The notes beneath the pieces are model-generated. The model worked only from the letters and a program-made list of their open reading frames with translations. It did no database searches and was not told the DNA's origin. Of a stretch of DNA of 44,447 nt, positions 1 to 44,447 are shown one piece after another. The number at the start of each line of letters is the position of its first letter. Position 1 is the first letter of the stretch. The translations under genes and the position numbers were made by a program. The stretch is from Cupriavidus gilardii J11 (GTDB lineage Bacteria > Pseudomonadota > Gammaproteobacteria > Burkholderiales > Burkholderiaceae). The stretch spans positions 1 to 44,447 of the forward strand of contig NZ_VLJN01000007.1 in the NCBI RefSeq assembly GCF_007829435.1, written 5' to 3'.

Positions 1-1
1 C

Positions 2-112
2 CCTATCGGGGAAGCGGCAGTCGAAGCATTCCTCGCCGACCGGCGGCATTCCCGACCTCGTTACAGCGCCATGCTGAAAAGACTTTCTGGCTGCGGCCGG
101 GACGTCTTTTGA
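2..112 (+). CDS. possible 3' end of an unrecognised gene (partial)
   Basis: A reading frame open from the window edge reaches a TGA at 110-112 and would give about 36 C-terminal residues rich in Arg and Ala. It ends 15 bases before the first 5' hairpin motif, which fits the end of an upstream transcription unit. There is too little sequence to name a family, and the frame that continues into the primase is also open here, so this call is tentative. Confidence 0.25.
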   Translation, partial: PIGEAAVEAFLADRRHSRPRYSAMLKRLSGCGRDVF

Positions 113-126
113 GCAAGCGTTCCTTC

Positions 127-145
127 GCCTGTCTCAGGCATCGAC
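127..145 (+). promoter_or_regulatory. 5' hairpin motif copy 1 (GCCTG-tct-CAGGC + ATCGAC)
   Basis: Perfect 5-bp stem, 3-nt loop and the invariant ATCGAC 3' flank, 23 bases before the primase start. This copy has the most divergent stem of the nine in the window, yet it is fully paired. Just downstream, CTCC and GGAG (about 152-162) can pair so that the primase Shine-Dalgarno is covered. Confidence 0.6.
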
Positions 146-168
146 CAACCCTCCTCACGGAGCATCCC

Positions 169-1260
169 ATGAAAAATCTAAGTGCGATTGTAGGAAGCTG
201 GACGCCCGATCAATGGGACGCTCTGGTTCGGGAATATCTGCCCGCAAATTTTCTGACCGACGCCTTTTGGCGAGGACAGCCGGGGCCCTGTCCGATCTGC
301 CGTGGTGGAACGGATCGCTTCACCTACGACAACAAGCGCGGTCGCGGTGATTGGATCTGCCGCAAATGCAATGACGGAAGTCCCAAAGCGGGCGACGGCC
401 TCGAGCTGGTACGGTGCGTCACCGGCATGTCGTACCCGGAATTGATGCGGGACCTGGCTGGTGGAAAGGCTGAGTCGCTGCCGCGCCTGTCACCGCACCA
501 AGCCCGCCGAATCAAGGCTGATGATCCTGGTGCCAAGATGCGACGCATCCTCAGACAGTGGGAAGAAGGCGCCCAACTTTCAGCAGGCGACCATGCAATG
601 CGATATCTCGCTGCACGCGTGCCCGGCTTACGGGCCCCGCGACCGCAGAACCTCCGGCTCTCGGTGCAGGACTACTGGTACCGGAGCACAGGTTCAAAGC
701 AGCTGTTGAAAATCGGTCGATATCCGACCATCCTGGCTGGCTTCATGCTGCCGGACGGGCGGCTTGCGACGGTGCACCGTACCTCGCTCGATCCCGTGCT
801 GCCTGCAAAAGCGACGATCGTATCCAGCGACGGCGAAATCCTGCCGGCGAAGCGCAACGATGTATCCGCGCTGCCACTCGCCGGCGGGGCTGTTCGGCTC
901 ATGCAGCCTCGTGGCGGAGAAATTGGGGTGGCGGAAGGCCTCGAGAATGCCTACGCAGCGTACATGCTGTTCCGCATCCCCGCGTGGAACTGCCTGAACC
1001 GGGTACTGCTACGACAGTTCGTCGTGCCCGACGGGTTGGGTATCCACACCGTCCACATCTTCGCCGACTTCGACACGGTTGATCCGATAACGGGGAAATC
1101 GCCCGGCATGGCCGACGCGCTGGCGTTGGACAAGCGCTTGCGCACAGAGGGATTCAAGACAGTCATCCATCGTCCAAAGGTCCGCGGCACGGACTTTTGC
1201 GATCAGTGGCGCACCGAGTATCGGCTGCGTCAAATTGCTCCGCAGGCGATCGCCGCCTGA
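169..1260 (+). CDS. P4-type primase: zinc ribbon plus Toprim domain
   Basis: 363 aa. An N-terminal zinc ribbon of the phage P4 / plasmid primase type has Cys pairs at residues 41/44 (CPIC) and 64/67 (CRKC). The C-terminal half carries a Toprim fold with the catalytic Glu in VAEGLEN (about 256) and the metal-binding FADFD (about 299-303). By family knowledge it would make RNA primers for element replication. No helicase domain is fused, so it may use a host helicase or the UvrD-like protein encoded at 8.7 kb. The ATG at 169 is chosen because a GGAG lies about 7 bases upstream; a longer in-frame start at 109 would run through the regulatory hairpin. It is the first gene behind motif copy 1. Confidence 0.85.
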   Translation: MKNLSAIVGSWTPDQWDALVREYLPANFLTDAFWRGQPGPCPICRGGTDRFTYDNKRGRGDWICRKCNDGSPKAGDGLELVRCVTGMSYPELMRDLAGGKAESLPRLSPHQARRIKADDPGAKMRRILRQWEEGAQLSAGDHAMRYLAARVPGLRAPRPQNLRLSVQDYWYRSTGSKQLLKIGRYPTILAGFMLPDGRLATVHRTSLDPVLPAKATIVSSDGEILPAKRNDVSALPLAGGAVRLMQPRGGEIGVAEGLENAYAAYMLFRIPAWNCLNRVLLRQFVVPDGLGIHTVHIFADFDTVDPITGKSPGMADALALDKRLRTEGFKTVIHRPKVRGTDFCDQWRTEYRLRQIAPQAIAA

Positions 1261-1289
1261 TATCTGCCACCGAAGGGTGGCTTTCTAAC

Positions 1290-1350
1290 CTCTGCCCTGT
1301 GGGTCTCTCCCGCAGGGCAGGGATCCCGTGGCAGGCTCTCCAAGGAGAAC
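1290..1350 (+). promoter_or_regulatory. two-hairpin leader before the 69-aa gene
   Basis: A 12-bp hairpin (arms 1292-1303 and 1309-1320, one G-T pair) lies 34 bases before the next start and has no T-tract, so it is not a normal terminator. It is followed by a short hairpin (TCTC 1337-1340 with GAGA 1345-1348) that overlaps the GGAG Shine-Dalgarno. This is the same two-part layout seen before many genes here. Confidence 0.5.
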
Positions 1351-1354
1351 GCAG

Positions 1355-1564
1355 ATGCCGCATAAAGGTTTCACCGCAATCGTCAATAGACTGCACATTC
1401 ATGCCAAGCGTGTCTCGAACACGGCCGACGTCTGCGCCGGCCAGTCGGAGGCGCAGTTCTTCGACGTGTATCGGCGCGGTCCGGCCGGCAATCTCACGTT
1501 CCTGAATCGGATGCATTCTTTTGATTCAGCGCTTGATTTCTGTCTGTCGCCTACGCTTCATTGA
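1355..1564 (+). CDS. small hypothetical protein (69 aa)
   Basis: 69 aa, not recognised. It has no membrane segment or signal peptide; it is basic and His-rich at the N-terminus and ends in a mixed hydrophobic stretch. The ATG at 1355 follows GGAG at a spacing of about 7 bases, and the longer frame from 1328 would cut into the leader hairpin. It lies 94 bases after the primase, is probably in the same transcript, and is closed by a strong terminator at 1585-1614. The dedicated two-hairpin leader and the terminator are the main reasons to believe it is real. Confidence 0.55.
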   Translation: MPHKGFTAIVNRLHIHAKRVSNTADVCAGQSEAQFFDVYRRGPAGNLTFLNRMHSFDSALDFCLSPTLH

Positions 1565-1584
1565 GGTGCCATCCCATAAACGAC

Positions 1585-1614
1585 AAAGCCCGGCATACGC
1601 CGGGCTTTTTTTTT
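1585..1614 (+). terminator. intrinsic terminator after the primase set
   Basis: A 10-bp stem (AAAGCCCGGC with its complement, loop ATAC) is followed by nine Ts. A nearly identical hairpin occurs at 30014-30048. It separates this plus-strand set from the minus-strand genes ending at 1622. Confidence 0.85.
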
Positions 1615-1621
1615 CTCGCTT

Positions 1622-1747
1622 TCAGTTTCGGATGCGGTTCTTCAATGCGGCGTAGAGAGAGAGAACGCCCTCAAGTACGCAGAACCCGATGAGCACCATG
1701 GCAACGAAGCGTTGGATGCCATCGGCGGTAGAGAGGTAGTCGAACAT
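1622..1747 (-). CDS. 41-aa single-pass membrane peptide
   Basis: 41 aa, too short for most gene finders. Residues about 14-34 form one hydrophobic helix (FVAMVLIGFCVLEGVLSLYA), followed by a short basic tail. AAAGG lies about 7 bases before the ATG. It is 69 bases downstream of the ParR-like gene on the same strand and probably the last gene of that operon. No family is recognised; by size and shape it could be a toxin-like or membrane-anchoring peptide, but nothing in the sequence decides this. Confidence 0.5.
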   Translation of the reverse strand: MFDYLSTADGIQRFVAMVLIGFCVLEGVLSLYAALKNRIRN

Positions 1748-1816
1748 GGTGAGCCCTTTGTTTTGTGTGAGTTTAGATTGCCACGATACCCGGCGATGTC
1801 AAAACGGATGATCGCG

Positions 1817-2266
1817 CTAACCAAAGCGAGCCATCGCCTCGTTGAGGGCACCTACATCCAGCCCCTCCAGAGCCGCATGGCCGGTCGTGCCGGCGGCTTC
1901 GCTCGATAGCTGCCCCGGCAATGTGCCTCGATCGGCGGTGGCGGCGGGCGAAGTACTTATGGCTACCGGATAAGGAACGGCGACGGCTTCGCTTGGAGGG
2001 CGCCCCGGCGCCGGCATGCGGGGGGGCGATTCGGGCGAGGACACGGCAGCAACAGTGCCGGGGGGCAATCTAGAGACCCCGCCTGGAAGGAACAAAACGT
2101 CCGGCCCAGCGCTCGCCAACAGCTGCAGGCCACGTTGCGCGAGCAGCTTCAACATCATGGCGCGTTCCCGTGCTCCGCCGAACTGCTGCAGGTAAGCGAG
2201 CAACTCTGGATTGGAGTCGCCGGATATCGTCACAGACATCTGAAGCTTTACCACGGGCGTTGGCAT
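1817..2266 (-). CDS. ParR/StbB-like partition adaptor candidate
   Basis: 149 aa. Residues about 6-46 read like a ribbon-helix-helix DNA-binding unit: a short beta-strand (VKLQMSVTI), then a helix beginning NPELLAYLQQFGG, then a second helix ending LLAQRGLQLL. This order resembles ParR/StbB adaptors of actin-type partition systems. The rest is a Pro/Ala-rich low-complexity linker with a short helical C-terminal tail, as expected if the C-terminus touches the filament. Its ATG overlaps the stop of the actin-like PRTRC D gene by one base (TAATG), so translation is coupled, matching the ParM-ParR order. The family assignment rests on pattern and context, not on a clear match. Confidence 0.45.
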   Translation of the reverse strand: MPTPVVKLQMSVTISGDSNPELLAYLQQFGGARERAMMLKLLAQRGLQLLASAGPDVLFLPGGVSRLPPGTVAAVSSPESPPRMPAPGRPPSEAVAVPYPVAISTSPAATADRGTLPGQLSSEAAGTTGHAALEGLDVGALNEAMARFG

Positions 2267-3267
2267 TAGACAGTCCTTGCCGCCTGACGGGCGGATCCGA
2301 TGCTATAGAACCCGCGAACATTGGCAAAGCAGGGCGCCTCCATGATATGGATCGTATTCAATGGGAACGCCGCACGGATAGTCGGCGCATACAATTGCGC
2401 GCCGCCCCCTGTCAGGATAATGGCCCGGATATCCTCCGATCTGCCGACGCGGGTCTGGATCTCTTTCACCGGCTGGTGGGTTACCGCCATGGCTTGTTCA
2501 AGGTACGGGGTAACGTCGAGATCCCGGCCGTAGAACAGCATGGGCTTTGCATCGCGGATGGCCTTGTCAATGCGCTCGATGCTGTCAGTGGTCTGTCCGT
2601 GTTCAGCCGAAATGAGACTGGCGATCTGTTGATACACACGCGCCGCGCCACCAGGCACGCCGCCGCTGCGGGTATCGTCCATGGTGTAGCCGCGGGCCAC
2701 CACCCAATCGGTCGTGAAGTAACCGACGTCGACCACGAGATAAGCGTTGTCGGGATCGTAGCTCTTCCCGCTCCGCTGGATATACGTGATGAGGCTACCG
2801 AGCGGTTGCGGCAGGGGCAGAACGCTGCCGACGGTGATCTCGCCCCACCCGAAGTTGTGTGTGCCAGTGAAGCGGTCCTTCAGAAATGCGGCGTACCGGT
2901 TCGTGTTGTGAACGGGCAGACCGAGCACGAGACGGTCGACCTCGCGCGCATTGGCGTAGTGCAAGGAACCAGCGAGCAACGCAGCATAGTTTGCCGTAGT
3001 CACGAAATCTTCGGACAAGGACCGGCCGGTATGTACGTGCGCGGCGCTCAGGGAAACGCCGGGGCCAACCTCATACCTGGCACCGTCGACCTCTACGTTC
3101 ACCACGTCACGTGCACGAAAGAGCCCGCCGCCATGCGGTGTGAGCGAGGACGTGGCGGCCACGGGAGCCAACGACGGAAACATGTTGGTCGCGATATCAG
3201 AGCCGAGTGGAAAAGCGGACTTGGTATTGCCGTAGCCGACATCGATCGCGACGGTAGAGATTTTCAT
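2266..3267 (-). CDS. PRTRC system protein D, actin-like ATPase (ParM/StbA type)
   Basis: 333 aa. The N-terminal phosphate-1 loop DVGYGNTK (about 9-16), the phosphate-2 loop VDVGYFTTD (about 179-187) and the adenosine loop LTGGGA (about 285-290) are those of the actin/Hsp70 ATPase fold, in the plasmid-segregation branch. By family knowledge such proteins polymerise to push DNA copies apart. Start chosen at 3267 (MKIST...) because GGAG precedes it by about 7 bases; the open frame continues 40 codons upstream without that support. It is encoded apart from the other PRTRC genes, which start at 15.6 kb, and is coupled to a ParR-like gene. The window therefore holds both a ParB-type and an actin-type segregation component. 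Confidence 0.8.
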   Translation of the reverse strand: MKISTVAIDVGYGNTKSAFPLGSDIATNMFPSLAPVAATSSLTPHGGGLFRARDVVNVEVDGARYEVGPGVSLSAAHVHTGRSLSEDFVTTANYAALLAGSLHYANAREVDRLVLGLPVHNTNRYAAFLKDRFTGTHNFGWGEITVGSVLPLPQPLGSLITYIQRSGKSYDPDNAYLVVDVGYFTTDWVVARGYTMDDTRSGGVPGGAARVYQQIASLISAEHGQTTDSIERIDKAIRDAKPMLFYGRDLDVTPYLEQAMAVTHQPVKEIQTRVGRSEDIRAIILTGGGAQLYAPTIRAAFPLNTIHIMEAPCFANVRGFYSIGSARQAARTV

Positions 3268-3593
3268 GTAGCGCTCCAGTAAGCAGGGTGCATTAGTGGG
3301 TGCGACGTGCCTTCCTTCCGCATCGTCCATGCCAGCTCGGCCATCTGCCACATACTCAGACTTTGTGGCATTAAATCCGGGCCGCATGGATCAAGTTTTT
3401 TAAGGCCTGTTTCCATATCTAGGGCTCTATAAGACTTGAACGGACTTGACCGAACCATGTAGGGTCAAGTGGCACATCGACATGGCCTACTCTAACTGCA
3501 CTGTTCCAAAGTCAAGCCGACGAAAGCTCACGTTTTGGGGACTGCAGTCGTTGCGTGTACGGCGATGACTGGTATATCCTTCAGACACTTCAC
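3268..3593. other. gene-free upstream region of the partition operon
   Basis: About 330 bases without a convincing gene. Its left part should hold the minus-strand promoter for protein D. At the right end TTGCGT (3551-3556) and TATATC (3573-3578), 16 bases apart, look like a plus-strand promoter firing toward motif copy 2. Short open frames here have no ribosome binding site. Confidence 0.4.
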
Positions 3594-3711
3594 GCGTCCC
3601 CGACGCATCGACCTCGCCGCCACTCGCGCGGCACTCCTGTGCATCGAACGTCGACCAATTTGGCTTCGGGCTGCTCGCTGTTCACGCCGGAAATTGAACC
3701 GGCTTTTTTTT
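3594..3711 (+). ncRNA. candidate small RNA: motif copy 2 followed directly by a terminator
   Basis: Starts with the conserved hairpin (GCGTC-ccc-GACGC, 3594-3606) and ATCGAC (3607-3612), behind a promoter-like TTGCGT/TATATC pair. It ends at an intrinsic terminator: GCCGG (3686-3690) pairs with CCGGC (3699-3703), then eight Ts. No start codon with a Shine-Dalgarno lies between. It is either an independent RNA of about 120 nt or a leader whose gene has been lost. Confidence 0.4.
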
Positions 3712-4359
3712 CAATCAAATCAAGTGGACCGGTTCGGATAGTGAGGACACCGGACACCGCGATACCAAGCCGATTTGCGGTCTGTTTGTGAAAATGGACC
3801 GTAGTGCGGACGATTCCGAAGCCGGACACCGAACAGTTTTTTGGGGATCATCCGAAATACAGACGCTCCTTCAGCCATTGGGCTGGGCGCGGATCACGAT
3901 GCCCGACACACAGCGGCGGGGATGATCCGGCTTTGGAGCGGGAAGCTGCGCGGGCGGAATATCCGGCAACGCGGGCTTCTCAAGACTTCCGATCCGGGAG
4001 GCGCCACCGGTACCAGAACGGCGCAACAAGCAATCACCCATCACGACATTGACACAGGCGATAGGACGCGATCCTAGTTGCGGGTGTCAGCATCACAGGA
4101 TGCATCGGATAGGGTGGCCGCGCAGCGGCGTGCATGGCGAGAGCCTTGGACGCACACGGCGGACAGTCGGGAAGCATCGCTTCCATGCTCCGGGCTGATC
4201 GGTTGGCATCGCTAAAGGACAGGAAGGCAGTGGATGGACCGGCCGGGTGGGCCGGATAGCTGGGGGTGGTGCCCCGGCGCACCAAGGGGGCAGAGCCGCG
4301 TCGGGGGCGGGTCTGCCATCAAGCAGTCCCGTGAAGCGCAATAGCTCTAGATCGCCCTG
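3712..4359. other. gene-poor stretch, possible insertion-sequence remnant
   Basis: No supportable gene in about 650 bases. The left part (3733-3840) repeats TGGACCG twice and GGACACCG three times, spaced irregularly, as in the multiple terminal repeats of some insertion sequences (IS21-like ends come to mind). No transposase is present. The right part (4080-4359) contains GC-rich inverted repeats and could include the recombination site of the integrase that starts at 4360; I cannot define a core. Confidence 0.3.
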
Positions 4360-5508
4360 ATGAAGTCCATTAACCTGCGTCCGATCATTAACCAGTACAG
4401 CTTGCCCGAGCGGTTCAAAGCCGAGTTCGTCGTTCTGGCGATGGAGAAACTGCACCTCCCACACAGCGGTACCCGGGTTAGCGGCAGATCCCTCTCCCAG
4501 ATTTCGCAGCGCCAGCGTGTGCAGGCCCTACTTGCCATGTTTGTAGAGCTTCGAGGGAAGGGCGGCATGGCCGTCACCTCGCCGTACAACATCCGGCAGA
4601 AGCATGTCCGCTGGCTCGTGCAGCACTGGGTGTCATCCCGTGGGCTGAACGTTGGGACGGTCGAGCTGCGCCTGACCCATCTTCGGGCACTGATGGGATG
4701 GATGGGGAAGCCTAATGTGATCGGACGGATTGATGACTATGTCGAGCGGCCGGAAGGGTACGAGAGAAGCTATATCGCGCAGAAAGATCGGTCTTGGGAC
4801 GGAAATGGGATAGACGCGGTCGCCAAGATAGCCACGATTGCAGCCACGGATCCGCACGTCGCGCTCCAGCTGCGCCTGGAAGCGGCCTTCGGTCTGCGGG
4901 CAAAGGAAAGCTGGCGGCTGCGGCCCGCGTTCGACGTGCTTCCCTCTGGGATGCTGTTTGTCCACGACGGAACTAAGGGCGGGCGGCCGCGCCAGGTGCC
5001 CATCGAATTCGGCTGGCAGTACGAGCTACTGGCTGAGGCTGCAGCGCTGGCAGCGACGACGAACCCGGAGAGGGGGACTCTCATACCGGCTACGTTCACG
5101 CAGAATCGCTGGCGACGCCGCTTCTATACTGTCTTGGAGAAGTACGGCATCACGAGATCCGGAGACGGCGTAACGGCGCACGGGTTGCGCCACCAGTACC
5201 TTCAAGAGATGTATCAACGCGAGAGCGGTCAGCATGCCGCGGTGAAGGGTGGCGGCCCGGTCCTCAATGTGGAAGCACACCGGGAGGCAATGCGCAAGGT
5301 GGTTGAGGCAGCCGGGCACAGTCGCGCGACGAAGGCGAATGCCTATCTCTCGACGTATTCGACACAGCTTTCACTGAGGAGCCCTGACCCAACCTTGGCA
5401 GAGGTCCGCGCTGCGATTGACAATGCTCAGGGCAATAAATCGGTGGCGGCCCGGGAACTTGGCATTTCGAGGGCAAAGATGTATCGACTACTCGGAAGTG
5501 ACCTATAA
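4360..5508 (+). CDS. tyrosine recombinase/integrase with C-terminal Fis-like HTH
   Basis: 382 aa. A SAM-like N-terminal domain (about 30-130) precedes a tyrosine recombinase catalytic domain: Arg in AAFGLRAKES (about 179), the Lys beta-hairpin HDGTKGGRPRQVPI, His and Arg in AHGLRHQY (about 272-276), a later His in AAGHSRAT and the Tyr in NAYLSTY (about 328). All key residues appear present, so it should be active. Residues about 345-382 add a helix-turn-helix of Fis/NtrC C-terminal type (NKSVAARELGISRAKMYRLL), unusual for an integrase, which may help choose a site or self-regulate. No clear Shine-Dalgarno precedes the ATG. A downstream convergent operon begins 156 bases later. Confidence 0.8.
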   Translation: MKSINLRPIINQYSLPERFKAEFVVLAMEKLHLPHSGTRVSGRSLSQISQRQRVQALLAMFVELRGKGGMAVTSPYNIRQKHVRWLVQHWVSSRGLNVGTVELRLTHLRALMGWMGKPNVIGRIDDYVERPEGYERSYIAQKDRSWDGNGIDAVAKIATIAATDPHVALQLRLEAAFGLRAKESWRLRPAFDVLPSGMLFVHDGTKGGRPRQVPIEFGWQYELLAEAAALAATTNPERGTLIPATFTQNRWRRRFYTVLEKYGITRSGDGVTAHGLRHQYLQEMYQRESGQHAAVKGGGPVLNVEAHREAMRKVVEAAGHSRATKANAYLSTYSTQLSLRSPDPTLAEVRAAIDNAQGNKSVAARELGISRAKMYRLLGSDL

Positions 5509-5664
5509 GGTTGAATTCACGAGCGCCCTGCTACTTCACGTCGACGCGGCCTCGGTGCCGGCCCGCAAACGGACATCCTGCCAGATGGTGACCGCAGGGT
5601 AGCGCATGGACACCCTGAAAGGGCAACGCCCGCAGAAGGCAGGCGCCAGCAAGAGAGAGAGAAG

Positions 5665-6258
5665 TCAAGGCTCGGCGGAGTCGGGGATGGCATCCACCGC
5701 GCGTGCAACGAGCGCCTCAAGGCTCGCGAAGAGGGGACGGTCACACGCAATGTCCTCCTCAGCGACGGCGGTCGCGAGGGCGGGAATATGCTGGAATCGC
5801 ACGGCCGGGGCTCCGCCGACATGGATAATCTGGGCACGGCGCACGAGCTTGCGGTACCGGTACGCGTCCTCCATTACGGTTGCCGGAGGCTCTAGTGAGA
5901 TTGAGGCGTGTGTCGGCTGCGCAAGAGCAGCAGCCATGGCGGCAAACTTCGGGCCGTTTGTCGGCCAATCGTCGGATGTCGCTGCGAGGAGATTCAAAAA
6001 GTAGGGGAGATCGGCCGGCGTTAGCGCTCTGCGCGCGAGCAGCGATATCGTTTGTTCGTCGGCCGGCCTAGCAACCTCACGACGGTTCCAAATCGCGCTC
6101 AACTGCCGAAACGCGATGTCGCGATCTACGGCCGCATCCAGGCGAACTGGTGGTGTCGAGACCCCGCATTCCTCGCACACGATGACAGCTTGGATGCGGC
6201 CGGCGATGAAAAGTGGTGCGCCGTCGCAGTGGGCGCAGTTCAGCAGGCCGTTTGGCAT
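5665..6258 (-). CDS. Lar-like zinc-ribbon protein
   Basis: 197 aa. The N-terminus has a treble-clef-like pair of Cys motifs, CAHC (about 8-11) and CEEC (about 28-31), followed by an Ile-Trp-Asn-Arg-Arg segment (about 56-60). This matches the shape of Lar-type restriction-alleviation proteins, although many phage zinc proteins share it. The remaining 130 residues are helical and not recognised. It is the last gene of the seven-gene minus-strand operon that starts near 10.58 kb. The ribosome binding site is weak. Function as a restriction-alleviation protein is inference from the N-terminal domain only. Confidence 0.5.
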   Translation of the reverse strand: MPNGLLNCAHCDGAPLFIAGRIQAVIVCEECGVSTPPVRLDAAVDRDIAFRQLSAIWNRREVARPADEQTISLLARRALTPADLPYFLNLLAATSDDWPTNGPKFAAMAAALAQPTHASISLEPPATVMEDAYRYRKLVRRAQIIHVGGAPAVRFQHIPALATAVAEEDIACDRPLFASLEALVARAVDAIPDSAEP

Positions 6259-6343
6259 GGTCGGAACAGAGATCGAAAGCAGGAATTATGAACCATCTCC
6301 CCGGTGACCCACTGCACTGGGCGGCAGAGGTATGCCCCCTGGT

Positions 6344-6640
6344 TCAAGACCCCGCGCCATGCTCCTCGAAATTCGGCTCATTCGTGGCCAGGAAGCGGGT
6401 GGTGGTGCATAGGAGGCCGCGGCGCGCGGTCCCCTGAAATCCCTGCAGGGATTCAGCCTGCTGGCGCAACTCGTGGCCCAACCGCCAAAACTCGTTTAAC
6501 CAATGCCCATCCTTCCCCGGAGGCCCTCCCAGATGGCCAGTGGCAATGGCGCCGCGGATGGCCAGGACGGTCTCGGGATCCGGGTATTCGGCATTCTTTA
6601 CGTCGCGGTTGGGCATCGTTTCGCAGTCAGAGCTAGTCAT
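6344..6640 (-). CDS. hypothetical protein (98 aa)
   Basis: 98 aa, not recognised, soluble, with acidic ends and a central segment rich in Gly and Trp (GHLGGPPGKDGHWLNEFWRL). The start at 6640 is set by overlap: its ATG lies inside the last codons of the preceding gene (8-base overlap, ATGACTAG), implying coupled translation. The open frame extends upstream to 6889, but that part runs opposite a real gene in another frame and has no ribosome binding site. Confidence 0.5.
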   Translation of the reverse strand: MTSSDCETMPNRDVKNAEYPDPETVLAIRGAIATGHLGGPPGKDGHWLNEFWRLGHELRQQAESLQGFQGTARRGLLCTTTRFLATNEPNFEEHGAGS

Positions 6641-6932
6641 GGGAATCGGTTTCAAACATGTCGATCGTGCGGGTGTCGCGGTCCGGGTGACATTGCTCAT
6701 GCTTGAGCAACTCCCCGATGGACGAGCCATTGCCGCCATGGGGCCGGTCCTGGTCGGTCCAGCCATGCGCAAGATCCGCAGAAGAGAGAACCTTGCCGGC
6801 GAGCTCGTAACGCGGTTCGCGGGACTCGTCGTCAATGGCGCGTCGCTCACACATGGCAGCGTCGTATGCGGCGGAGGGATCGGCTGCATGGATTACCGCG
6901 CGGTAGATGACGTCGACGTTATAGAGGGGCAT
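6633..6932 (-). CDS. hypothetical protein (99 aa)
   Basis: 99 aa. The first 50 residues form a plausible small alpha/beta unit (a strand with YNVDVIYRAVIHAADPSAAY, then a helix), reminiscent of short phage proteins that bind small ligands or DNA, but no family is clear. The C-terminal part is rich in His and Asp. GAGG lies about 8 bases before the ATG. It lies 47 bases after the winged-helix gene and overlaps the next gene by 8 bases, so it belongs to the same operon. Confidence 0.5.
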   Translation of the reverse strand: MPLYNVDVIYRAVIHAADPSAAYDAAMCERRAIDDESREPRYELAGKVLSSADLAHGWTDQDRPHGGNGSSIGELLKHEQCHPDRDTRTIDMFETDSHD

Positions 6933-6979
6933 TGTGAAGGGCCTCGGGAGATTGGTGGTCGGCGAGCGTAGCGCTCCAC

Positions 6980-7426
6980 TTAAAGGTCAAGCGATGGGTA
7001 TTCTGCCCGGGCGTATTGCGCGGGGCGAACACATTGCACGGGAAAATCGAACAGCGTTGCGCAGGCGCACGTCTCGCCGCAGCGCTCGGTCATCGTGACC
7101 TCTTCCGCAAGGCCGAAGCGAACGGCTGCCGCACGAACCCGGTCGGCGTCGAGGGAGCCGGACTCGACCGCGGCCAGCACGTGCCGGGCGAAGCCGTGGA
7201 GCCGAGACAGTTCCTGCCCTATCGGGCCATCGATGTAGAGATAGAGGCCGTTATGCTTCCGGACGAACGTAGTCTCGGTAGCCATCCGTTGCAGGATAGC
7301 CTCCGCTGCTTCGGGGTCGATCTGAAGGCCGCGCTGAAGCAGCGCGACCGACGCGGCGCAGTACCGATGAACCAGGTCCAAGGCTCGATCGAATAGCCGA
7401 TTATCCATCGTTGCATCGGTGCGCAT
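6980..7426 (-). CDS. stand-alone FtsK-gamma-like winged-helix protein
   Basis: 148 aa. Residues about 10-52 (LFDRALDLVHRYCAASVALLQ onward) match the pattern of the FtsK gamma domain: an aromatic-rich helix, Ala-Ser followed by LLQR, and a recognition helix ending in Met-x-x-Glu. In FtsK this wing recognises KOPS sequences; here it is encoded alone. The C-terminal part has three Cys (CGETCAC) that might bind metal. AAGGAGG lies 7 bases before the ATG, and the ATG overlaps the stop of the DUF1173 gene (TAATG). It may be a DNA-binding partner or regulator of that protein or the helicase; this is inference. Confidence 0.5.
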   Translation of the reverse strand: MRTDATMDNRLFDRALDLVHRYCAASVALLQRGLQIDPEAAEAILQRMATETTFVRKHNGLYLYIDGPIGQELSRLHGFARHVLAAVESGSLDADRVRAAAVRFGLAEEVTMTERCGETCACATLFDFPVQCVRPAQYARAEYPSLDL

Positions 7427-8658
7427 TACCGTGCCTCCTTCGACGCGGCGGTCGCTGGAGGAAGACCGACGGATTCGATCGGGTCTGCCAAAGCGTTCCA
7501 TTCGATGCATGGGACGCCGGCGGATCGGTAATACTCCCGCTTTGCCTGTGCTCTTGCATCGTAGTCCGGGTTCCCGCCCATTCCGAGCACCTCGACGACA
7601 ACCTCCGGTGATGTATCGGTCAAGATGAAATCGGGATGGACGGCTGCCCCGCCGATATGCCGCAGCGGCTTTCTGAACATTCGACGCTGAGCCACCAAGT
7701 AGTCAGCCATGGCGACTTCGTATGTCGAATCGCAGGGGAGAAACCGCCAATCTGTCAACATGGCCGCTGCGTCGACGATGGAAAGATAGCTCTTCGCCTT
7801 CGGCCGCTCGACGAGGAAAACGGCAACGCAATGCTGACCCTCACGCCCGGCGCCGGCAAGCGCGGCACCAAATGACTGTTGCAACCGTTGGTATAGCGGC
7901 GCTCCCATGAACAATCGTTGCTTCGTCTGCCGCAACTCAACCTCGCCGCCGAACTGACTTGGTTTGTGTGCCACGATCTCGCCAATCAGAAGCCCGCGCG
8001 GTGTGTCCGTGGCCGACGGGGTCAGGCGGTCCATCCATGCGGCTGCATCGGCCAGGATCTCGGTTCTGCGGGCAGGGTCCCAGCGCTCAACGACGTGCAG
8101 AACGTCATCTGCCTTTTGTCCATTGACTTTGCATTCAGCCAGTTCGCTGGTCAGTCGGGACCAGCAGGCATTCCAGCCGCGACCGCCGTAGCCTGACCAC
8201 AGATTCAAGCCGGCTTGCTCCCACGCGAATTCCAGAAAGGCCAGGAGGCCGGCGGTGCGGCGCTGAGCCTTCTGCGGGGTGCCATGCGGCTTGGAATGGA
8301 TGGGTCCGGCCGGGGCGCGCGAGCTGACCTTCAGGCTGGCATCAAGCTTCACATCCAGGGCGCCATCGTGATGCTGAAAAGCGTCCAGGTCGGGGCCCGA
8401 GCCCGACTTGCCGACATTTCTTCCAAGGAATGGGCATCCAGCAGCGTGATGGTGAGCTTGGTCGGGCCACCGCGTGAGCAAGAATATGCTTCTGTGGCGC
8501 CGAATGACCAGCCTTGGACGCGGGCTGCTGCTCACGCAGCCACACTCGGCGAAGCCTTGGGCCGTCTTGGCGCGTTCTAGCTGACGCACGTAGCGTTCCG
8601 GGCTGTCCAGAACATCGTGGAGCGGAATCTCAGACCCGCCGATTCTCACGGTAATCAC
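7426..8658 (-). CDS. DUF1173-family protein
   Basis: 410 aa. The N-terminus (MITVRIGGSEIPLHDVL...) and the Cys/His pattern at about 38-75 (ECGC, then HHHAAGCPFLG) look like the DUF1173 family, common in plasmids and ICEs and of unknown biochemical role. The C-terminal third contains a segment (EYRKPLR-like, then HPDFILTDTSPEVVVEVLGMG) that resembles a PD-(D/E)xK nuclease core, with the acidic pair in PDFIL and VVEVLG; this is my reading, not an established call. It starts at GTG 8658 with GGAG 7 bases upstream. It follows the helicase by 9 bases and couples into the winged-helix gene. Confidence 0.6.
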   Translation of the reverse strand: MITVRIGGSEIPLHDVLDSPERYVRQLERAKTAQGFAECGCVSSSPRPRLVIRRHRSIFLLTRWPDQAHHHAAGCPFLGRNVGKSGSGPDLDAFQHHDGALDVKLDASLKVSSRAPAGPIHSKPHGTPQKAQRRTAGLLAFLEFAWEQAGLNLWSGYGGRGWNACWSRLTSELAECKVNGQKADDVLHVVERWDPARRTEILADAAAWMDRLTPSATDTPRGLLIGEIVAHKPSQFGGEVELRQTKQRLFMGAPLYQRLQQSFGAALAGAGREGQHCVAVFLVERPKAKSYLSIVDAAAMLTDWRFLPCDSTYEVAMADYLVAQRRMFRKPLRHIGGAAVHPDFILTDTSPEVVVEVLGMGGNPDYDARAQAKREYYRSAGVPCIEWNALADPIESVGLPPATAASKEAR

Positions 8659-8667
8659 TGGGTTCTC

Positions 8668-10128
8668 CTAGAGCCCGGCATCCCGGAACATGGTGTACAG
8701 GTCGGGGCGGATTTCACTGACATCGAGGACGGCCTTGGCGCGGGTCATCGCGACGTAGAGCAGGCGCATCTCCTCCGGCGCCATGCTCATTTCTCCTTCG
8801 TCGTTGGGCTTGAATCTGAAGTCGCCGGCGAGGCGGACGCGATCCCACTCAAGACCCTTGGCGCGGTGTACGGTGCTGACGATGTACTGCGCTTCCGCGT
8901 CCGGCGATATGCGGCTCAGGATCAGGCGAAGGTAGTCGACGCCCTCGTTGTCGATCAGTTTCACCAGCGGCTGGAGGTCTCGGCCGGAGAAGGAATCGGC
9001 GTACTCCTGAACCTCTTCCCAAGAATCAAAAAGTGCGAGTGCAGCGGGATAGCTTATGCGCTGACCTCGCATCAGTTGTTCGGCCCCGTCGGCAAACGCC
9101 TTCAGCTCTTCGATATTCGCCCGGACAGCCACCTTCTCGCCGCGGGCAATGCCTTCAGCAAGGTGGGTCAGCACCGTGGCATTCTTGCGGCATAAGATGG
9201 CGTCGAACCGGTCGTGCCCCGGTGTGGAGTCATGGAGGATTCGCGACCGGATCCGGTCTTGCCCGCGGACGGGAACCGCTTCGTTCAGCAGTGCCAGAAT
9301 GCGGCTGGCCAACTGCGCAATAGCGGGGCCGAACCGGAATGATTCGGTCAAGGCGAGCTCTTGAGCGCGGATGTGGTCCATTGCATTGACGGCGCCGCGC
9401 CACTCGTAGATCTGCTGGTAGGGATCGCCAACATAGATCACTTGGGATTGCTGAGCTCGTAGGACGGATAGCATCAGGCCATCGGCGTCTTGCGCTTCGT
9501 CGAAGAGGATGAAGTCCGCGCCGATCCGTGGACGGCTCTGTTCCCACAACTTGACATATACGTCATGAGTGATGGCAGACGCCGCGGTCGGATCGCAGTA
9601 TTCCTCCCACAGCTTGCGGACCGACGGAAGCAATGAGTCGCGCAATTGCTCGGCCTCAGCTTCCTTCACAATCGGGTCCACGGGGATGTGCCATGCAAGC
9701 GGCTCGGATTGAGCAGACCGACAGAATCTCGCCGCGCCGTCCATTACCATACGAGCGACCTTGCTAGCGCTAAGCTCAAGGTCCTTCCCGATCGTTGTTG
9801 GCACGCGAATTGGCCCCAGCCGGTAGCGCAAGGCGAGCTGATGGGGCGGCTCCAGCGGATTTCGGAGTTTCGCCGTGATGTCCGGCCGCGTCGCGCCATA
9901 TGCGATGGAGTGGACAGTTCGGCAACGGGTGTTCGAAGGGAACTTGCTCGCGGCCTCTTTGGCGATCTCCTTGTTGAAAGCCAAGTAGAGGCCGCGTGAC
10001 CGGCCACGCGCCTCGGCGGCCAGCCGGAGGGTGGACGTCTTTCCCGCGCCGGCATATGCCTTCACCTTGAGTTGGCCCCCGGCCTTGACCGCTTCAACGA
10101 CAGCGTCTTGCTCCACTGTAGGCGTCAC
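8668..10128 (-). CDS. UvrD/PcrA-like superfamily 1 helicase
   Basis: 486 aa, shorter than full UvrD (about 720 aa). Helicase motifs in order: Walker A AYAGAGKTST (about 24-33), Walker B ILFDEAQDADG, motif III VGDPYQQIYEWRGA, motif V VSTVHRAKGLEWDRV and motif VI LLYVAMTRAKAVLD. The domain plan is closest to compact FBH1/UvrD-like helicases. It would unwind DNA 3' to 5' during replication or recombination of the element. The start is GTG at 10128, overlapping the upstream stop (GTGA), with GGAGG 7 bases upstream; the open frame to 10155 only reads into the previous gene. It is the second gene of the minus operon. Confidence 0.85.
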   Translation of the reverse strand: MTPTVEQDAVVEAVKAGGQLKVKAYAGAGKTSTLRLAAEARGRSRGLYLAFNKEIAKEAASKFPSNTRCRTVHSIAYGATRPDITAKLRNPLEPPHQLALRYRLGPIRVPTTIGKDLELSASKVARMVMDGAARFCRSAQSEPLAWHIPVDPIVKEAEAEQLRDSLLPSVRKLWEEYCDPTAASAITHDVYVKLWEQSRPRIGADFILFDEAQDADGLMLSVLRAQQSQVIYVGDPYQQIYEWRGAVNAMDHIRAQELALTESFRFGPAIAQLASRILALLNEAVPVRGQDRIRSRILHDSTPGHDRFDAILCRKNATVLTHLAEGIARGEKVAVRANIEELKAFADGAEQLMRGQRISYPAALALFDSWEEVQEYADSFSGRDLQPLVKLIDNEGVDYLRLILSRISPDAEAQYIVSTVHRAKGLEWDRVRLAGDFRFKPNDEGEMSMAPEEMRLLYVAMTRAKAVLDVSEIRPDLYTMFRDAGL

Positions 10129-10577
10129 AGCACAGCCTCCAGGACACCTTGACACGGGAGCGTGTCGCTGATTTTGCGTCGGATTTCGTCACGCGCCGCG
10201 TTACCTGCGTTGACGCGGCGCGCTTGATCGCCGCTCAGCTCGTCAACCATGAAGCTGAAGTACAGAGCGGTCGTCGGACCTGTCCAGGTCGACCATTGTG
10301 AGCGGATTTGATCCTTGTCCGCCTCGGGCAACGAGAAGAAGCGTGCACGCGCTTCCCGCCACACGCGAGCGCGAAAGGCACGCTGGCCAGCCTCGAACCG
10401 ATCGGCTTGCCGTCGGCGGCGGGCCATCTCCTCATCGGCGCTGTGCTGTTCGCTCTGAATATGTTCAGAGAACAACGGATACCGGTCGCGTTCCCGCTGC
10501 TGCTTACGGGCGAAGGCCGATTGCCGGCGGACGTTGAAATCGATGGGGGTGTAGCGCTCGAAGCGGGTGAATCGCAT
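10125..10577 (-). CDS. hypothetical basic protein, first gene of the helicase operon
   Basis: 150 aa, strongly charged, with an Arg/Gln/Glu-rich helical middle (about 18-85) that may form a coiled coil, then a more regular C-terminal third (WSTWTGPTTALYFSFMVDEL). Not recognised. The start at 10577 is the first ATG; a TTG at 10607 is possible and neither has a clear Shine-Dalgarno, so it may be read from a near-leaderless transcript. It overlaps the helicase start by 4 bases. Its tight coupling to a helicase suggests a role in loading or regulating it, but this is context only. Confidence 0.5.
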   Translation of the reverse strand: MRFTRFERYTPIDFNVRRQSAFARKQQRERDRYPLFSEHIQSEQHSADEEMARRRRQADRFEAGQRAFRARVWREARARFFSLPEADKDQIRSQWSTWTGPTTALYFSFMVDELSGDQARRVNAGNAARDEIRRKISDTLPCQGVLEAVL

Positions 10578-10734
10578 GGCAGTTGGTATCGGGTGGTATG
10601 AAACCAAGATACCGGCGCATGCCCAAAGTCAAGGCTGCCGGCTGGCGTGGTTGTCCAGACACCATTCTCGCCAGCCGATCTGAAGAAAGGGCCGGCGAAA
10701 GCTATAGAATTCGGGGCGTCTTTTGCGAAATCTC
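10578..10734. promoter_or_regulatory. divergent intergenic region
   Basis: 157 bases between the minus-strand helicase operon and the plus-strand gene at 10735. It should hold both promoters. A short inverted repeat (GGTATC...GATACC, 10586-10614) lies close to the minus-strand start and could be an operator. The 5' hairpin motif is absent here. Confidence 0.35.
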
Positions 10735-11259
10735 ATGTTTCCATCTTCGAGCCCCGACCTTCGTGAAGTCTGCCTTGGCCCCCGGCCTTGTGGCGAGAGA
10801 GAGATCATTCTCCCTGGCGACCCGCAGTACGCGGACATCGCCCGGCTCGATTCGCTTACCTTCAAACGCTATCTCGATCGGGTGTTTTGGTATCCGCGTC
10901 GTGAGGTGCTTCGCTTCGAGGTCAGGACCGTGCAGTCTTCCCGGAGCGGCTATGAGGTGGTAGCGCTGGTAACGGCGGGCGAGGGTGAGGCGTGGTTTTC
11001 GATAGAGGCGGTACCAGCTCGATGGGACTGCGTTGCAATCCACGAGATCAACCATGGGCTCGCGGTGATGGAGGCCGCGAACCTGAAAGAACTTGGGCAT
11101 CTGCCGGCGGACTATGAGCCGTTCAGCGCGACCGGCCCGGTACTTGACCACTCCCACCTGGAGGACCCGGAAGAAGTCGAACTGCGCCGGTGGGACGTCA
11201 TCAACCGGATCCGCGCGGTCAGTCGGTCGGTACGCGACGGCGCCTCGTTATCCGGCTGA
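10735..11259 (+). CDS. hypothetical protein (174 aa)
   Basis: 174 aa, not recognised. A compact alpha/beta-looking protein: several beta-strands (VLRFEVRTVQS, YEVVALVTAGEGEAWFSIEAV), then helices with acidic surfaces and a final basic helix (VINRIRAVSRSVRDG). ATG at 10735 is preferred over a TTG at 10723; neither has a good ribosome binding site. It diverges from the helicase operon and is followed by motif copy 3. It has no signal peptide or membrane segment. Confidence 0.5.
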   Translation: MFPSSSPDLREVCLGPRPCGEREIILPGDPQYADIARLDSLTFKRYLDRVFWYPRREVLRFEVRTVQSSRSGYEVVALVTAGEGEAWFSIEAVPARWDCVAIHEINHGLAVMEAANLKELGHLPADYEPFSATGPVLDHSHLEDPEEVELRRWDVINRIRAVSRSVRDGASLSG

Positions 11260-11267
11260 GGCCCTTG

Positions 11268-11304
11268 TCCACTCGCGCGGATTCGCAGTAATATCCGACC
11301 GATT
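11268..11304 (+). promoter_or_regulatory. promoter-like pair before motif copy 3
   Basis: TTGTCC and TAATAT separated by 18 bases. The -10 hexamer ends 14 bases before the motif stem, which would place the hairpin a few bases after the transcription start. Similar spacing is seen at 3573 (TATATC), 15431 (TATCCT), 21461 (TAACAT) and 31827 (CACAAT). Confidence 0.4.
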
Positions 11305-11308
11305 TTCC

Positions 11309-11327
11309 GCGCTTTCAGCGCATCGAT
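11309..11327 (+). promoter_or_regulatory. 5' hairpin motif copy 3 (GCGCT-ttc-AGCGC + ATCGAT)
   Basis: Perfect 5-bp stem with a stem sequence different from the majority copies but still fully paired, then ATCGAT. It heads the transcript for the 69-aa membrane protein and the methylase-like gene. Confidence 0.6.
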
Positions 11328-11357
11328 CCTGCCGTCGTAACGGCCATCTTTTTTCCA

Positions 11358-11404
11358 CCCATTGGGGCTTTCCCAATGGGACGGCTCCAATTTTCTTTGG
11401 AGCC
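11358..11404 (+). promoter_or_regulatory. two-hairpin leader with sequestered Shine-Dalgarno
   Basis: First hairpin: CCCATTGGG (11358-11366) pairs with CCCAATGGG (11372-11380), 9 bp. Second hairpin: GGCTCC (11383-11388) pairs with GGAGCC (11399-11404), so the GGAG Shine-Dalgarno of the TTG start at 11409 is fully paired. Confidence 0.6.
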
Positions 11405-11408
11405 TACC

Positions 11409-11618
11409 TTGTACATCACGTCTCGTATTTCTGGACTCGCCGTCCTCGCGACAATTTTCAACCTGTTCGCGCTTCTGTTTTTCCTCACCTACACCGCTGA
11501 CCATGGCCTCGCTATGGTGCAGGTCCAACTCGTTCTCGATATTCAGTTTCTCATCATCATCGCATGGCTGCTCGCGAAGCTGCTGAGCGGCGATCAGAAG
11601 CGCTCTATCACCGGCTGA
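11409..11618 (+). CDS. small two-segment membrane protein (69 aa), TTG start
   Basis: 69 aa with two hydrophobic stretches, about residues 8-28 (ISGLAVLATIFNLFALLFF) and 39-57 (VQLVLDIQFLIIIAWLLAKLL), so a likely hairpin in the inner membrane. Not recognised. The TTG at 11409 is chosen because the GGAG at 11399 is 6 bases upstream and sits in the leader hairpin. An earlier frame start at 11376 would lie within the first hairpin. A TTG start plus a paired Shine-Dalgarno predicts low or conditional translation. Confidence 0.6.
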   Translation: MYITSRISGLAVLATIFNLFALLFFLTYTADHGLAMVQVQLVLDIQFLIIIAWLLAKLLSGDQKRSITG

Positions 11619-11643
11619 CGGACCACCGACAGCCCGATTCACC

Positions 11644-11702
11644 GCCCACCGGGGAAGCACTCCCCGGTGGGCAGTGCTTCCTCGCACCCATTGAGGAAGC
11701 AC
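11644..11702 (+). promoter_or_regulatory. strong two-hairpin leader of the methylase set
   Basis: A 12-bp perfect hairpin (arms 11644-11655 and 11661-11672, loop AGCAC) without a T-tract, then a 10-bp perfect hairpin pairing GTGCTTCCTC (11674-11683) with GAGGAAGCAC (11693-11702). The second buries the GAGGA Shine-Dalgarno one base before an ATG at 11704. Confidence 0.65.
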
Positions 11703-11703
11703 A

Positions 11704-11769
11704 ATGGCATACCGCCACGCATCTCCCCCGTTTCGGCCTTATTCGCTCGGCATGGAGCCGCGGACATGA
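11704..11769 (+). CDS. 21-aa leader peptide coupled to the methylase-like gene
   Basis: ATG at 11704 to TGA at 11767-11769, about 21 residues rich in Pro and Arg. Its stop overlaps the next start in an ATGA arrangement. Its Shine-Dalgarno is locked in a 10-bp hairpin. This is the layout of a translational-coupling leader: opening the hairpin would permit leader translation and then the methylase-like gene. The peptide matches no known leader. Confidence 0.45.
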   Translation: MAYRHASPPFRPYSLGMEPRT

Positions 11770-12653
11770 GCCGCGCCGCCCAACGCCGGCATCAAGCCAC
11801 CGCCAGCCATGCTCACAAGGAGCTTTTGTCCCTGATGAAGGCCTTCGGGTATCGGCACAGCATGAACGACGTCTTCGCGGATTTTGTCGAGATGTCAGCG
11901 CTGGCCATCAGCAACGCAGTGGATCGCCATCACTTCGAAGCCCGGGAGAAGCGATACCTGGAGATCGCAAAGAAGTACGATCGAGAGGAGCTGACCCGGT
12001 TCCCACAAATGTTTGGCGCGCTCACTATGACCTTCGAGGAGCGCGTGCAGCAGCTGGTGCCCAATGGGGACGGCCTAGCCGACGTGCTCGGGCAGACGTA
12101 CATGATGCTCGAACTGGGCAACGATAGGGCGGGGCAGTTCTTCACGCCCTATACCGTCTCTCGCATGATGGCCGGCATCAGTATGACTGACGGCGCCTCC
12201 TCCATCGAGCGGGATGGGTTTGTGACGGTGTTGGAGCCTGCCTCCGGCGCCGGCGGCATGGTGATTGCCTGTGCGGACGCGCTCAACGATGCTGGCCACA
12301 ACTACCAGCAGAGGATGCATGCCACGTGCATCGATATCGATCCGCGCTGCGTACACATGACCTACGTGCAGCTGGCGCTCCTTCACATTCCCGCGATCGT
12401 GGTCCACGGCAACGCCCTCTCAGGCGAGTCGTGGGGCAGCTGGTTCACCCCGGCCCATGTCTTGGGTGGCTGGGGACGGCGGCTGCGCGCTGCGCGGGCC
12501 AGGAAGGATGCTGAGGTGCCGGCCTTGGAAGCCGCTGCGACTGCTGAGGCAGAGGTGTGCATCGTCGAACCTGCTGTCCACGGGCCGGCACGCCACCTGG
12601 ACGATCCGGTATTGCGAGTTTTCGTTCCGGACGACCAGCTTGCCCTCTTCTGA
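11766..12653 (+). CDS. N6-adenine DNA methyltransferase-like protein lacking motif IV
   Basis: 295 aa. An HsdM-like N-terminal region with GQFFTPYTVSRMM (about 123-135) leads to the SAM-binding motif I LEPASGAGGM (about 156-165), an acidic residue after the next strand (CIDID, about 188-192), and HGNAL (about 214-218), as in type I methylase subunits. The catalytic NPPY/F that should follow is absent; instead there is WFTPAHVLGGW and a low-complexity Arg/Ala/Glu tail. It may bind SAM or DNA without methylating, or act as an antirestriction or regulatory protein. The ATG at 11766 has GGAG 8 bases upstream and overlaps the leader peptide stop. Confidence 0.7.
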   Translation: MSRAAQRRHQATASHAHKELLSLMKAFGYRHSMNDVFADFVEMSALAISNAVDRHHFEAREKRYLEIAKKYDREELTRFPQMFGALTMTFEERVQQLVPNGDGLADVLGQTYMMLELGNDRAGQFFTPYTVSRMMAGISMTDGASSIERDGFVTVLEPASGAGGMVIACADALNDAGHNYQQRMHATCIDIDPRCVHMTYVQLALLHIPAIVVHGNALSGESWGSWFTPAHVLGGWGRRLRAARARKDAEVPALEAAATAEAEVCIVEPAVHGPARHLDDPVLRVFVPDDQLALF

Positions 12654-12763
12654 CTGCGAAACGCATGCCATTTTGGTGAGCTTTCGGCAGTCGGTGATCG
12701 ACACCGGCCTCTTATGATCATTCCGTAGCCCACCCGCTACGGGTCTACACTCGGATGACTCAG

Positions 12764-12791
12764 GGCCCTCTTCGGAGGGCCTTTTTTTTTT
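12764..12791 (+). terminator. intrinsic terminator just upstream of a gene
   Basis: GGCCCTC (12764-12770) and GAGGGCC (12775-12781) with a TTCG loop, then ten Ts. The Shine-Dalgarno of the next gene starts right at the end of the T-tract, so that gene can be expressed only by read-through or antitermination unless a promoter is hidden upstream. Confidence 0.8.
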
Positions 12792-12801
12792 GGAGAATCA
12801 G

Positions 12802-13056
12802 ATGCCGGTTCGGGAGACCACTGCGGCGCTGGCCCGCCGCTTTCACCTGAATGATCGAGCCGCACTTGCTCTCGAAGCTACGTTCGGCGCCTTTGTGCGC
12901 CGGAATGCGAACGATTGGCAGCCGGACCGATTCGCACACAGCGTCACGGAGTGGCTGATTCAGGAGGGTATATTGCCGCCCACTGCGCAGGCATTTGAGT
13001 TTCGGGAGGCCTTAGCGAGGGCTGCGGAGTTATTGAACAGCTACAGAGCCACCTAG
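12802..13056 (+). CDS. hypothetical protein (84 aa)
   Basis: 84 aa, mostly helical, soluble, not recognised. A repeated Ala/Leu/Arg pattern (ARRFHLNDRAALALEATFGAF) suggests a compact helical bundle. ATG at 12802 has GGAG 6 bases upstream. It sits directly behind an intrinsic terminator, with no separate promoter that I can see, and is followed after 23 bases by the convergent lipoprotein operon. Confidence 0.5.
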   Translation: MPVRETTAALARRFHLNDRAALALEATFGAFVRRNANDWQPDRFAHSVTEWLIQEGILPPTAQAFEFREALARAAELLNSYRAT

Positions 13057-13079
13057 CGCTCGGTGGCTGCGCGCCCTTG

Positions 13080-14102
13080 TCAGCGCCCAGCTTTACATTG
13101 ATCAGCATCCCCACTTCGGCGACAGGCGATCCAGGCGCAAGCGGCCGTGCGTTCAACTGGGTGCGGTTGTGAACGCAAAACCTGTATAGCAAGAGACGAT
13201 TGTTCGGGAAATTCACCGCGGTCGACGTTGACCCATGACACGCTATCAACCTCGGGTTTGTAGATAAACGCATCCTGTGGGATATGGACGGTTTCCGGCG
13301 GTAACTGAATTTCTGGAATCTGCACACCGCCTGCTAGGCGCGCCCCGTCAATACCAGCACGACGCAAAGCCTCGGCTATATCTCCCCGTGATAGATCTGG
13401 GGTAATAGACGCAGTTGGGGTAATTGTTATGGAGGCTGGGCGCTTCGGCTCGAGCGCATGCGATATTCTCGCACTGACCTCGCCCGACATCAAATCCGTG
13501 ATTGCCGTTGCGCGACACATCACCGTCCTGCAGGCTTGGTAGTCCCACCGTATCTCGCAAGTCTCTCCGCACGGGTAGTCCGCGCTGATGCACTTTCGAA
13601 GTTTGAAATCGCCCTTGAGAGTGATGTCAGAACCGCTGCTATATGCATTTGTGCCGACGATCGAAAACTGACATGTTTCCGCCGCGCGGAAGAGGCGGTC
13701 GAAAAGACTGTGATAGCGCTCAGAAAGCGTCGTACCGATGGAATCATTGTAGGCAATTACCAGGGTTTCTCGGATTCGGATTCCTGGTTTCCCGCGCTCC
13801 TCTACTTCCTCGAATGTCATTTCTGATCTTATTCTCCCCTGAGTTTGTGATTGTCCTGCTTTAAACGAGGGGAGGTTTTGCGTTTTCTCGCTTCTTGTGA
13901 TAGGCGACAGGTCACAGCGGGTCGGCGTTCGCGGCTTTGAGGCGGTCGGCGGCCTTGGCTTTGATGCGGGCGGCGCCGATGCTGTTGAGTTGCGGTTGTC
14001 GGTGGCGTGTCTTGTCGCAGCGCCGTTGTCGTTTGATTGCATGAGCTTGCAGCTTCCCATCGTTAGGACAGCAAGGAGCGGCACGATCCTGGCAGGGGTC
14101 AT
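13080..14102 (-). CDS. predicted lipoprotein (340 aa), second of a coupled pair
   Basis: 340 aa. N-terminal signal of lipoprotein type with the likely acylated Cys at about 18 (VLTMGSC, an imperfect lipobox), followed by a Pro/Thr/Lys-rich linker (about 38-62) as in surface-tethered proteins. The exported part has several Cys (CISADYPCGETCEIRWDYQAC region), suggesting disulfides. Not recognised. The start at 14102 is supported by GGAGG about 9 bases upstream and an ATGA overlap with the preceding gene. The sequence is richer in A/T than its neighbours, hinting at a separate origin. Confidence 0.55.
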   Translation of the reverse strand: MTPARIVPLLAVLTMGSCKLMQSNDNGAATRHATDNRNSTASAPPASKPRPPTASKPRTPTRCDLSPITRSEKTQNLPSFKAGQSQTQGRIRSEMTFEEVEERGKPGIRIRETLVIAYNDSIGTTLSERYHSLFDRLFRAAETCQFSIVGTNAYSSGSDITLKGDFKLRKCISADYPCGETCEIRWDYQACRTVMCRATAITDLMSGEVSARISHALEPKRPASITITPTASITPDLSRGDIAEALRRAGIDGARLAGGVQIPEIQLPPETVHIPQDAFIYKPEVDSVSWVNVDRGEFPEQSSLAIQVLRSQPHPVERTAACAWIACRRSGDADQCKAGR

Positions 14103-15217
14103 TGCGTCCGGACCTCCATTGCGATACATCCACCCAACGTCTGATAGTAGACTCCCTTATCATCTGCAGATGTTTGGATCACCACACCGCCCCAGACATC
14201 GTTTATATCGGTGGCTCTAAACGTGATCGTAGGCATTTCTGCTGGAGCAATAAATTCCAGCCTCGCTAACGTCTCTTTCTCGGATCGGTTTGCGGAGAGA
14301 GTTTCGGGATATCGAATAACCACCGACGGCCATTCGTCTCTTTCACTAAAATAGATAGGGAATGTGCATGCGTTGCCGTTGTTGTGGAGAACCGGCCCGT
14401 TGCTTTTGATATCGTCACGCTCACAACCTTTTGGCGGCGCACCAAAAATTCGCGTTATGCGACTGAACGAGAGACTCGCAATACTTTCGTTTGCTAAGAT
14501 TGTCGCCTGCAACTCCTTTAGTTTTGCCTGATCTGCTGGTGTGCCTTTCAGGCAGTTTATGGTCGGAGACGGATGGCATTCGGCGCTGCAATCAAGTATT
14601 GCGCCTTCCTTTTGAGTAACTACAGAATCGCTATCCGTATTTTTCATTGTAGCCAAAAGCGGCAACCCTAAAGCTCGACGCGCGATTGGGATCTCCACCT
14701 TTGACCGGGCTTCTACGTCGCGAATCGCGATTTCTTTTGAAGCGCTAAAAGATGAGATGGTGGCGTTAAGTATTCCCTCTAGTTGGTATCCGATAAGTGT
14801 ACATTCAGCGTCGTCGACCATGTTGTAACCGAGCACGGTCCCGTGTCTCTTCGCTTCATCATAGCCGCGGAAACCAGGAGGAACATATATAGTGTTGTAG
14901 AGTCGATTGCCATCGGAATTCCTGTAGGAATACCTTGCAATAGCGCCGCGCTTTCCAGTGTTAAATAGATAGACGATGGTGTTGCGACTGCAGTTGGGAG
15001 TTGACTTCCATACGAAGTCGCGGCCTATCGCAATACCATCCGGTGTAGGGCGGCCTGGACCTGGGGAGGTCGGGGGCGGGGCTTTCGCGCAGTCGCAGAA
15101 TTCCGTGCGGTAGTAGCCCGGCTGGCAGTCCGACCGGCACGTGCGCCATTCCCCGTAACAGGCCATAAGCAAAATCGGCGCAACGGCGACGACGACACGA
15201 CAAAGGCTTGGCCACAT
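14099..15217 (-). CDS. predicted lipoprotein (372 aa), first of a coupled pair
   Basis: 372 aa. Signal peptide MWPSLCRVVVAVAPILLMAC with a good lipobox (LMAC, Cys 20), then a Cys-rich segment (about 26-45: CRSDCQPGYYRTEFCDC) and a Pro-rich linker. The rest is beta-rich and not recognised. GGGAGG lies about 8 bases before the ATG at 15217. It is co-translated with the next lipoprotein through an ATGA overlap. The pair faces opposite to the flanking plus-strand genes and has lower GC, so it looks like a cargo insertion. Confidence 0.55.
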   Translation of the reverse strand: MWPSLCRVVVAVAPILLMACYGEWRTCRSDCQPGYYRTEFCDCAKAPPPTSPGPGRPTPDGIAIGRDFVWKSTPNCSRNTIVYLFNTGKRGAIARYSYRNSDGNRLYNTIYVPPGFRGYDEAKRHGTVLGYNMVDDAECTLIGYQLEGILNATISSFSASKEIAIRDVEARSKVEIPIARRALGLPLLATMKNTDSDSVVTQKEGAILDCSAECHPSPTINCLKGTPADQAKLKELQATILANESIASLSFSRITRIFGAPPKGCERDDIKSNGPVLHNNGNACTFPIYFSERDEWPSVVIRYPETLSANRSEKETLARLEFIAPAEMPTITFRATDINDVWGGVVIQTSADDKGVYYQTLGGCIAMEVRTQ

Positions 15218-15450
15218 TTTTTGGCCTCCCACTTTCGTTCCGGCACTCAGCGTTCTAGTACAGTCCTCCCGGACGATAATAGATGTCGCGTGCTAGGTGT
15301 CAACTTCATGATCGGGAGCGGGGGAGGAGAGCAAGCTGGCCCTTAGACTCCGCACTTCCGACAGCTGAGGCGATCGTAAGCGCAACCTTGCTTTGCCGGC
15401 CCTGGCTTGATTTATGAGATGCCTTTAGAGTATCCTCATGCCGATCTAAA
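15218..15450. promoter_or_regulatory. divergent control region of the lipoprotein pair and the PRTRC operon
   Basis: About 230 bases with no gene. On the plus strand TTGATT (15407-15412) and TATCCT (15431-15436), 18 bases apart, form a plausible promoter. The -10 ends 14 bases before motif copy 4. The minus-strand promoter for the lipoproteins must also lie here, probably near the AT-rich stretch around 15270-15290. Confidence 0.4.
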
Positions 15451-15469
15451 GCGCCCAAGGCGCATCGAC
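15451..15469 (+). promoter_or_regulatory. 5' hairpin motif copy 4 (GCGCC-caa-GGCGC + ATCGAC)
   Basis: Perfect 5-bp stem with a third distinct stem sequence and a different loop, then ATCGAC. It heads the PRTRC transcript, 126 bases before parB. Confidence 0.6.
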
Positions 15470-15509
15470 TTCGCACCATTTGGTGCAACCTCATACGGGC
15501 CTCCGCGTC

Positions 15510-15594
15510 GCCGGACGGTCTTTCTATCACCCCATCGGGAACCACGTTCCCGGTGCGGCAACGGGTTCCCCATTCATCCTCGGAGAACCCACAA
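15510..15594 (+). promoter_or_regulatory. PRTRC leader hairpins
   Basis: A 7-bp hairpin CGGGAAC-cac-GTTCCCG (about 15536-15552) is followed by GGGTT and AACCC (about 15564-15590), which enclose the CGGAG Shine-Dalgarno of parB in the loop. No T-tract follows either. Confidence 0.5.
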
Positions 15595-17277
15595 ATGCCA
15601 CTCAGCAATACCACTGTTCCGCTTCGCAAGATTCGTCGTCGCGCGAATCCCCGGACCTATCGTAACCCCGGTGAGTTCGGCGAGCTCTGCGCGTCGGTCA
15701 GGCTTCACGGTGTTATCCAGCCAATTCTTGTTCGTCCTATCCCCTTGGATGGCGAATGGGAGTTCGAGGAGTTCGCCGGCGAAGGGCGCTACCTCGCAGC
15801 GCTACAAGAGCACGGGCCGGACTATGAGATGCCCGTCTTCATCAAGGATGTCGATGACGACACGGCGGATACACTCTCCGGCGTCGAGAACGTCCAACGC
15901 GCGGACATGCCGCCCGCGGACGAGGCAGTCTGGGCCGCAGGCCTGGTCGGCCGTGCTAAGGGAGATCGTGACGAAGCGGCGAGAATCGCAGGCTGGTCTC
16001 GAAGCAAGCTGGACAAGCGGCTTGCCCTCATGAACTGCAGCGCCGGTGTACGTGAAGCGTTGACTCACGAGCAAATACAGCTCGGGCACGCCGAACTGCT
16101 TGCGACTCTTGCGAAAGACAAGCAGGACTTGCTTCTGCCGATCATCATCAGCGAGAAGAAGGCCGTTTCTGAGTTGAAGAAGACCATCGAGGCTGCCGCG
16201 TGCAGCCTGGAAGCGGCCATCTTCGACAAAGGAGAGTGCGCGGCGTGTCCGCACAACTCGTCGTTGCAGACCGAGATGTTTGGCGAGGCAATTGCCACCG
16301 GCAATTGCACGAACCGGGCGTGCTACAACGAGAAATCGGAGCGGCAGCTCGAAGCGATCGCCTACGGGATGCGTGACGAGTACCCGATCGTGCGGATCAT
16401 CCGTTCTGGTGACAACCACACCCGCATCCAGTTGAAGGTCGACGGACCGACCGGGGTTGGCGAGGAGCAGGCAAAGGCCTGCCATGCTTGCCAGAACTTC
16501 GGCGCGGCGGTCAGCGGTTTGCCCGACTCCATGGGCAAGGTCTACAGCGGCCAGTGCTTTGACACAGCCTGCAACCAGAAGATGGTGGCAGCGCGAATCA
16601 AGTCGGAGCGCGACGCTCTGAAGGCCGGTGCTGCCGGCAGTGACAAAGGCGAAGCGAGCAAGCCCGCTGCAGGAAAGACGTCTCCCGAGGCGTCCACGCC
16701 AGCTGAGAAGGCTGTGACGGTGATCAGCGAGTCGGAGAAGGTGAAGCAGTATCGCACCGCACTCTGGCGCAAGGCTCTGCGCAAGGAGGTCGCGCAGAAC
16801 GCCGAGCAGGCGAATGCCTACTTGCTGGCCATCGCTCTGAACGGTCTCTCGCGAAATATCGCCGGTGACGTCATGGCGAAGTTCTTCGAAAAGCTGACCG
16901 AGCAGAAAGCGTCGTCCAGCCTTCAGGGCTGCCTCACGGCGGTGCATGCGACGGACACTGGGCTTCGGCAGCAGCTGACCATCGGACTCACGGTGGCGGC
17001 CATCGACGGGCTCGACGTGGAGAACCTTCGCGCTCTCTCCAAGTACCACAAACTCGACCTGCGCAAACACTGGAACCTGCAGAAGGCGCAGGACTTCCTG
17101 GAGATGCTGACCAAGTCCGAGATGAAGGTCCTTGCTGACGAACTGGGCATCCGCTCGGCATTGGGCGATGGCTTCAACAAGCTGTTCGCCAAGTCCAAGC
17201 CCGAAGTCGTTGCCGGCCTTATGGCTGTACCGGACTTCGACTATAGCGGCAAGGTCCCCAAGGTCCTGGGCTACTGA
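15595..17277 (+). CDS. PRTRC system ParB-family protein
   Basis: 560 aa, long for a ParB (about 300). N-terminal ParB/Srx nuclease-like domain: RKIRRRANPR, then SVRLHGVIQPILVRP (about 34-48), FAGEGRYLAAL (about 60-70) and TLSGVENVQRADMPP (about 93-107). A helix-turn-helix follows (AARIAGWSRSKLDKRLALM, about 128-146). The middle carries two Cys clusters (about 214-240 and 296-325) that may bind metal, typical of the PRTRC subtype. In ParB proteins these parts bind parS DNA and CTP; whether this one does is not shown. It is the first gene of the PRTRC operon. ATG 15595 follows CGGAG; the frame to 15553 lies inside the leader. Confidence 0.85.
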   Translation: MPLSNTTVPLRKIRRRANPRTYRNPGEFGELCASVRLHGVIQPILVRPIPLDGEWEFEEFAGEGRYLAALQEHGPDYEMPVFIKDVDDDTADTLSGVENVQRADMPPADEAVWAAGLVGRAKGDRDEAARIAGWSRSKLDKRLALMNCSAGVREALTHEQIQLGHAELLATLAKDKQDLLLPIIISEKKAVSELKKTIEAAACSLEAAIFDKGECAACPHNSSLQTEMFGEAIATGNCTNRACYNEKSERQLEAIAYGMRDEYPIVRIIRSGDNHTRIQLKVDGPTGVGEEQAKACHACQNFGAAVSGLPDSMGKVYSGQCFDTACNQKMVAARIKSERDALKAGAAGSDKGEASKPAAGKTSPEASTPAEKAVTVISESEKVKQYRTALWRKALRKEVAQNAEQANAYLLAIALNGLSRNIAGDVMAKFFEKLTEQKASSSLQGCLTAVHATDTGLRQQLTIGLTVAAIDGLDVENLRALSKYHKLDLRKHWNLQKAQDFLEMLTKSEMKVLADELGIRSALGDGFNKLFAKSKPEVVAGLMAVPDFDYSGKVPKVLGY

Positions 17278-17290
17278 CTCTCATCTTCCA

Positions 17291-17310
17291 AAGGCGCCGC
17301 CGTGCGCCTT
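17291..17310 (+). promoter_or_regulatory. intercistronic hairpin
   Basis: AAGGCGC (17291-17297) pairs with GCGCCTT (17304-17310), 7 bp, between parB and the E gene, with only two Ts after it. It could be a processing or stability element. Confidence 0.4.
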
Positions 17311-17344
17311 GCCATTCCATTCAATTCCCCAAAAGGATTCACCT

Positions 17345-17788
17345 ATGTTCAATCAACTGGCCCCGCTCGTTGGTGCGAGCGAGAAGGTCGTTCTCACGCT
17401 CGCCATGAACGGCGACATGTTGTCGGTCGTCGTCATGCCCGTTGTAAAGAAGGCAGACGATCCGGCGCTGGGCGCACCGCTTGCGATCTCCGGTACCCCG
17501 ACTGAGCTCGATGAGGGCTTTGCTGAGGTCTTGCGAAGCTACACCACCACCCGCCAATCCCTCGTGGAACAGGTGGAGGCTACTAACTCGATCCTGGAGG
17601 CTGCGAAAGCCAACCAGTCCAGTAAGGCTACCAAGGCGCTGGCCAAGGCCGCGACTTCGGCGAGCGACGCAAGCTCAAGCGATCGAAACGACGAGGGCGA
17701 CGACGAGGCCGACGCCAAGCCACGCGATCCGATCTCGGGGGCAAGCCCCACGGGGTCGGCCGGGACTGACTTGGCTTCATTTCTCTAA
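17345..17788 (+). CDS. PRTRC system protein E
   Basis: 147 aa. The N-terminal 80 residues (MFNQLAPLVGASEKVVLTLA, then MLSVVVMPVVKKADD and LSSGTP-like turns) follow the PRTRC E pattern. The C-terminal half is a low-complexity Ala/Ser/Asp/Glu linker (about 75-130) and is probably disordered. The molecular role is unknown. AAAGGA lies about 8 bases before the ATG. It is third-to-last-annotated in most PRTRC loci but here directly follows ParB and precedes C by 11 bases, consistent with the usual cassette. Confidence 0.75.
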   Translation: MFNQLAPLVGASEKVVLTLAMNGDMLSVVVMPVVKKADDPALGAPLAISGTPTELDEGFAEVLRSYTTTRQSLVEQVEATNSILEAAKANQSSKATKALAKAATSASDASSSDRNDEGDDEADAKPRDPISGASPTGSAGTDLASFL

Positions 17789-17799
17789 GGAGTTCCGAG

Positions 17800-18024
17800 A
17801 TGGCCCTCGAAGTAAAAGCACTTGCCCGCGAATTCTCCTATAACGGCATGACGCTGTTGGACCCTGGCCCGCAGTTCACGCCCGATCAAGTCCGCGATAT
17901 GTACACCGCTCAGTATCCCGAGCTGACCACCGCTGCGGTGGACGGCCCGGAGCATACAGGCGATGTGGTTCGCTTCACGTTCGTGCGCGCCGCAGGCGCC
18001 AAAGGCGCCTATGCGCAAAGCTGA
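17800..18024 (+). CDS. PRTRC system protein C, ubiquitin-like beta-grasp protein
   Basis: 74 aa. Short protein with the order beta-hairpin, helix (FTPDQVRDMYTAQYPEL, about 27-43), strands (DVVRFTFVRAAG), as expected for the small PRTRC C family, described as beta-grasp/ubiquitin-like. It ends in GAKGAYAQS and lacks a terminal Gly-Gly, so if it is adenylated by the ThiF protein the usual diglycine is not the site. A perfect 7-bp inverted repeat (AGGCGCC-aaa-GGCGCCT, about 17995-18011) falls in its last codons. AAGGAG precedes the ATG by about 8 bases. Partner roles are inferred from gene order. Confidence 0.7.
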   Translation: MALEVKALAREFSYNGMTLLDPGPQFTPDQVRDMYTAQYPELTTAAVDGPEHTGDVVRFTFVRAAGAKGAYAQS

Positions 18025-18073
18025 ACTCATGAAGGCACTGTCCAGCGGAGAGTTTGCCGCCATCAACCAAGAG

Positions 18074-18097
18074 CCGCCCGGAAGGGCGGTTTTTTTT
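18074..18097 (+). terminator. intrinsic terminator inside the PRTRC operon
   Basis: CCGCCC (18074-18079), GGAA loop, GGGCGG (18084-18089), then eight Ts. It lies between C and F, with a GAGGAG ribosome binding site starting only about 5 bases after the T-tract. It would attenuate the distal genes unless bypassed. Confidence 0.8.
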
Positions 18098-18117
18098 CAT
18101 TGTGAGGAGACGCGAGA

Positions 18118-19272
18118 ATGCTGTTTGATCCTCGATCGTTTGTTCAAGGCAACGATGTCGCCACGCCATCCTGGTCGTCGCAAAGACGGCATCCCGCTGC
18201 CCGACGTAGAGCTGCCGATGATTTTCTGACCCTGCCACGCGTTCCCAACGACGTGCCAGGTCGAGCCATACTCACCTATCGTGTCGCAGAGGACATTGGC
18301 GAGCTAGTGCGGTCTCAGTTCGAGACCGGGGTGCTGCGGGCCAGTGACGTCGAGAGACCGGTCAACGCCGCGGATGCATTCGCCCAGGCGATGTTCGCGT
18401 GGTTGAATGCCCATAGGCCAACGTGTCACCGCCTCGTCTTCGAGCTCGCCATACTGGAGCGGGCAGCAGCACAGGATGAGCTATCGCAATTCGGTCGGGA
18501 CGACGCCCTCGATGCGCCGCTGTATCTCGGTGTTCGTTTGCCCGAAGAGAATGTCTACGTGATCGGAGATAAGCGCGCGGCCGCTCTACGAGCGCTTCAC
18601 CCATCCCTGATATTTACGGCGATGTCCGTTATATCGGCAGCGGATGGGAAGTCGCTCGACTTGCGCACGCCCGACAAGCTACTGGAGCAATTTGCTATGT
18701 GGCACTGGGACGGGGACACCACGCTCGACGACGAGTCGGCCCGCGAAACAATGGCGGCCTATGGGCGTGAGGACGAGGATGCTGAGCGGTATCTACCATC
18801 GGCAGTTCGCGGGGAGATCGCCACAGACGAATTCCTGCCTCGACACAGCCATGTCGACGTGATGTCCAAATCGTTGACTGTCCTGAACCCGCGCTTGCTG
18901 CGCGCGATAGCGGCGTCGAGCAACGGTTGGGCCGCCGATGTCTGCCATGCGCTTGCCGACTTGAGCCTGATGCTCAAGCGCAACGGCAAGCGCTCGGCCT
19001 TTCAGCAGGCCCAATGGGCAGAGCCCGCCTATGCAGCGGCGACTGTCGTTATGCGAGATAACGACGTCGCACTCGAAATTTTGGACGATCACATCAACCA
19101 TATAAACGCATCTGGCGAAGCCACGCTCTACCAGTCGTTCATTCCCATCGCGACGGAAGCCACAGCGATCCGTGAACAGTTCCGCGCCTTGGGCGGCATG
19201 CTTCGGATCGTCGGCGCACTCGATCGTGTACTAACCCTAATTACTGAGGAGGCCACATGGCCGAGTATGTAA
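18118..19272 (+). CDS. PRTRC system protein F
   Basis: 384 aa, soluble. It begins MLFDPRSFVQG and contains LPRVPNDVPGRAILTYRV (about 41-58), as in the PRTRC F family; later acidic helices and DEFLPRHSHVDVM are seen. The function is unknown and no catalytic motif is visible. GAGGAG lies about 8 bases before the ATG, directly after the internal terminator. Its end overlaps protein B by 16 bases, so B is coupled to it. F, B, A and ThiF form a tightly overlapping block that is probably translated together. Confidence 0.75.
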   Translation: MLFDPRSFVQGNDVATPSWSSQRRHPAARRRAADDFLTLPRVPNDVPGRAILTYRVAEDIGELVRSQFETGVLRASDVERPVNAADAFAQAMFAWLNAHRPTCHRLVFELAILERAAAQDELSQFGRDDALDAPLYLGVRLPEENVYVIGDKRAAALRALHPSLIFTAMSVISAADGKSLDLRTPDKLLEQFAMWHWDGDTTLDDESARETMAAYGREDEDAERYLPSAVRGEIATDEFLPRHSHVDVMSKSLTVLNPRLLRAIAASSNGWAADVCHALADLSLMLKRNGKRSAFQQAQWAEPAYAAATVVMRDNDVALEILDDHINHINASGEATLYQSFIPIATEATAIREQFRALGGMLRIVGALDRVLTLITEEATWPSM

Positions 19273-19979
19273 GCGCCTCGCGCGCGTCTGACGTGGCCCT
19301 TCGCGGGGCCATTTTGCTTTATGGGCCGGACCAGGGGCAATTTACCTATGCGACCGCTCATCCTGTCGAGCTGCACGCCGACAGTCGCGCTCCTGTGATT
19401 GGCCCAGGTACACCGCTCAATCGTCGTGCACTGATTGAGGCGGTACGTCAGGTTGCCGATGCATCGTTGCCCAAGGGTGAATTCCTGACCCCGAACGTTC
19501 TTTCGATCGCACCGACTGCAATCACATGGTGGTGTCCAGCAGCACACCGCCGAGTGTTCTTCAAATGCAAGGAACTCGGGCAACGTTCCGCGGTTGTTCC
19601 CCACCCGGGTTTGGTCTTTCACGCATCGGCCCTGGGATTTCGCGTGTTCGCAGTCGCGGGGCACGCGCGCCCAACGCCTGGCTTTGCTCTGTTTGAGCCT
19701 CCCTATTTCAACACCTGGGATCGTGGCGCGATCTGCATTGGGTCTGCGTCAGTACCGAAGGAGGTCACCGTCGCCTCCATACCGGACTGGGAAGCGGGGT
19801 TCTTCAACTCCGCCTTTACTCATCCAAATCAGGGCGGGCCGCGAGTGTCGTATGACTGCGGCTTCTACGCCTTTTGGCGGGACATGCTCGATGGCAAGTT
19901 CAACGACTTCCCCGAGGATGTCCTCGTATCCATGAATCTAACGCTGAGCGATCTCATTGCCGGCAAATTGGAAAAATGA
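19257..19979 (+). CDS. PRTRC system protein B
   Basis: 240 aa. The order of conserved-looking blocks (LRGAILLYG, HPVELHAD, then SIAPTAITWWCPAAHRRVFF at about 86-105, and WDRGAICIGSASVP) fits PRTRC protein B. Two Cys and several Trp in the core suggest a compact fold, but no known enzyme motif is evident. GAGGAGG lies 4-5 bases before the ATG. It overlaps F by 16 bases and A by 4 bases (ATGA). Like F, it has no assigned function; by context it may be a substrate or scaffold of the ubiquitin-like pathway. Confidence 0.75.
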   Translation: MAEYVSASRASDVALRGAILLYGPDQGQFTYATAHPVELHADSRAPVIGPGTPLNRRALIEAVRQVADASLPKGEFLTPNVLSIAPTAITWWCPAAHRRVFFKCKELGQRSAVVPHPGLVFHASALGFRVFAVAGHARPTPGFALFEPPYFNTWDRGAICIGSASVPKEVTVASIPDWEAGFFNSAFTHPNQGGPRVSYDCGFYAFWRDMLDGKFNDFPEDVLVSMNLTLSDLIAGKLEK

Positions 19980-20620
19980 TGATGAATCCTGCTGATATCA
20001 CGCTCCAGCAGTCCTTTCCGGCCGTTATGGTGCCGCGCTTTGCCGCGCTCTCCCCATTGGAGCGATCGGGCGAGAGGCTGCTGATCGCTGAGAACGGTGT
20101 CTTTCTGGAGATCGCCCGGCCCTGGCTGCGTGTCGTCCGTCGGCTCGGCGCGTTCCAGCATCGCACTGCGATTCCCTACGGAAAGGCGAATGACGATACG
20201 GTGTTGCATTGTGGCCGCGTCCCCGCGGATCTGATCCGTCGGTTTGCCGACATGGCACGTGCAGCGCATCCCAAGGAAACCGGTGCGTGGATCGTCTGGA
20301 ACACCGGAACGGGAGCGTTCCGATTGGAGCCGGTTACGATCCTTGAGCATAGCGCTAGCCATCTGAAGTATGAGCGGCCGGCCATGGCGAACGACGATGT
20401 GCTGGTGGTCGACTGCCACTCACATGGTCAGTCGCCGGCCTTCTTCTCCGCAACGGACGATGAAGACGATCGGCACGACGTGAAGTTTGCGTTCGTACTG
20501 GGGAACTGTGCATCGGCTGTGCCGTCGATGGCGCTTCGGCTATGCGCGAAGGGCATCTTCGAGATGGTCGAGAGGATTCCCGCTGACTGGTACCACGCGC
20601 TTCGGCGGGAGGTACTGTGA
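19976..20620 (+). CDS. PRTRC system protein A, JAMM-motif metalloprotease
   Basis: 214 aa. The C-terminal half contains a full JAMM/MPN+ signature: an upstream Glu (ETGAWIVWN, about 101) and HSH (148-150) followed by exactly seven residues, then Ser (158) and Asp (161), in HSHGQSPAFFSATD. JAMM enzymes cleave isopeptide or peptide bonds of ubiquitin-like proteins in a zinc-dependent way. With the beta-grasp C protein and the E1-like ThiF next to it, a deconjugating or processing role is likely. Three tandem ATGs (19976, 19979, 19982) compete for the start; the first overlaps the stop of B. Confidence 0.8.
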   Translation: MMMNPADITLQQSFPAVMVPRFAALSPLERSGERLLIAENGVFLEIARPWLRVVRRLGAFQHRTAIPYGKANDDTVLHCGRVPADLIRRFADMARAAHPKETGAWIVWNTGTGAFRLEPVTILEHSASHLKYERPAMANDDVLVVDCHSHGQSPAFFSATDDEDDRHDVKFAFVLGNCASAVPSMALRLCAKGIFEMVERIPADWYHALRREVL

Positions 20621-21399
20621 TAGAGCACCGCATTCCAGAGGTCATGACACGTCGCGCATGGCAAGTGGCAGTGGTGGGAGCGGGCGGGACAGGCAGCGCA
20701 TTGCTACCGAACTTGGCCCGCTTGCATCACGCGATGCTGGAGTTGGGGCATCCCGGAGGCATCGACTGCACGGTATATGACGACGACACCGTCAGCGAGA
20801 CGAATGTGGGCCGGCAAGGCTTTTATCCTGTTGACGTAGGCATGTCGAAAGCAACGCTGCTGGTTAATCGCCTGAACAATTTGATGGGTACGCGCTGGGA
20901 TGCGCAGACCCGTCGGATTGGCGGAGACGACAGCTTGCATTGTGACCTCGTGGTTGGCTGTGTTGATACCCGGGGCGCACGGAAGGCAATCCTGCGCGCG
21001 ATGACGCGGGGTTCCGGCGGCTATTATCTGGACTGTGGCAACGAGTCCGACAGCGGCCAAGTCATTATTGGCAGGGTCAAAGGGCCGCGGGCAAAGCGTC
21101 TCCCGCATGTGGGCGACCTGTTTCCCGAGCTGATGAACCGGAAGGGGGACAAAGTCGATACGGCCCCGTCCTGTTCGATGGCGGACGCGTTGCGCAAGCA
21201 ATCGCTCGTCATCAACCAGGCGATCGCCGTCCAGGCCTACAACCTGCTCTGGACTTTGTTTAGGACCGGGACGCTGCCGTACTCCGGCGTCTTCGTGAAC
21301 TTGACTACCGGTCGCAATAGCCCGCTGCCGATGGATCCTGAGGCATGGGCACGATTCGGCTACGTATTGCCGAACCGAAGCAAGGCCAAGGGAACCTAG
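20617..21399 (+). CDS. PRTRC system ThiF-family E1-like adenylyltransferase
   Basis: 260 aa. ThiF/MoeB/E1 fold: nucleotide-binding GAGGTGS (about 21-27), DDDTVSETNVGRQ (about 55-67) with the adenylation Arg and Gln, and CVDTRGAR (about 115-122). A Cys in APSCSMADALRKQ (about 186) sits where E1-like enzymes carry the thioester Cys, though this is position-based. It would adenylate the C-terminus of a ubiquitin-like partner, most simply PRTRC C. Start is GTG 20617, overlapping the A stop (GTGA), with GGGAGG 6 bases upstream. It closes the PRTRC block and is followed by a terminator. Confidence 0.85.
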   Translation: MIEHRIPEVMTRRAWQVAVVGAGGTGSALLPNLARLHHAMLELGHPGGIDCTVYDDDTVSETNVGRQGFYPVDVGMSKATLLVNRLNNLMGTRWDAQTRRIGGDDSLHCDLVVGCVDTRGARKAILRAMTRGSGGYYLDCGNESDSGQVIIGRVKGPRAKRLPHVGDLFPELMNRKGDKVDTAPSCSMADALRKQSLVINQAIAVQAYNLLWTLFRTGTLPYSGVFVNLTTGRNSPLPMDPEAWARFGYVLPNRSKAKGT

Positions 21400-21410
21400 T
21401 TCTGCATACC

Positions 21411-21446
21411 GCCCCGAGAGCTCGCGCTCCCGGGGCATTCTCTTTT
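21411..21446 (+). terminator. terminator-like hairpin after the PRTRC operon
   Basis: GCCCCG (21411-21416) and CGGGGC (21431-21436) with an inner GAGC/GCTC stem, followed by a T-rich run (ATTCTCTTTT). Confidence 0.6.
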
Positions 21447-21479
21447 GACCTCGTCGCTGGTAACATCACTGTACTCACC

Positions 21480-21498
21480 GCGTCACCGACGCATCGAC
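21480..21498 (+). promoter_or_regulatory. 5' hairpin motif copy 5 (GCGTC-acc-GACGC + ATCGAC)
   Basis: Perfect stem and flank. TAACAT (21461-21466) ends 13 bases upstream and is a candidate -10. It heads the lipoprotein transcript. Confidence 0.6.
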
Positions 21499-21531
21499 TC
21501 GCCGTCAACCGGCACATCCGCTTTTTTCCCA

Positions 21532-21581
21532 CCACGGGCCATCCTGCCCGTGGGCATGTTGGCCATTTTTTATCGAGGCCA
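21532..21581 (+). promoter_or_regulatory. two-hairpin leader of the glycine-zipper lipoprotein
   Basis: CCACGGGC (21532-21539) pairs with GCCCGTGG (21546-21553), 8 bp. Then TGGCC (21560-21564) pairs with GGCCA (21577-21581), covering part of the GAGG Shine-Dalgarno three bases before the ATG. Confidence 0.55.
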
Positions 21582-21583
21582 TC

Positions 21584-22057
21584 ATGTTCCTGCGTTTCTT
21601 CCTGCTTTTCCTTTGCTGCGTCGTCTTCACGGGCTGCGCTGCGCAACAAACGTCTCCGAACGTGTATCGCAGCCCGGAGGCACTTCGTCCCGGGAATGCG
21701 GAATCTGTGACGGTGATCCGGGTTCGCCCTGTCACCATTTCCGATAGCGGCGGAATGATGTCTGCAAGCACCGGCGTTCCGGGTGTCCTCGGAGCAGTAG
21801 TTGGCGCCGTTCTCGGTGCGCGTGTCATTGGCAGCGGTAATGGCCGCTATATTGGCGGCGCACTGTCGGGCACCGCATCGGCGGTAATTGCGCAGACCGC
21901 AGCGAACTACATGAGCAAGCGCGACGGCGTGGAGGTCATTGTCCGCACGGACGGTGGGCGCCAGGTGGTCGTCACGCAGGACGCCGATCAACACTTTGTC
22001 TCCGGCGAACGCCTGTATCTCGTCTCTGGGTCGGGTGGCTACCGGCTGACTCGCTGA
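21584..22057 (+). CDS. lipoprotein with glycine-zipper 2TM segment (SlyB/17-kDa-antigen-like)
   Basis: 157 aa. Lipoprotein signal MFLRFFLLFLCCVVFTGC with acylated Cys at 18. Residues about 63-105 form a Gly/Ala-rich zipper (GVPGVLGAVVGAVLGARVIG, then YIGGALSGTASAVIA), as in SlyB/Rick_17kDa outer-membrane lipoproteins. The C-terminal 45 residues form a small beta domain (VEVIVRTDGGRQVVVTQDAD), also typical of that family. Likely located in the outer membrane, where it could alter envelope stability or surface exclusion; the latter is only a guess from its place in a mobile element. GAGG precedes the ATG by about 5 bases. Confidence 0.75.
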   Translation: MFLRFFLLFLCCVVFTGCAAQQTSPNVYRSPEALRPGNAESVTVIRVRPVTISDSGGMMSASTGVPGVLGAVVGAVLGARVIGSGNGRYIGGALSGTASAVIAQTAANYMSKRDGVEVIVRTDGGRQVVVTQDADQHFVSGERLYLVSGSGGYRLTR

Positions 22058-22086
22058 GCTTCTTCAGTCCGACTCCTTCAACCCTC

Positions 22087-22125
22087 GCGCGGAGCCCCGC
22101 GCGGGGCTTCCGCGCTTCCCGGAAG
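22087..22125 (+). promoter_or_regulatory. switch-like leader with mutually exclusive hairpins
   Basis: Hairpin A: GCGCGGAGCCCC (22087-22098) with the complementary arm at 22103-22115 (one bulged T), 12 bp. Hairpin B: CTTCCG (22107-22112) with CGGAAG (22120-22125), which hides the GGAAG ribosome binding site of the TTG start at 22132. The arms overlap at 22107-22112, so only one can form. Confidence 0.55.
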
Positions 22126-22131
22126 TTCACC

Positions 22132-22524
22132 TTGTCGACTCCAAAAACGACTCAAACTGATTTCGCACTTGCCATCAAAGATGGAGCCTCCGTTGCGAAC
22201 GTAGTTGAGCATCTAGAACAGCAACTCCGCGGCACCGATCTGGAACCCGAATGGCTGCTCCCCGCGAACTTCATCGGCGATGCCAACGAGGCGATGTTCG
22301 GACCGAAGCCCACCCGCCCTTGGCCACAAGAGAGAGATTCGCAAGAGCGGTTTGCAGTCTCGATATGTCGCGGCAATTCTGAGGGCTGGATTGTCCACGT
22401 CGATCACATCGGCTATGTCGGTGGCATGGCTACTGTTCAGAAGCTGATCGTGTGCAAATGCTTGGCACGGCGGCATGCCTGTCAGGTGGCAGAGGCCATT
22501 ACGATGATGCTCGACCTGGCCTAA
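22132..22524 (+). CDS. hypothetical protein (130 aa), TTG start
   Basis: 130 aa, not recognised. It looks like a soluble alpha/beta protein: an N-terminal helix (VANVVEHLEQQLRG), a strand-rich middle (RFAVSICRGNSEGWIVHVDHI, split by turns) and a C-terminal helix (CQVAEAITMMLDLA). The TTG at 22132 has GGAAG 7 bases upstream; no other start in this frame has a site. It follows the lipoprotein gene by 74 bases and is probably co-transcribed with it, with the switch-like leader between. Confidence 0.5.
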   Translation: MSTPKTTQTDFALAIKDGASVANVVEHLEQQLRGTDLEPEWLLPANFIGDANEAMFGPKPTRPWPQERDSQERFAVSICRGNSEGWIVHVDHIGYVGGMATVQKLIVCKCLARRHACQVAEAITMMLDLA

Positions 22525-22544
22525 CTAGGTACCAGCCATTTGCA

Positions 22545-22592
22545 AGCCTAAGAGGGCTTGCCCAACCCCGGAGGGTTCGGCAAGTCGCTTTT
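22545..22592 (+). terminator. hairpin ahead of motif copy 6
   Basis: CTTGCC (22557-22562) with GGCAAG (22579-22584), and inside it AACCC with GGGTT, then GTCGCTTTTA. This is a plausible weak terminator of the preceding set just before the next 5' motif. Confidence 0.45.
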
Positions 22593-22596
22593 ACCC

Positions 22597-22615
22597 GCGT
22601 CATTGACGCATCGAC
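22597..22615 (+). promoter_or_regulatory. 5' hairpin motif copy 6 (GCGTC-att-GACGC + ATCGAC)
   Basis: Perfect stem and flank. It heads the gene set starting at 22700. No clear -10 is visible at the usual distance. Confidence 0.6.
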
Positions 22616-22647
22616 CCAAAGTCCGGCAGCGCTGGACTAACCCATTG

Positions 22648-22699
22648 CGGGACACTCGTCCCGTAGGGGAGGGATGTCCCCAGCTATCCGAGGATATCC
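22648..22699 (+). promoter_or_regulatory. leader hairpin before the 127-aa gene
   Basis: CGGGAC (22648-22653) pairs with GTCCCG (22658-22663), 6 bp with loop ACTC. Further on GGAT (about 22672) can pair with ATCC (22696-22699), enclosing the GAGGA Shine-Dalgarno. Confidence 0.45.
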
Positions 22700-23083
22700 A
22701 TGAAACTCCCCAAATCTTTTCTTCCTAGTACCTCGTTCGTACGGCCAGCAGCCTGCCAGACGGTGCGCAGGGACGCTTGCCGCCTGCTGAGGCGAGTCGC
22801 GTCCGACATGGCCTTGCGACGACGCGACTACACCATCCGGCAACACAGCCATCGGAGAAGCCGCGTGGAGGTCTTCGCTTTGCAGACCGACGCTCTGCTC
22901 GTTGAGATTCAGCATGCAGATGGTGCCGCCGGCGGTGTCCGGATGTCGTACCGAACTTGCCGTGGCCGTGGCGATCTCGCCGGCGGCCGTGGCAACTCGG
23001 TCAACGTCAAAGCGCTTGCGACCGACCAAGGCTACGCAGACCTGCTTTCCACCCTCCGGGTGGTGGCGGGGCGGCGCGGCTAG
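22700..23083 (+). CDS. hypothetical basic protein (127 aa)
   Basis: 127 aa, very Arg-rich, not recognised. After a basic N-terminal region it has a small beta-rich stretch (RVEVFALQTDALLVEIQHAD) and a Gly/Arg-rich region (CRGRGDLAGGRGNS). The pI and composition suggest nucleic-acid binding. GAGGA lies about 4 bases before the ATG. It is the first gene of the set behind motif copy 6 and is followed after 11 bases by a membrane protein. Confidence 0.5.
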   Translation: MKLPKSFLPSTSFVRPAACQTVRRDACRLLRRVASDMALRRRDYTIRQHSHRRSRVEVFALQTDALLVEIQHADGAAGGVRMSYRTCRGRGDLAGGRGNSVNVKALATDQGYADLLSTLRVVAGRRG

Positions 23084-23094
23084 AGGGCGTCCTC

Positions 23095-23565
23095 ATGACG
23101 ATATTGATCAAGGTGACCTTCACATCGACGGCGGGGGAAGAAGTCACCGGTCAGGCTCAGTTTGATCCGGCGCCGGGGCTTGTGACTCTGCCTCTGCGTC
23201 TGGTTGAATTGGTGCAGCGCGCCGAGGCGGCGGGCGTTGGCTATGCGCTCGCGGCTCATGAGGATGGCTACCGATGTCGCCTTATCGGTGTGCGTGAGAA
23301 TGTCTATCGCATCGACCGTTCGCAGCGCCACCGCGAAACGATGCTGACACAGGTTCTCAAGGCGCTTTCCGCTCCGACCAAGGATCAGCGGCAGCAATAC
23401 GGGCGTTTCGCCCATACTCTGTCGGCAGCGGCGATCATCGCCGCCGCTGGCTATCTTGGAACGAATCGCACTTGGAACGTCAGCGCAGCGATTGAGGTAC
23501 TCGCCCTCATCTCGACCGGTGTTGTACTATTTCTCACCGGCGCAGTGCTATCCAAAGGAGATTGA
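23095..23565 (+). CDS. hypothetical protein with two C-terminal membrane helices
   Basis: 156 aa. Residues about 1-95 are soluble and beta-rich (ILIKVTFTSTAGEEVTGQAQ), and two hydrophobic helices close the protein (about 105-122, HTLSAAAIIAAAGYLG; and 130-150, VLALISTGVVLFLTGAVL). The soluble domain probably faces the cytoplasm. Not recognised. The ribosome binding site is weak (GAGGGCG). It is followed by a 32-aa membrane peptide after 3 bases, and the two may act together. Confidence 0.5.
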   Translation: MTILIKVTFTSTAGEEVTGQAQFDPAPGLVTLPLRLVELVQRAEAAGVGYALAAHEDGYRCRLIGVRENVYRIDRSQRHRETMLTQVLKALSAPTKDQRQQYGRFAHTLSAAAIIAAAGYLGTNRTWNVSAAIEVLALISTGVVLFLTGAVLSKGD

Positions 23566-23568
23566 GCG

Positions 23569-23667
23569 ATGACGCTTTTCGCCCTTTTCGTGTTGTTCGT
23601 TGGCGGCGGCCTCTCTGCCTATCTGCTTTGGGCAGATCAGAATGGCCGGCGCGTCAACAAGGACTAA
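23569..23667 (+). CDS. 32-aa single-pass membrane peptide
   Basis: 32 aa: one hydrophobic helix (LFALFVLFVGGGLSAYLLW, about 3-21) and a polar, basic tail. AAAGGAG lies about 8 bases before the ATG, one of the best ribosome binding sites in the window, which supports a real gene despite the size. It is directly downstream of a two-helix membrane protein, and a terminator follows about 70 bases later. Confidence 0.55.
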   Translation: MTLFALFVLFVGGGLSAYLLWADQNGRRVNKD

Positions 23668-23737
23668 GTGATTCTTGGTCCATAAACGACTGGTTTTCTT
23701 CCCCCGTCAGGGGCCGATCTAGTAGGCTCAACGCATG

Positions 23738-23764
23738 AACGCACCCTCCGGGGTGCGTTTTTTT
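23738..23764 (+). terminator. intrinsic terminator
   Basis: AACGCACCC and GGGTGCGTT (9 bp, loop TCCG) followed by a T-tract (about seven Ts from 23758). It lies 60 bases before the next plus-strand gene, which has no separate 5' motif. Confidence 0.8.
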
Positions 23765-23792
23765 CTTTCTCACCCCTTTGGGAGCCGTCCCG

Positions 23793-23826
23793 ATGGGGGC
23801 GATCCCTACCCAGGAGTATCCCCCAT
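23793..23826 (+). promoter_or_regulatory. leader hairpin pairing the start codon
   Basis: ATGGGGG (23793-23799) pairs with CCCCCAT (23820-23826), 7 bp, with the GGAG Shine-Dalgarno in the loop and two bases of the ATG in the stem. A GGGA/TCCC hairpin lies just before it. Confidence 0.45.
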
Positions 23827-24211
23827 GGACGCTGTTGTTTATGGCGCCGGCAAGTCCGGCCATCCGGCTGGCGTCGTGCTTCGTGCCGGACTCTATGCCA
23901 ACTCCCGCCCAGCTTTCCATTTCGTCTGCGCCGATAGCGGAAAGATCCACGGAACGCTGACGGTGAACGTGCCGCAACTCGGCCTTGCCGGCGACCAGAT
24001 CGTCGTGGCCTCCGATTGGAATGCCCCCGCGAACGTGAAGGCCGCATTGCTGAAATCTGGCAAGTTCGCCCGGGTTCAGCCGCGGAGCATCGCCGGTAAG
24101 CAAAGCTACGAGGTCTGGCGCATCAGTGCCCCTGACCTGCGAGCCCAGCTTGCCGACTTACGGGCCCATGCGCGACCGCGCGAGGTCGGCGTTCCGGCCG
24201 CCATGGCTTGA
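23825..24211 (+). CDS. hypothetical protein (128 aa)
   Basis: 128 aa, not recognised. A beta-rich N-terminal half (DAVVYGAGKSGHPAGVVLRA, then FHFVCADSGKIHGTLTVNVP) is followed by a helix and a strand (YEVWRISAPDL) and a basic C-terminal tail. GGAG lies about 9 bases before the ATG at 23825; the frame upstream to 23735 passes through the terminator and is not used. It lies between the membrane-peptide gene and the next leader. Confidence 0.5.
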   Translation: MDAVVYGAGKSGHPAGVVLRAGLYANSRPAFHFVCADSGKIHGTLTVNVPQLGLAGDQIVVASDWNAPANVKAALLKSGKFARVQPRSIAGKQSYEVWRISAPDLRAQLADLRAHARPREVGVPAAMA

Positions 24212-24264
24212 TCCCGCCTCGGGGCGCTGTAGCGCCGCCCCGAACTGTACATATCCCACCTGGG

Positions 24265-24300
24265 GCACGCTCCCCGGGGGGCGTGCTCGCATCGGAGCAC
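24265..24300 (+). promoter_or_regulatory. switch-like leader with mutually exclusive hairpins
   Basis: Hairpin A: GCACGC (24265-24270) and an inner CCC pair with GGG and GCGTGC (24281-24286). Hairpin B: GTGCTC (24283-24288) pairs with GAGCAC (24295-24300), covering the GGAG ribosome binding site of the ATG at 24304. Both need bases 24283-24286, so they exclude each other. Confidence 0.6.
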
Positions 24301-24303
24301 ACC

Positions 24304-24456
24304 ATGTATGTAATCGCCATCGGACCACGGTCCGAAACCCGCACGACGCTTGCCGGCGTGCTGCATTTGCTCAACGACGGCCGCGGCGAACGCCCTGTTC
24401 CGCGTCTGGAGGACCTTTCGGTGCGCCACGTCGAAGGGGTGCCATCCCGGTCGTGA
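24304..24456 (+). CDS. small hypothetical protein (50 aa)
   Basis: 50 aa, not recognised. A strand (MYVIAIGP) then a helix (TTLAGVLHLLNDG) and a polar tail. The paired GGAG (24294-24297) is 6 bases before the ATG. Its stop overlaps a GTG start of the next gene (GTGA at 24453-24456), so it may serve mainly as a coupling peptide that carries ribosomes from the switch-like leader into the large downstream gene. Confidence 0.5.
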   Translation: MYVIAIGPRSETRTTLAGVLHLLNDGRGERPVPRLEDLSVRHVEGVPSRS

Positions 24457-25862
24457 GCCTGGCCAGCGGCAGGTTCGGAGTTCGTCCTTCTGGCTCGCTT
24501 CGATCTGTCCTATCCCAGGTCATCGAAGAGGTCGACCGGTACATCGTTCGGATGGAGGGGAAGGTGCTGCGGCCGCACGAGATGACCAGAGCGTCTTGGG
24601 GCGCCGTGGAAACGGCGGGCCGCCTTGGATACTTTCCAGAAGAAGTGTTCGAGATGGCGGATACCGCTGTCGGTCCGCTATTCCAGACGGCCGACCTGTT
24701 CGAGGAACAGGGGAATTTCGATATTGCCGCCTTCGTCGAGGCTGAGTTCGCCAGCCGATTCGGTTACGGGACCAATGGGCCGCCGTATCATCGAAGAGGG
24801 GCCACGAACGTCCGTCACGAGGTGCACGTTGCATACGCGCTTCTACGCGGCGAGTCCGTGCGAGCGTGCGTGACCAACGCCTACCGTGAGGACACCACGT
24901 GGTCGAAGTACGGACTCGAGTGGATGCACGACTTGATCGCTGTCCCAGCCCTGCGCGGGGCTCTGACGGAGACACAGCTGCTGGCCTTATGCCGCGTAAT
25001 GCGTATCGAGAAGCTGCCGATCACCTCGCACAACGCGCCCAAACTCCTGGCGATCATGCGCCGGGCTCCGGCGGATTGCACGGATGCACTGGTGGACGAT
25101 CTTTTAACCGAGGCCGGCATACTGCCACAGCTACCCGCGCCGGCATTCAATGCGCCGACCGGGGCAGATGCAACGCCTGTATCGGCCCTGGCGGAGCGGA
25201 TTCATCAGCTCACGACGCAACGGCAATTCAACGAAGCGATGGACCGCGCAAAGGCCGATCGTCAAGCCATGCGAATCAGTCAGCGACGTTTCGATGATCT
25301 GGCACGGCGCGCTGTCAATGCTCGACTGGCGTCGGGCTTTGGATGGGCAAATAAGGTCGCCCTGGCTGTCCTGCAGCGCGATATCGCTAGCGTTCTCAAG
25401 GTGTTCGATGGACCGAAGGACTGGAACGTCGATTCCAAGCGTGCCATTCGTGATGTCTTGGGGATTGACCTTTTGAACTGCGCGGCCTCGCTGCGACGGC
25501 AGAGGTTGTTCGCGATGTGTGGCTTCTCCGCCGACGAGCAAGCGCACTGGGAAAGGCAGGCAGCTGCTGACCAGGAGCGGCGCCTGGCCGCGCGCCACTT
25601 CGACGAGGCCTGCAAGGCCGCGGAGCAATCCCGCTGGCGGCTGGACAATGGCCGGGTGCTAAATGGGCGGGAGTATGTGGACCTCTGCATCGCAGAGGGC
25701 TACTCGACGATTATCGATCGCTCTCGCGGTCGTGCGCGGGAGTATTTCATTCACGATGCACGCCGGGGTTACTCCCGTCGCCTGCGGGCAAAGGACGGCA
25801 CCTTGTCCTATGCCCGGGCACGGTTGGCGAACGCGCAGGCGCCTGCCGCCCTAGCCGCTTGA
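24453..25862 (+). CDS. large hypothetical protein (469 aa)
   Basis: 469 aa, soluble, not recognised. Long helical segments dominate; the middle (about 230-300) contains a charged helix, and a C-terminal third (about 370-460) has the pattern AAEQSRWRLDNGRVLNGREYVDLCIAEGY (here quoted only in part) with a basic Arg/Tyr-rich end that might bind DNA. Start taken at GTG 24453, overlapping the previous stop; AAGGGG lies about 14 bases upstream, so a later start (for example ATG 24552) is possible. The frame upstream to 24126 overlaps two genes and is not used. Confidence 0.5.
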   Translation: MSLASGRFGVRPSGSLRSVLSQVIEEVDRYIVRMEGKVLRPHEMTRASWGAVETAGRLGYFPEEVFEMADTAVGPLFQTADLFEEQGNFDIAAFVEAEFASRFGYGTNGPPYHRRGATNVRHEVHVAYALLRGESVRACVTNAYREDTTWSKYGLEWMHDLIAVPALRGALTETQLLALCRVMRIEKLPITSHNAPKLLAIMRRAPADCTDALVDDLLTEAGILPQLPAPAFNAPTGADATPVSALAERIHQLTTQRQFNEAMDRAKADRQAMRISQRRFDDLARRAVNARLASGFGWANKVALAVLQRDIASVLKVFDGPKDWNVDSKRAIRDVLGIDLLNCAASLRRQRLFAMCGFSADEQAHWERQAAADQERRLAARHFDEACKAAEQSRWRLDNGRVLNGREYVDLCIAEGYSTIIDRSRGRAREYFIHDARRGYSRRLRAKDGTLSYARARLANAQAPAALAA

Positions 25863-26017
25863 TTTGCTCCCTTGGCCGAGAGGCCAGGGGACGTTTCTTC
25901 GAAACACGCACCGAAACAGTGAGCTTTCCGGACCGCCAACAGTGCGGGTTCGCATAACCTTAGATCAATGAAGCTGTGTTTGCACTGGTAAGAATCAGTC
26001 CAAACACTGTTTCACCC

Positions 26018-26036
26018 GCGTCGTAGACGCATCGAC
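26018..26036 (+). promoter_or_regulatory. 5' hairpin motif copy 7 (GCGTC-gta-GACGC + ATCGAC)
   Basis: Perfect stem and flank, heading the MoxR/DUF3150/VWA set. TTGCAC (25980-25985) is a possible -35. Before it (25863-25980) only a GGCC-centred hairpin without a T-tract is seen and no gene. Confidence 0.6.
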
Positions 26037-26071
26037 CCCAACGCCGGCATGCCGGCTATCTCTTGAACCTC

Positions 26072-26127
26072 CCCACAGGGACCATCCCTGGGGGGACGGC
26101 CTGTGGGATCTTCATTCGGAACATCCC
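26072..26127 (+). promoter_or_regulatory. MoxR leader with alternative hairpins
   Basis: CAGGGA-cca-TCCCTG (26076-26090) forms a local hairpin. Alternatively CCCACAGG (26072-26079) pairs with CCTGTGGG (26100-26107), 8 bp. A third pairing, GGGAT (26105-26109) with ATCCC (26123-26127), encloses the CGGA ribosome binding site. The three overlap, so only some combinations can exist together. Confidence 0.5.
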
Positions 26128-27153
26128 ATGCAAGTCAATCCTTCCCAGTTGCAAACGCTGCTGGCCGCCTGCATTCCAGCAGGGCTGCCAGTCCTAGTGA
26201 CAGGTGCTCCCGGCATCGGTAAGAGCGATATCGTTGCGCGCGCAGCCGATGAGGCTCGACACGAACTGCTGATCTCCCATCCGGTCGTGGAGGATCCGAC
26301 CGACTCGAAAGGCTTGCCTTTTCCGTCGTCGGATGGCGCTAACGCCCGCTTTCTGCCTTTCGGTGACCTGGAGCGGGCACTGTCGGCGCGCCGGCCCACC
26401 GTATGGTTCATTGATGATCTCGGACAGGCCGCACCGGCGGTTCAGGCGGCCAAGATGCAGTTGTTGCTGGCCCGCAGGATCGGTGAACACGTCCTGCCAC
26501 CACACGTGACATTCGTTGCGGCGACGAACCGCCGTACCGACAACGCGGGGGTATCCAACATCCTCGATCCGCTGAAATCTCGTTTTGCGACGATCGTGGA
26601 GCTCACCACATCAATCAACGATTGGACGAAGTGGGCCGTGGCGACGAATCAGCCGCCGGAGCTCATAGCGTTCCTGCGTTTTCGTCCGGATCTTCTGCTG
26701 TCCAGTGAGAAGACTCGCGAGATCGAGAATCGTGAAAGCCCACGTACGTGGGGGAATGTAGGCAAGCTCACCGGTGTCGTGCCGCCGAGCCTAGAGCAGG
26801 TGGCTTTCGCCGGCGCCGTCGGCGAGGCGGCGGCCACGGAGTTCGTCGCCTTCAAGCGCCTGTTCAGCGAGATGCCGTCCCCCGATGGGGTTCTTGCGGC
26901 GCCGGCGACCGCACCAATTCCGACCAACGTCGCCGTCCAGTACGGTCTTGTCACCGCACTGGCGCGCCTTGCCAACCCGAGTAACTTCGATCGGGTCATG
27001 GTCTATGCAACGCGACTCCACGAAGCCGGCCTCGGCGAATTCGCCGTGCTGCTGGTGCGTGACGCCGTCGAGCGGGAGCCCGCCATCGTAAGCACTCCGG
27101 CGTTCATCACAGCACAGGGTGGCCCGATCGGCGTCCACATCCGAGGCGGCTGA
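26128..27153 (+). CDS. MoxR-type AAA+ ATPase
   Basis: 341 aa. AAA+ core with Walker A GAPGIGKS (about 26-33), Walker B VWFIDDLGQA (about 92-101), sensor-1-like VAATNRR and an Arg in LKSRFATIVE. MoxR ATPases usually sit beside VWA-domain proteins and act as chaperones for metal insertion or complex assembly. Here a DUF3150-like gene and a metallopeptidase/VWA gene follow. The C-terminal 140 residues are an unrecognised helical domain. The CGGA site 8-11 bases before the ATG is weak and falls within the leader hairpin. Confidence 0.8.
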   Translation: MQVNPSQLQTLLAACIPAGLPVLVTGAPGIGKSDIVARAADEARHELLISHPVVEDPTDSKGLPFPSSDGANARFLPFGDLERALSARRPTVWFIDDLGQAAPAVQAAKMQLLLARRIGEHVLPPHVTFVAATNRRTDNAGVSNILDPLKSRFATIVELTTSINDWTKWAVATNQPPELIAFLRFRPDLLLSSEKTREIENRESPRTWGNVGKLTGVVPPSLEQVAFAGAVGEAAATEFVAFKRLFSEMPSPDGVLAAPATAPIPTNVAVQYGLVTALARLANPSNFDRVMVYATRLHEAGLGEFAVLLVRDAVEREPAIVSTPAFITAQGGPIGVHIRGG

Positions 27154-27187
27154 AGCCCGTCTCATTTCTCGCAGCATTTTCACTGCC

Positions 27188-27257
27188 GGCCGGCTCGGGT
27201 TTCCCGACCCGGCCATTCTCCTTTCAAGGCCGCCATCGCGCTGCCACCTCTTCGAGG
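27188..27257 (+). promoter_or_regulatory. intercistronic hairpin pair
   Basis: GGCCGG and CGGG arms (27188-27199 with 27203-27214, one mismatch) form an 11-bp hairpin. CCTC (27247-27250) pairs with GAGG (27254-27257) over the ribosome binding site of the next gene. Confidence 0.45.
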
Positions 27258-27264
27258 ATTCATC

Positions 27265-28182
27265 ATGAACATCACCAATCTGACGTCCCGTGTCATGCTT
27301 TCCACACTCAACGTGTCCGTCTGGAGAGCACGGCGATTCGACACACGCGCCACCCAGGCTGTCGAGGCCAAACACGAGGCCAAGGACATCGGCCGCTTCA
27401 ACAAGCGGCTCTTGACGGAAGGTGCCACGTCGTACAAGGAGGTGTGCGCCATCGGCAACCGAGCCCGCTCGCTGTTCGATAGTCATTCCTTGGACTATGA
27501 CCAACTGGGGGTGCGCCTGTTGCCAACCACGGTCTACATGGATGTGGCGGGGAAGCTGAGGAACCTCCGGGACGAGTTCGATGCCGCTACCGAGCAATTC
27601 CTGGTGGACTACCCGAGGCTGAAGGATGAAGCACGGGTCGCGCTCAATGGGCTGTTCGACGAGTCGGACTATCCCACCGAGGCAGAGCTGCGGAAGAAGT
27701 TCGGCATCCGCTTTTCCGTGCTGCCGTTTCCCGATGCTAGTCAGTTCGGCATTGACCTTCCGTCCGATGTGCTTCAGGGCATTCGGGATGAGATGGACAG
27801 CCGCGTCATGAGCGCCGTGAAGACGGCAAACAATGACCTGGTCGGTCGTCTCTACGAAGCCGTGCAGCACTTTGCCAACCGCCTGTATGGGGAAGGCAAT
27901 GTCCGGCTCGACGTCGCGGACAAGGTGAGGGAGCTCAGTGCGCTGCTCCCGAAGCTGAACTTCTCAGACGACCCAGCCTTGGCGGAGATCCTTGCCAAGA
28001 CGCGGGACCAGCTTGCCTGCTACACCGGGGCGCAACTTAAGGATGACCCTCTCCTGCGGTTGGACGTAGCAGGGCGCGCGATGGAAATCGAGGCGCAGAT
28101 GGCTGCGTTCATGGGTTCCCCGCCGCCGGCGCTGTCCAGAGTTGGGAGCGATATGCCGATGCTGCAGCTGCTTGCCGCCTGA
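27265..28182 (+). CDS. DUF3150-like protein
   Basis: 305 aa. The N-terminus (SRVMLSTLNVSVWRARRFD, about 8-26) and the overall helical pattern resemble DUF3150 proteins, which occur in phages and plasmids between a MoxR/CobS-like ATPase and a VWA protein. Several helices with heptad-like spacing (about 90-130 and 170-230) suggest a coiled-coil adaptor. The function is unknown; by context it links the ATPase and the VWA protein. GAGGA lies 6 bases before the ATG. It ends 10 bases before the VWA gene. Confidence 0.55.
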   Translation: MNITNLTSRVMLSTLNVSVWRARRFDTRATQAVEAKHEAKDIGRFNKRLLTEGATSYKEVCAIGNRARSLFDSHSLDYDQLGVRLLPTTVYMDVAGKLRNLRDEFDAATEQFLVDYPRLKDEARVALNGLFDESDYPTEAELRKKFGIRFSVLPFPDASQFGIDLPSDVLQGIRDEMDSRVMSAVKTANNDLVGRLYEAVQHFANRLYGEGNVRLDVADKVRELSALLPKLNFSDDPALAEILAKTRDQLACYTGAQLKDDPLLRLDVAGRAMEIEAQMAAFMGSPPPALSRVGSDMPMLQLLAA

Positions 28183-28192
28183 GGTCGCCAAC

Positions 28193-29356
28193 ATGCGTGA
28201 CCGAATCGTGAAACAGCGAGCTGCGCTAGTACTGTCGCAACCCTTCTTCGGCGCCTTGGCGCTGCGATTGGAGCTTGTCGAAGACTCGTCCTGCGAATCG
28301 TTTTGGGTCGACGGTGTGCAATTGGGCTACAACCCGGCGCATGTCGCGACACTGGACGATCTAGAACTGCGGGGTGCGCTCGCGCATGAAGTCCTGCATG
28401 TAGCCAATGGCCACTGCTGGCGCATGGGCGCGCGGGAGCAAGGCAGGTGGAATCAGGCTTGTGACTATGCAATCAATCCGCTGGTTCTCAACGCGCAGTT
28501 CAAGCTACCGGAGGGGTCCTTGTTGGATGGTCGGTACCTGGGCAAGTCGGCTGAGGAAATCTACGCCGTGCTGCGCCAGGAATCGCCTGAGAAGCAGTCT
28601 GATGAGCTGCCCGCCGATGGGAGTGGACAGTCGCCCCAGTCAGCGGCCGCGCCAACTCCCACGACTGCATCGAGCAGTTGTGGCGAGGTGCGTCAATACA
28701 CGGGGGACGACAAATCGTCGGTAGAAGGCGAGTGGCGCGTGGCCGTGAGCCAGGCTGCGAAGGCGGCGAAGATGCGTGGCTCGCTGCCGGGCGATCTCGA
28801 GCACCTGGTGGAGGCCGCACTACGGCCATCCGTTGACTGGCGTGCGGTTCTGCATCGGTTCGCCGCGGAGGCGGCCGCTGCAGACTACAGCTGGAGGGCA
28901 CCCAACCGGCGCTTCGTGCATCTGGGCCTCTATCTCCCGTCTCTGTATTCGGAGGCTGTGGGGGACGCGGTGTTCGTGAGGGATTCCAGTGGCTCGGTTT
29001 TCGACGAGACGCAGCGGCAGTTTGCTGCTGAGATCCTTGCGGTGCACGAACAGCTGCGGCCGGCGAGGCTGATTGTCATCGACTGCGATACGCGCGTGAC
29101 GCAGGTTCAAGTTTTTGAGCGCGATGATGTCGTCGACCTGAAGCCACTGAAGGGCGGCGGCGGCACGAGCTTCAAGCCGCCGTTTGCCTGGCTCGAGCGC
29201 GAGGGGGTCGAGCCGGCCTTCTTGGTCTATCTCACTGACCTGTATGGCTCGTATCCGCAGGCCGCGCCCGCGTACCCGACTCTCTGGGCATCAGTGACAC
29301 CCCTGGATCGTGTCGCTGCGCCGCCGTTCGGCGAGACGGTACCGGTGATCGTGTAA
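28193..29356 (+). CDS. metallopeptidase/VWA-like protein (DUF2201 type)
   Basis: 387 aa. The N-terminal domain has a zincin motif HEVLHVANGH (about 65-74, HExxH plus a further His), as in the putative metallopeptidase part of DUF2201 proteins. After a low-complexity linker (about 130-165), the C-terminal VWA-like domain shows a MIDAS core VRDSSGS (about 262-268) and a later LTDL strand. It would pair with the MoxR ATPase two genes upstream. Peptidase activity is predicted only from the motif. ATG 28193 lies 10 bases after the previous stop; the frame upstream to 28142 overlaps the DUF3150-like gene. Confidence 0.75.
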   Translation: MRDRIVKQRAALVLSQPFFGALALRLELVEDSSCESFWVDGVQLGYNPAHVATLDDLELRGALAHEVLHVANGHCWRMGAREQGRWNQACDYAINPLVLNAQFKLPEGSLLDGRYLGKSAEEIYAVLRQESPEKQSDELPADGSGQSPQSAAAPTPTTASSSCGEVRQYTGDDKSSVEGEWRVAVSQAAKAAKMRGSLPGDLEHLVEAALRPSVDWRAVLHRFAAEAAAADYSWRAPNRRFVHLGLYLPSLYSEAVGDAVFVRDSSGSVFDETQRQFAAEILAVHEQLRPARLIVIDCDTRVTQVQVFERDDVVDLKPLKGGGGTSFKPPFAWLEREGVEPAFLVYLTDLYGSYPQAAPAYPTLWASVTPLDRVAAPPFGETVPVIV

Positions 29357-29475
29357 CGCGATCGCACGTCGTCGCACATTCTCCAACGGTCGCCCGACCG
29401 TCATTCCTTCAACAGCCTCAACGGTCCTGCAGAGGTGCCATTGTCACGTACAGAGGTAGACCGTTGAAGGCTTCA

Positions 29476-29505
29476 GCCCCGGCAAGTCCGGGGCTTTTCT
29501 TTTTC
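29476..29505 (+). terminator. intrinsic terminator
   Basis: GCCCCGG and CCGGGGC (7 bp, loop CAAGT), then TTTTCTTTTT. It closes the MoxR/VWA set. Confidence 0.75.
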
Positions 29506-29646
29506 TCGTTGCCCATGTTCGCTTACCGACTTAGGACTTGGACGCCGCGGTGGTGGCTGCCTGTGGACCTACCCCAAATCCCATGTAGGCGGTATCGGAT
29601 AGGCATCGGTCTGAGTCGAGCACCCTGGCAGCGGGCGGAGCTACGT

Positions 29647-30012
29647 ATGCAACAGCCCACCGACATTTCGACCTTCGGGAAAGATCGCTTCACCGAGTTG
29701 TACTCAGAATGGCAACGACGCGCGTCCGCGGGGCGTGCGTCCAGCTACGACGAGTGGATGGACGACCGGTTCAATATGCTGCCAAAGACCAGTGCAACGC
29801 TTCGTCAGGGCACGGTTGTTTTCGAGCTGCGCCATGGGCACGTCTATGCGGTTCGTGGTGACGACGGGGCGGTGCGGATGTTTCGGGTCCAGCTATCCGG
29901 CGACTTTCCCCACGTCTCCTTTCATCAAGCTGGCGGAGCTCAGCTACCGTGGATCGCCTTCCCGGGCGTCTTCACACAAGCGGAGCTCATGACCCTGAGG
30001 CGCATACCATAG
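29647..30012 (+). CDS. hypothetical protein (121 aa)
   Basis: 121 aa, not recognised. Its N-terminal 45 residues are helical and basic (FTELYSEWQRRASAGRASSY), followed by a beta-rich part (TVVFELRHGHVYAVRGDDGA, then MFRVQLSGDFPHVSF). ATG 29647 has GGAG 7 bases upstream; the open frame to 29464 includes the terminator and is not used. The 140 bases between that terminator and this gene show no clear promoter. A bidirectional terminator follows immediately. Confidence 0.5.
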   Translation: MQQPTDISTFGKDRFTELYSEWQRRASAGRASSYDEWMDDRFNMLPKTSATLRQGTVVFELRHGHVYAVRGDDGAVRMFRVQLSGDFPHVSFHQAGGAQLPWIAFPGVFTQAELMTLRRIP

Positions 30013-30013
30013 C

Positions 30014-30048
30014 AAAAAGCCCGGCATATGCCGGGCTTTTTGTTTTTT
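30014..30048. terminator. bidirectional terminator
   Basis: A 12-bp stem (AAAAAGCCCGGC with its complement, loop ATAT), A-tract on the left and T-tract on the right. It separates the plus-strand gene ending at 30012 from the minus-strand bactofilin operon. It shares the stem of the terminator at 1585. Confidence 0.85.
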
Positions 30049-30093
30049 CGAAAGGCGCGAATATATCGGCCCCTTTTCGACGGCAAGTCAATA

Positions 30094-30483
30094 TCAGGAT
30101 ACTGAGTCCGACGTGGGTTGGGGGTCGGATATGGCCGCCTCCTCGTGGGCGATCATGGGCGTGCGGGATAGCATAACCCCTTTGAGGTCCGCATCGACAC
30201 CGAGCCGGATGGTGCCACTGTATAGGACCTGACCCGCAACTCGACCGTTCAGCAGGACGGAGGAGTGCGCCCTGACTTCGCCTTCCACTGTTCCGTCGAC
30301 GATAATGTGTTCGGCATGAACGTTGCCCCTTACGACCGCACCTTTGGCGACGTGTACGAGACCTCGAGAACTGTGTATGTTCCCGAGCACCAAGCCAACG
30401 CAGGTCATGCCGTGGTCACTGACGATGTTCCCCTCCACAGTGAACCCAGCCTGCAAAACACTGAAGTATGTGCTATCGGTCAT
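30094..30483 (-). CDS. bactofilin
   Basis: 129 aa. A right-handed beta-helix with regular repeats of the bactofilin type: TVEGNIVS, NIHSSRGLVHVAKGAVVRG, NVHAEHIIVDGTVEG, RVAGQVLYSGTIRLG, each with the expected Gly/Val spacing. Bactofilins polymerise without nucleotides and often sit at the membrane, placing enzymes or DNA-segregation factors; some bind ParABS components. The C-terminal tail is short and polar. It is the last gene of a three-gene minus-strand operon, 9 bases after a membrane protein that could be its anchor. A role in positioning the element is inference. Confidence 0.8.
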   Translation of the reverse strand: MTDSTYFSVLQAGFTVEGNIVSDHGMTCVGLVLGNIHSSRGLVHVAKGAVVRGNVHAEHIIVDGTVEGEVRAHSSVLLNGRVAGQVLYSGTIRLGVDADLKGVMLSRTPMIAHEEAAISDPQPTSDSVS

Positions 30484-30492
30484 CGTGCGTTC

Positions 30493-31089
30493 TCAAAAGA
30501 GTTTGATCTCGCCCGCAGATGCCGTCGGCTTCTGGGTCGAGGACGGGGCGCGCGCAGGCGCGTCCGGCTTTCTCGGCTCTCGTACGACGGGCTTCGGCTC
30601 ATGAGGGGCTGGACGAGATGGGGCCGCCGGTGCTACGGCCGGGGCGGAAGTCTGAGAGGCAACTGGGGAAGGTGTTCCTGGGATTGAGGATGCGGCGATA
30701 ACCGGTGACGCCTGCTGGGGCGGCTCCGCCGGAGTGGCTACCAAACTGTCCGGCCATCGCGAGCTCATGGAACCAGAGCCAGACACGTCGGGCGTCCCCG
30801 GTTGACCTTGAGCCGGCTCAGTCGCCGCGACATCTCTGCTTTGCTTGTTTCCTGAGGCGAGCCACATACCGACAGGCAACGAGATCGCGGCCACAATCAC
30901 CATCAGGGCGATGACCTTCCGAGTCTCGACGAGGTGGCCAGGCGGGAGGGTGCTTCTGGTCTTCCCCTCGGTGGAGACTTGGCGTGCCGCCGGCGCGGGG
31001 AGCGCTGCGACGGGCGCCGCGTCCATGTCGATGGTCAAAGGCCCCTGAGCGTACTGTTGGTGTAGGCGTTCAATGTCGCGAAAATCCAT
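30493..31089 (-). CDS. single-pass membrane protein with Pro/Ala-rich periplasmic tail
   Basis: 198 aa. A cytoplasmic N-terminus (about 1-57), one strong transmembrane helix (VIALMVIVAAISLPVGMWLA, about 58-77), then a Pro/Ala/Ser-rich low-complexity region and a basic C-terminus. The layout is like inner-membrane proteins that reach across the periplasm. Not recognised. It overlaps neither neighbour but is only 2 bases after the DUF1845-like gene and 9 before bactofilin, so the three are one operon. Confidence 0.55.
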   Translation of the reverse strand: MDFRDIERLHQQYAQGPLTIDMDAAPVAALPAPAARQVSTEGKTRSTLPPGHLVETRKVIALMVIVAAISLPVGMWLASGNKQSRDVAATEPAQGQPGTPDVSGSGSMSSRWPDSLVATPAEPPQQASPVIAASSIPGTPSPVASQTSAPAVAPAAPSRPAPHEPKPVVREPRKPDAPARAPSSTQKPTASAGEIKLF

Positions 31090-31091
31090 GT

Positions 31092-31706
31092 TCAGTCCTT
31101 GTAGGCGGAGGAGGCCTGTGTCGACAATCGGCTGCCGTCTGGGGCAAACTTGTCGTTGCCCGGAATGCAGAGAAGGTGAATCTGCGATATCAGCTTCGCC
31201 GCCCTGCGGAGGGTATCTTCCCGCTCGCTTCCGGAAACCGAGCCAGCTGCGTTGCAGAACATCGTGGACGCGAACAGACGGTCGTACAGTCGAACAAGTC
31301 TGAGCAGGCGGCCGGCAAACTGGTGTGTCACCTTGACGTGGATCTCCATGTAGGCGAGCGGGAACTCGATCTGATGGCGTTCAGCGAAGTTCGCTATCGC
31401 CGTGGCGTACCAGGACTCCGCTTCCCGGAACGCTTCATCGATCGCCTTTACCTTTCCACCTCGAGCCACAGTGAACTTCGCGGAGCAGAAGTACAGGTTG
31501 GCGTCGAGAAAATCCCTAGCAAACCTGGAGCAGTACGAGGCCACGGCCCCCGTATCTGTATGCGGAACGATGCGTGACAGGCGTTCATCACTGTTAAACC
31601 TGTCGATGGGCCGCAGTCCAGCGGCCGCCGCGGCGCTTGCGCTTAGGACTGATCCTTTTGGCAACCCTCGATCGATCGCTGGTTCGATGTGCGAATCTTC
31701 AGCCAT
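31092..31706 (-). CDS. AcaB/DUF1845-like (PFL_4669-type) ICE protein
   Basis: 204 aa. The segment FLDANLYFCSAKFTVARGGK (about 67-86), then IEFPLAYMEIHVKVTHQFAGR and LLCIPGNDKFAPDG, recalls the family known as integrating conjugative element protein PFL_4669 (DUF1845/AcaB). This is from memory of the family's pattern and needs a profile search. AcaB-like members are ribbon-helix-helix regulators in some elements. ATG 31706 is preferred (first residues MAEDSHIEP); the ribosome binding site is weak (GGAAA). It is the first gene of the bactofilin operon. If regulatory, it is one candidate controller for the element's transcripts. Confidence 0.45.
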   Translation of the reverse strand: MAEDSHIEPAIDRGLPKGSVLSASAAAAAGLRPIDRFNSDERLSRIVPHTDTGAVASYCSRFARDFLDANLYFCSAKFTVARGGKVKAIDEAFREAESWYATAIANFAERHQIEFPLAYMEIHVKVTHQFAGRLLRLVRLYDRLFASTMFCNAAGSVSGSEREDTLRRAAKLISQIHLLCIPGNDKFAPDGSRLSTQASSAYKD

Positions 31707-31845
31707 TTTTCCATGTTTTGACGGTCTCTCTCGGCTGCAATTGTGGACGACCCCTTCGCGGTATTTTTTGGCGAAAGCTATACGAAAATTGCGAGGATTC
31801 GGTCTATTCGCGCGATTCTGGCGTGCCACAATTCATTCACACCTC

Positions 31846-31864
31846 GCGTCTCCGACGCATCGAC
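31846..31864 (+). promoter_or_regulatory. 5' hairpin motif copy 8 (GCGTC-tcc-GACGC + ATCGAC)
   Basis: Perfect stem and flank. CACAAT (31827-31832) ends 13 bases upstream as a candidate -10. It heads a 660-base leader-rich stretch before the RDF-like gene. Confidence 0.6.
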
Positions 31865-31917
31865 CCTGACTCCTTGCGAGTCCATCTGCTGCTTCAAGTC
31901 GTGCTACAAGCGCACGC

Positions 31918-31980
31918 GCCGACCGGTTGGCTACCGGTGTGGAAATTCCTTGTGATAAGTGTTTTCGCCGAGCACTTCCC
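31918..31980 (+). promoter_or_regulatory. leader hairpins after motif copy 8
   Basis: ACCGGT-tggct-ACCGGT (about 31921-31937) forms a 6-bp hairpin. AAGTG (about 31957) and CACTT (about 31973) form a second hairpin four bases before the ATG at 31981. This mirrors the two-hairpin leaders of the other sets. Confidence 0.4.
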
Positions 31981-32109
31981 ATGTCAGCTCGTAAAACGCG
32001 TCTATCGCTGTGCCTCGTCGCGAGTGCACGCGTGACACTGTTCGAGCCCAGGACCATGTGGCGTCTCTCTCTAAGGCCCCTCCTAGGCAGAACAGCCGTC
32101 GTTGGCTGA
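31981..32109 (+). CDS. possible small protein (42 aa)
   Basis: 42 aa, very basic, with a mid hydrophobic stretch (LSLCLVASARVTLF). Not recognised. Support is mostly contextual: the ATG sits exactly where the leader layout predicts a gene after motif copy 8. A CGAG lies about 10 bases upstream, but the ribosome binding site is poor, so it may be non-coding leader. Confidence 0.3.
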   Translation: MSARKTRLSLCLVASARVTLFEPRTMWRLSLRPLLGRTAVVG

Positions 32110-32507
32110 CCCGTGATTCCTGCGGTGGACGGTATGTCCAAAATGGGTTGTTGTGCAGCGTGAACCTGCTGCACGAGGACGACTTTACGTCCTCAGCATG
32201 AGCGCCGCGCTTCGTCGCGCGCTGCTCCCTGTGTGCCACGCCCCCGGAAGGGGCGTGGCATTGCAGGTATCTCGACAAAGCTCGCTTTCCGGCGCATCCG
32301 GGACGCGGGCTTTTTTTGTCTTCTGACCCGGATCTCGCCGCTAAGGTGGCACCCCTTGGCCAGTCTCATCCGCAGCCGCGAATGAAGGATGGTCTGTCTA
32401 CAACCAAGCGACCCAGCGCCGGGCGGACTCAGCCTCGGCGCCCTGAGGGCCATGCTGCGTCACTCCCGGGGCAACGTCCTTTCGTTTCCCACCGACAGGA
32501 GGAAAGC
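32110..32507 (+). promoter_or_regulatory. leader and terminator region before the RDF-like gene
   Basis: About 400 bases without a convincing gene. It contains an 11-bp hairpin (TGCCACGCCCC 32234-32244 with its complement at 32250-32260, loop CGGAA, no T-tract) and a terminator (next entry). Between the terminator and the gene only GC-rich repeats are seen. Confidence 0.4.
32280..32318 (+). terminator. intrinsic terminator before the RDF-like gene
   Basis: Arms 32280-32292 and 32298-32310 pair over 12 positions with one mismatch and two G-T pairs, then seven Ts. Transcripts from motif copy 8 must pass this to reach 32508. Confidence 0.65.
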
Positions 32508-33803
32508 ATGCATGCTCCCATCACCTACAACGGCTTCGACGGTCCAAGCGGCCCCAGAAGCCTGCTCGATGAACGGCCCCTGCGGCCACCAATCATCGGC
32601 ACCATTCGGCCAGGCATCAAAGTCCTCACGCGCAAGGCCCGAGACAATGCTGAGGCGGTCCGGATCCACGACGCGATGCTGGCCCAAGGCCATTCGTTCG
32701 AGAAGATCGGCGCGGAGATTGAGCGCAAAACAAACCTCCGCAATCCGCTGGTCCCAAAGAACGTGCCGTGGTTCACGTGCCGCGGCTCGGACTTCACGAA
32801 CCCCGCCATCGCCGACGATATCCTACAGCGCTACGGCGAGGACCGAGGAGACGGCAACGGCCACCGGCTCTGGCGCTTCCCGGTCGTGTTTGCGTTCGAC
32901 GACTGGTTGCAGAACATGCCGAACGAGCTAGTTACCTACGCGGCCAGCGGAAAGAAGTATTTTTCCGAGTACGGCCACGACGGCTTGCGCTACTGCAAGA
33001 CGTACGGTGCCGTGCCGCGTGATGAGCGGGCTAGCCGTGCGAAGCGCGTCTGGGGTGGCCGCCCGATCATCCTTCGCCAGGACGCCGAGATTCCGGATGG
33101 ACGGTGCGACCCGCATCGCTGCCCCCAGTATCAGAAAGGCGAATGCAACCTGTCAGCGTCGTTCTATTTCGCCATCCCGGAGAGCCGGGGCCTGGGACTG
33201 ATTAGGATGCCGACGACATCGATCTACGTCTTGCAGAAGGCACACGCTGCCATGCAAACCGTGGCGCTTGCACGAGGCCGGTTGGTTGGCGTGGAATTCA
33301 CGATCGGCAAGCAGGAAGTCGAGATCAGTCGGATCGATCCGGAGTCCGGGCAGCCAGTACGCCAGAAGCAATGGCTTATTACGCTCGATGCGGATCTGGA
33401 CATGGCGGGCCTACTGGATGGTACTGAGCGGGCGCGGCTGCAGCACTTCGAGAGCGCCTGCGAGGCCGTCGCAACGCTCGAGGGCGCGCAAGAGCCGCAG
33501 AACGACTGGGATGATGAGCCAACGACGGAGCGGCACGTTCCGACTGATATTGGCCCCGAAGTTCTGCCTGATGAGGGCTTGCGAGCTGCCTTTGACGATG
33601 CGGCTAGCCGCTTAGGGTTCCACGAGAGCGAGCAAGCTCAGCGCGAACTCCGCGTATTCCTCAAGGAAAGCTACGGGGAAGGGTGGACGAGCCGTCCTGC
33701 ATCGATTCGGCAGATCGTAAAGGACATGCGGACCGCCTTGGCTAACAACCCCAACGCGTACCGCGAGCAGGCCAGAGCCGTGGCTGCGGACCTGTCTTCC
33801 TAA
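32508..33803 (+). CDS. recombination directionality factor-like protein
   Basis: 431 aa. The first 300 residues (RPPIIGTIRPGIKVLTRKA early on, then TCRGSDFTNPAIADDILQRYG and a Cys/His cluster CDPHRCPQYQKGEC at about 203-216) match proteins annotated as recombination directionality factor-like or 'hydrolase or metal-binding protein' in plasmids and ICEs. The Cys/His cluster suggests a bound metal. RDFs steer serine or tyrosine integrases toward excision; whether this one does is unproven. The C-terminal quarter is acidic and helical. AGGAGG lies about 8 bases before the ATG at 32508. The SbcD-like gene follows 95 bases later. Confidence 0.6.
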   Translation: MHAPITYNGFDGPSGPRSLLDERPLRPPIIGTIRPGIKVLTRKARDNAEAVRIHDAMLAQGHSFEKIGAEIERKTNLRNPLVPKNVPWFTCRGSDFTNPAIADDILQRYGEDRGDGNGHRLWRFPVVFAFDDWLQNMPNELVTYAASGKKYFSEYGHDGLRYCKTYGAVPRDERASRAKRVWGGRPIILRQDAEIPDGRCDPHRCPQYQKGECNLSASFYFAIPESRGLGLIRMPTTSIYVLQKAHAAMQTVALARGRLVGVEFTIGKQEVEISRIDPESGQPVRQKQWLITLDADLDMAGLLDGTERARLQHFESACEAVATLEGAQEPQNDWDDEPTTERHVPTDIGPEVLPDEGLRAAFDDAASRLGFHESEQAQRELRVFLKESYGEGWTSRPASIRQIVKDMRTALANNPNAYREQARAVAADLSS

Positions 33804-33828
33804 GGACCAGTTTGCCGCTGGCCTTCAA

Positions 33829-33875
33829 TGCGGGCGCCTTCGGGCGTCCGTTTCATTTTCGCCGGCCCTGGCCGG
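33829..33875 (+). promoter_or_regulatory. intercistronic hairpins before the SbcD-like gene
   Basis: GGGCGCC-ttc-GGGCGTCC (about 33833-33850) forms a 7-bp hairpin with one G-T pair, followed by a loose T run. GCCGGCC-ct-GGCCGGC (about 33860-33875) is a second perfect inverted repeat. Confidence 0.45.
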
Positions 33876-33898
33876 CAGATTCCCTTATCGGAGGTTCT

Positions 33899-35305
33899 AT
33901 GGACAAAGAGGACGCAGGCCTGCGTCTGGGTCACTTTTCTGATCTGCATTACTCACCGGCTCATCTCGCGGAAGCGGACCGTTGCTTCGGCTTCGCGGTC
34001 GATCACGCGATCGCTGCCGGCTGCCGCGTTGGTGTGGTGTCGGGAGACTCCACTGACCACCGTCTAGATGCGCACACTCCCGCGCTCGCGGCGCTCGCCC
34101 GGCGCATCCACCAGTTGTCGGCCCACATGCCAGTGCTGATGTTGCAGGGCACATTCAGTCACGAGCCCCCGGGGACGTTGGACATCTTCGCCCTCATCGG
34201 AGAGCGACATCATGTCTACATTGCGGACCGGACTCATCAAGTTGCGCTCTGCGGCGGCGCGTTTGTACCTTCGGCGCACGCGGTTTTCACGTTGACCGAG
34301 CTTCACCAGCTCATCGCTGATGAGGGCACGCCAGACGTGGTATTCACCTGCGTACCCACTGTCAACAAGGCGGTACTGGCGTCGGCGGTGGGGGTGGCAA
34401 ATGCCGCTACCGCGGTCGGGGATCACCTTGGAGCCTACTTGGCGGCCGCGGGCGTCATCAATCAGCAGCTGCGGCATATGGGAATCCGGACAGTCGGGGT
34501 TTCACATGGCACGGTGAACGGCTGTCAGACCGAGCACGGCGTGCCGATGGCGGGCTTTGACCACGAGTTTACGATCGGCGCGCTATTTGAAGCTCATTGC
34601 GATGCGTTCATGCTCGGCCATATTCACCGCAGCCAGCAGTGGGAGCGTGAAGGACGAGTGGTCGCGTATCCCGGCTCTATCGGACGTTTCCACTACGGCG
34701 AGATCGGGGAGAAGGGCTACCTTCAGTGGCAGGTGAGTCCGGGCTCTGCGTCGGCTTCGTTGGTGCCCACGCCGGCTCGCGAGACGATCTGCCTCGACTT
34801 CGACGGGCCGCCGGATATGGAGCGCCTGTCGCAGACTGCCAGGGGATCTGCCGACAAGTTCGTTCGCGTTCGGTGGACGGTCAATGAGGAACATCGTCAG
34901 CTGGTCGACCGGGAAGCGATTGCAGCGCTTTTCAGCAAGGCCGCGGAGCTGAAGATCGAAGCGCGAGTGCTTCCAGCCGTGCGCAGCCGAGCCGAAGGCA
35001 TTTCCCGAGAGTCAAGCCTGCCGGAGAAGCTGGCCAGGTGGGGCGAGCTGACCGCTGTGGATACCAATCCGCTGGTGGAAAAACTGACCTTGCTGCAGAT
35101 GCTCGACCCGCAGTCGATAGCTGATGGCGTGCTGGCGCAACTGCACCAGACCGATGCCCGGTTGCCGGTTGCCCACGTTGATGAACATGCTGATCGACCG
35201 AATGTGCCCGTGCAACAGGATGCTGTCGCTGAACCTGTTCCGCTGGCGCACGGTGAGAGCGTGGACTGGCTCGCGGACGACATTTTTGCGGAAGCGTCCG
35301 CCTAA
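33899..35305 (+). CDS. SbcD/Mre11-like metallophosphoesterase with altered motif III
   Basis: 468 aa. Calcineurin-like nuclease motifs: DLH in HFSDLHYS (about 15-17), SGDSTDH (about 48-54), a later SHG (about 202-204) and GHIH (240-243). The usual GNHD/E is replaced by QGTFSHE (about 83-89), so the catalytic Asn-His pair is not in its normal form and activity may differ. The C-terminal 200 residues include a helical capping region. It should partner the SbcC-like ATPase two genes downstream to process DNA ends or hairpins. GGAGG lies about 6 bases before the ATG. Confidence 0.75.
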   Translation: MDKEDAGLRLGHFSDLHYSPAHLAEADRCFGFAVDHAIAAGCRVGVVSGDSTDHRLDAHTPALAALARRIHQLSAHMPVLMLQGTFSHEPPGTLDIFALIGERHHVYIADRTHQVALCGGAFVPSAHAVFTLTELHQLIADEGTPDVVFTCVPTVNKAVLASAVGVANAATAVGDHLGAYLAAAGVINQQLRHMGIRTVGVSHGTVNGCQTEHGVPMAGFDHEFTIGALFEAHCDAFMLGHIHRSQQWEREGRVVAYPGSIGRFHYGEIGEKGYLQWQVSPGSASASLVPTPARETICLDFDGPPDMERLSQTARGSADKFVRVRWTVNEEHRQLVDREAIAALFSKAAELKIEARVLPAVRSRAEGISRESSLPEKLARWGELTAVDTNPLVEKLTLLQMLDPQSIADGVLAQLHQTDARLPVAHVDEHADRPNVPVQQDAVAEPVPLAHGESVDWLADDIFAEASA

Positions 35306-35368
35306 CCATTGAACATGCAAGCCATGTTCCGACAGCCATAGGGGTTGTCGAAACCCGGTTTCACCCCC

Positions 35369-35387
35369 GCGTCATTGACGCATCGAT
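35369..35387 (+). promoter_or_regulatory. 5' hairpin motif copy 9 (GCGTC-att-GACGC + ATCGAT)
   Basis: Perfect stem and ATCGAT flank. It heads the set with the SbcC-like gene. A CGACA/TGTCG hairpin lies just before it. Confidence 0.6.
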
Positions 35388-35410
35388 CTGCAACAACCAT
35401 TTTTATCTAC

Positions 35411-35460
35411 CCCGACGGGTTGCTCCCCGTCATGGGCGCACTCCGTCATTCTTGGAGTGC
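35411..35460 (+). promoter_or_regulatory. two-hairpin leader with fully paired Shine-Dalgarno
   Basis: GACGGG (35414-35419) pairs with CCCGTC (35426-35431), 6 bp. GCACTCC (35438-35444) pairs with GGAGTGC (35454-35460), 7 bp, burying GGAG three bases before the ATG at 35464. Confidence 0.6.
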
Positions 35461-35463
35461 AAC

Positions 35464-35976
35464 ATGATCCTCTATCACGCGGGCCCCCAGTGGGTCCATG
35501 TTGTTGAAACCCTCGTCACCCGTACCGAGCTGGCCAAGGTGCTGTGCGACCACCACGGTTTCACTCAATGCATGCTGTATGAGCCGTTCGGTAGCGGCCG
35601 CGGCTCCGTGATCGCCAAGCATGATCACATGGTAGTCATGGACATCGGTGCGGACGGCGACACTCACTGGTACGCCGTGGCTCCTACCAAGGAGTTGCAG
35701 GACCTGATCTGGTCGTTCTCTAACGGCTTCGCCGGTCAGTGGAGCACGCTGGAGTTGAAGATCATCACAGGACACGGTGATTGGCCGGCTCTGCTTGAAA
35801 TGGCTGGGCGCCAGTTCTCCGACGCCGTTTGTGTTGTTGAGCGGGCGATAGCCGGTCCGGCGAACGATGCCTCTTCAGTCCAGGAGTTGCCCGACTTCGA
35901 TGGCAATGCCATGGAAGTGCCACCGGACTACCTCCATTCGCTTTCTGGCACGGAGGTCATCGAATGCGTCCACTGA
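35464..35976 (+). CDS. hypothetical protein (170 aa) coupled to SbcC-like gene
   Basis: 170 aa, soluble, not recognised. A beta/alpha pattern (MILYHAGPQWVHVVETLVTR, then MVVMDIGADGDTHWYAVAP at about 60-78) and an acidic C-terminal tail. No catalytic motif seen. GGAG is 6 bases before the ATG, but paired in the leader hairpin. Its last 13 bases overlap the SbcC-like start, so the two are translationally coupled; it may be a small subunit or regulator of that ATPase. Confidence 0.55.
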   Translation: MILYHAGPQWVHVVETLVTRTELAKVLCDHHGFTQCMLYEPFGSGRGSVIAKHDHMVVMDIGADGDTHWYAVAPTKELQDLIWSFSNGFAGQWSTLELKIITGHGDWPALLEMAGRQFSDAVCVVERAIAGPANDASSVQELPDFDGNAMEVPPDYLHSLSGTEVIECVH

Positions 35977-38288
35977 AACTGACCCTAACCGGGTTTCACG
36001 GCATTCGTGACGGCATGCATCGGGATACCGTCACGTTGGACCTGGCCGGCCTACCGCCAGGATTGATCGCCATTGTGGGCCCCAACGGCGCCGGCAAGAC
36101 CACGATCATGGACAACCTGCATCCCTACCCACTCATGCCAAGCCATGCGACGAAGATGTCGGCGGATGGCTTCTCATACTGGGACCATCTCTGCGCCCCG
36201 CGTGCCGAGAAGGATCTTGAATGGGAGCACGGCGGCAAAATCTATCGGTCAGCCTTCGCATTTCGCAACACTGGGAAAAGCCGCAAGGCTGAGTACTACT
36301 TGTTTGAGAAGGCGGCGTCGGGGGACTGGAAACCCGTCCAGTTGCCCAACGGCACGGTTTCGGACGGCAAAGCCGACACATACGGCCAGTGCCTGGAAGC
36401 GGTTCTTGGCTCGCCGGAAGCATTCTTCACCAGCGTGTTCTCCGCCCAGAATAGACGGGCCTTGGCGAGCTACCAGCCTGCCGAGATTAAGAGGCTGCTG
36501 GCTGAGTTGCTTGGCATCGAGTCGTTGCGGGAGTTGTCCGCCAAATCGTCGGAGGTGGCCAAGGTATTGACGCGCTCACTGGAGGCGCTGCAGCGGGAGG
36601 CGCTGATGCTCTCCGCCAAACGCGATACTGCTTCAGCGATGGCTAGCGAGATCCGTGACATCGATGGGGCGTTGAATGCGGCGCGGACGCAACGAGCCGA
36701 TCACCTAACTTCAATCGGGAAGCTAGAACAGGAGCGCGCCACCCTTGCCGCAAAGCAGGCTGCGTCGGCTGGAACCGAAGCCCGGTTGCGAGAGTTGCAT
36801 CAGCGCAGACGTGAACTGGGTGTGAGACGCGAGCAGTTGATAGCGGATGACCGGACGGCTGCTGGCCGCCTATCCTTGCGCAAGCGGGAGGCCGACGATG
36901 CCGTGGCCACTCATAGTTCCACGCTGAAGCAGGGAGATGCGATAAGGGATGCTGACGTTCGGCGCGACGCCGTGCAGATCGCGCTGGGAGGTAAACAAGC
37001 CGATCTCGTTCAGAAGCAGAAGGAGCTTGCTGAGGCCGAGGCAGTCGCTGCACGGCATGCGGCGGTCACCGTCGAGCTTCGCGGTATGGAGCAGCGCGGC
37101 TCGGTGGCAGCGAATCTTGCCAAGACGCTAAAGGCGCAGTCGGACGTCATGGACACCGTGCCGTGCAGCGGCCAGGCCATGCATGCGCAGTGTCCCTTGT
37201 TGGCGCAGGCGCGAGAAGCAAAGGGCAAGTACGCGACCCAAATGGTTGAGGTCGGCCTGTTGCGGACGTCCTACCGTGCGAAGCAGGATGCAGCCAAGTT
37301 GATGGAAGCATCTCTGCAGCAGCTTCCCGCACTGCGCGCGGCCGTCGAATCGCATCAGCGCGAGATAGCTGCGGACAATCAGGAGTTGCACCGCCTGACT
37401 GCATTGGCTGCAAAGCGTCCGTTGCTGGAAGCCGCGACTGCCGCGCTGGATAAGGCGCGGTCGGCTCTGGCCGCTCTACAGCAGGAGGAGATTGAGAGAA
37501 AGTCCCGGTTCGACCGGGATATTCAGGAGATCGATGCACAGCTTACCGCTGCACAACGTGAGATGGACGCCATGGCGGTCACTGACGTGACCGGCCTGAT
37601 TGCAGATTTGGACCGCCGCATTGTTGGCCTGAAAGAGGCCATCAGTGAGGCGGACGGGCGAATCGAGGCGTCGATCCGCCGGCAAAGTTCGCTGGCTACG
37701 GACCTGGACCGCCTGCAAGCTGAACTGAGCAGCCTTGCGGCGCTCGAGGGCCGCGTGCAAGCGCTCTCCGACGAGATTGCGCAGTGGAAGTTGTTGGCCA
37801 AGGGATTGGGGAACGACGGCGTGATCGCGCTATCGATCGACGATGCCGGGCCAGCAATCACCGCCATCGTGAACGACCTGCTCCTCGCCTGCTATGGGCC
37901 GCGATTCGCGATTGCGATCCAGACGCAGACGACGCTGGCAAGCGGCGAAGCTCGGGAGAGTTTCTCGATCGCTGTCCTCGACGCTGACAGCAATAGCTCG
38001 AAGGAGTTTGCCGTTATCAGCGGCGGCCAGAAGGTCTGGATCAACGAATGCCTGACACGCGGGATCGCTCTCTACCGAGGACGTGATGCCCAGCAGCCGT
38101 TCAGAACCCTGTTCACCGACGAGGCGGATGGTCCGCTGGACCCGGAGCGCAAGCGTGCCTTCATGAAAATGAAGCGCGAGGTGCTCCGGATTGGAGGGTA
38201 TGAGCGCGAGTTCTTCATCTCCCAGACGCCCGACCTTGTCGATGAGGCCGATGGTGTTATCGATGTTGTTGCACTGGCGCTTCAGTAA
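35964..38288 (+). CDS. SbcC/Rad50-like SMC ATPase
   Basis: 774 aa, shorter than typical SbcC (about 1000). N-terminal Walker A GPNGAGKTT (about 39-47); long coiled coils (about 190-400 and 420-640) broken at about 400-409 by PCSGQAMHAQC, which sits where Rad50 has its zinc hook but has ten residues' span (Cys-x8-Cys) instead of CxxC. The C-terminal ABC signature is ISGGQK (about 686-691) and Walker B FTDEADGPLD (about 716-725). Together with the SbcD-like protein it should bind and process DNA ends. It overlaps the previous gene by 13 bases. It ends 23 bases before a strong terminator. Confidence 0.85.
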   Translation: MRPLKLTLTGFHGIRDGMHRDTVTLDLAGLPPGLIAIVGPNGAGKTTIMDNLHPYPLMPSHATKMSADGFSYWDHLCAPRAEKDLEWEHGGKIYRSAFAFRNTGKSRKAEYYLFEKAASGDWKPVQLPNGTVSDGKADTYGQCLEAVLGSPEAFFTSVFSAQNRRALASYQPAEIKRLLAELLGIESLRELSAKSSEVAKVLTRSLEALQREALMLSAKRDTASAMASEIRDIDGALNAARTQRADHLTSIGKLEQERATLAAKQAASAGTEARLRELHQRRRELGVRREQLIADDRTAAGRLSLRKREADDAVATHSSTLKQGDAIRDADVRRDAVQIALGGKQADLVQKQKELAEAEAVAARHAAVTVELRGMEQRGSVAANLAKTLKAQSDVMDTVPCSGQAMHAQCPLLAQAREAKGKYATQMVEVGLLRTSYRAKQDAAKLMEASLQQLPALRAAVESHQREIAADNQELHRLTALAAKRPLLEAATAALDKARSALAALQQEEIERKSRFDRDIQEIDAQLTAAQREMDAMAVTDVTGLIADLDRRIVGLKEAISEADGRIEASIRRQSSLATDLDRLQAELSSLAALEGRVQALSDEIAQWKLLAKGLGNDGVIALSIDDAGPAITAIVNDLLLACYGPRFAIAIQTQTTLASGEARESFSIAVLDADSNSSKEFAVISGGQKVWINECLTRGIALYRGRDAQQPFRTLFTDEADGPLDPERKRAFMKMKREVLRIGGYEREFFISQTPDLVDEADGVIDVVALALQ

Positions 38289-38311
38289 GGCGGCCACCTT
38301 CCACTAGCCAT

Positions 38312-38346
38312 GCCCGCTTCCCATAAGGAAGCGGGCTTTTTTTTTT
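38312..38346 (+). terminator. intrinsic terminator after the SbcC-like gene
   Basis: GCCCGCTTCC and GGAAGCGGGC (10 bp, loop CATAA), then ten Ts. End of the last plus-strand set that carries the 5' motif. Confidence 0.85.
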
Positions 38347-38371
38347 GGTCCTCAGTTCAGTTCCACCATCT

Positions 38372-38407
38372 ACCGATCGGTCTAGGATAACCGATCGGTC
38401 TGGGATA
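38372..38407. repeat. tandem 18-bp repeats with ACCGATCGGT palindromes
   Basis: ACCGATCGGT at 38372-38381 and again at 38390-38399, each followed by CT(A/G)GGATA, so the period is 18. Such 10-bp palindromes resemble TetR-family operator cores. They lie between two convergent genes, so a role as operator is not obvious; a binding site for partition or recombination is equally possible. Confidence 0.5.
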
Positions 38408-38461
38408 TCGGGGCGGGAGCGCGTCGGCATGGGAGGTGACTCCATAGAGCTGAAGCGGCGC

Positions 38462-39379
38462 CTATCTTGTCAGTGTCTTTGCAATAGTTGCGGCGATACG
38501 ATCGCACGTGCGGCTGCTGGATAGTCCCAGCGCTCGACCAATCTCATCGCGAGTACGGCCAGCTAGAAGCTGCCGACGGCAATACGTGTTGCGCAAAGTG
38601 CGAGGACTTGGCTCCGCACCCGCATAACCAATTTCGTTCAAGGCGGCAGCCACAATCCGGCCCAGACTCATGTCGGTAACGGGTCCGCCTTCCGCGGTCA
38701 GCGTAAACAGAAGGTCGCCGTACACCGGAAGTGCTTCTCGACGCGCTATCCATGTCCGGAGCGGGGGTACCGCGAAGGCCGCAACATGTACGGTGCGCGC
38801 GTCCCTGGAGCCGTGGGCGCGAACTGTCAGATAGGGTGATGCCGCGGCAAGATGCAGATCCTGTAGCCGGGCCCGTCGCAATTCAGCCGCAGTGATTCCG
38901 GTGGCCAGCAAGATTGCAACGATAGCGTGGTTGCGCAAGTCGGCAAGATTATCGGCGGGGGTCGCTAGGAAGCGCTGCAACCGCTCGTCCTCTCCTGCAC
39001 CGAGGTATTGTGGGGTCGGGTCCTGGTTCGGCCACCTTTCCGCAGCGAGTAGGGCGGTGGTGGGGTTATCTAGACGGACCCCCTCGAAAACCAGGTGGCG
39101 GCAGAGACGATCAAGCAGCTTCAAGTAACGCATCCTCGTTGCCTGCGAGTACGAGCGCCCTTCTGCCGTCTGCCAAAACGCCTCGATGTCGGCGCTCCCG
39201 AAAGCGAGGATCGTCGCGCCCCTGCAGAGTAAGTGTTTGCGAAAGTTCTCGAACATCGCCTGATGCTGGACGCGGGAGCGCTCGGAGAACGGTCGACGGT
39301 CTGCGCCGGCGGCCTCACGGTGCTGCCAATCGCGGTATGCGAGGGAGGGGTTGGCTAGCCAGATATAGTGTCCCTTCAT
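38462..39379 (-). CDS. tyrosine-recombinase-fold protein lacking catalytic residues
   Basis: 305 aa. The N-terminal core-binding domain (about 30-110) and the order of the C-terminal motifs are those of XerC-type recombinases, but the catalytic set is gone. Box I reads ATGITAAELRR (Thr where the catalytic Arg should be), the box II region reads SPRTLRNTYCRR (Arg instead of His before the retained Arg), the later GH is GL, and no Tyr follows (SSSRTCDRIA). It therefore probably binds DNA without cutting and may regulate, or help an active recombinase. AGGA lies about 4 bases before the ATG, with TATATA upstream. Its 3' end faces the tandem palindromes at 38372. Confidence 0.65.
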   Translation of the reverse strand: MKGHYIWLANPSLAYRDWQHREAAGADRRPFSERSRVQHQAMFENFRKHLLCRGATILAFGSADIEAFWQTAEGRSYSQATRMRYLKLLDRLCRHLVFEGVRLDNPTTALLAAERWPNQDPTPQYLGAGEDERLQRFLATPADNLADLRNHAIVAILLATGITAAELRRARLQDLHLAAASPYLTVRAHGSRDARTVHVAAFAVPPLRTWIARREALPVYGDLLFTLTAEGGPVTDMSLGRIVAAALNEIGYAGAEPSPRTLRNTYCRRQLLAGRTRDEIGRALGLSSSRTCDRIAATIAKTLTR

Positions 39380-39603
39380 AGTCCTACTGTTATATACTGA
39401 AATTGCTAGACCACCAACACCGTACCGCCTCTTGCTGAGGCGGTATTGCGTTAGCGGTGGGGCCAGGGGCTAAGAGACGCCATATGAAGATGGGCCAAGG
39501 ACACCCATCCACGGCTTCGTGGCATGAACCGACCGGCAACTCGATATCGGGCGAAGGTTTTCCTGCCGTTCCTATGCCCGCGCAGTAGGTTGCGAAATGA
39601 AGG
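39380..39603. other. intergenic region between two minus-strand genes
   Basis: About 220 bases with no supportable gene. TATATA near 39392-39397 is a likely -10 for the recombinase-like gene. A 9-bp hairpin (TACCGCCTC 39423-39431 with its complement at 39437-39445) lies downstream of the DUF6884-like gene and has no T-tract. Confidence 0.4.
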
Positions 39604-40092
39604 TCAAAGGTCCCGGAGGAACTGTCCGAGCTGCAAGCGCTGCATCCCAATTCCTCCCGACGTCTCCTCAACAGGGAGCTCCGCCGAATACCGCAATGCG
39701 ATAGCAGCTCGCATGACCCGACGATATTGCTTTCCACCCGCAAGCAATATTCGGCAGACGAGATCGGGCCACGAGGCCGCTGCAATGAGTTGGTCTAGGC
39801 CAGCAATCATTTGGTCAGCGCGCGACGGGGACATGCATTCATCGTACGGCTCGATCTGAGCGAGGGGATCGACGAAGCCGTGGCGGGCCGATAGGATTAG
39901 TACCGAGGGCCGAGCATTGTGGCGGACGTGGACACGGTATGACTGGTACAAGACGCCCTGGTATAGGTCGATCGCGGCTGCGGGTCGAGAGAGCTTCGAG
40001 GCGGAACACGCCATCAACAGCAATGCCGGCGCCTTAGAACCAGCATCAGAAGGCGTTGTTGGGAACAGCGGAAGTTGCTCAGATGGAGACAC
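39604..40092 (-). CDS. DUF6884-like protein
   Basis: 162 aa. The core LLLMACSASKL (about 24-34), then DLYQGVLYQSYR, SVLILSARHGFVDP (about 62-75) and IEPYDECM (about 79-86) fit the DUF6884 pattern: a Cys-Ser-x-x-Lys motif followed by SAxHG. Related proteins occur near DNA-modification genes in phages and may share the fold of tRNA-guanine transglycosylase-like enzymes. The start is uncertain: GTG 40092 has only a weak GGCGAG upstream. It may stand alone, since the recombinase-like gene is 225 bases further on. Confidence 0.6.
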   Translation of the reverse strand: MSPSEQLPLFPTTPSDAGSKAPALLLMACSASKLSRPAAAIDLYQGVLYQSYRVHVRHNARPSVLILSARHGFVDPLAQIEPYDECMSPSRADQMIAGLDQLIAAASWPDLVCRILLAGGKQYRRVMRAAIALRYSAELPVEETSGGIGMQRLQLGQFLRDL

Positions 40093-40247
40093 GGACTCGC
40101 CATCAAGTTGTGTGCCTCAACTCTAATATGCGATGTGGGATGTCAAGGATTGCTACCGGACGGGCAAAGTCGGCCGCGTCTGGAATCAAGCGGTGGCCAT
40201 CGCGCCCCAGGTGCCTGCCATCCAGCAGGGCGACCCTCGTTAGAGGT

Positions 40248-41156
40248 CTACTGGCTTGCTCGGGCCTCGTGGCCGCCCCGGGTAACAACAATGCTTCCTG
40301 ACAGCAGCCTTCCGTTTTGGCTCAGGTAGCCATGGTTTTTCCTTGGTGGAACAGGCCAATTTCTGATTATCGAAACGGGGATTCGAGTCAGAAGGGAGTA
40401 CACAATGGCTCGTCGAGACAACATGAAGGTTTGATGATAGAACCAGGACACACGGCGCGCTTGAACGCTGGGAGTCACGACCACTTCGTTGCCACACCGT
40501 CGTTGCAGTTCGGACGCAAGGGCATACCTCCGCGTCTTTTTGGAGAGTAGTGGGGAAGCAAAGGTCACGGTGTGGAAACCGTTCTGCATTGCCCAGTGAA
40601 TCGTCTCAGCGGCGTTCGCCAAAAATGGCTCCGTTGACCTTTGAGCGATCATCTCGAGAACAAACGGCCGCGGCAGATGTATAGCAAGGGTTCGGGGGGA
40701 CCCGATTGTGAGCGACAGCTCATTCCTATACGCGATGAAAGCCATGCTCCAGACCGCGCCCATCGCCAGCGACACAAGCAACAATGTCCAGAGGTGCCTG
40801 TGGTGCGACACCCAGCTTGCGTAGACGATAAATGCCGCAGGCACGTAGCCGGGCAGCATTCCCCAGATCCAGTGGGTTGACGAACGAATCCGAAATAGGC
40901 GCAGGTAAGCCCTCGCGAGACTTAGCTTTATGCTCACAATTGGTCCGGCTAGAAGGATGCGTATCGAGACTCGTGCTATCGGCTTGCGCCACTCCAACTT
41001 AAGGCGAATGCTCGTCTGTACGAGCCGCTCCCAATTTGGGCCGGCCGGCAAGCCTTCGACGGACCGCCGCTCCAACAGGTGAAGGCGTGCTGGCACTATC
41101 CGCGGCAGCCACTGGCATGATGTGGGGGCCGGGATAGAGCGGCCACCGTTGCCCAT
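40248..41156 (-). CDS. predicted membrane protein (302 aa)
   Basis: 302 aa, not recognised. Two or three hydrophobic segments in the middle (IWGMLPGYVPAAFIVYASWV at about 98-117 and LWTLLLVSLAMGAVWSMAF at about 121-139), flanked by basic regions. The C-terminal half is soluble and likely cytoplasmic. ATG 41156 has no clear ribosome binding site and a later start is possible, so the first 45 residues are doubtful. It diverges from the SRAP gene 25 bases away. Confidence 0.45.
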   Translation of the reverse strand: MGNGGRSIPAPTSCQWLPRIVPARLHLLERRSVEGLPAGPNWERLVQTSIRLKLEWRKPIARVSIRILLAGPIVSIKLSLARAYLRLFRIRSSTHWIWGMLPGYVPAAFIVYASWVSHHRHLWTLLLVSLAMGAVWSMAFIAYRNELSLTIGSPRTLAIHLPRPFVLEMIAQRSTEPFLANAAETIHWAMQNGFHTVTFASPLLSKKTRRYALASELQRRCGNEVVVTPSVQARRVSWFYHQTFMLSRRAIVYSLLTRIPVSIIRNWPVPPRKNHGYLSQNGRLLSGSIVVTRGGHEARASQ

Positions 41157-41181
41157 GTGAACGACAGCGAGGAGAAAATCG

Positions 41182-41835
41182 ATGTGCGCGAACTACCGAC
41201 CGACCCAACGTCTGCTGCTGCGCGACGTGTTCGGAGTGGAGCCACCGATGGAGCAGGACTGGAAGCCGGAGACCTGGCCGAATTATGGTGCCCCGATTGT
41301 TAGGGCAGGGCAGGGCGGCAAGCGCGAGGCGCTGGTTGCGAACTTCGGTATGGACCCGAAAGGGCGCTATGACACCTTCAACGCCAGGTCGGAGACGGTG
41401 GGCGAACGCCGGACGTTCTCGAAGGCTTGGCGCGACGGCCAGCTGTGCCTGGTGCCAGTCATTTCGATCTTCGAGCCGAACTACGAGGCCGACCCGAAGA
41501 AAAGCATCCGCTATCGCATCTGGATGAAGGACTCGCCGGCATTCGCCGTGGCGGGCCTGTGGCGTGACTGGCCAGACGGCTCCGCCTCCTTCACGATGCT
41601 GACCGTCAACGCAGAGGCGCACGCGGTAATGCGCCGCATGCATAAGCCGGGCGCCGAAAAGCGCGGCGTGGTGATCCTGCCGCAAAGCGAATGGGACGAC
41701 TGGCTTACGTGCCGTGATCCTGAGCTGGCGCGCAGCTTCTTGCGGTTGCCGCCGGCGGAGGCCATGGATACCGAGCCTGATCCGGTACCGCCGCGGCCGC
41801 GCAAACAGGCCGAGCCCGATCAATTGACGCTTTGA
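41182..41835 (+). CDS. SRAP-domain DNA-protein crosslink protein (YedK/HMCES-like)
   Basis: 217 aa. SOS-response-associated peptidase family. Catalytic Cys is residue 2 (MCANYRP); the Asn is in TFNARSET (about 73), the Glu in SIFEPNYE (about 98-105; usual GFYEW is altered), and the His in RRMHKP (about 151-156). The family traps abasic sites in single-stranded DNA as a thiazolidine crosslink. GAGGAG lies about 8 bases before the ATG. It could protect replicating element DNA, but SRAP genes are also common in host chromosomes, so this may be flanking DNA. Confidence 0.85.
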   Translation: MCANYRPTQRLLLRDVFGVEPPMEQDWKPETWPNYGAPIVRAGQGGKREALVANFGMDPKGRYDTFNARSETVGERRTFSKAWRDGQLCLVPVISIFEPNYEADPKKSIRYRIWMKDSPAFAVAGLWRDWPDGSASFTMLTVNAEAHAVMRRMHKPGAEKRGVVILPQSEWDDWLTCRDPELARSFLRLPPAEAMDTEPDPVPPRPRKQAEPDQLTL

Positions 41836-42137
41836 TGTCGACGCCGCCGCGCTGGCGCCCATAACGCCGCCGGTTCGCTGGAATCGGCAGTGTCGTTGCG
41901 GTCCGAGGTGAAGTCCAACGCGTGCGCCTGGGCCGGCAGCTGCTTGCAGCGACGTGTGCTTCCGATTACGCTATGCCGATTCCGATACTGGCATTGACAT
42001 GCCGGAATGCCGATTGGGGTTGTACGACCATTGTCCTGATCATGGTCGGATTAGCGGCCGGCGGGCTGATACACCCCCTCGAAACCAGTCTCAATAGTCA
42101 TATACTATTGAGTTGCCGATAATGATAATTACGTAAA
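41836..42137. other. intergenic region after the SRAP gene
   Basis: About 300 bases with no supportable gene. It is GC-rich at first, then turns AT-rich from about 42080. That AT-rich part carries the operator-like palindrome at 42090 and a likely -10 (TATACT) inside it. Confidence 0.4.
42090..42112. promoter_or_regulatory. operator-like inverted repeat
   Basis: CTCAATAGT (42090-42098) and ACTATTGAG (42104-42112), a perfect 9-bp repeat with a 5-base centre that overlaps the -10-like TATACT. It is 26 bases before the gene at 42138 and is a good repressor-site candidate. Confidence 0.5.
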
Positions 42138-42524
42138 ATGCCACTTGGCGATATCCGTTCCGTCTTCCTGCCCTTCGCGGTCGAGCGTCAGCCGGACGGC
42201 CGCTATGCCATCCTAAACCGCGAATACAAACCGGTCGGGTTTTGGACCCGGTCGCATGTGACCTATGAGGACTTTCCCGTACTGGTCAAGCTCAAGGGAT
42301 TAACCCCGGCCCGCGCGGCCAAGATTTCGTATGAGGGGAAGACCGACACGAACTGTATCTACCTTTATCACGACGGCTGCATTCCCACGGCAAGCGCTGC
42401 AAACATGACAGCGTACCTGAAGCGGCTCGCCGTGCTGGCGGCGCTGCAGATCGAAGGCGTCGCTCCCTATGAGCGCCTGTCTCGAGCAATGCCGGGTGGC
42501 CAGGCACACGATGAAGCCGCTTGA
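42138..42524 (+). CDS. hypothetical protein (128 aa)
   Basis: 128 aa, not recognised. It begins with strands (SVFLPFAVERQPDGRYAILN), then a basic segment (KGLTPARAAKISYEG), strands (NCIYLYHDGCIP) and a helix (MTAYLKRLAVLAAL). There is no visible Shine-Dalgarno before the ATG, but an operator-like palindrome and a -10 lie just upstream, so the transcript may have a short leader. It overlaps the zinc-ribbon gene by 14 bases. Confidence 0.5.
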   Translation: MPLGDIRSVFLPFAVERQPDGRYAILNREYKPVGFWTRSHVTYEDFPVLVKLKGLTPARAAKISYEGKTDTNCIYLYHDGCIPTASAANMTAYLKRLAVLAALQIEGVAPYERLSRAMPGGQAHDEAA

Positions 42525-42786
42525 GTCGGCTGTGTGCCCACTGTGCGGCGCGGCGTCCGAGCGGCGAGAGCTGCGCAGTGGCAACGGCTTTTCCTACCGC
42601 TGCACCGCGTGCGGAGGGGGGATTTTCGAGGTGGGCACTGGCGCCTTGGCGCGCCTGCAACGTGACGGCGTCCACCCGGACCTGCCCCCCTCGATTCGCC
42701 GCTGGCTGCAGGATGGGCGGCGCCCTCGCATCGAGCTGAGGGAAGGTCACCTCACCGCGTTTTGCCTCCCCGTGCCCCGTGATTGA
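42511..42786 (+). CDS. small zinc-ribbon protein (91 aa)
   Basis: 91 aa. A zinc ribbon with CPLCG (about 9-13) and CTACGGG (about 31-37), then a basic helical part (SIRRWLQDGRRP). Such proteins occur in many mobile elements as transcription or nucleic-acid-binding factors; no family is certain. ATG 42511 lies inside the end of the preceding gene (overlap of 14 bases), so the two are coupled. The frame upstream to 42469 has no advantage. Confidence 0.55.
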   Translation: MKPLESAVCPLCGAASERRELRSGNGFSYRCTACGGGIFEVGTGALARLQRDGVHPDLPPSIRRWLQDGRRPRIELREGHLTAFCLPVPRD

Positions 42787-42819
42787 TTGAGAAATGCGCT
42801 CTGGTCAAACAGTCCAATC

Positions 42820-42857
42820 GGCGGCCCATACTGTGTATCCATACAGTATGGGCCGCC
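42820..42857. promoter_or_regulatory. LexA-box-like site within a 15-bp inverted repeat
   Basis: Arms 42820-42834 and 42843-42857 are perfectly complementary. The centre reads CTGT-N8-ACAG (42831-42846), the E. coli-type SOS box pattern. No gene with a clear ribosome binding site follows directly; a 25-codon frame from 42848 is the only candidate. Confidence 0.5.
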
Positions 42858-42998
42858 CCATGCCAGCCAGCTACCCTGCTGACTCGATCTTCCTGGAGAC
42901 GTGCTTTTTTCGGCGACGTCCGTGATGAACTGCACTTTCCCTGCTCTGCCGTGATCATCCACCGGGATGGGCTTTCGGTCGCCCGCTCCACCACATCA

Positions 42999-43134
42999 TT
43001 CTGCGGACTTCCGCAGAAGTCCAAGAGAGTCTGCAAGTCGTTGCCACACAAGGACTTTTCCTCTCTTTGACGTTCTGCCGCGGTCCACTGCGATCCATCT
43101 ACAGCCGGGACTTTTAAGTCCACAAACAAGTCCA
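42999..43134. repeat. candidate attP arm sites (AAGTCC repeats)
   Basis: GGACTT or its complement AAGTCC occurs five times in 130 bases: 43005, 43017, 43052 (GGACTTTT), 43109 to 43121 (GGACTTTTAAGTCC) and 43128. A perfect 9-bp inverted repeat with a 2-base centre (42999-43018) lies at the left end. Clusters like this just upstream of an integrase with an arm-binding N-terminal domain are expected at attP. Confidence 0.45.
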
Positions 43135-43228
43135 TTTTTGCGGGCGCGGCTGATTCCGGATTGTTGATGGAGGGGCGAGGTCGACGTGACCAGCATCTGG
43201 TTCCTGACTCATGTTCAGGAGCAAGAGC

Positions 43229-44447
43229 ATGGCACTCTCAGACCTGGCCGTTCGACAGGCCAAGGCAACTGGCAAGGCATACACCCTCCCTGACTTGGAT
43301 GGCCTCTCCCTGGCCGTCACGGCTGCAGGGGGCCGGACTTGGCACTTCCGCTACTACTGGGCGGGCAAGCAGAAGCGGATGTCGCTCGGCACCTACCCAG
43401 AGGTGACGCTTCGCGAGGCCCGCAGCCTGCGCGACGAAGCGCGCGCCCTGCTGGCCAAAGGCACCAATCCTCGCGTTCACCGCAAGCAGAAGCGCACCGC
43501 TGTCCGGCTCGCCGACGAAAACACCTTCGAGGCGGTGTATCGCAAGTGGCTCAAGCATCGTGGGCTCAGCCTCAAGGAAGGCCGGCAGACGACCCTCTCG
43601 ATCCTTCCGCGCATCTTCGACAAGGATGTGCTGCCGACCTTGGGCAAGCGGTCGGTCTATGAGATCAAGCGTCCCGACCTTTTGGAGGTGATCGCCAAGA
43701 TCGAGAAGCGCAAGGCGCTCTCCGTTGCCGAGAAAGTCAGGACGTGGTTCAACCAACTGTTCCGCTACGCGCTGGTGATCGTGCCGGGCCTGGAGCAGAA
43801 CCCCGCCTCTGATCTCGATGTGGTGGCGCTGCCGCTGCCACCCGTCAACCACAACCCGTTCCTCCGCATGGCCGAGCTGCCGAAGCTGTTGCAGCGGCTG
43901 CGCAGCTATCGCGGCAGGCGGCAGACCCAGCTCGGGCTGCGGCTATTGCTGCTGACCGGCGTGCGAACCGGCGAGCTGCGACAGGCGATGCCGGATCAAT
44001 TCGATCTGGACCGTGGGTTGTGGATCATCCCACCCGACGTCGTGAAGCAACTCCAGTTGAATATGCGCAAGAAGCGGCAGCAGGCGAAGGACATCCCGCC
44101 CTACATCGTGCCGCTGTCGGTTCAGGCCATGGAGATCGTTCGGCACCTGCTCGATGAGTTCAAGCCGGCCCAGCGTCACCTGTTCCGGCACGACAGCGAC
44201 TTGAAGAAGCGCATCAGCGAGAACACGCTCAATGGTGCCCTCAAGCGCATGGGCTATCAGGAACGCCTGACCGGACACGGTATCCGCGGCACGATGTCCA
44301 CTGCGCTCAACGAGATCGGCTACCCGAAGGTCTGGGTGGATGCACAGCTCTCGCATGTCGATCCCAACAAGGTCAGCGCGACCTACAACCATGCCGAGTA
44401 CGTGGAGCAGCGTCGCCGCATGATGCAGGACTGGGCCGATCGGCTCG
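43229..44447 (+). CDS. P4-type tyrosine integrase with arm-binding N-terminal domain (3' partial)
   Basis: At least 406 aa, open at the window end. The N-terminus (residues about 1-90) is the DUF4102-type arm-binding domain: KAYTLPDLDGLSLAV, FRYYWAGKQKRMSLG and LREARSLRDEAR. The catalytic domain has Arg in LTGVRTGEL (about 243), His-x-x-Arg in GHGIRGT (about 349-352), His in LSHVDPN and the Tyr in ATYNHAEY (about 385), so it should be active. GGAG lies about 8 bases before the ATG. Integrases of this type usually insert islands at tRNA genes; none is in the window. The upstream AAGTCC cluster is a plausible attP. It probably belongs to a neighbouring island. Confidence 0.85.
   Translation, partial: MALSDLAVRQAKATGKAYTLPDLDGLSLAVTAAGGRTWHFRYYWAGKQKRMSLGTYPEVTLREARSLRDEARALLAKGTNPRVHRKQKRTAVRLADENTFEAVYRKWLKHRGLSLKEGRQTTLSILPRIFDKDVLPTLGKRSVYEIKRPDLLEVIAKIEKRKALSVAEKVRTWFNQLFRYALVIVPGLEQNPASDLDVVALPLPPVNHNPFLRMAELPKLLQRLRSYRGRRQTQLGLRLLLLTGVRTGELRQAMPDQFDLDRGLWIIPPDVVKQLQLNMRKKRQQAKDIPPYIVPLSVQAMEIVRHLLDEFKPAQRHLFRHDSDLKKRISENTLNGALKRMGYQERLTGHGIRGTMSTALNEIGYPKVWVDAQLSHVDPNKVSATYNHAEYVEQRRRMMQDWADRL

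Follow-up and report, generated by a model that had tools for sequence, protein, structure and literature searches.

The 44,447-nt stretch analysed here (the window) is the backbone of a PRTRC plasmid, probably from Cupriavidus, along which a short hairpin, designated P1, recurs together with a 3′ flank, ATCGA[C/T] (Table 1). Scanning the whole window for the exact form (perfect 5-bp stem, 3-base loop, flank) yielded nine copies on the plus strand and none on the minus strand, against a chance expectation of 0.12 (mean; maximum 2) in 50 second-order Markov sequences. All nine plus-strand positions given in the preliminary description were reproduced, and a tenth copy of this form is absent from either strand. 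Its stem tally was likewise exact: GCGTC/GACGC occurs six times, and GCCTG/CAGGC, GCGCT/AGCGC and GCGCC/GGCGC once each, all fully paired. Within its own genome, the GCGTC-stem form occurs six times, always inside the window, and model R1 recovered 9/9 window copies, its sole further match there being a weak one (E 7e-4) on a different contig. A loop of exactly three bases holds for all nine window copies but is no rule for the family, since relatives carry loops of 4–5 nt as well as stems of 4 or 6 bp; the loop sequence, described as freely variable, is indeed loose but poor in G.

Table 1. P1 copies, leader hairpins, terminators and associated elements in the window.
Position	Strand	Feature	Context
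127..145	+	P1 GCCTG-N3-CAGGC + ATCGAC	Precedes primase-helicase zinc-domain gene
151..162	+	CTCC-N4-GGAG hairpin over primase ribosome site (ATG at 169)	Like design in ortholog leader clusters 11, 13, 20, 21
3594..3612	+	P1 + ATCGAC	Between PRTRC D (−) and integrase-like gene (4357-5505)
3686..3711	+	Conserved intrinsic terminator	~90 nt after P1 (3594), before integrase-like gene
11309..11327	+	P1 GCGCT-N3-AGCGC + ATCGAT	Exact-form scan
11358..11380	+	P3; strand X (11362-11368) able to pair with Y	
11383..11404	+	P4 over ribosome site; Y at 11383-11390	
15431..15436	+	-10-like TATCCT (TTGATT 18 bp upstream)	14 bp before P1 at 15451
15451..15469	+	P1 GCGCC-N3-GGCGC + ATCGAC	PRTRC ParB operon
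15530..15558	+	P3 with X GGGAACC (15537-15543)	ParB leader
15563..15590	+	P4: Y GGTTCCC (15564-15570) opposite GGAGAACC	ParB ribosome site
18071..18097	+	Intrinsic terminator in the PRTRC C–F gap	Stem end 26 nt before F (18118)
21480..21498	+	P1 + ATCGAC	Glycine-zipper gene
21532..21586	+	P3 (21532-21553) + P4 (21559-21586)	Glycine-zipper leader
22597..22615	+	P1 + ATCGAC	No clear promoter; another hairpin just 5′
22647..22702	+	P3 (22647-22664) + P4 (22672-22702)	
23737..23767	+	Intrinsic terminator	Inside P1-led gene run
26018..26036	+	P1 + ATCGAC	No clear promoter; precedes AAA/VWA genes
26043..26130	+	P2 (26043-26056), P3 (26068-26099), P4 (26102-26130)	
31846..31864	+	P1 + ATCGAC	Head of sbcD RNA transcript
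32119..32270	+	sbcD RNA (RF01757)	131 bits
32280..32317	+	Conserved intrinsic terminator after sbcD RNA	Before Gp3-like and sbcCD-like genes
35369..35387	+	P1 + ATCGAT	No clear promoter; another hairpin just 5′
35410..35466	+	P3 (35410-35436) + P4 (35438-35466)	

Orthologous places hold P1-AUCGA in pMOL28 and pHG1, as well as in Paraburkholderia, Caballeronia and Burkholderia PRTRC plasmids; the pMOL28 copies include those at 90662, 83377, 130851 and 136997 on the minus strand of NC_007972.2. The search of PRTRC plasmids proposed in the preliminary description found the exact form 43 times, spread over 8 of 13 records, with one strand used per record; the exact form was not found in five more distant PRTRC plasmids. 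Of 149 further genomes from the order, 31 gave an R1 match at E ≤ 1e-3. Spread beyond Burkholderiaceae was considered and set aside: the five strongest of the R1 matches inspected (L219–L223) look like coding sequence, three of them resembling nusA starts. In a contig scan that gave at least 117 matching stretches, the titled matches listed with a flank score above 6 were from Burkholderiaceae, and among the matches listed most from other groups lacked the flank. A phage origin was rejected: the exact string occurs in 23 viral contigs, but none (0/23; best score 2.1) has the strong flank. The hairpin variant seen in Undibacterium has a further copy, which was likewise set aside because it does not resemble a leader.

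Pairing was assessed with a scan for the flank that was blind to the stem, a less biased test than alignment A1 because the rows of A1 had been picked as hairpins. At flank scores of 8 or more, a hairpin can form at 132/132 sites: 125 are perfect, and seven deviate through G-U pairing, a 4-bp stem or a longer loop. A stem broken without compensation was sought: at one of the 132 (L085, 14764) the closing A × C pair is open, leaving four pairs, and at flank scores of 6–8 a hairpin is absent from 3 of 17 sites. In alignment A1, three of the five P1 stem pairs have changed on both sides, and in 500 shuffles two of five covariation measures were matched, by 17 and 27 shuffles. Pairing is thus kept through sequence change, including G-U pairs and altered loop length, as in a structured RNA. 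These comparisons provide good support for a P1 structure whose pairing is under selection at the RNA level.

A -10 consensus and P1 share a common register over 149 sites and, with the consensus at a fixed distance upstream, the hairpin is expected to lie near nucleotide +7. Judged by promoter consensus, P1 would lie in the first ~25 nt of many backbone transcripts, a placement that we consider supported. The preliminary description had put the hairpin at the 5′ end of each mRNA, behind a -10-like hexamer at several copies. This stands for five of the nine window copies (3594, 11309, 15451, 21480 and 31846), whose best TATAAT match 10–16 nt upstream is 4/6, but not for the copies at 127, 22597, 26018 and 35369, which match at 3, 2, 3 and 3 of six bases and lack a clear -10. 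The last three of these are intergenic and lie directly behind another hairpin. A stricter general promoter scan, which listed fewer sites than its shuffles, assigned a site to none of the window copies (0/9).

In many P1 leaders the last hairpin, P4, covers the ribosome-binding site, and a competing strand lies upstream. The ribosome site is paired in 41 of 46 first genes versus 137 of 246 other genes (p 1e-5). In 15 leader groups, a set that retains misparsed groups (e.g. 2, 3, 10 and 12), the complementarity of strand X to strand Y was leader-group specific: the own X:Y energy was -10.2 kcal/mol versus -6.6 ± 0.6 kcal/mol for permuted pairs, and 0/5000 permutations were as good in each of 30 draws. 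An earlier automatic extraction, with several leaders misparsed, gave 1/20000 permutations.

Intrinsic terminators are concentrated inside the gene runs that P1 leads. Across the same seven plasmids, 41 of 94 internal gaps in P1-led runs contain a terminator versus 5 of 89 in other runs (p 1.4e-9); after gaps were collapsed into families, the counts were 25/51 and 4/76 (p 9e-9). Short gaps gave 20/61 versus 1/53, and in 16 of those 20 the terminator stem ends 18–27 nt before the next start codon, leaving no room for a new promoter. The gap between PRTRC C and F holds a terminator in 9/9 P1 elements versus 0/3 P1-less plasmids, and the P1-less PRTRC plasmids as a whole have terminators in 3/66 gaps and in 0/32 short gaps. 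P1 therefore coincides with operons that contain internal terminators and with a transcript start, the start being read from a promoter consensus that is lacking at 4/9 window copies. The P1–terminator link is a correlation, and we infer that P1 may cause read-through; part of the terminators in these runs could mark genuine ends of transcripts, with other promoters downstream of them. Internal terminators and ribosome-site hairpins, both missed by the preliminary description, carry most of the functional information.

At window copies 3594 and 31846, the RNAs reach an intrinsic terminator before any next gene. Judged by eye, this order of P1 and then a terminator recurs in 4/4 elements at the PRTRC D–integrase gap and in 7/7 at the sbcD RNA. 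The latter transcript comprises P1, ~270 nt, the sbcD RNA, a terminator and the sbcCD-like genes, so that RF01757 forms part of one P1-led transcript; its match spans only the middle, and the other P1 leaders lie outside it. The Rfam search suggested earlier for the motif yielded no family over P1: in the window and five loci, the only hits above gathering score were sbcD (window, L048, L087) and ncS54 (L084), neither of which spans P1.

The reading we favour, at slightly less than even confidence, is that P1-AUCGA serves as the RNA element of a plasmid-wide processive antitermination system with a leader ribosome-site switch in Burkholderiaceae PRTRC plasmids. A hairpin of 4–6 bp with a 3–5-nt loop, followed by AUCGA at the transcript head, would, once extruded, modify the RNA polymerase that is transcribing it, either unaided or together with a factor from the host or the plasmid. 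The modified polymerase would cross intrinsic terminators between operon genes, and stray transcripts from non-P1 starts would end at the first one. A translation layer would be added by P4, which would mask the first gene's ribosome-binding site; in long leaders, X (within P3) would mimic the ribosome-site strand and compete with it for their partner Y, so that the leader could switch in response to some trigger. In a more specific version, put forward tentatively as less likely than not, the ~25-nt hairpin would serve as an antitermination password for the whole plasmid, perhaps by acting directly on the RNA polymerase of the host, and would be coupled to an SD-mimic ribosome-site switch. 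What the sequence itself shows is that P1 is a conserved RNA hairpin whose distance from the -10 consensus is shared among sites, that P4 hairpins exist, that X matches Y and that terminators are enriched behind P1.

Known systems resemble P1 in part. The lambda nut site combines a small hairpin (boxB) with a short linear box (boxA) in nascent RNA, boxA preceding boxB. P1 shares this pairing of elements but has its linear AUCGA 3′ of the hairpin, a loose loop and no N-like protein identified. A NusG paralogue on the element, as in RfaH/ops-type systems, was found in 0/8 P1 plasmids in a search of the proteins that these plasmids encode; a Pfam search of conserved unknown proteins gave no RNA-binding lead. 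No antitermination protein was identified. As described in PMC9378689, HK022 put RNA lies at the start of early transcripts (putL modelled from nucleotide 3), is ~70 nt long with two long stem-loops, and lets polymerase cross terminators with no dedicated protein. Position at the transcript start and terminator read-through, the latter proposed for P1, are common to both, but P1 is far smaller, consisting of a 13-nt hairpin and its AUCGA flank, and it is plasmid-borne and recurs, with nine copies in the window; primase leaders, consisting of P1 and one tiny hairpin (P4) without P3, do not have the put architecture. Gram-positive conjugative plasmids such as pLS20 carry conAn, described in PMC8955417, which pairs the protein ConAn1, a processivity factor, with the RNA conAn2; it heads a conjugation operon that begins with the RNA component and is interrupted by numerous intrinsic terminators. 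P1 operons share internal terminators and an RNA component at the head; P1, however, stands at many Burkholderiaceae backbone gene runs with no protein partner known.

The concentration of terminators 18–27 nt before start codons in P1-led runs, and P1 heading RNAs that reach a terminator before the next gene, would both be left unexplained if P1-AUCGA acted after transcription, as a 5′ stem-loop tag that shields the RNA or is bound by a single RNA-binding protein of plasmid or host origin, and so coordinated stability or translation of the plasmid regulon, while terminators merely reduced distal-gene expression. We give such a tag a real but minority chance. It accords with the common 5′ position, the conserved sequence and hairpin, and the ribosome-site hairpins behind P1; cleavage within the U-rich tract that precedes P1 could turn the promoterless copies into 5′ ends, and the invariance of GC..GC and AUCGA also fits recognition by any RNA-binding protein. 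The group-specific X:Y complementarity would alternatively suit a riboswitch-like leader, sensing a ligand or protein, in which P1 sets the choice of X:Y against P4 and thereby translation. This is improbable: P1 also heads primase mRNAs, with their tiny P4 and no P3, and the sbcD RNA, so a switch alone cannot be its shared job.

A role for P1 as a DNA operator, to which a plasmid regulator would bind within the initially transcribed region, appears very improbable, in line with the preliminary description, which had argued for RNA structure. A palindromic 13-mer with an invariant flank at gene starts would be a natural operator, and some P1 plasmids carry annotated regulators of the AcaB/DUF1845 and FlhC types, an AcaB-like one being a conceivable P1 binder. 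Nevertheless, G-U closures, altered stem lengths, compensated two-sided stem changes in relatives and a half-site spacing that tolerates loops of 3, 4 or 5 all speak for RNA, and four window copies have no clear promoter while each record uses a single orientation. The use of one strand per record, together with SSB and primase genes in P1-led runs, could also mean that P1 functions in the single-stranded form of the DNA, be it in priming of the lagging strand or in early expression of the strand entering in conjugation; given the common register to the -10 consensus, the placement before genes and ribosome-site hairpins that make sense only in RNA, we find this hardly credible.

If the antitermination reading is correct, only polymerases from the plasmid's own P1 promoters would pass the terminators before internal genes, and large plasmid backbones would stay silent to stray host transcription while their long operons were still expressed from their own promoters. 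P1 is a candidate minimal RNA antiterminator, and the sbcD RNA would take its place as one transcript of a larger P1 regulon. P1 occurs in the much-used pMOL28 and pHG1, and transcription starts have been published for pMOL28 (Cappable-seq, PMC9045368; tagRNA-seq, PMC7563307); a compact antitermination system would then govern a Gram-negative plasmid backbone, including that of these textbook plasmids.

The preliminary description had located nine copies of P1, a short 5' RNA hairpin followed by AUCGA, in the window. All nine (127, 3594, 11309, 15451, 21480, 22597, 26018, 31846 and 35369) were recovered with five stem pairs, three loop bases and ATCGAC or ATCGAT, and their confinement to one strand also held, with nine copies on the plus strand and none on the minus strand; second-order Markov sequence predicts 0.12 copies per window. 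The GCGTC form was absent from the rest of the 4.88-Mb genome. The window is a PRTRC plasmid backbone, with NCBIfam matches above cut-off to PRTRC ParB, F, A, ThiF and D, adjoined by genes for a primase zinc domain, AAA, VWA, a Gp3-like protein and SbcCD-like proteins, and the best 20 plasmid relatives of its ParB are all from Cupriavidus.

Within the genus, 34 of 60 genomes carried the pattern GCGTCNNNGACGCATCGAY, and within the family 71 of 299 did, although some single matches are probably due to chance; its reversed control occurred in 0 of 60 and once in 299, respectively. A whole-record search of 13 PRTRC plasmids, restricted to the stem form GCGTCNNNGACGCATCGA, found 43 copies in eight records (C. 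pauculus, pMOL28, pHG1, Paraburkholderia PGU19, P. dioscoreae, Caballeronia NK8, B. cenocepacia and B. ubonensis), all copies within a record lying on the same strand, and none in those of Undibacterium, Xanthomonas, P. nitroreducens, Methylomonas and Rhizorhabdus. P1 copies in the first three plasmids read are orthologous in place to window copies. Three similar contigs of <5 kb each among viral contigs (L235, L236 and L247) carry GCGTCNNNGACGCATCGAC and then another small hairpin, without plasmid flank.

The proposal that P1 is an RNA structure rather than a DNA-binding site was supported, pairing being kept through sequence change. A stem-blind scan, scoring ATCGA and flanks alone with a flank matrix derived from perfect-stem sites, returned 132 distinct sites at a score of 8 or more (including orthologs, which are not independent), and 125 carried a perfect 5-bp/3-nt hairpin. 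The other seven also form hairpins: GCGC-N4-GCGC (four), G-U closures (two) and four pairs with an open A x C (one). At scores of 6-8 a hairpin was present at 14 of 17 sites and absent from three, and below 6 hairpin-bearing sites were a minority; weaker-scoring sites added 4-nt loops and one 6-bp stem. In alignment A1, whose 57 rows were selected for being hairpins, 99.6% of cells pair vs 91.9% in shuffles and three of the five stem pairs changed on both sides; for two of the five measures, 17 and 27 of the 500 shuffles, respectively, did as well. Directly upstream of a GCGC/4-nt-loop P1 site in record L084 lies a match to the Burkholderia sRNA ncS54 (RF02871; 6205-6288, minus strand).

A sequence logo of 149 non-redundant P1 sites (<90% identical) showed a weak TTG near -42, TAnAAT at -18 to -13, scarce G from -6 to 0 and A or T at -6, followed by P1, ATCGA and CC. 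A transcript start at -6 would place P1 at about nucleotide +7. The earlier placement of the hairpin at the very 5' end of each mRNA stood in part: five window copies have 4/6 -10 matches and four only 2-3/6, and a strict promoter scan of the window found no site at any of the nine. Copies 22597, 26018 and 35369 are each preceded by a further hairpin and a U-rich stretch, an arrangement repeated at the corresponding copies of other plasmids; AAACNNNGTTT is an example of the short A/T palindromes seen in this position, and a processing site or weak terminator is possible there. The accessible part of a pMOL28 study reports no TAnAAT consensus (PMC7563307), and 5,763 transcription start sites are stated to have been mapped in CH34 (PMC9045368).

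Features of the window associated with P1
Feature	Coordinates	Relation to P1	Remark
Hairpin with short A/T palindrome or U-rich stretch	22555-22596	Before a promoterless copy	Orthologs too
Hairpin with short A/T palindrome or U-rich stretch	25975-26017	Before a promoterless copy	Orthologs too
Hairpin with short A/T palindrome or U-rich stretch	35325-35368	Before a promoterless copy	Orthologs too
sbcD RNA (RF01757)	32119-32270	About 270 nt behind	Rfam match

Leaders were collected from 201 P1 sites (hairpin, GCATCGA and a flank score of 2 or more). A start codon was recognisable behind 127, within 170 nt for 120 of these, and the leaders group into 23 clusters. In 101 of the 120, pairing took in at least three of the four ribosome-site bases, and in annotated plasmids the site was paired in 41/46 first genes behind P1 vs 137/246 other genes. 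Many leaders share the order P1-AUCGAC-P2-pyrimidine stretch-P3-P4, P2 to P4 being later hairpins. The apical P3 strand X (e.g. GGGAACC) is complementary to Y, the P4 5' strand (GGTTCCC), which also lies opposite the ribosome-site strand (GGAGAACC). Across 15 groups, X:Y pairing energy was -10.2 kcal/mol within own leaders vs -6.6 +/- 0.6 kcal/mol in permuted ones, with 101 of 120 leaders parsed, some of them wrongly. By eye, an Undibacterium PRTRC ParB leader (L094, 5549-5920) shares P2, P3, the ribosome-site hairpin and X:Y-like complementarity with these leaders but opens with a GAGC-N4-GCTC hairpin, followed by AAGC in place of AUCGA.

Gene runs behind P1 are rich in intrinsic terminators. 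The PRTRC C|F gap holds one in all nine P1 elements inspected, the window among them, and in none of three plasmids lacking P1. Across 11 loci of seven named plasmids, the window left out, terminators occupied 41/94 internal gaps at least 20 nt long in P1-led runs vs 5/89 elsewhere, although some may be real transcript ends because each run was taken as extending to the next opposite gene. Counted by gap family the values were 25/51 vs 4/76, and for gaps of 20-110 nt 20/61 vs 1/53. In 16 of the 20 terminator-bearing short gaps of P1-led runs the stem ends 18-27 nt ahead of the next start codon, leaving no space for a promoter. Four PRTRC plasmids without P1 had terminators in 3/66 gaps and 0/32 short ones.

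Terminated RNAs also follow P1. By eye, P1, the sbcD region, a terminator-like hairpin (T-run at +446 to +475) and a gene occur in this order in 7/7 elements, three of which were run against Rfam. The sbcD RNA is part of a predicted P1-led transcript of roughly 470 nt, ending at a conserved terminator. In the PRTRC D-integrase gap, P1 is likewise followed by a conserved terminator in 4/4 plasmids (by eye), 92 nt past P1 in the window. Between that terminator and an integrase-like gene lie about 650 non-coding nt (3712-4355) with repeats like GGACACCGGACA. By eye this stretch is conserved in pHG1 and pMOL28, and to some extent in B. ubonensis; it may be an origin or encode a structured RNA.

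Among systems whose accessible descriptions we compared, HK022 put RNA is a known processive antitermination system (PMC9378689), and identity with it was rejected, P1 being too small. The conAn system of Gram-positive conjugative plasmids, also one of processive antitermination, resembles P1-led runs in having terminators within the operon, more than 20 in that of pLS20 (PMC8955417). No NusG paralogue was found on the eight P1 plasmids searched. FlhC-family regulators are encoded on two P1 plasmids (records L225, 26731-27909, and L228, 9783-10985), in both cases after a large hypothetical protein. No description of P1 appeared among the open-literature matches listed for PRTRC, pMOL28 start sites, sbcD RNA, processive antitermination (by put/HK022 or on plasmids) and antitermination in Cupriavidus, and GACGCATCGAC was not met in the best-ranked literature matches to the motif letters. 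P1 is a 5' RNA hairpin found on mRNAs as well as on non-coding RNAs, and the plasmids that carry it have operons broken by terminators. We infer from these sequence comparisons that it behaves like a candidate processive antitermination element, which would act on RNA polymerase either directly or via a factor.
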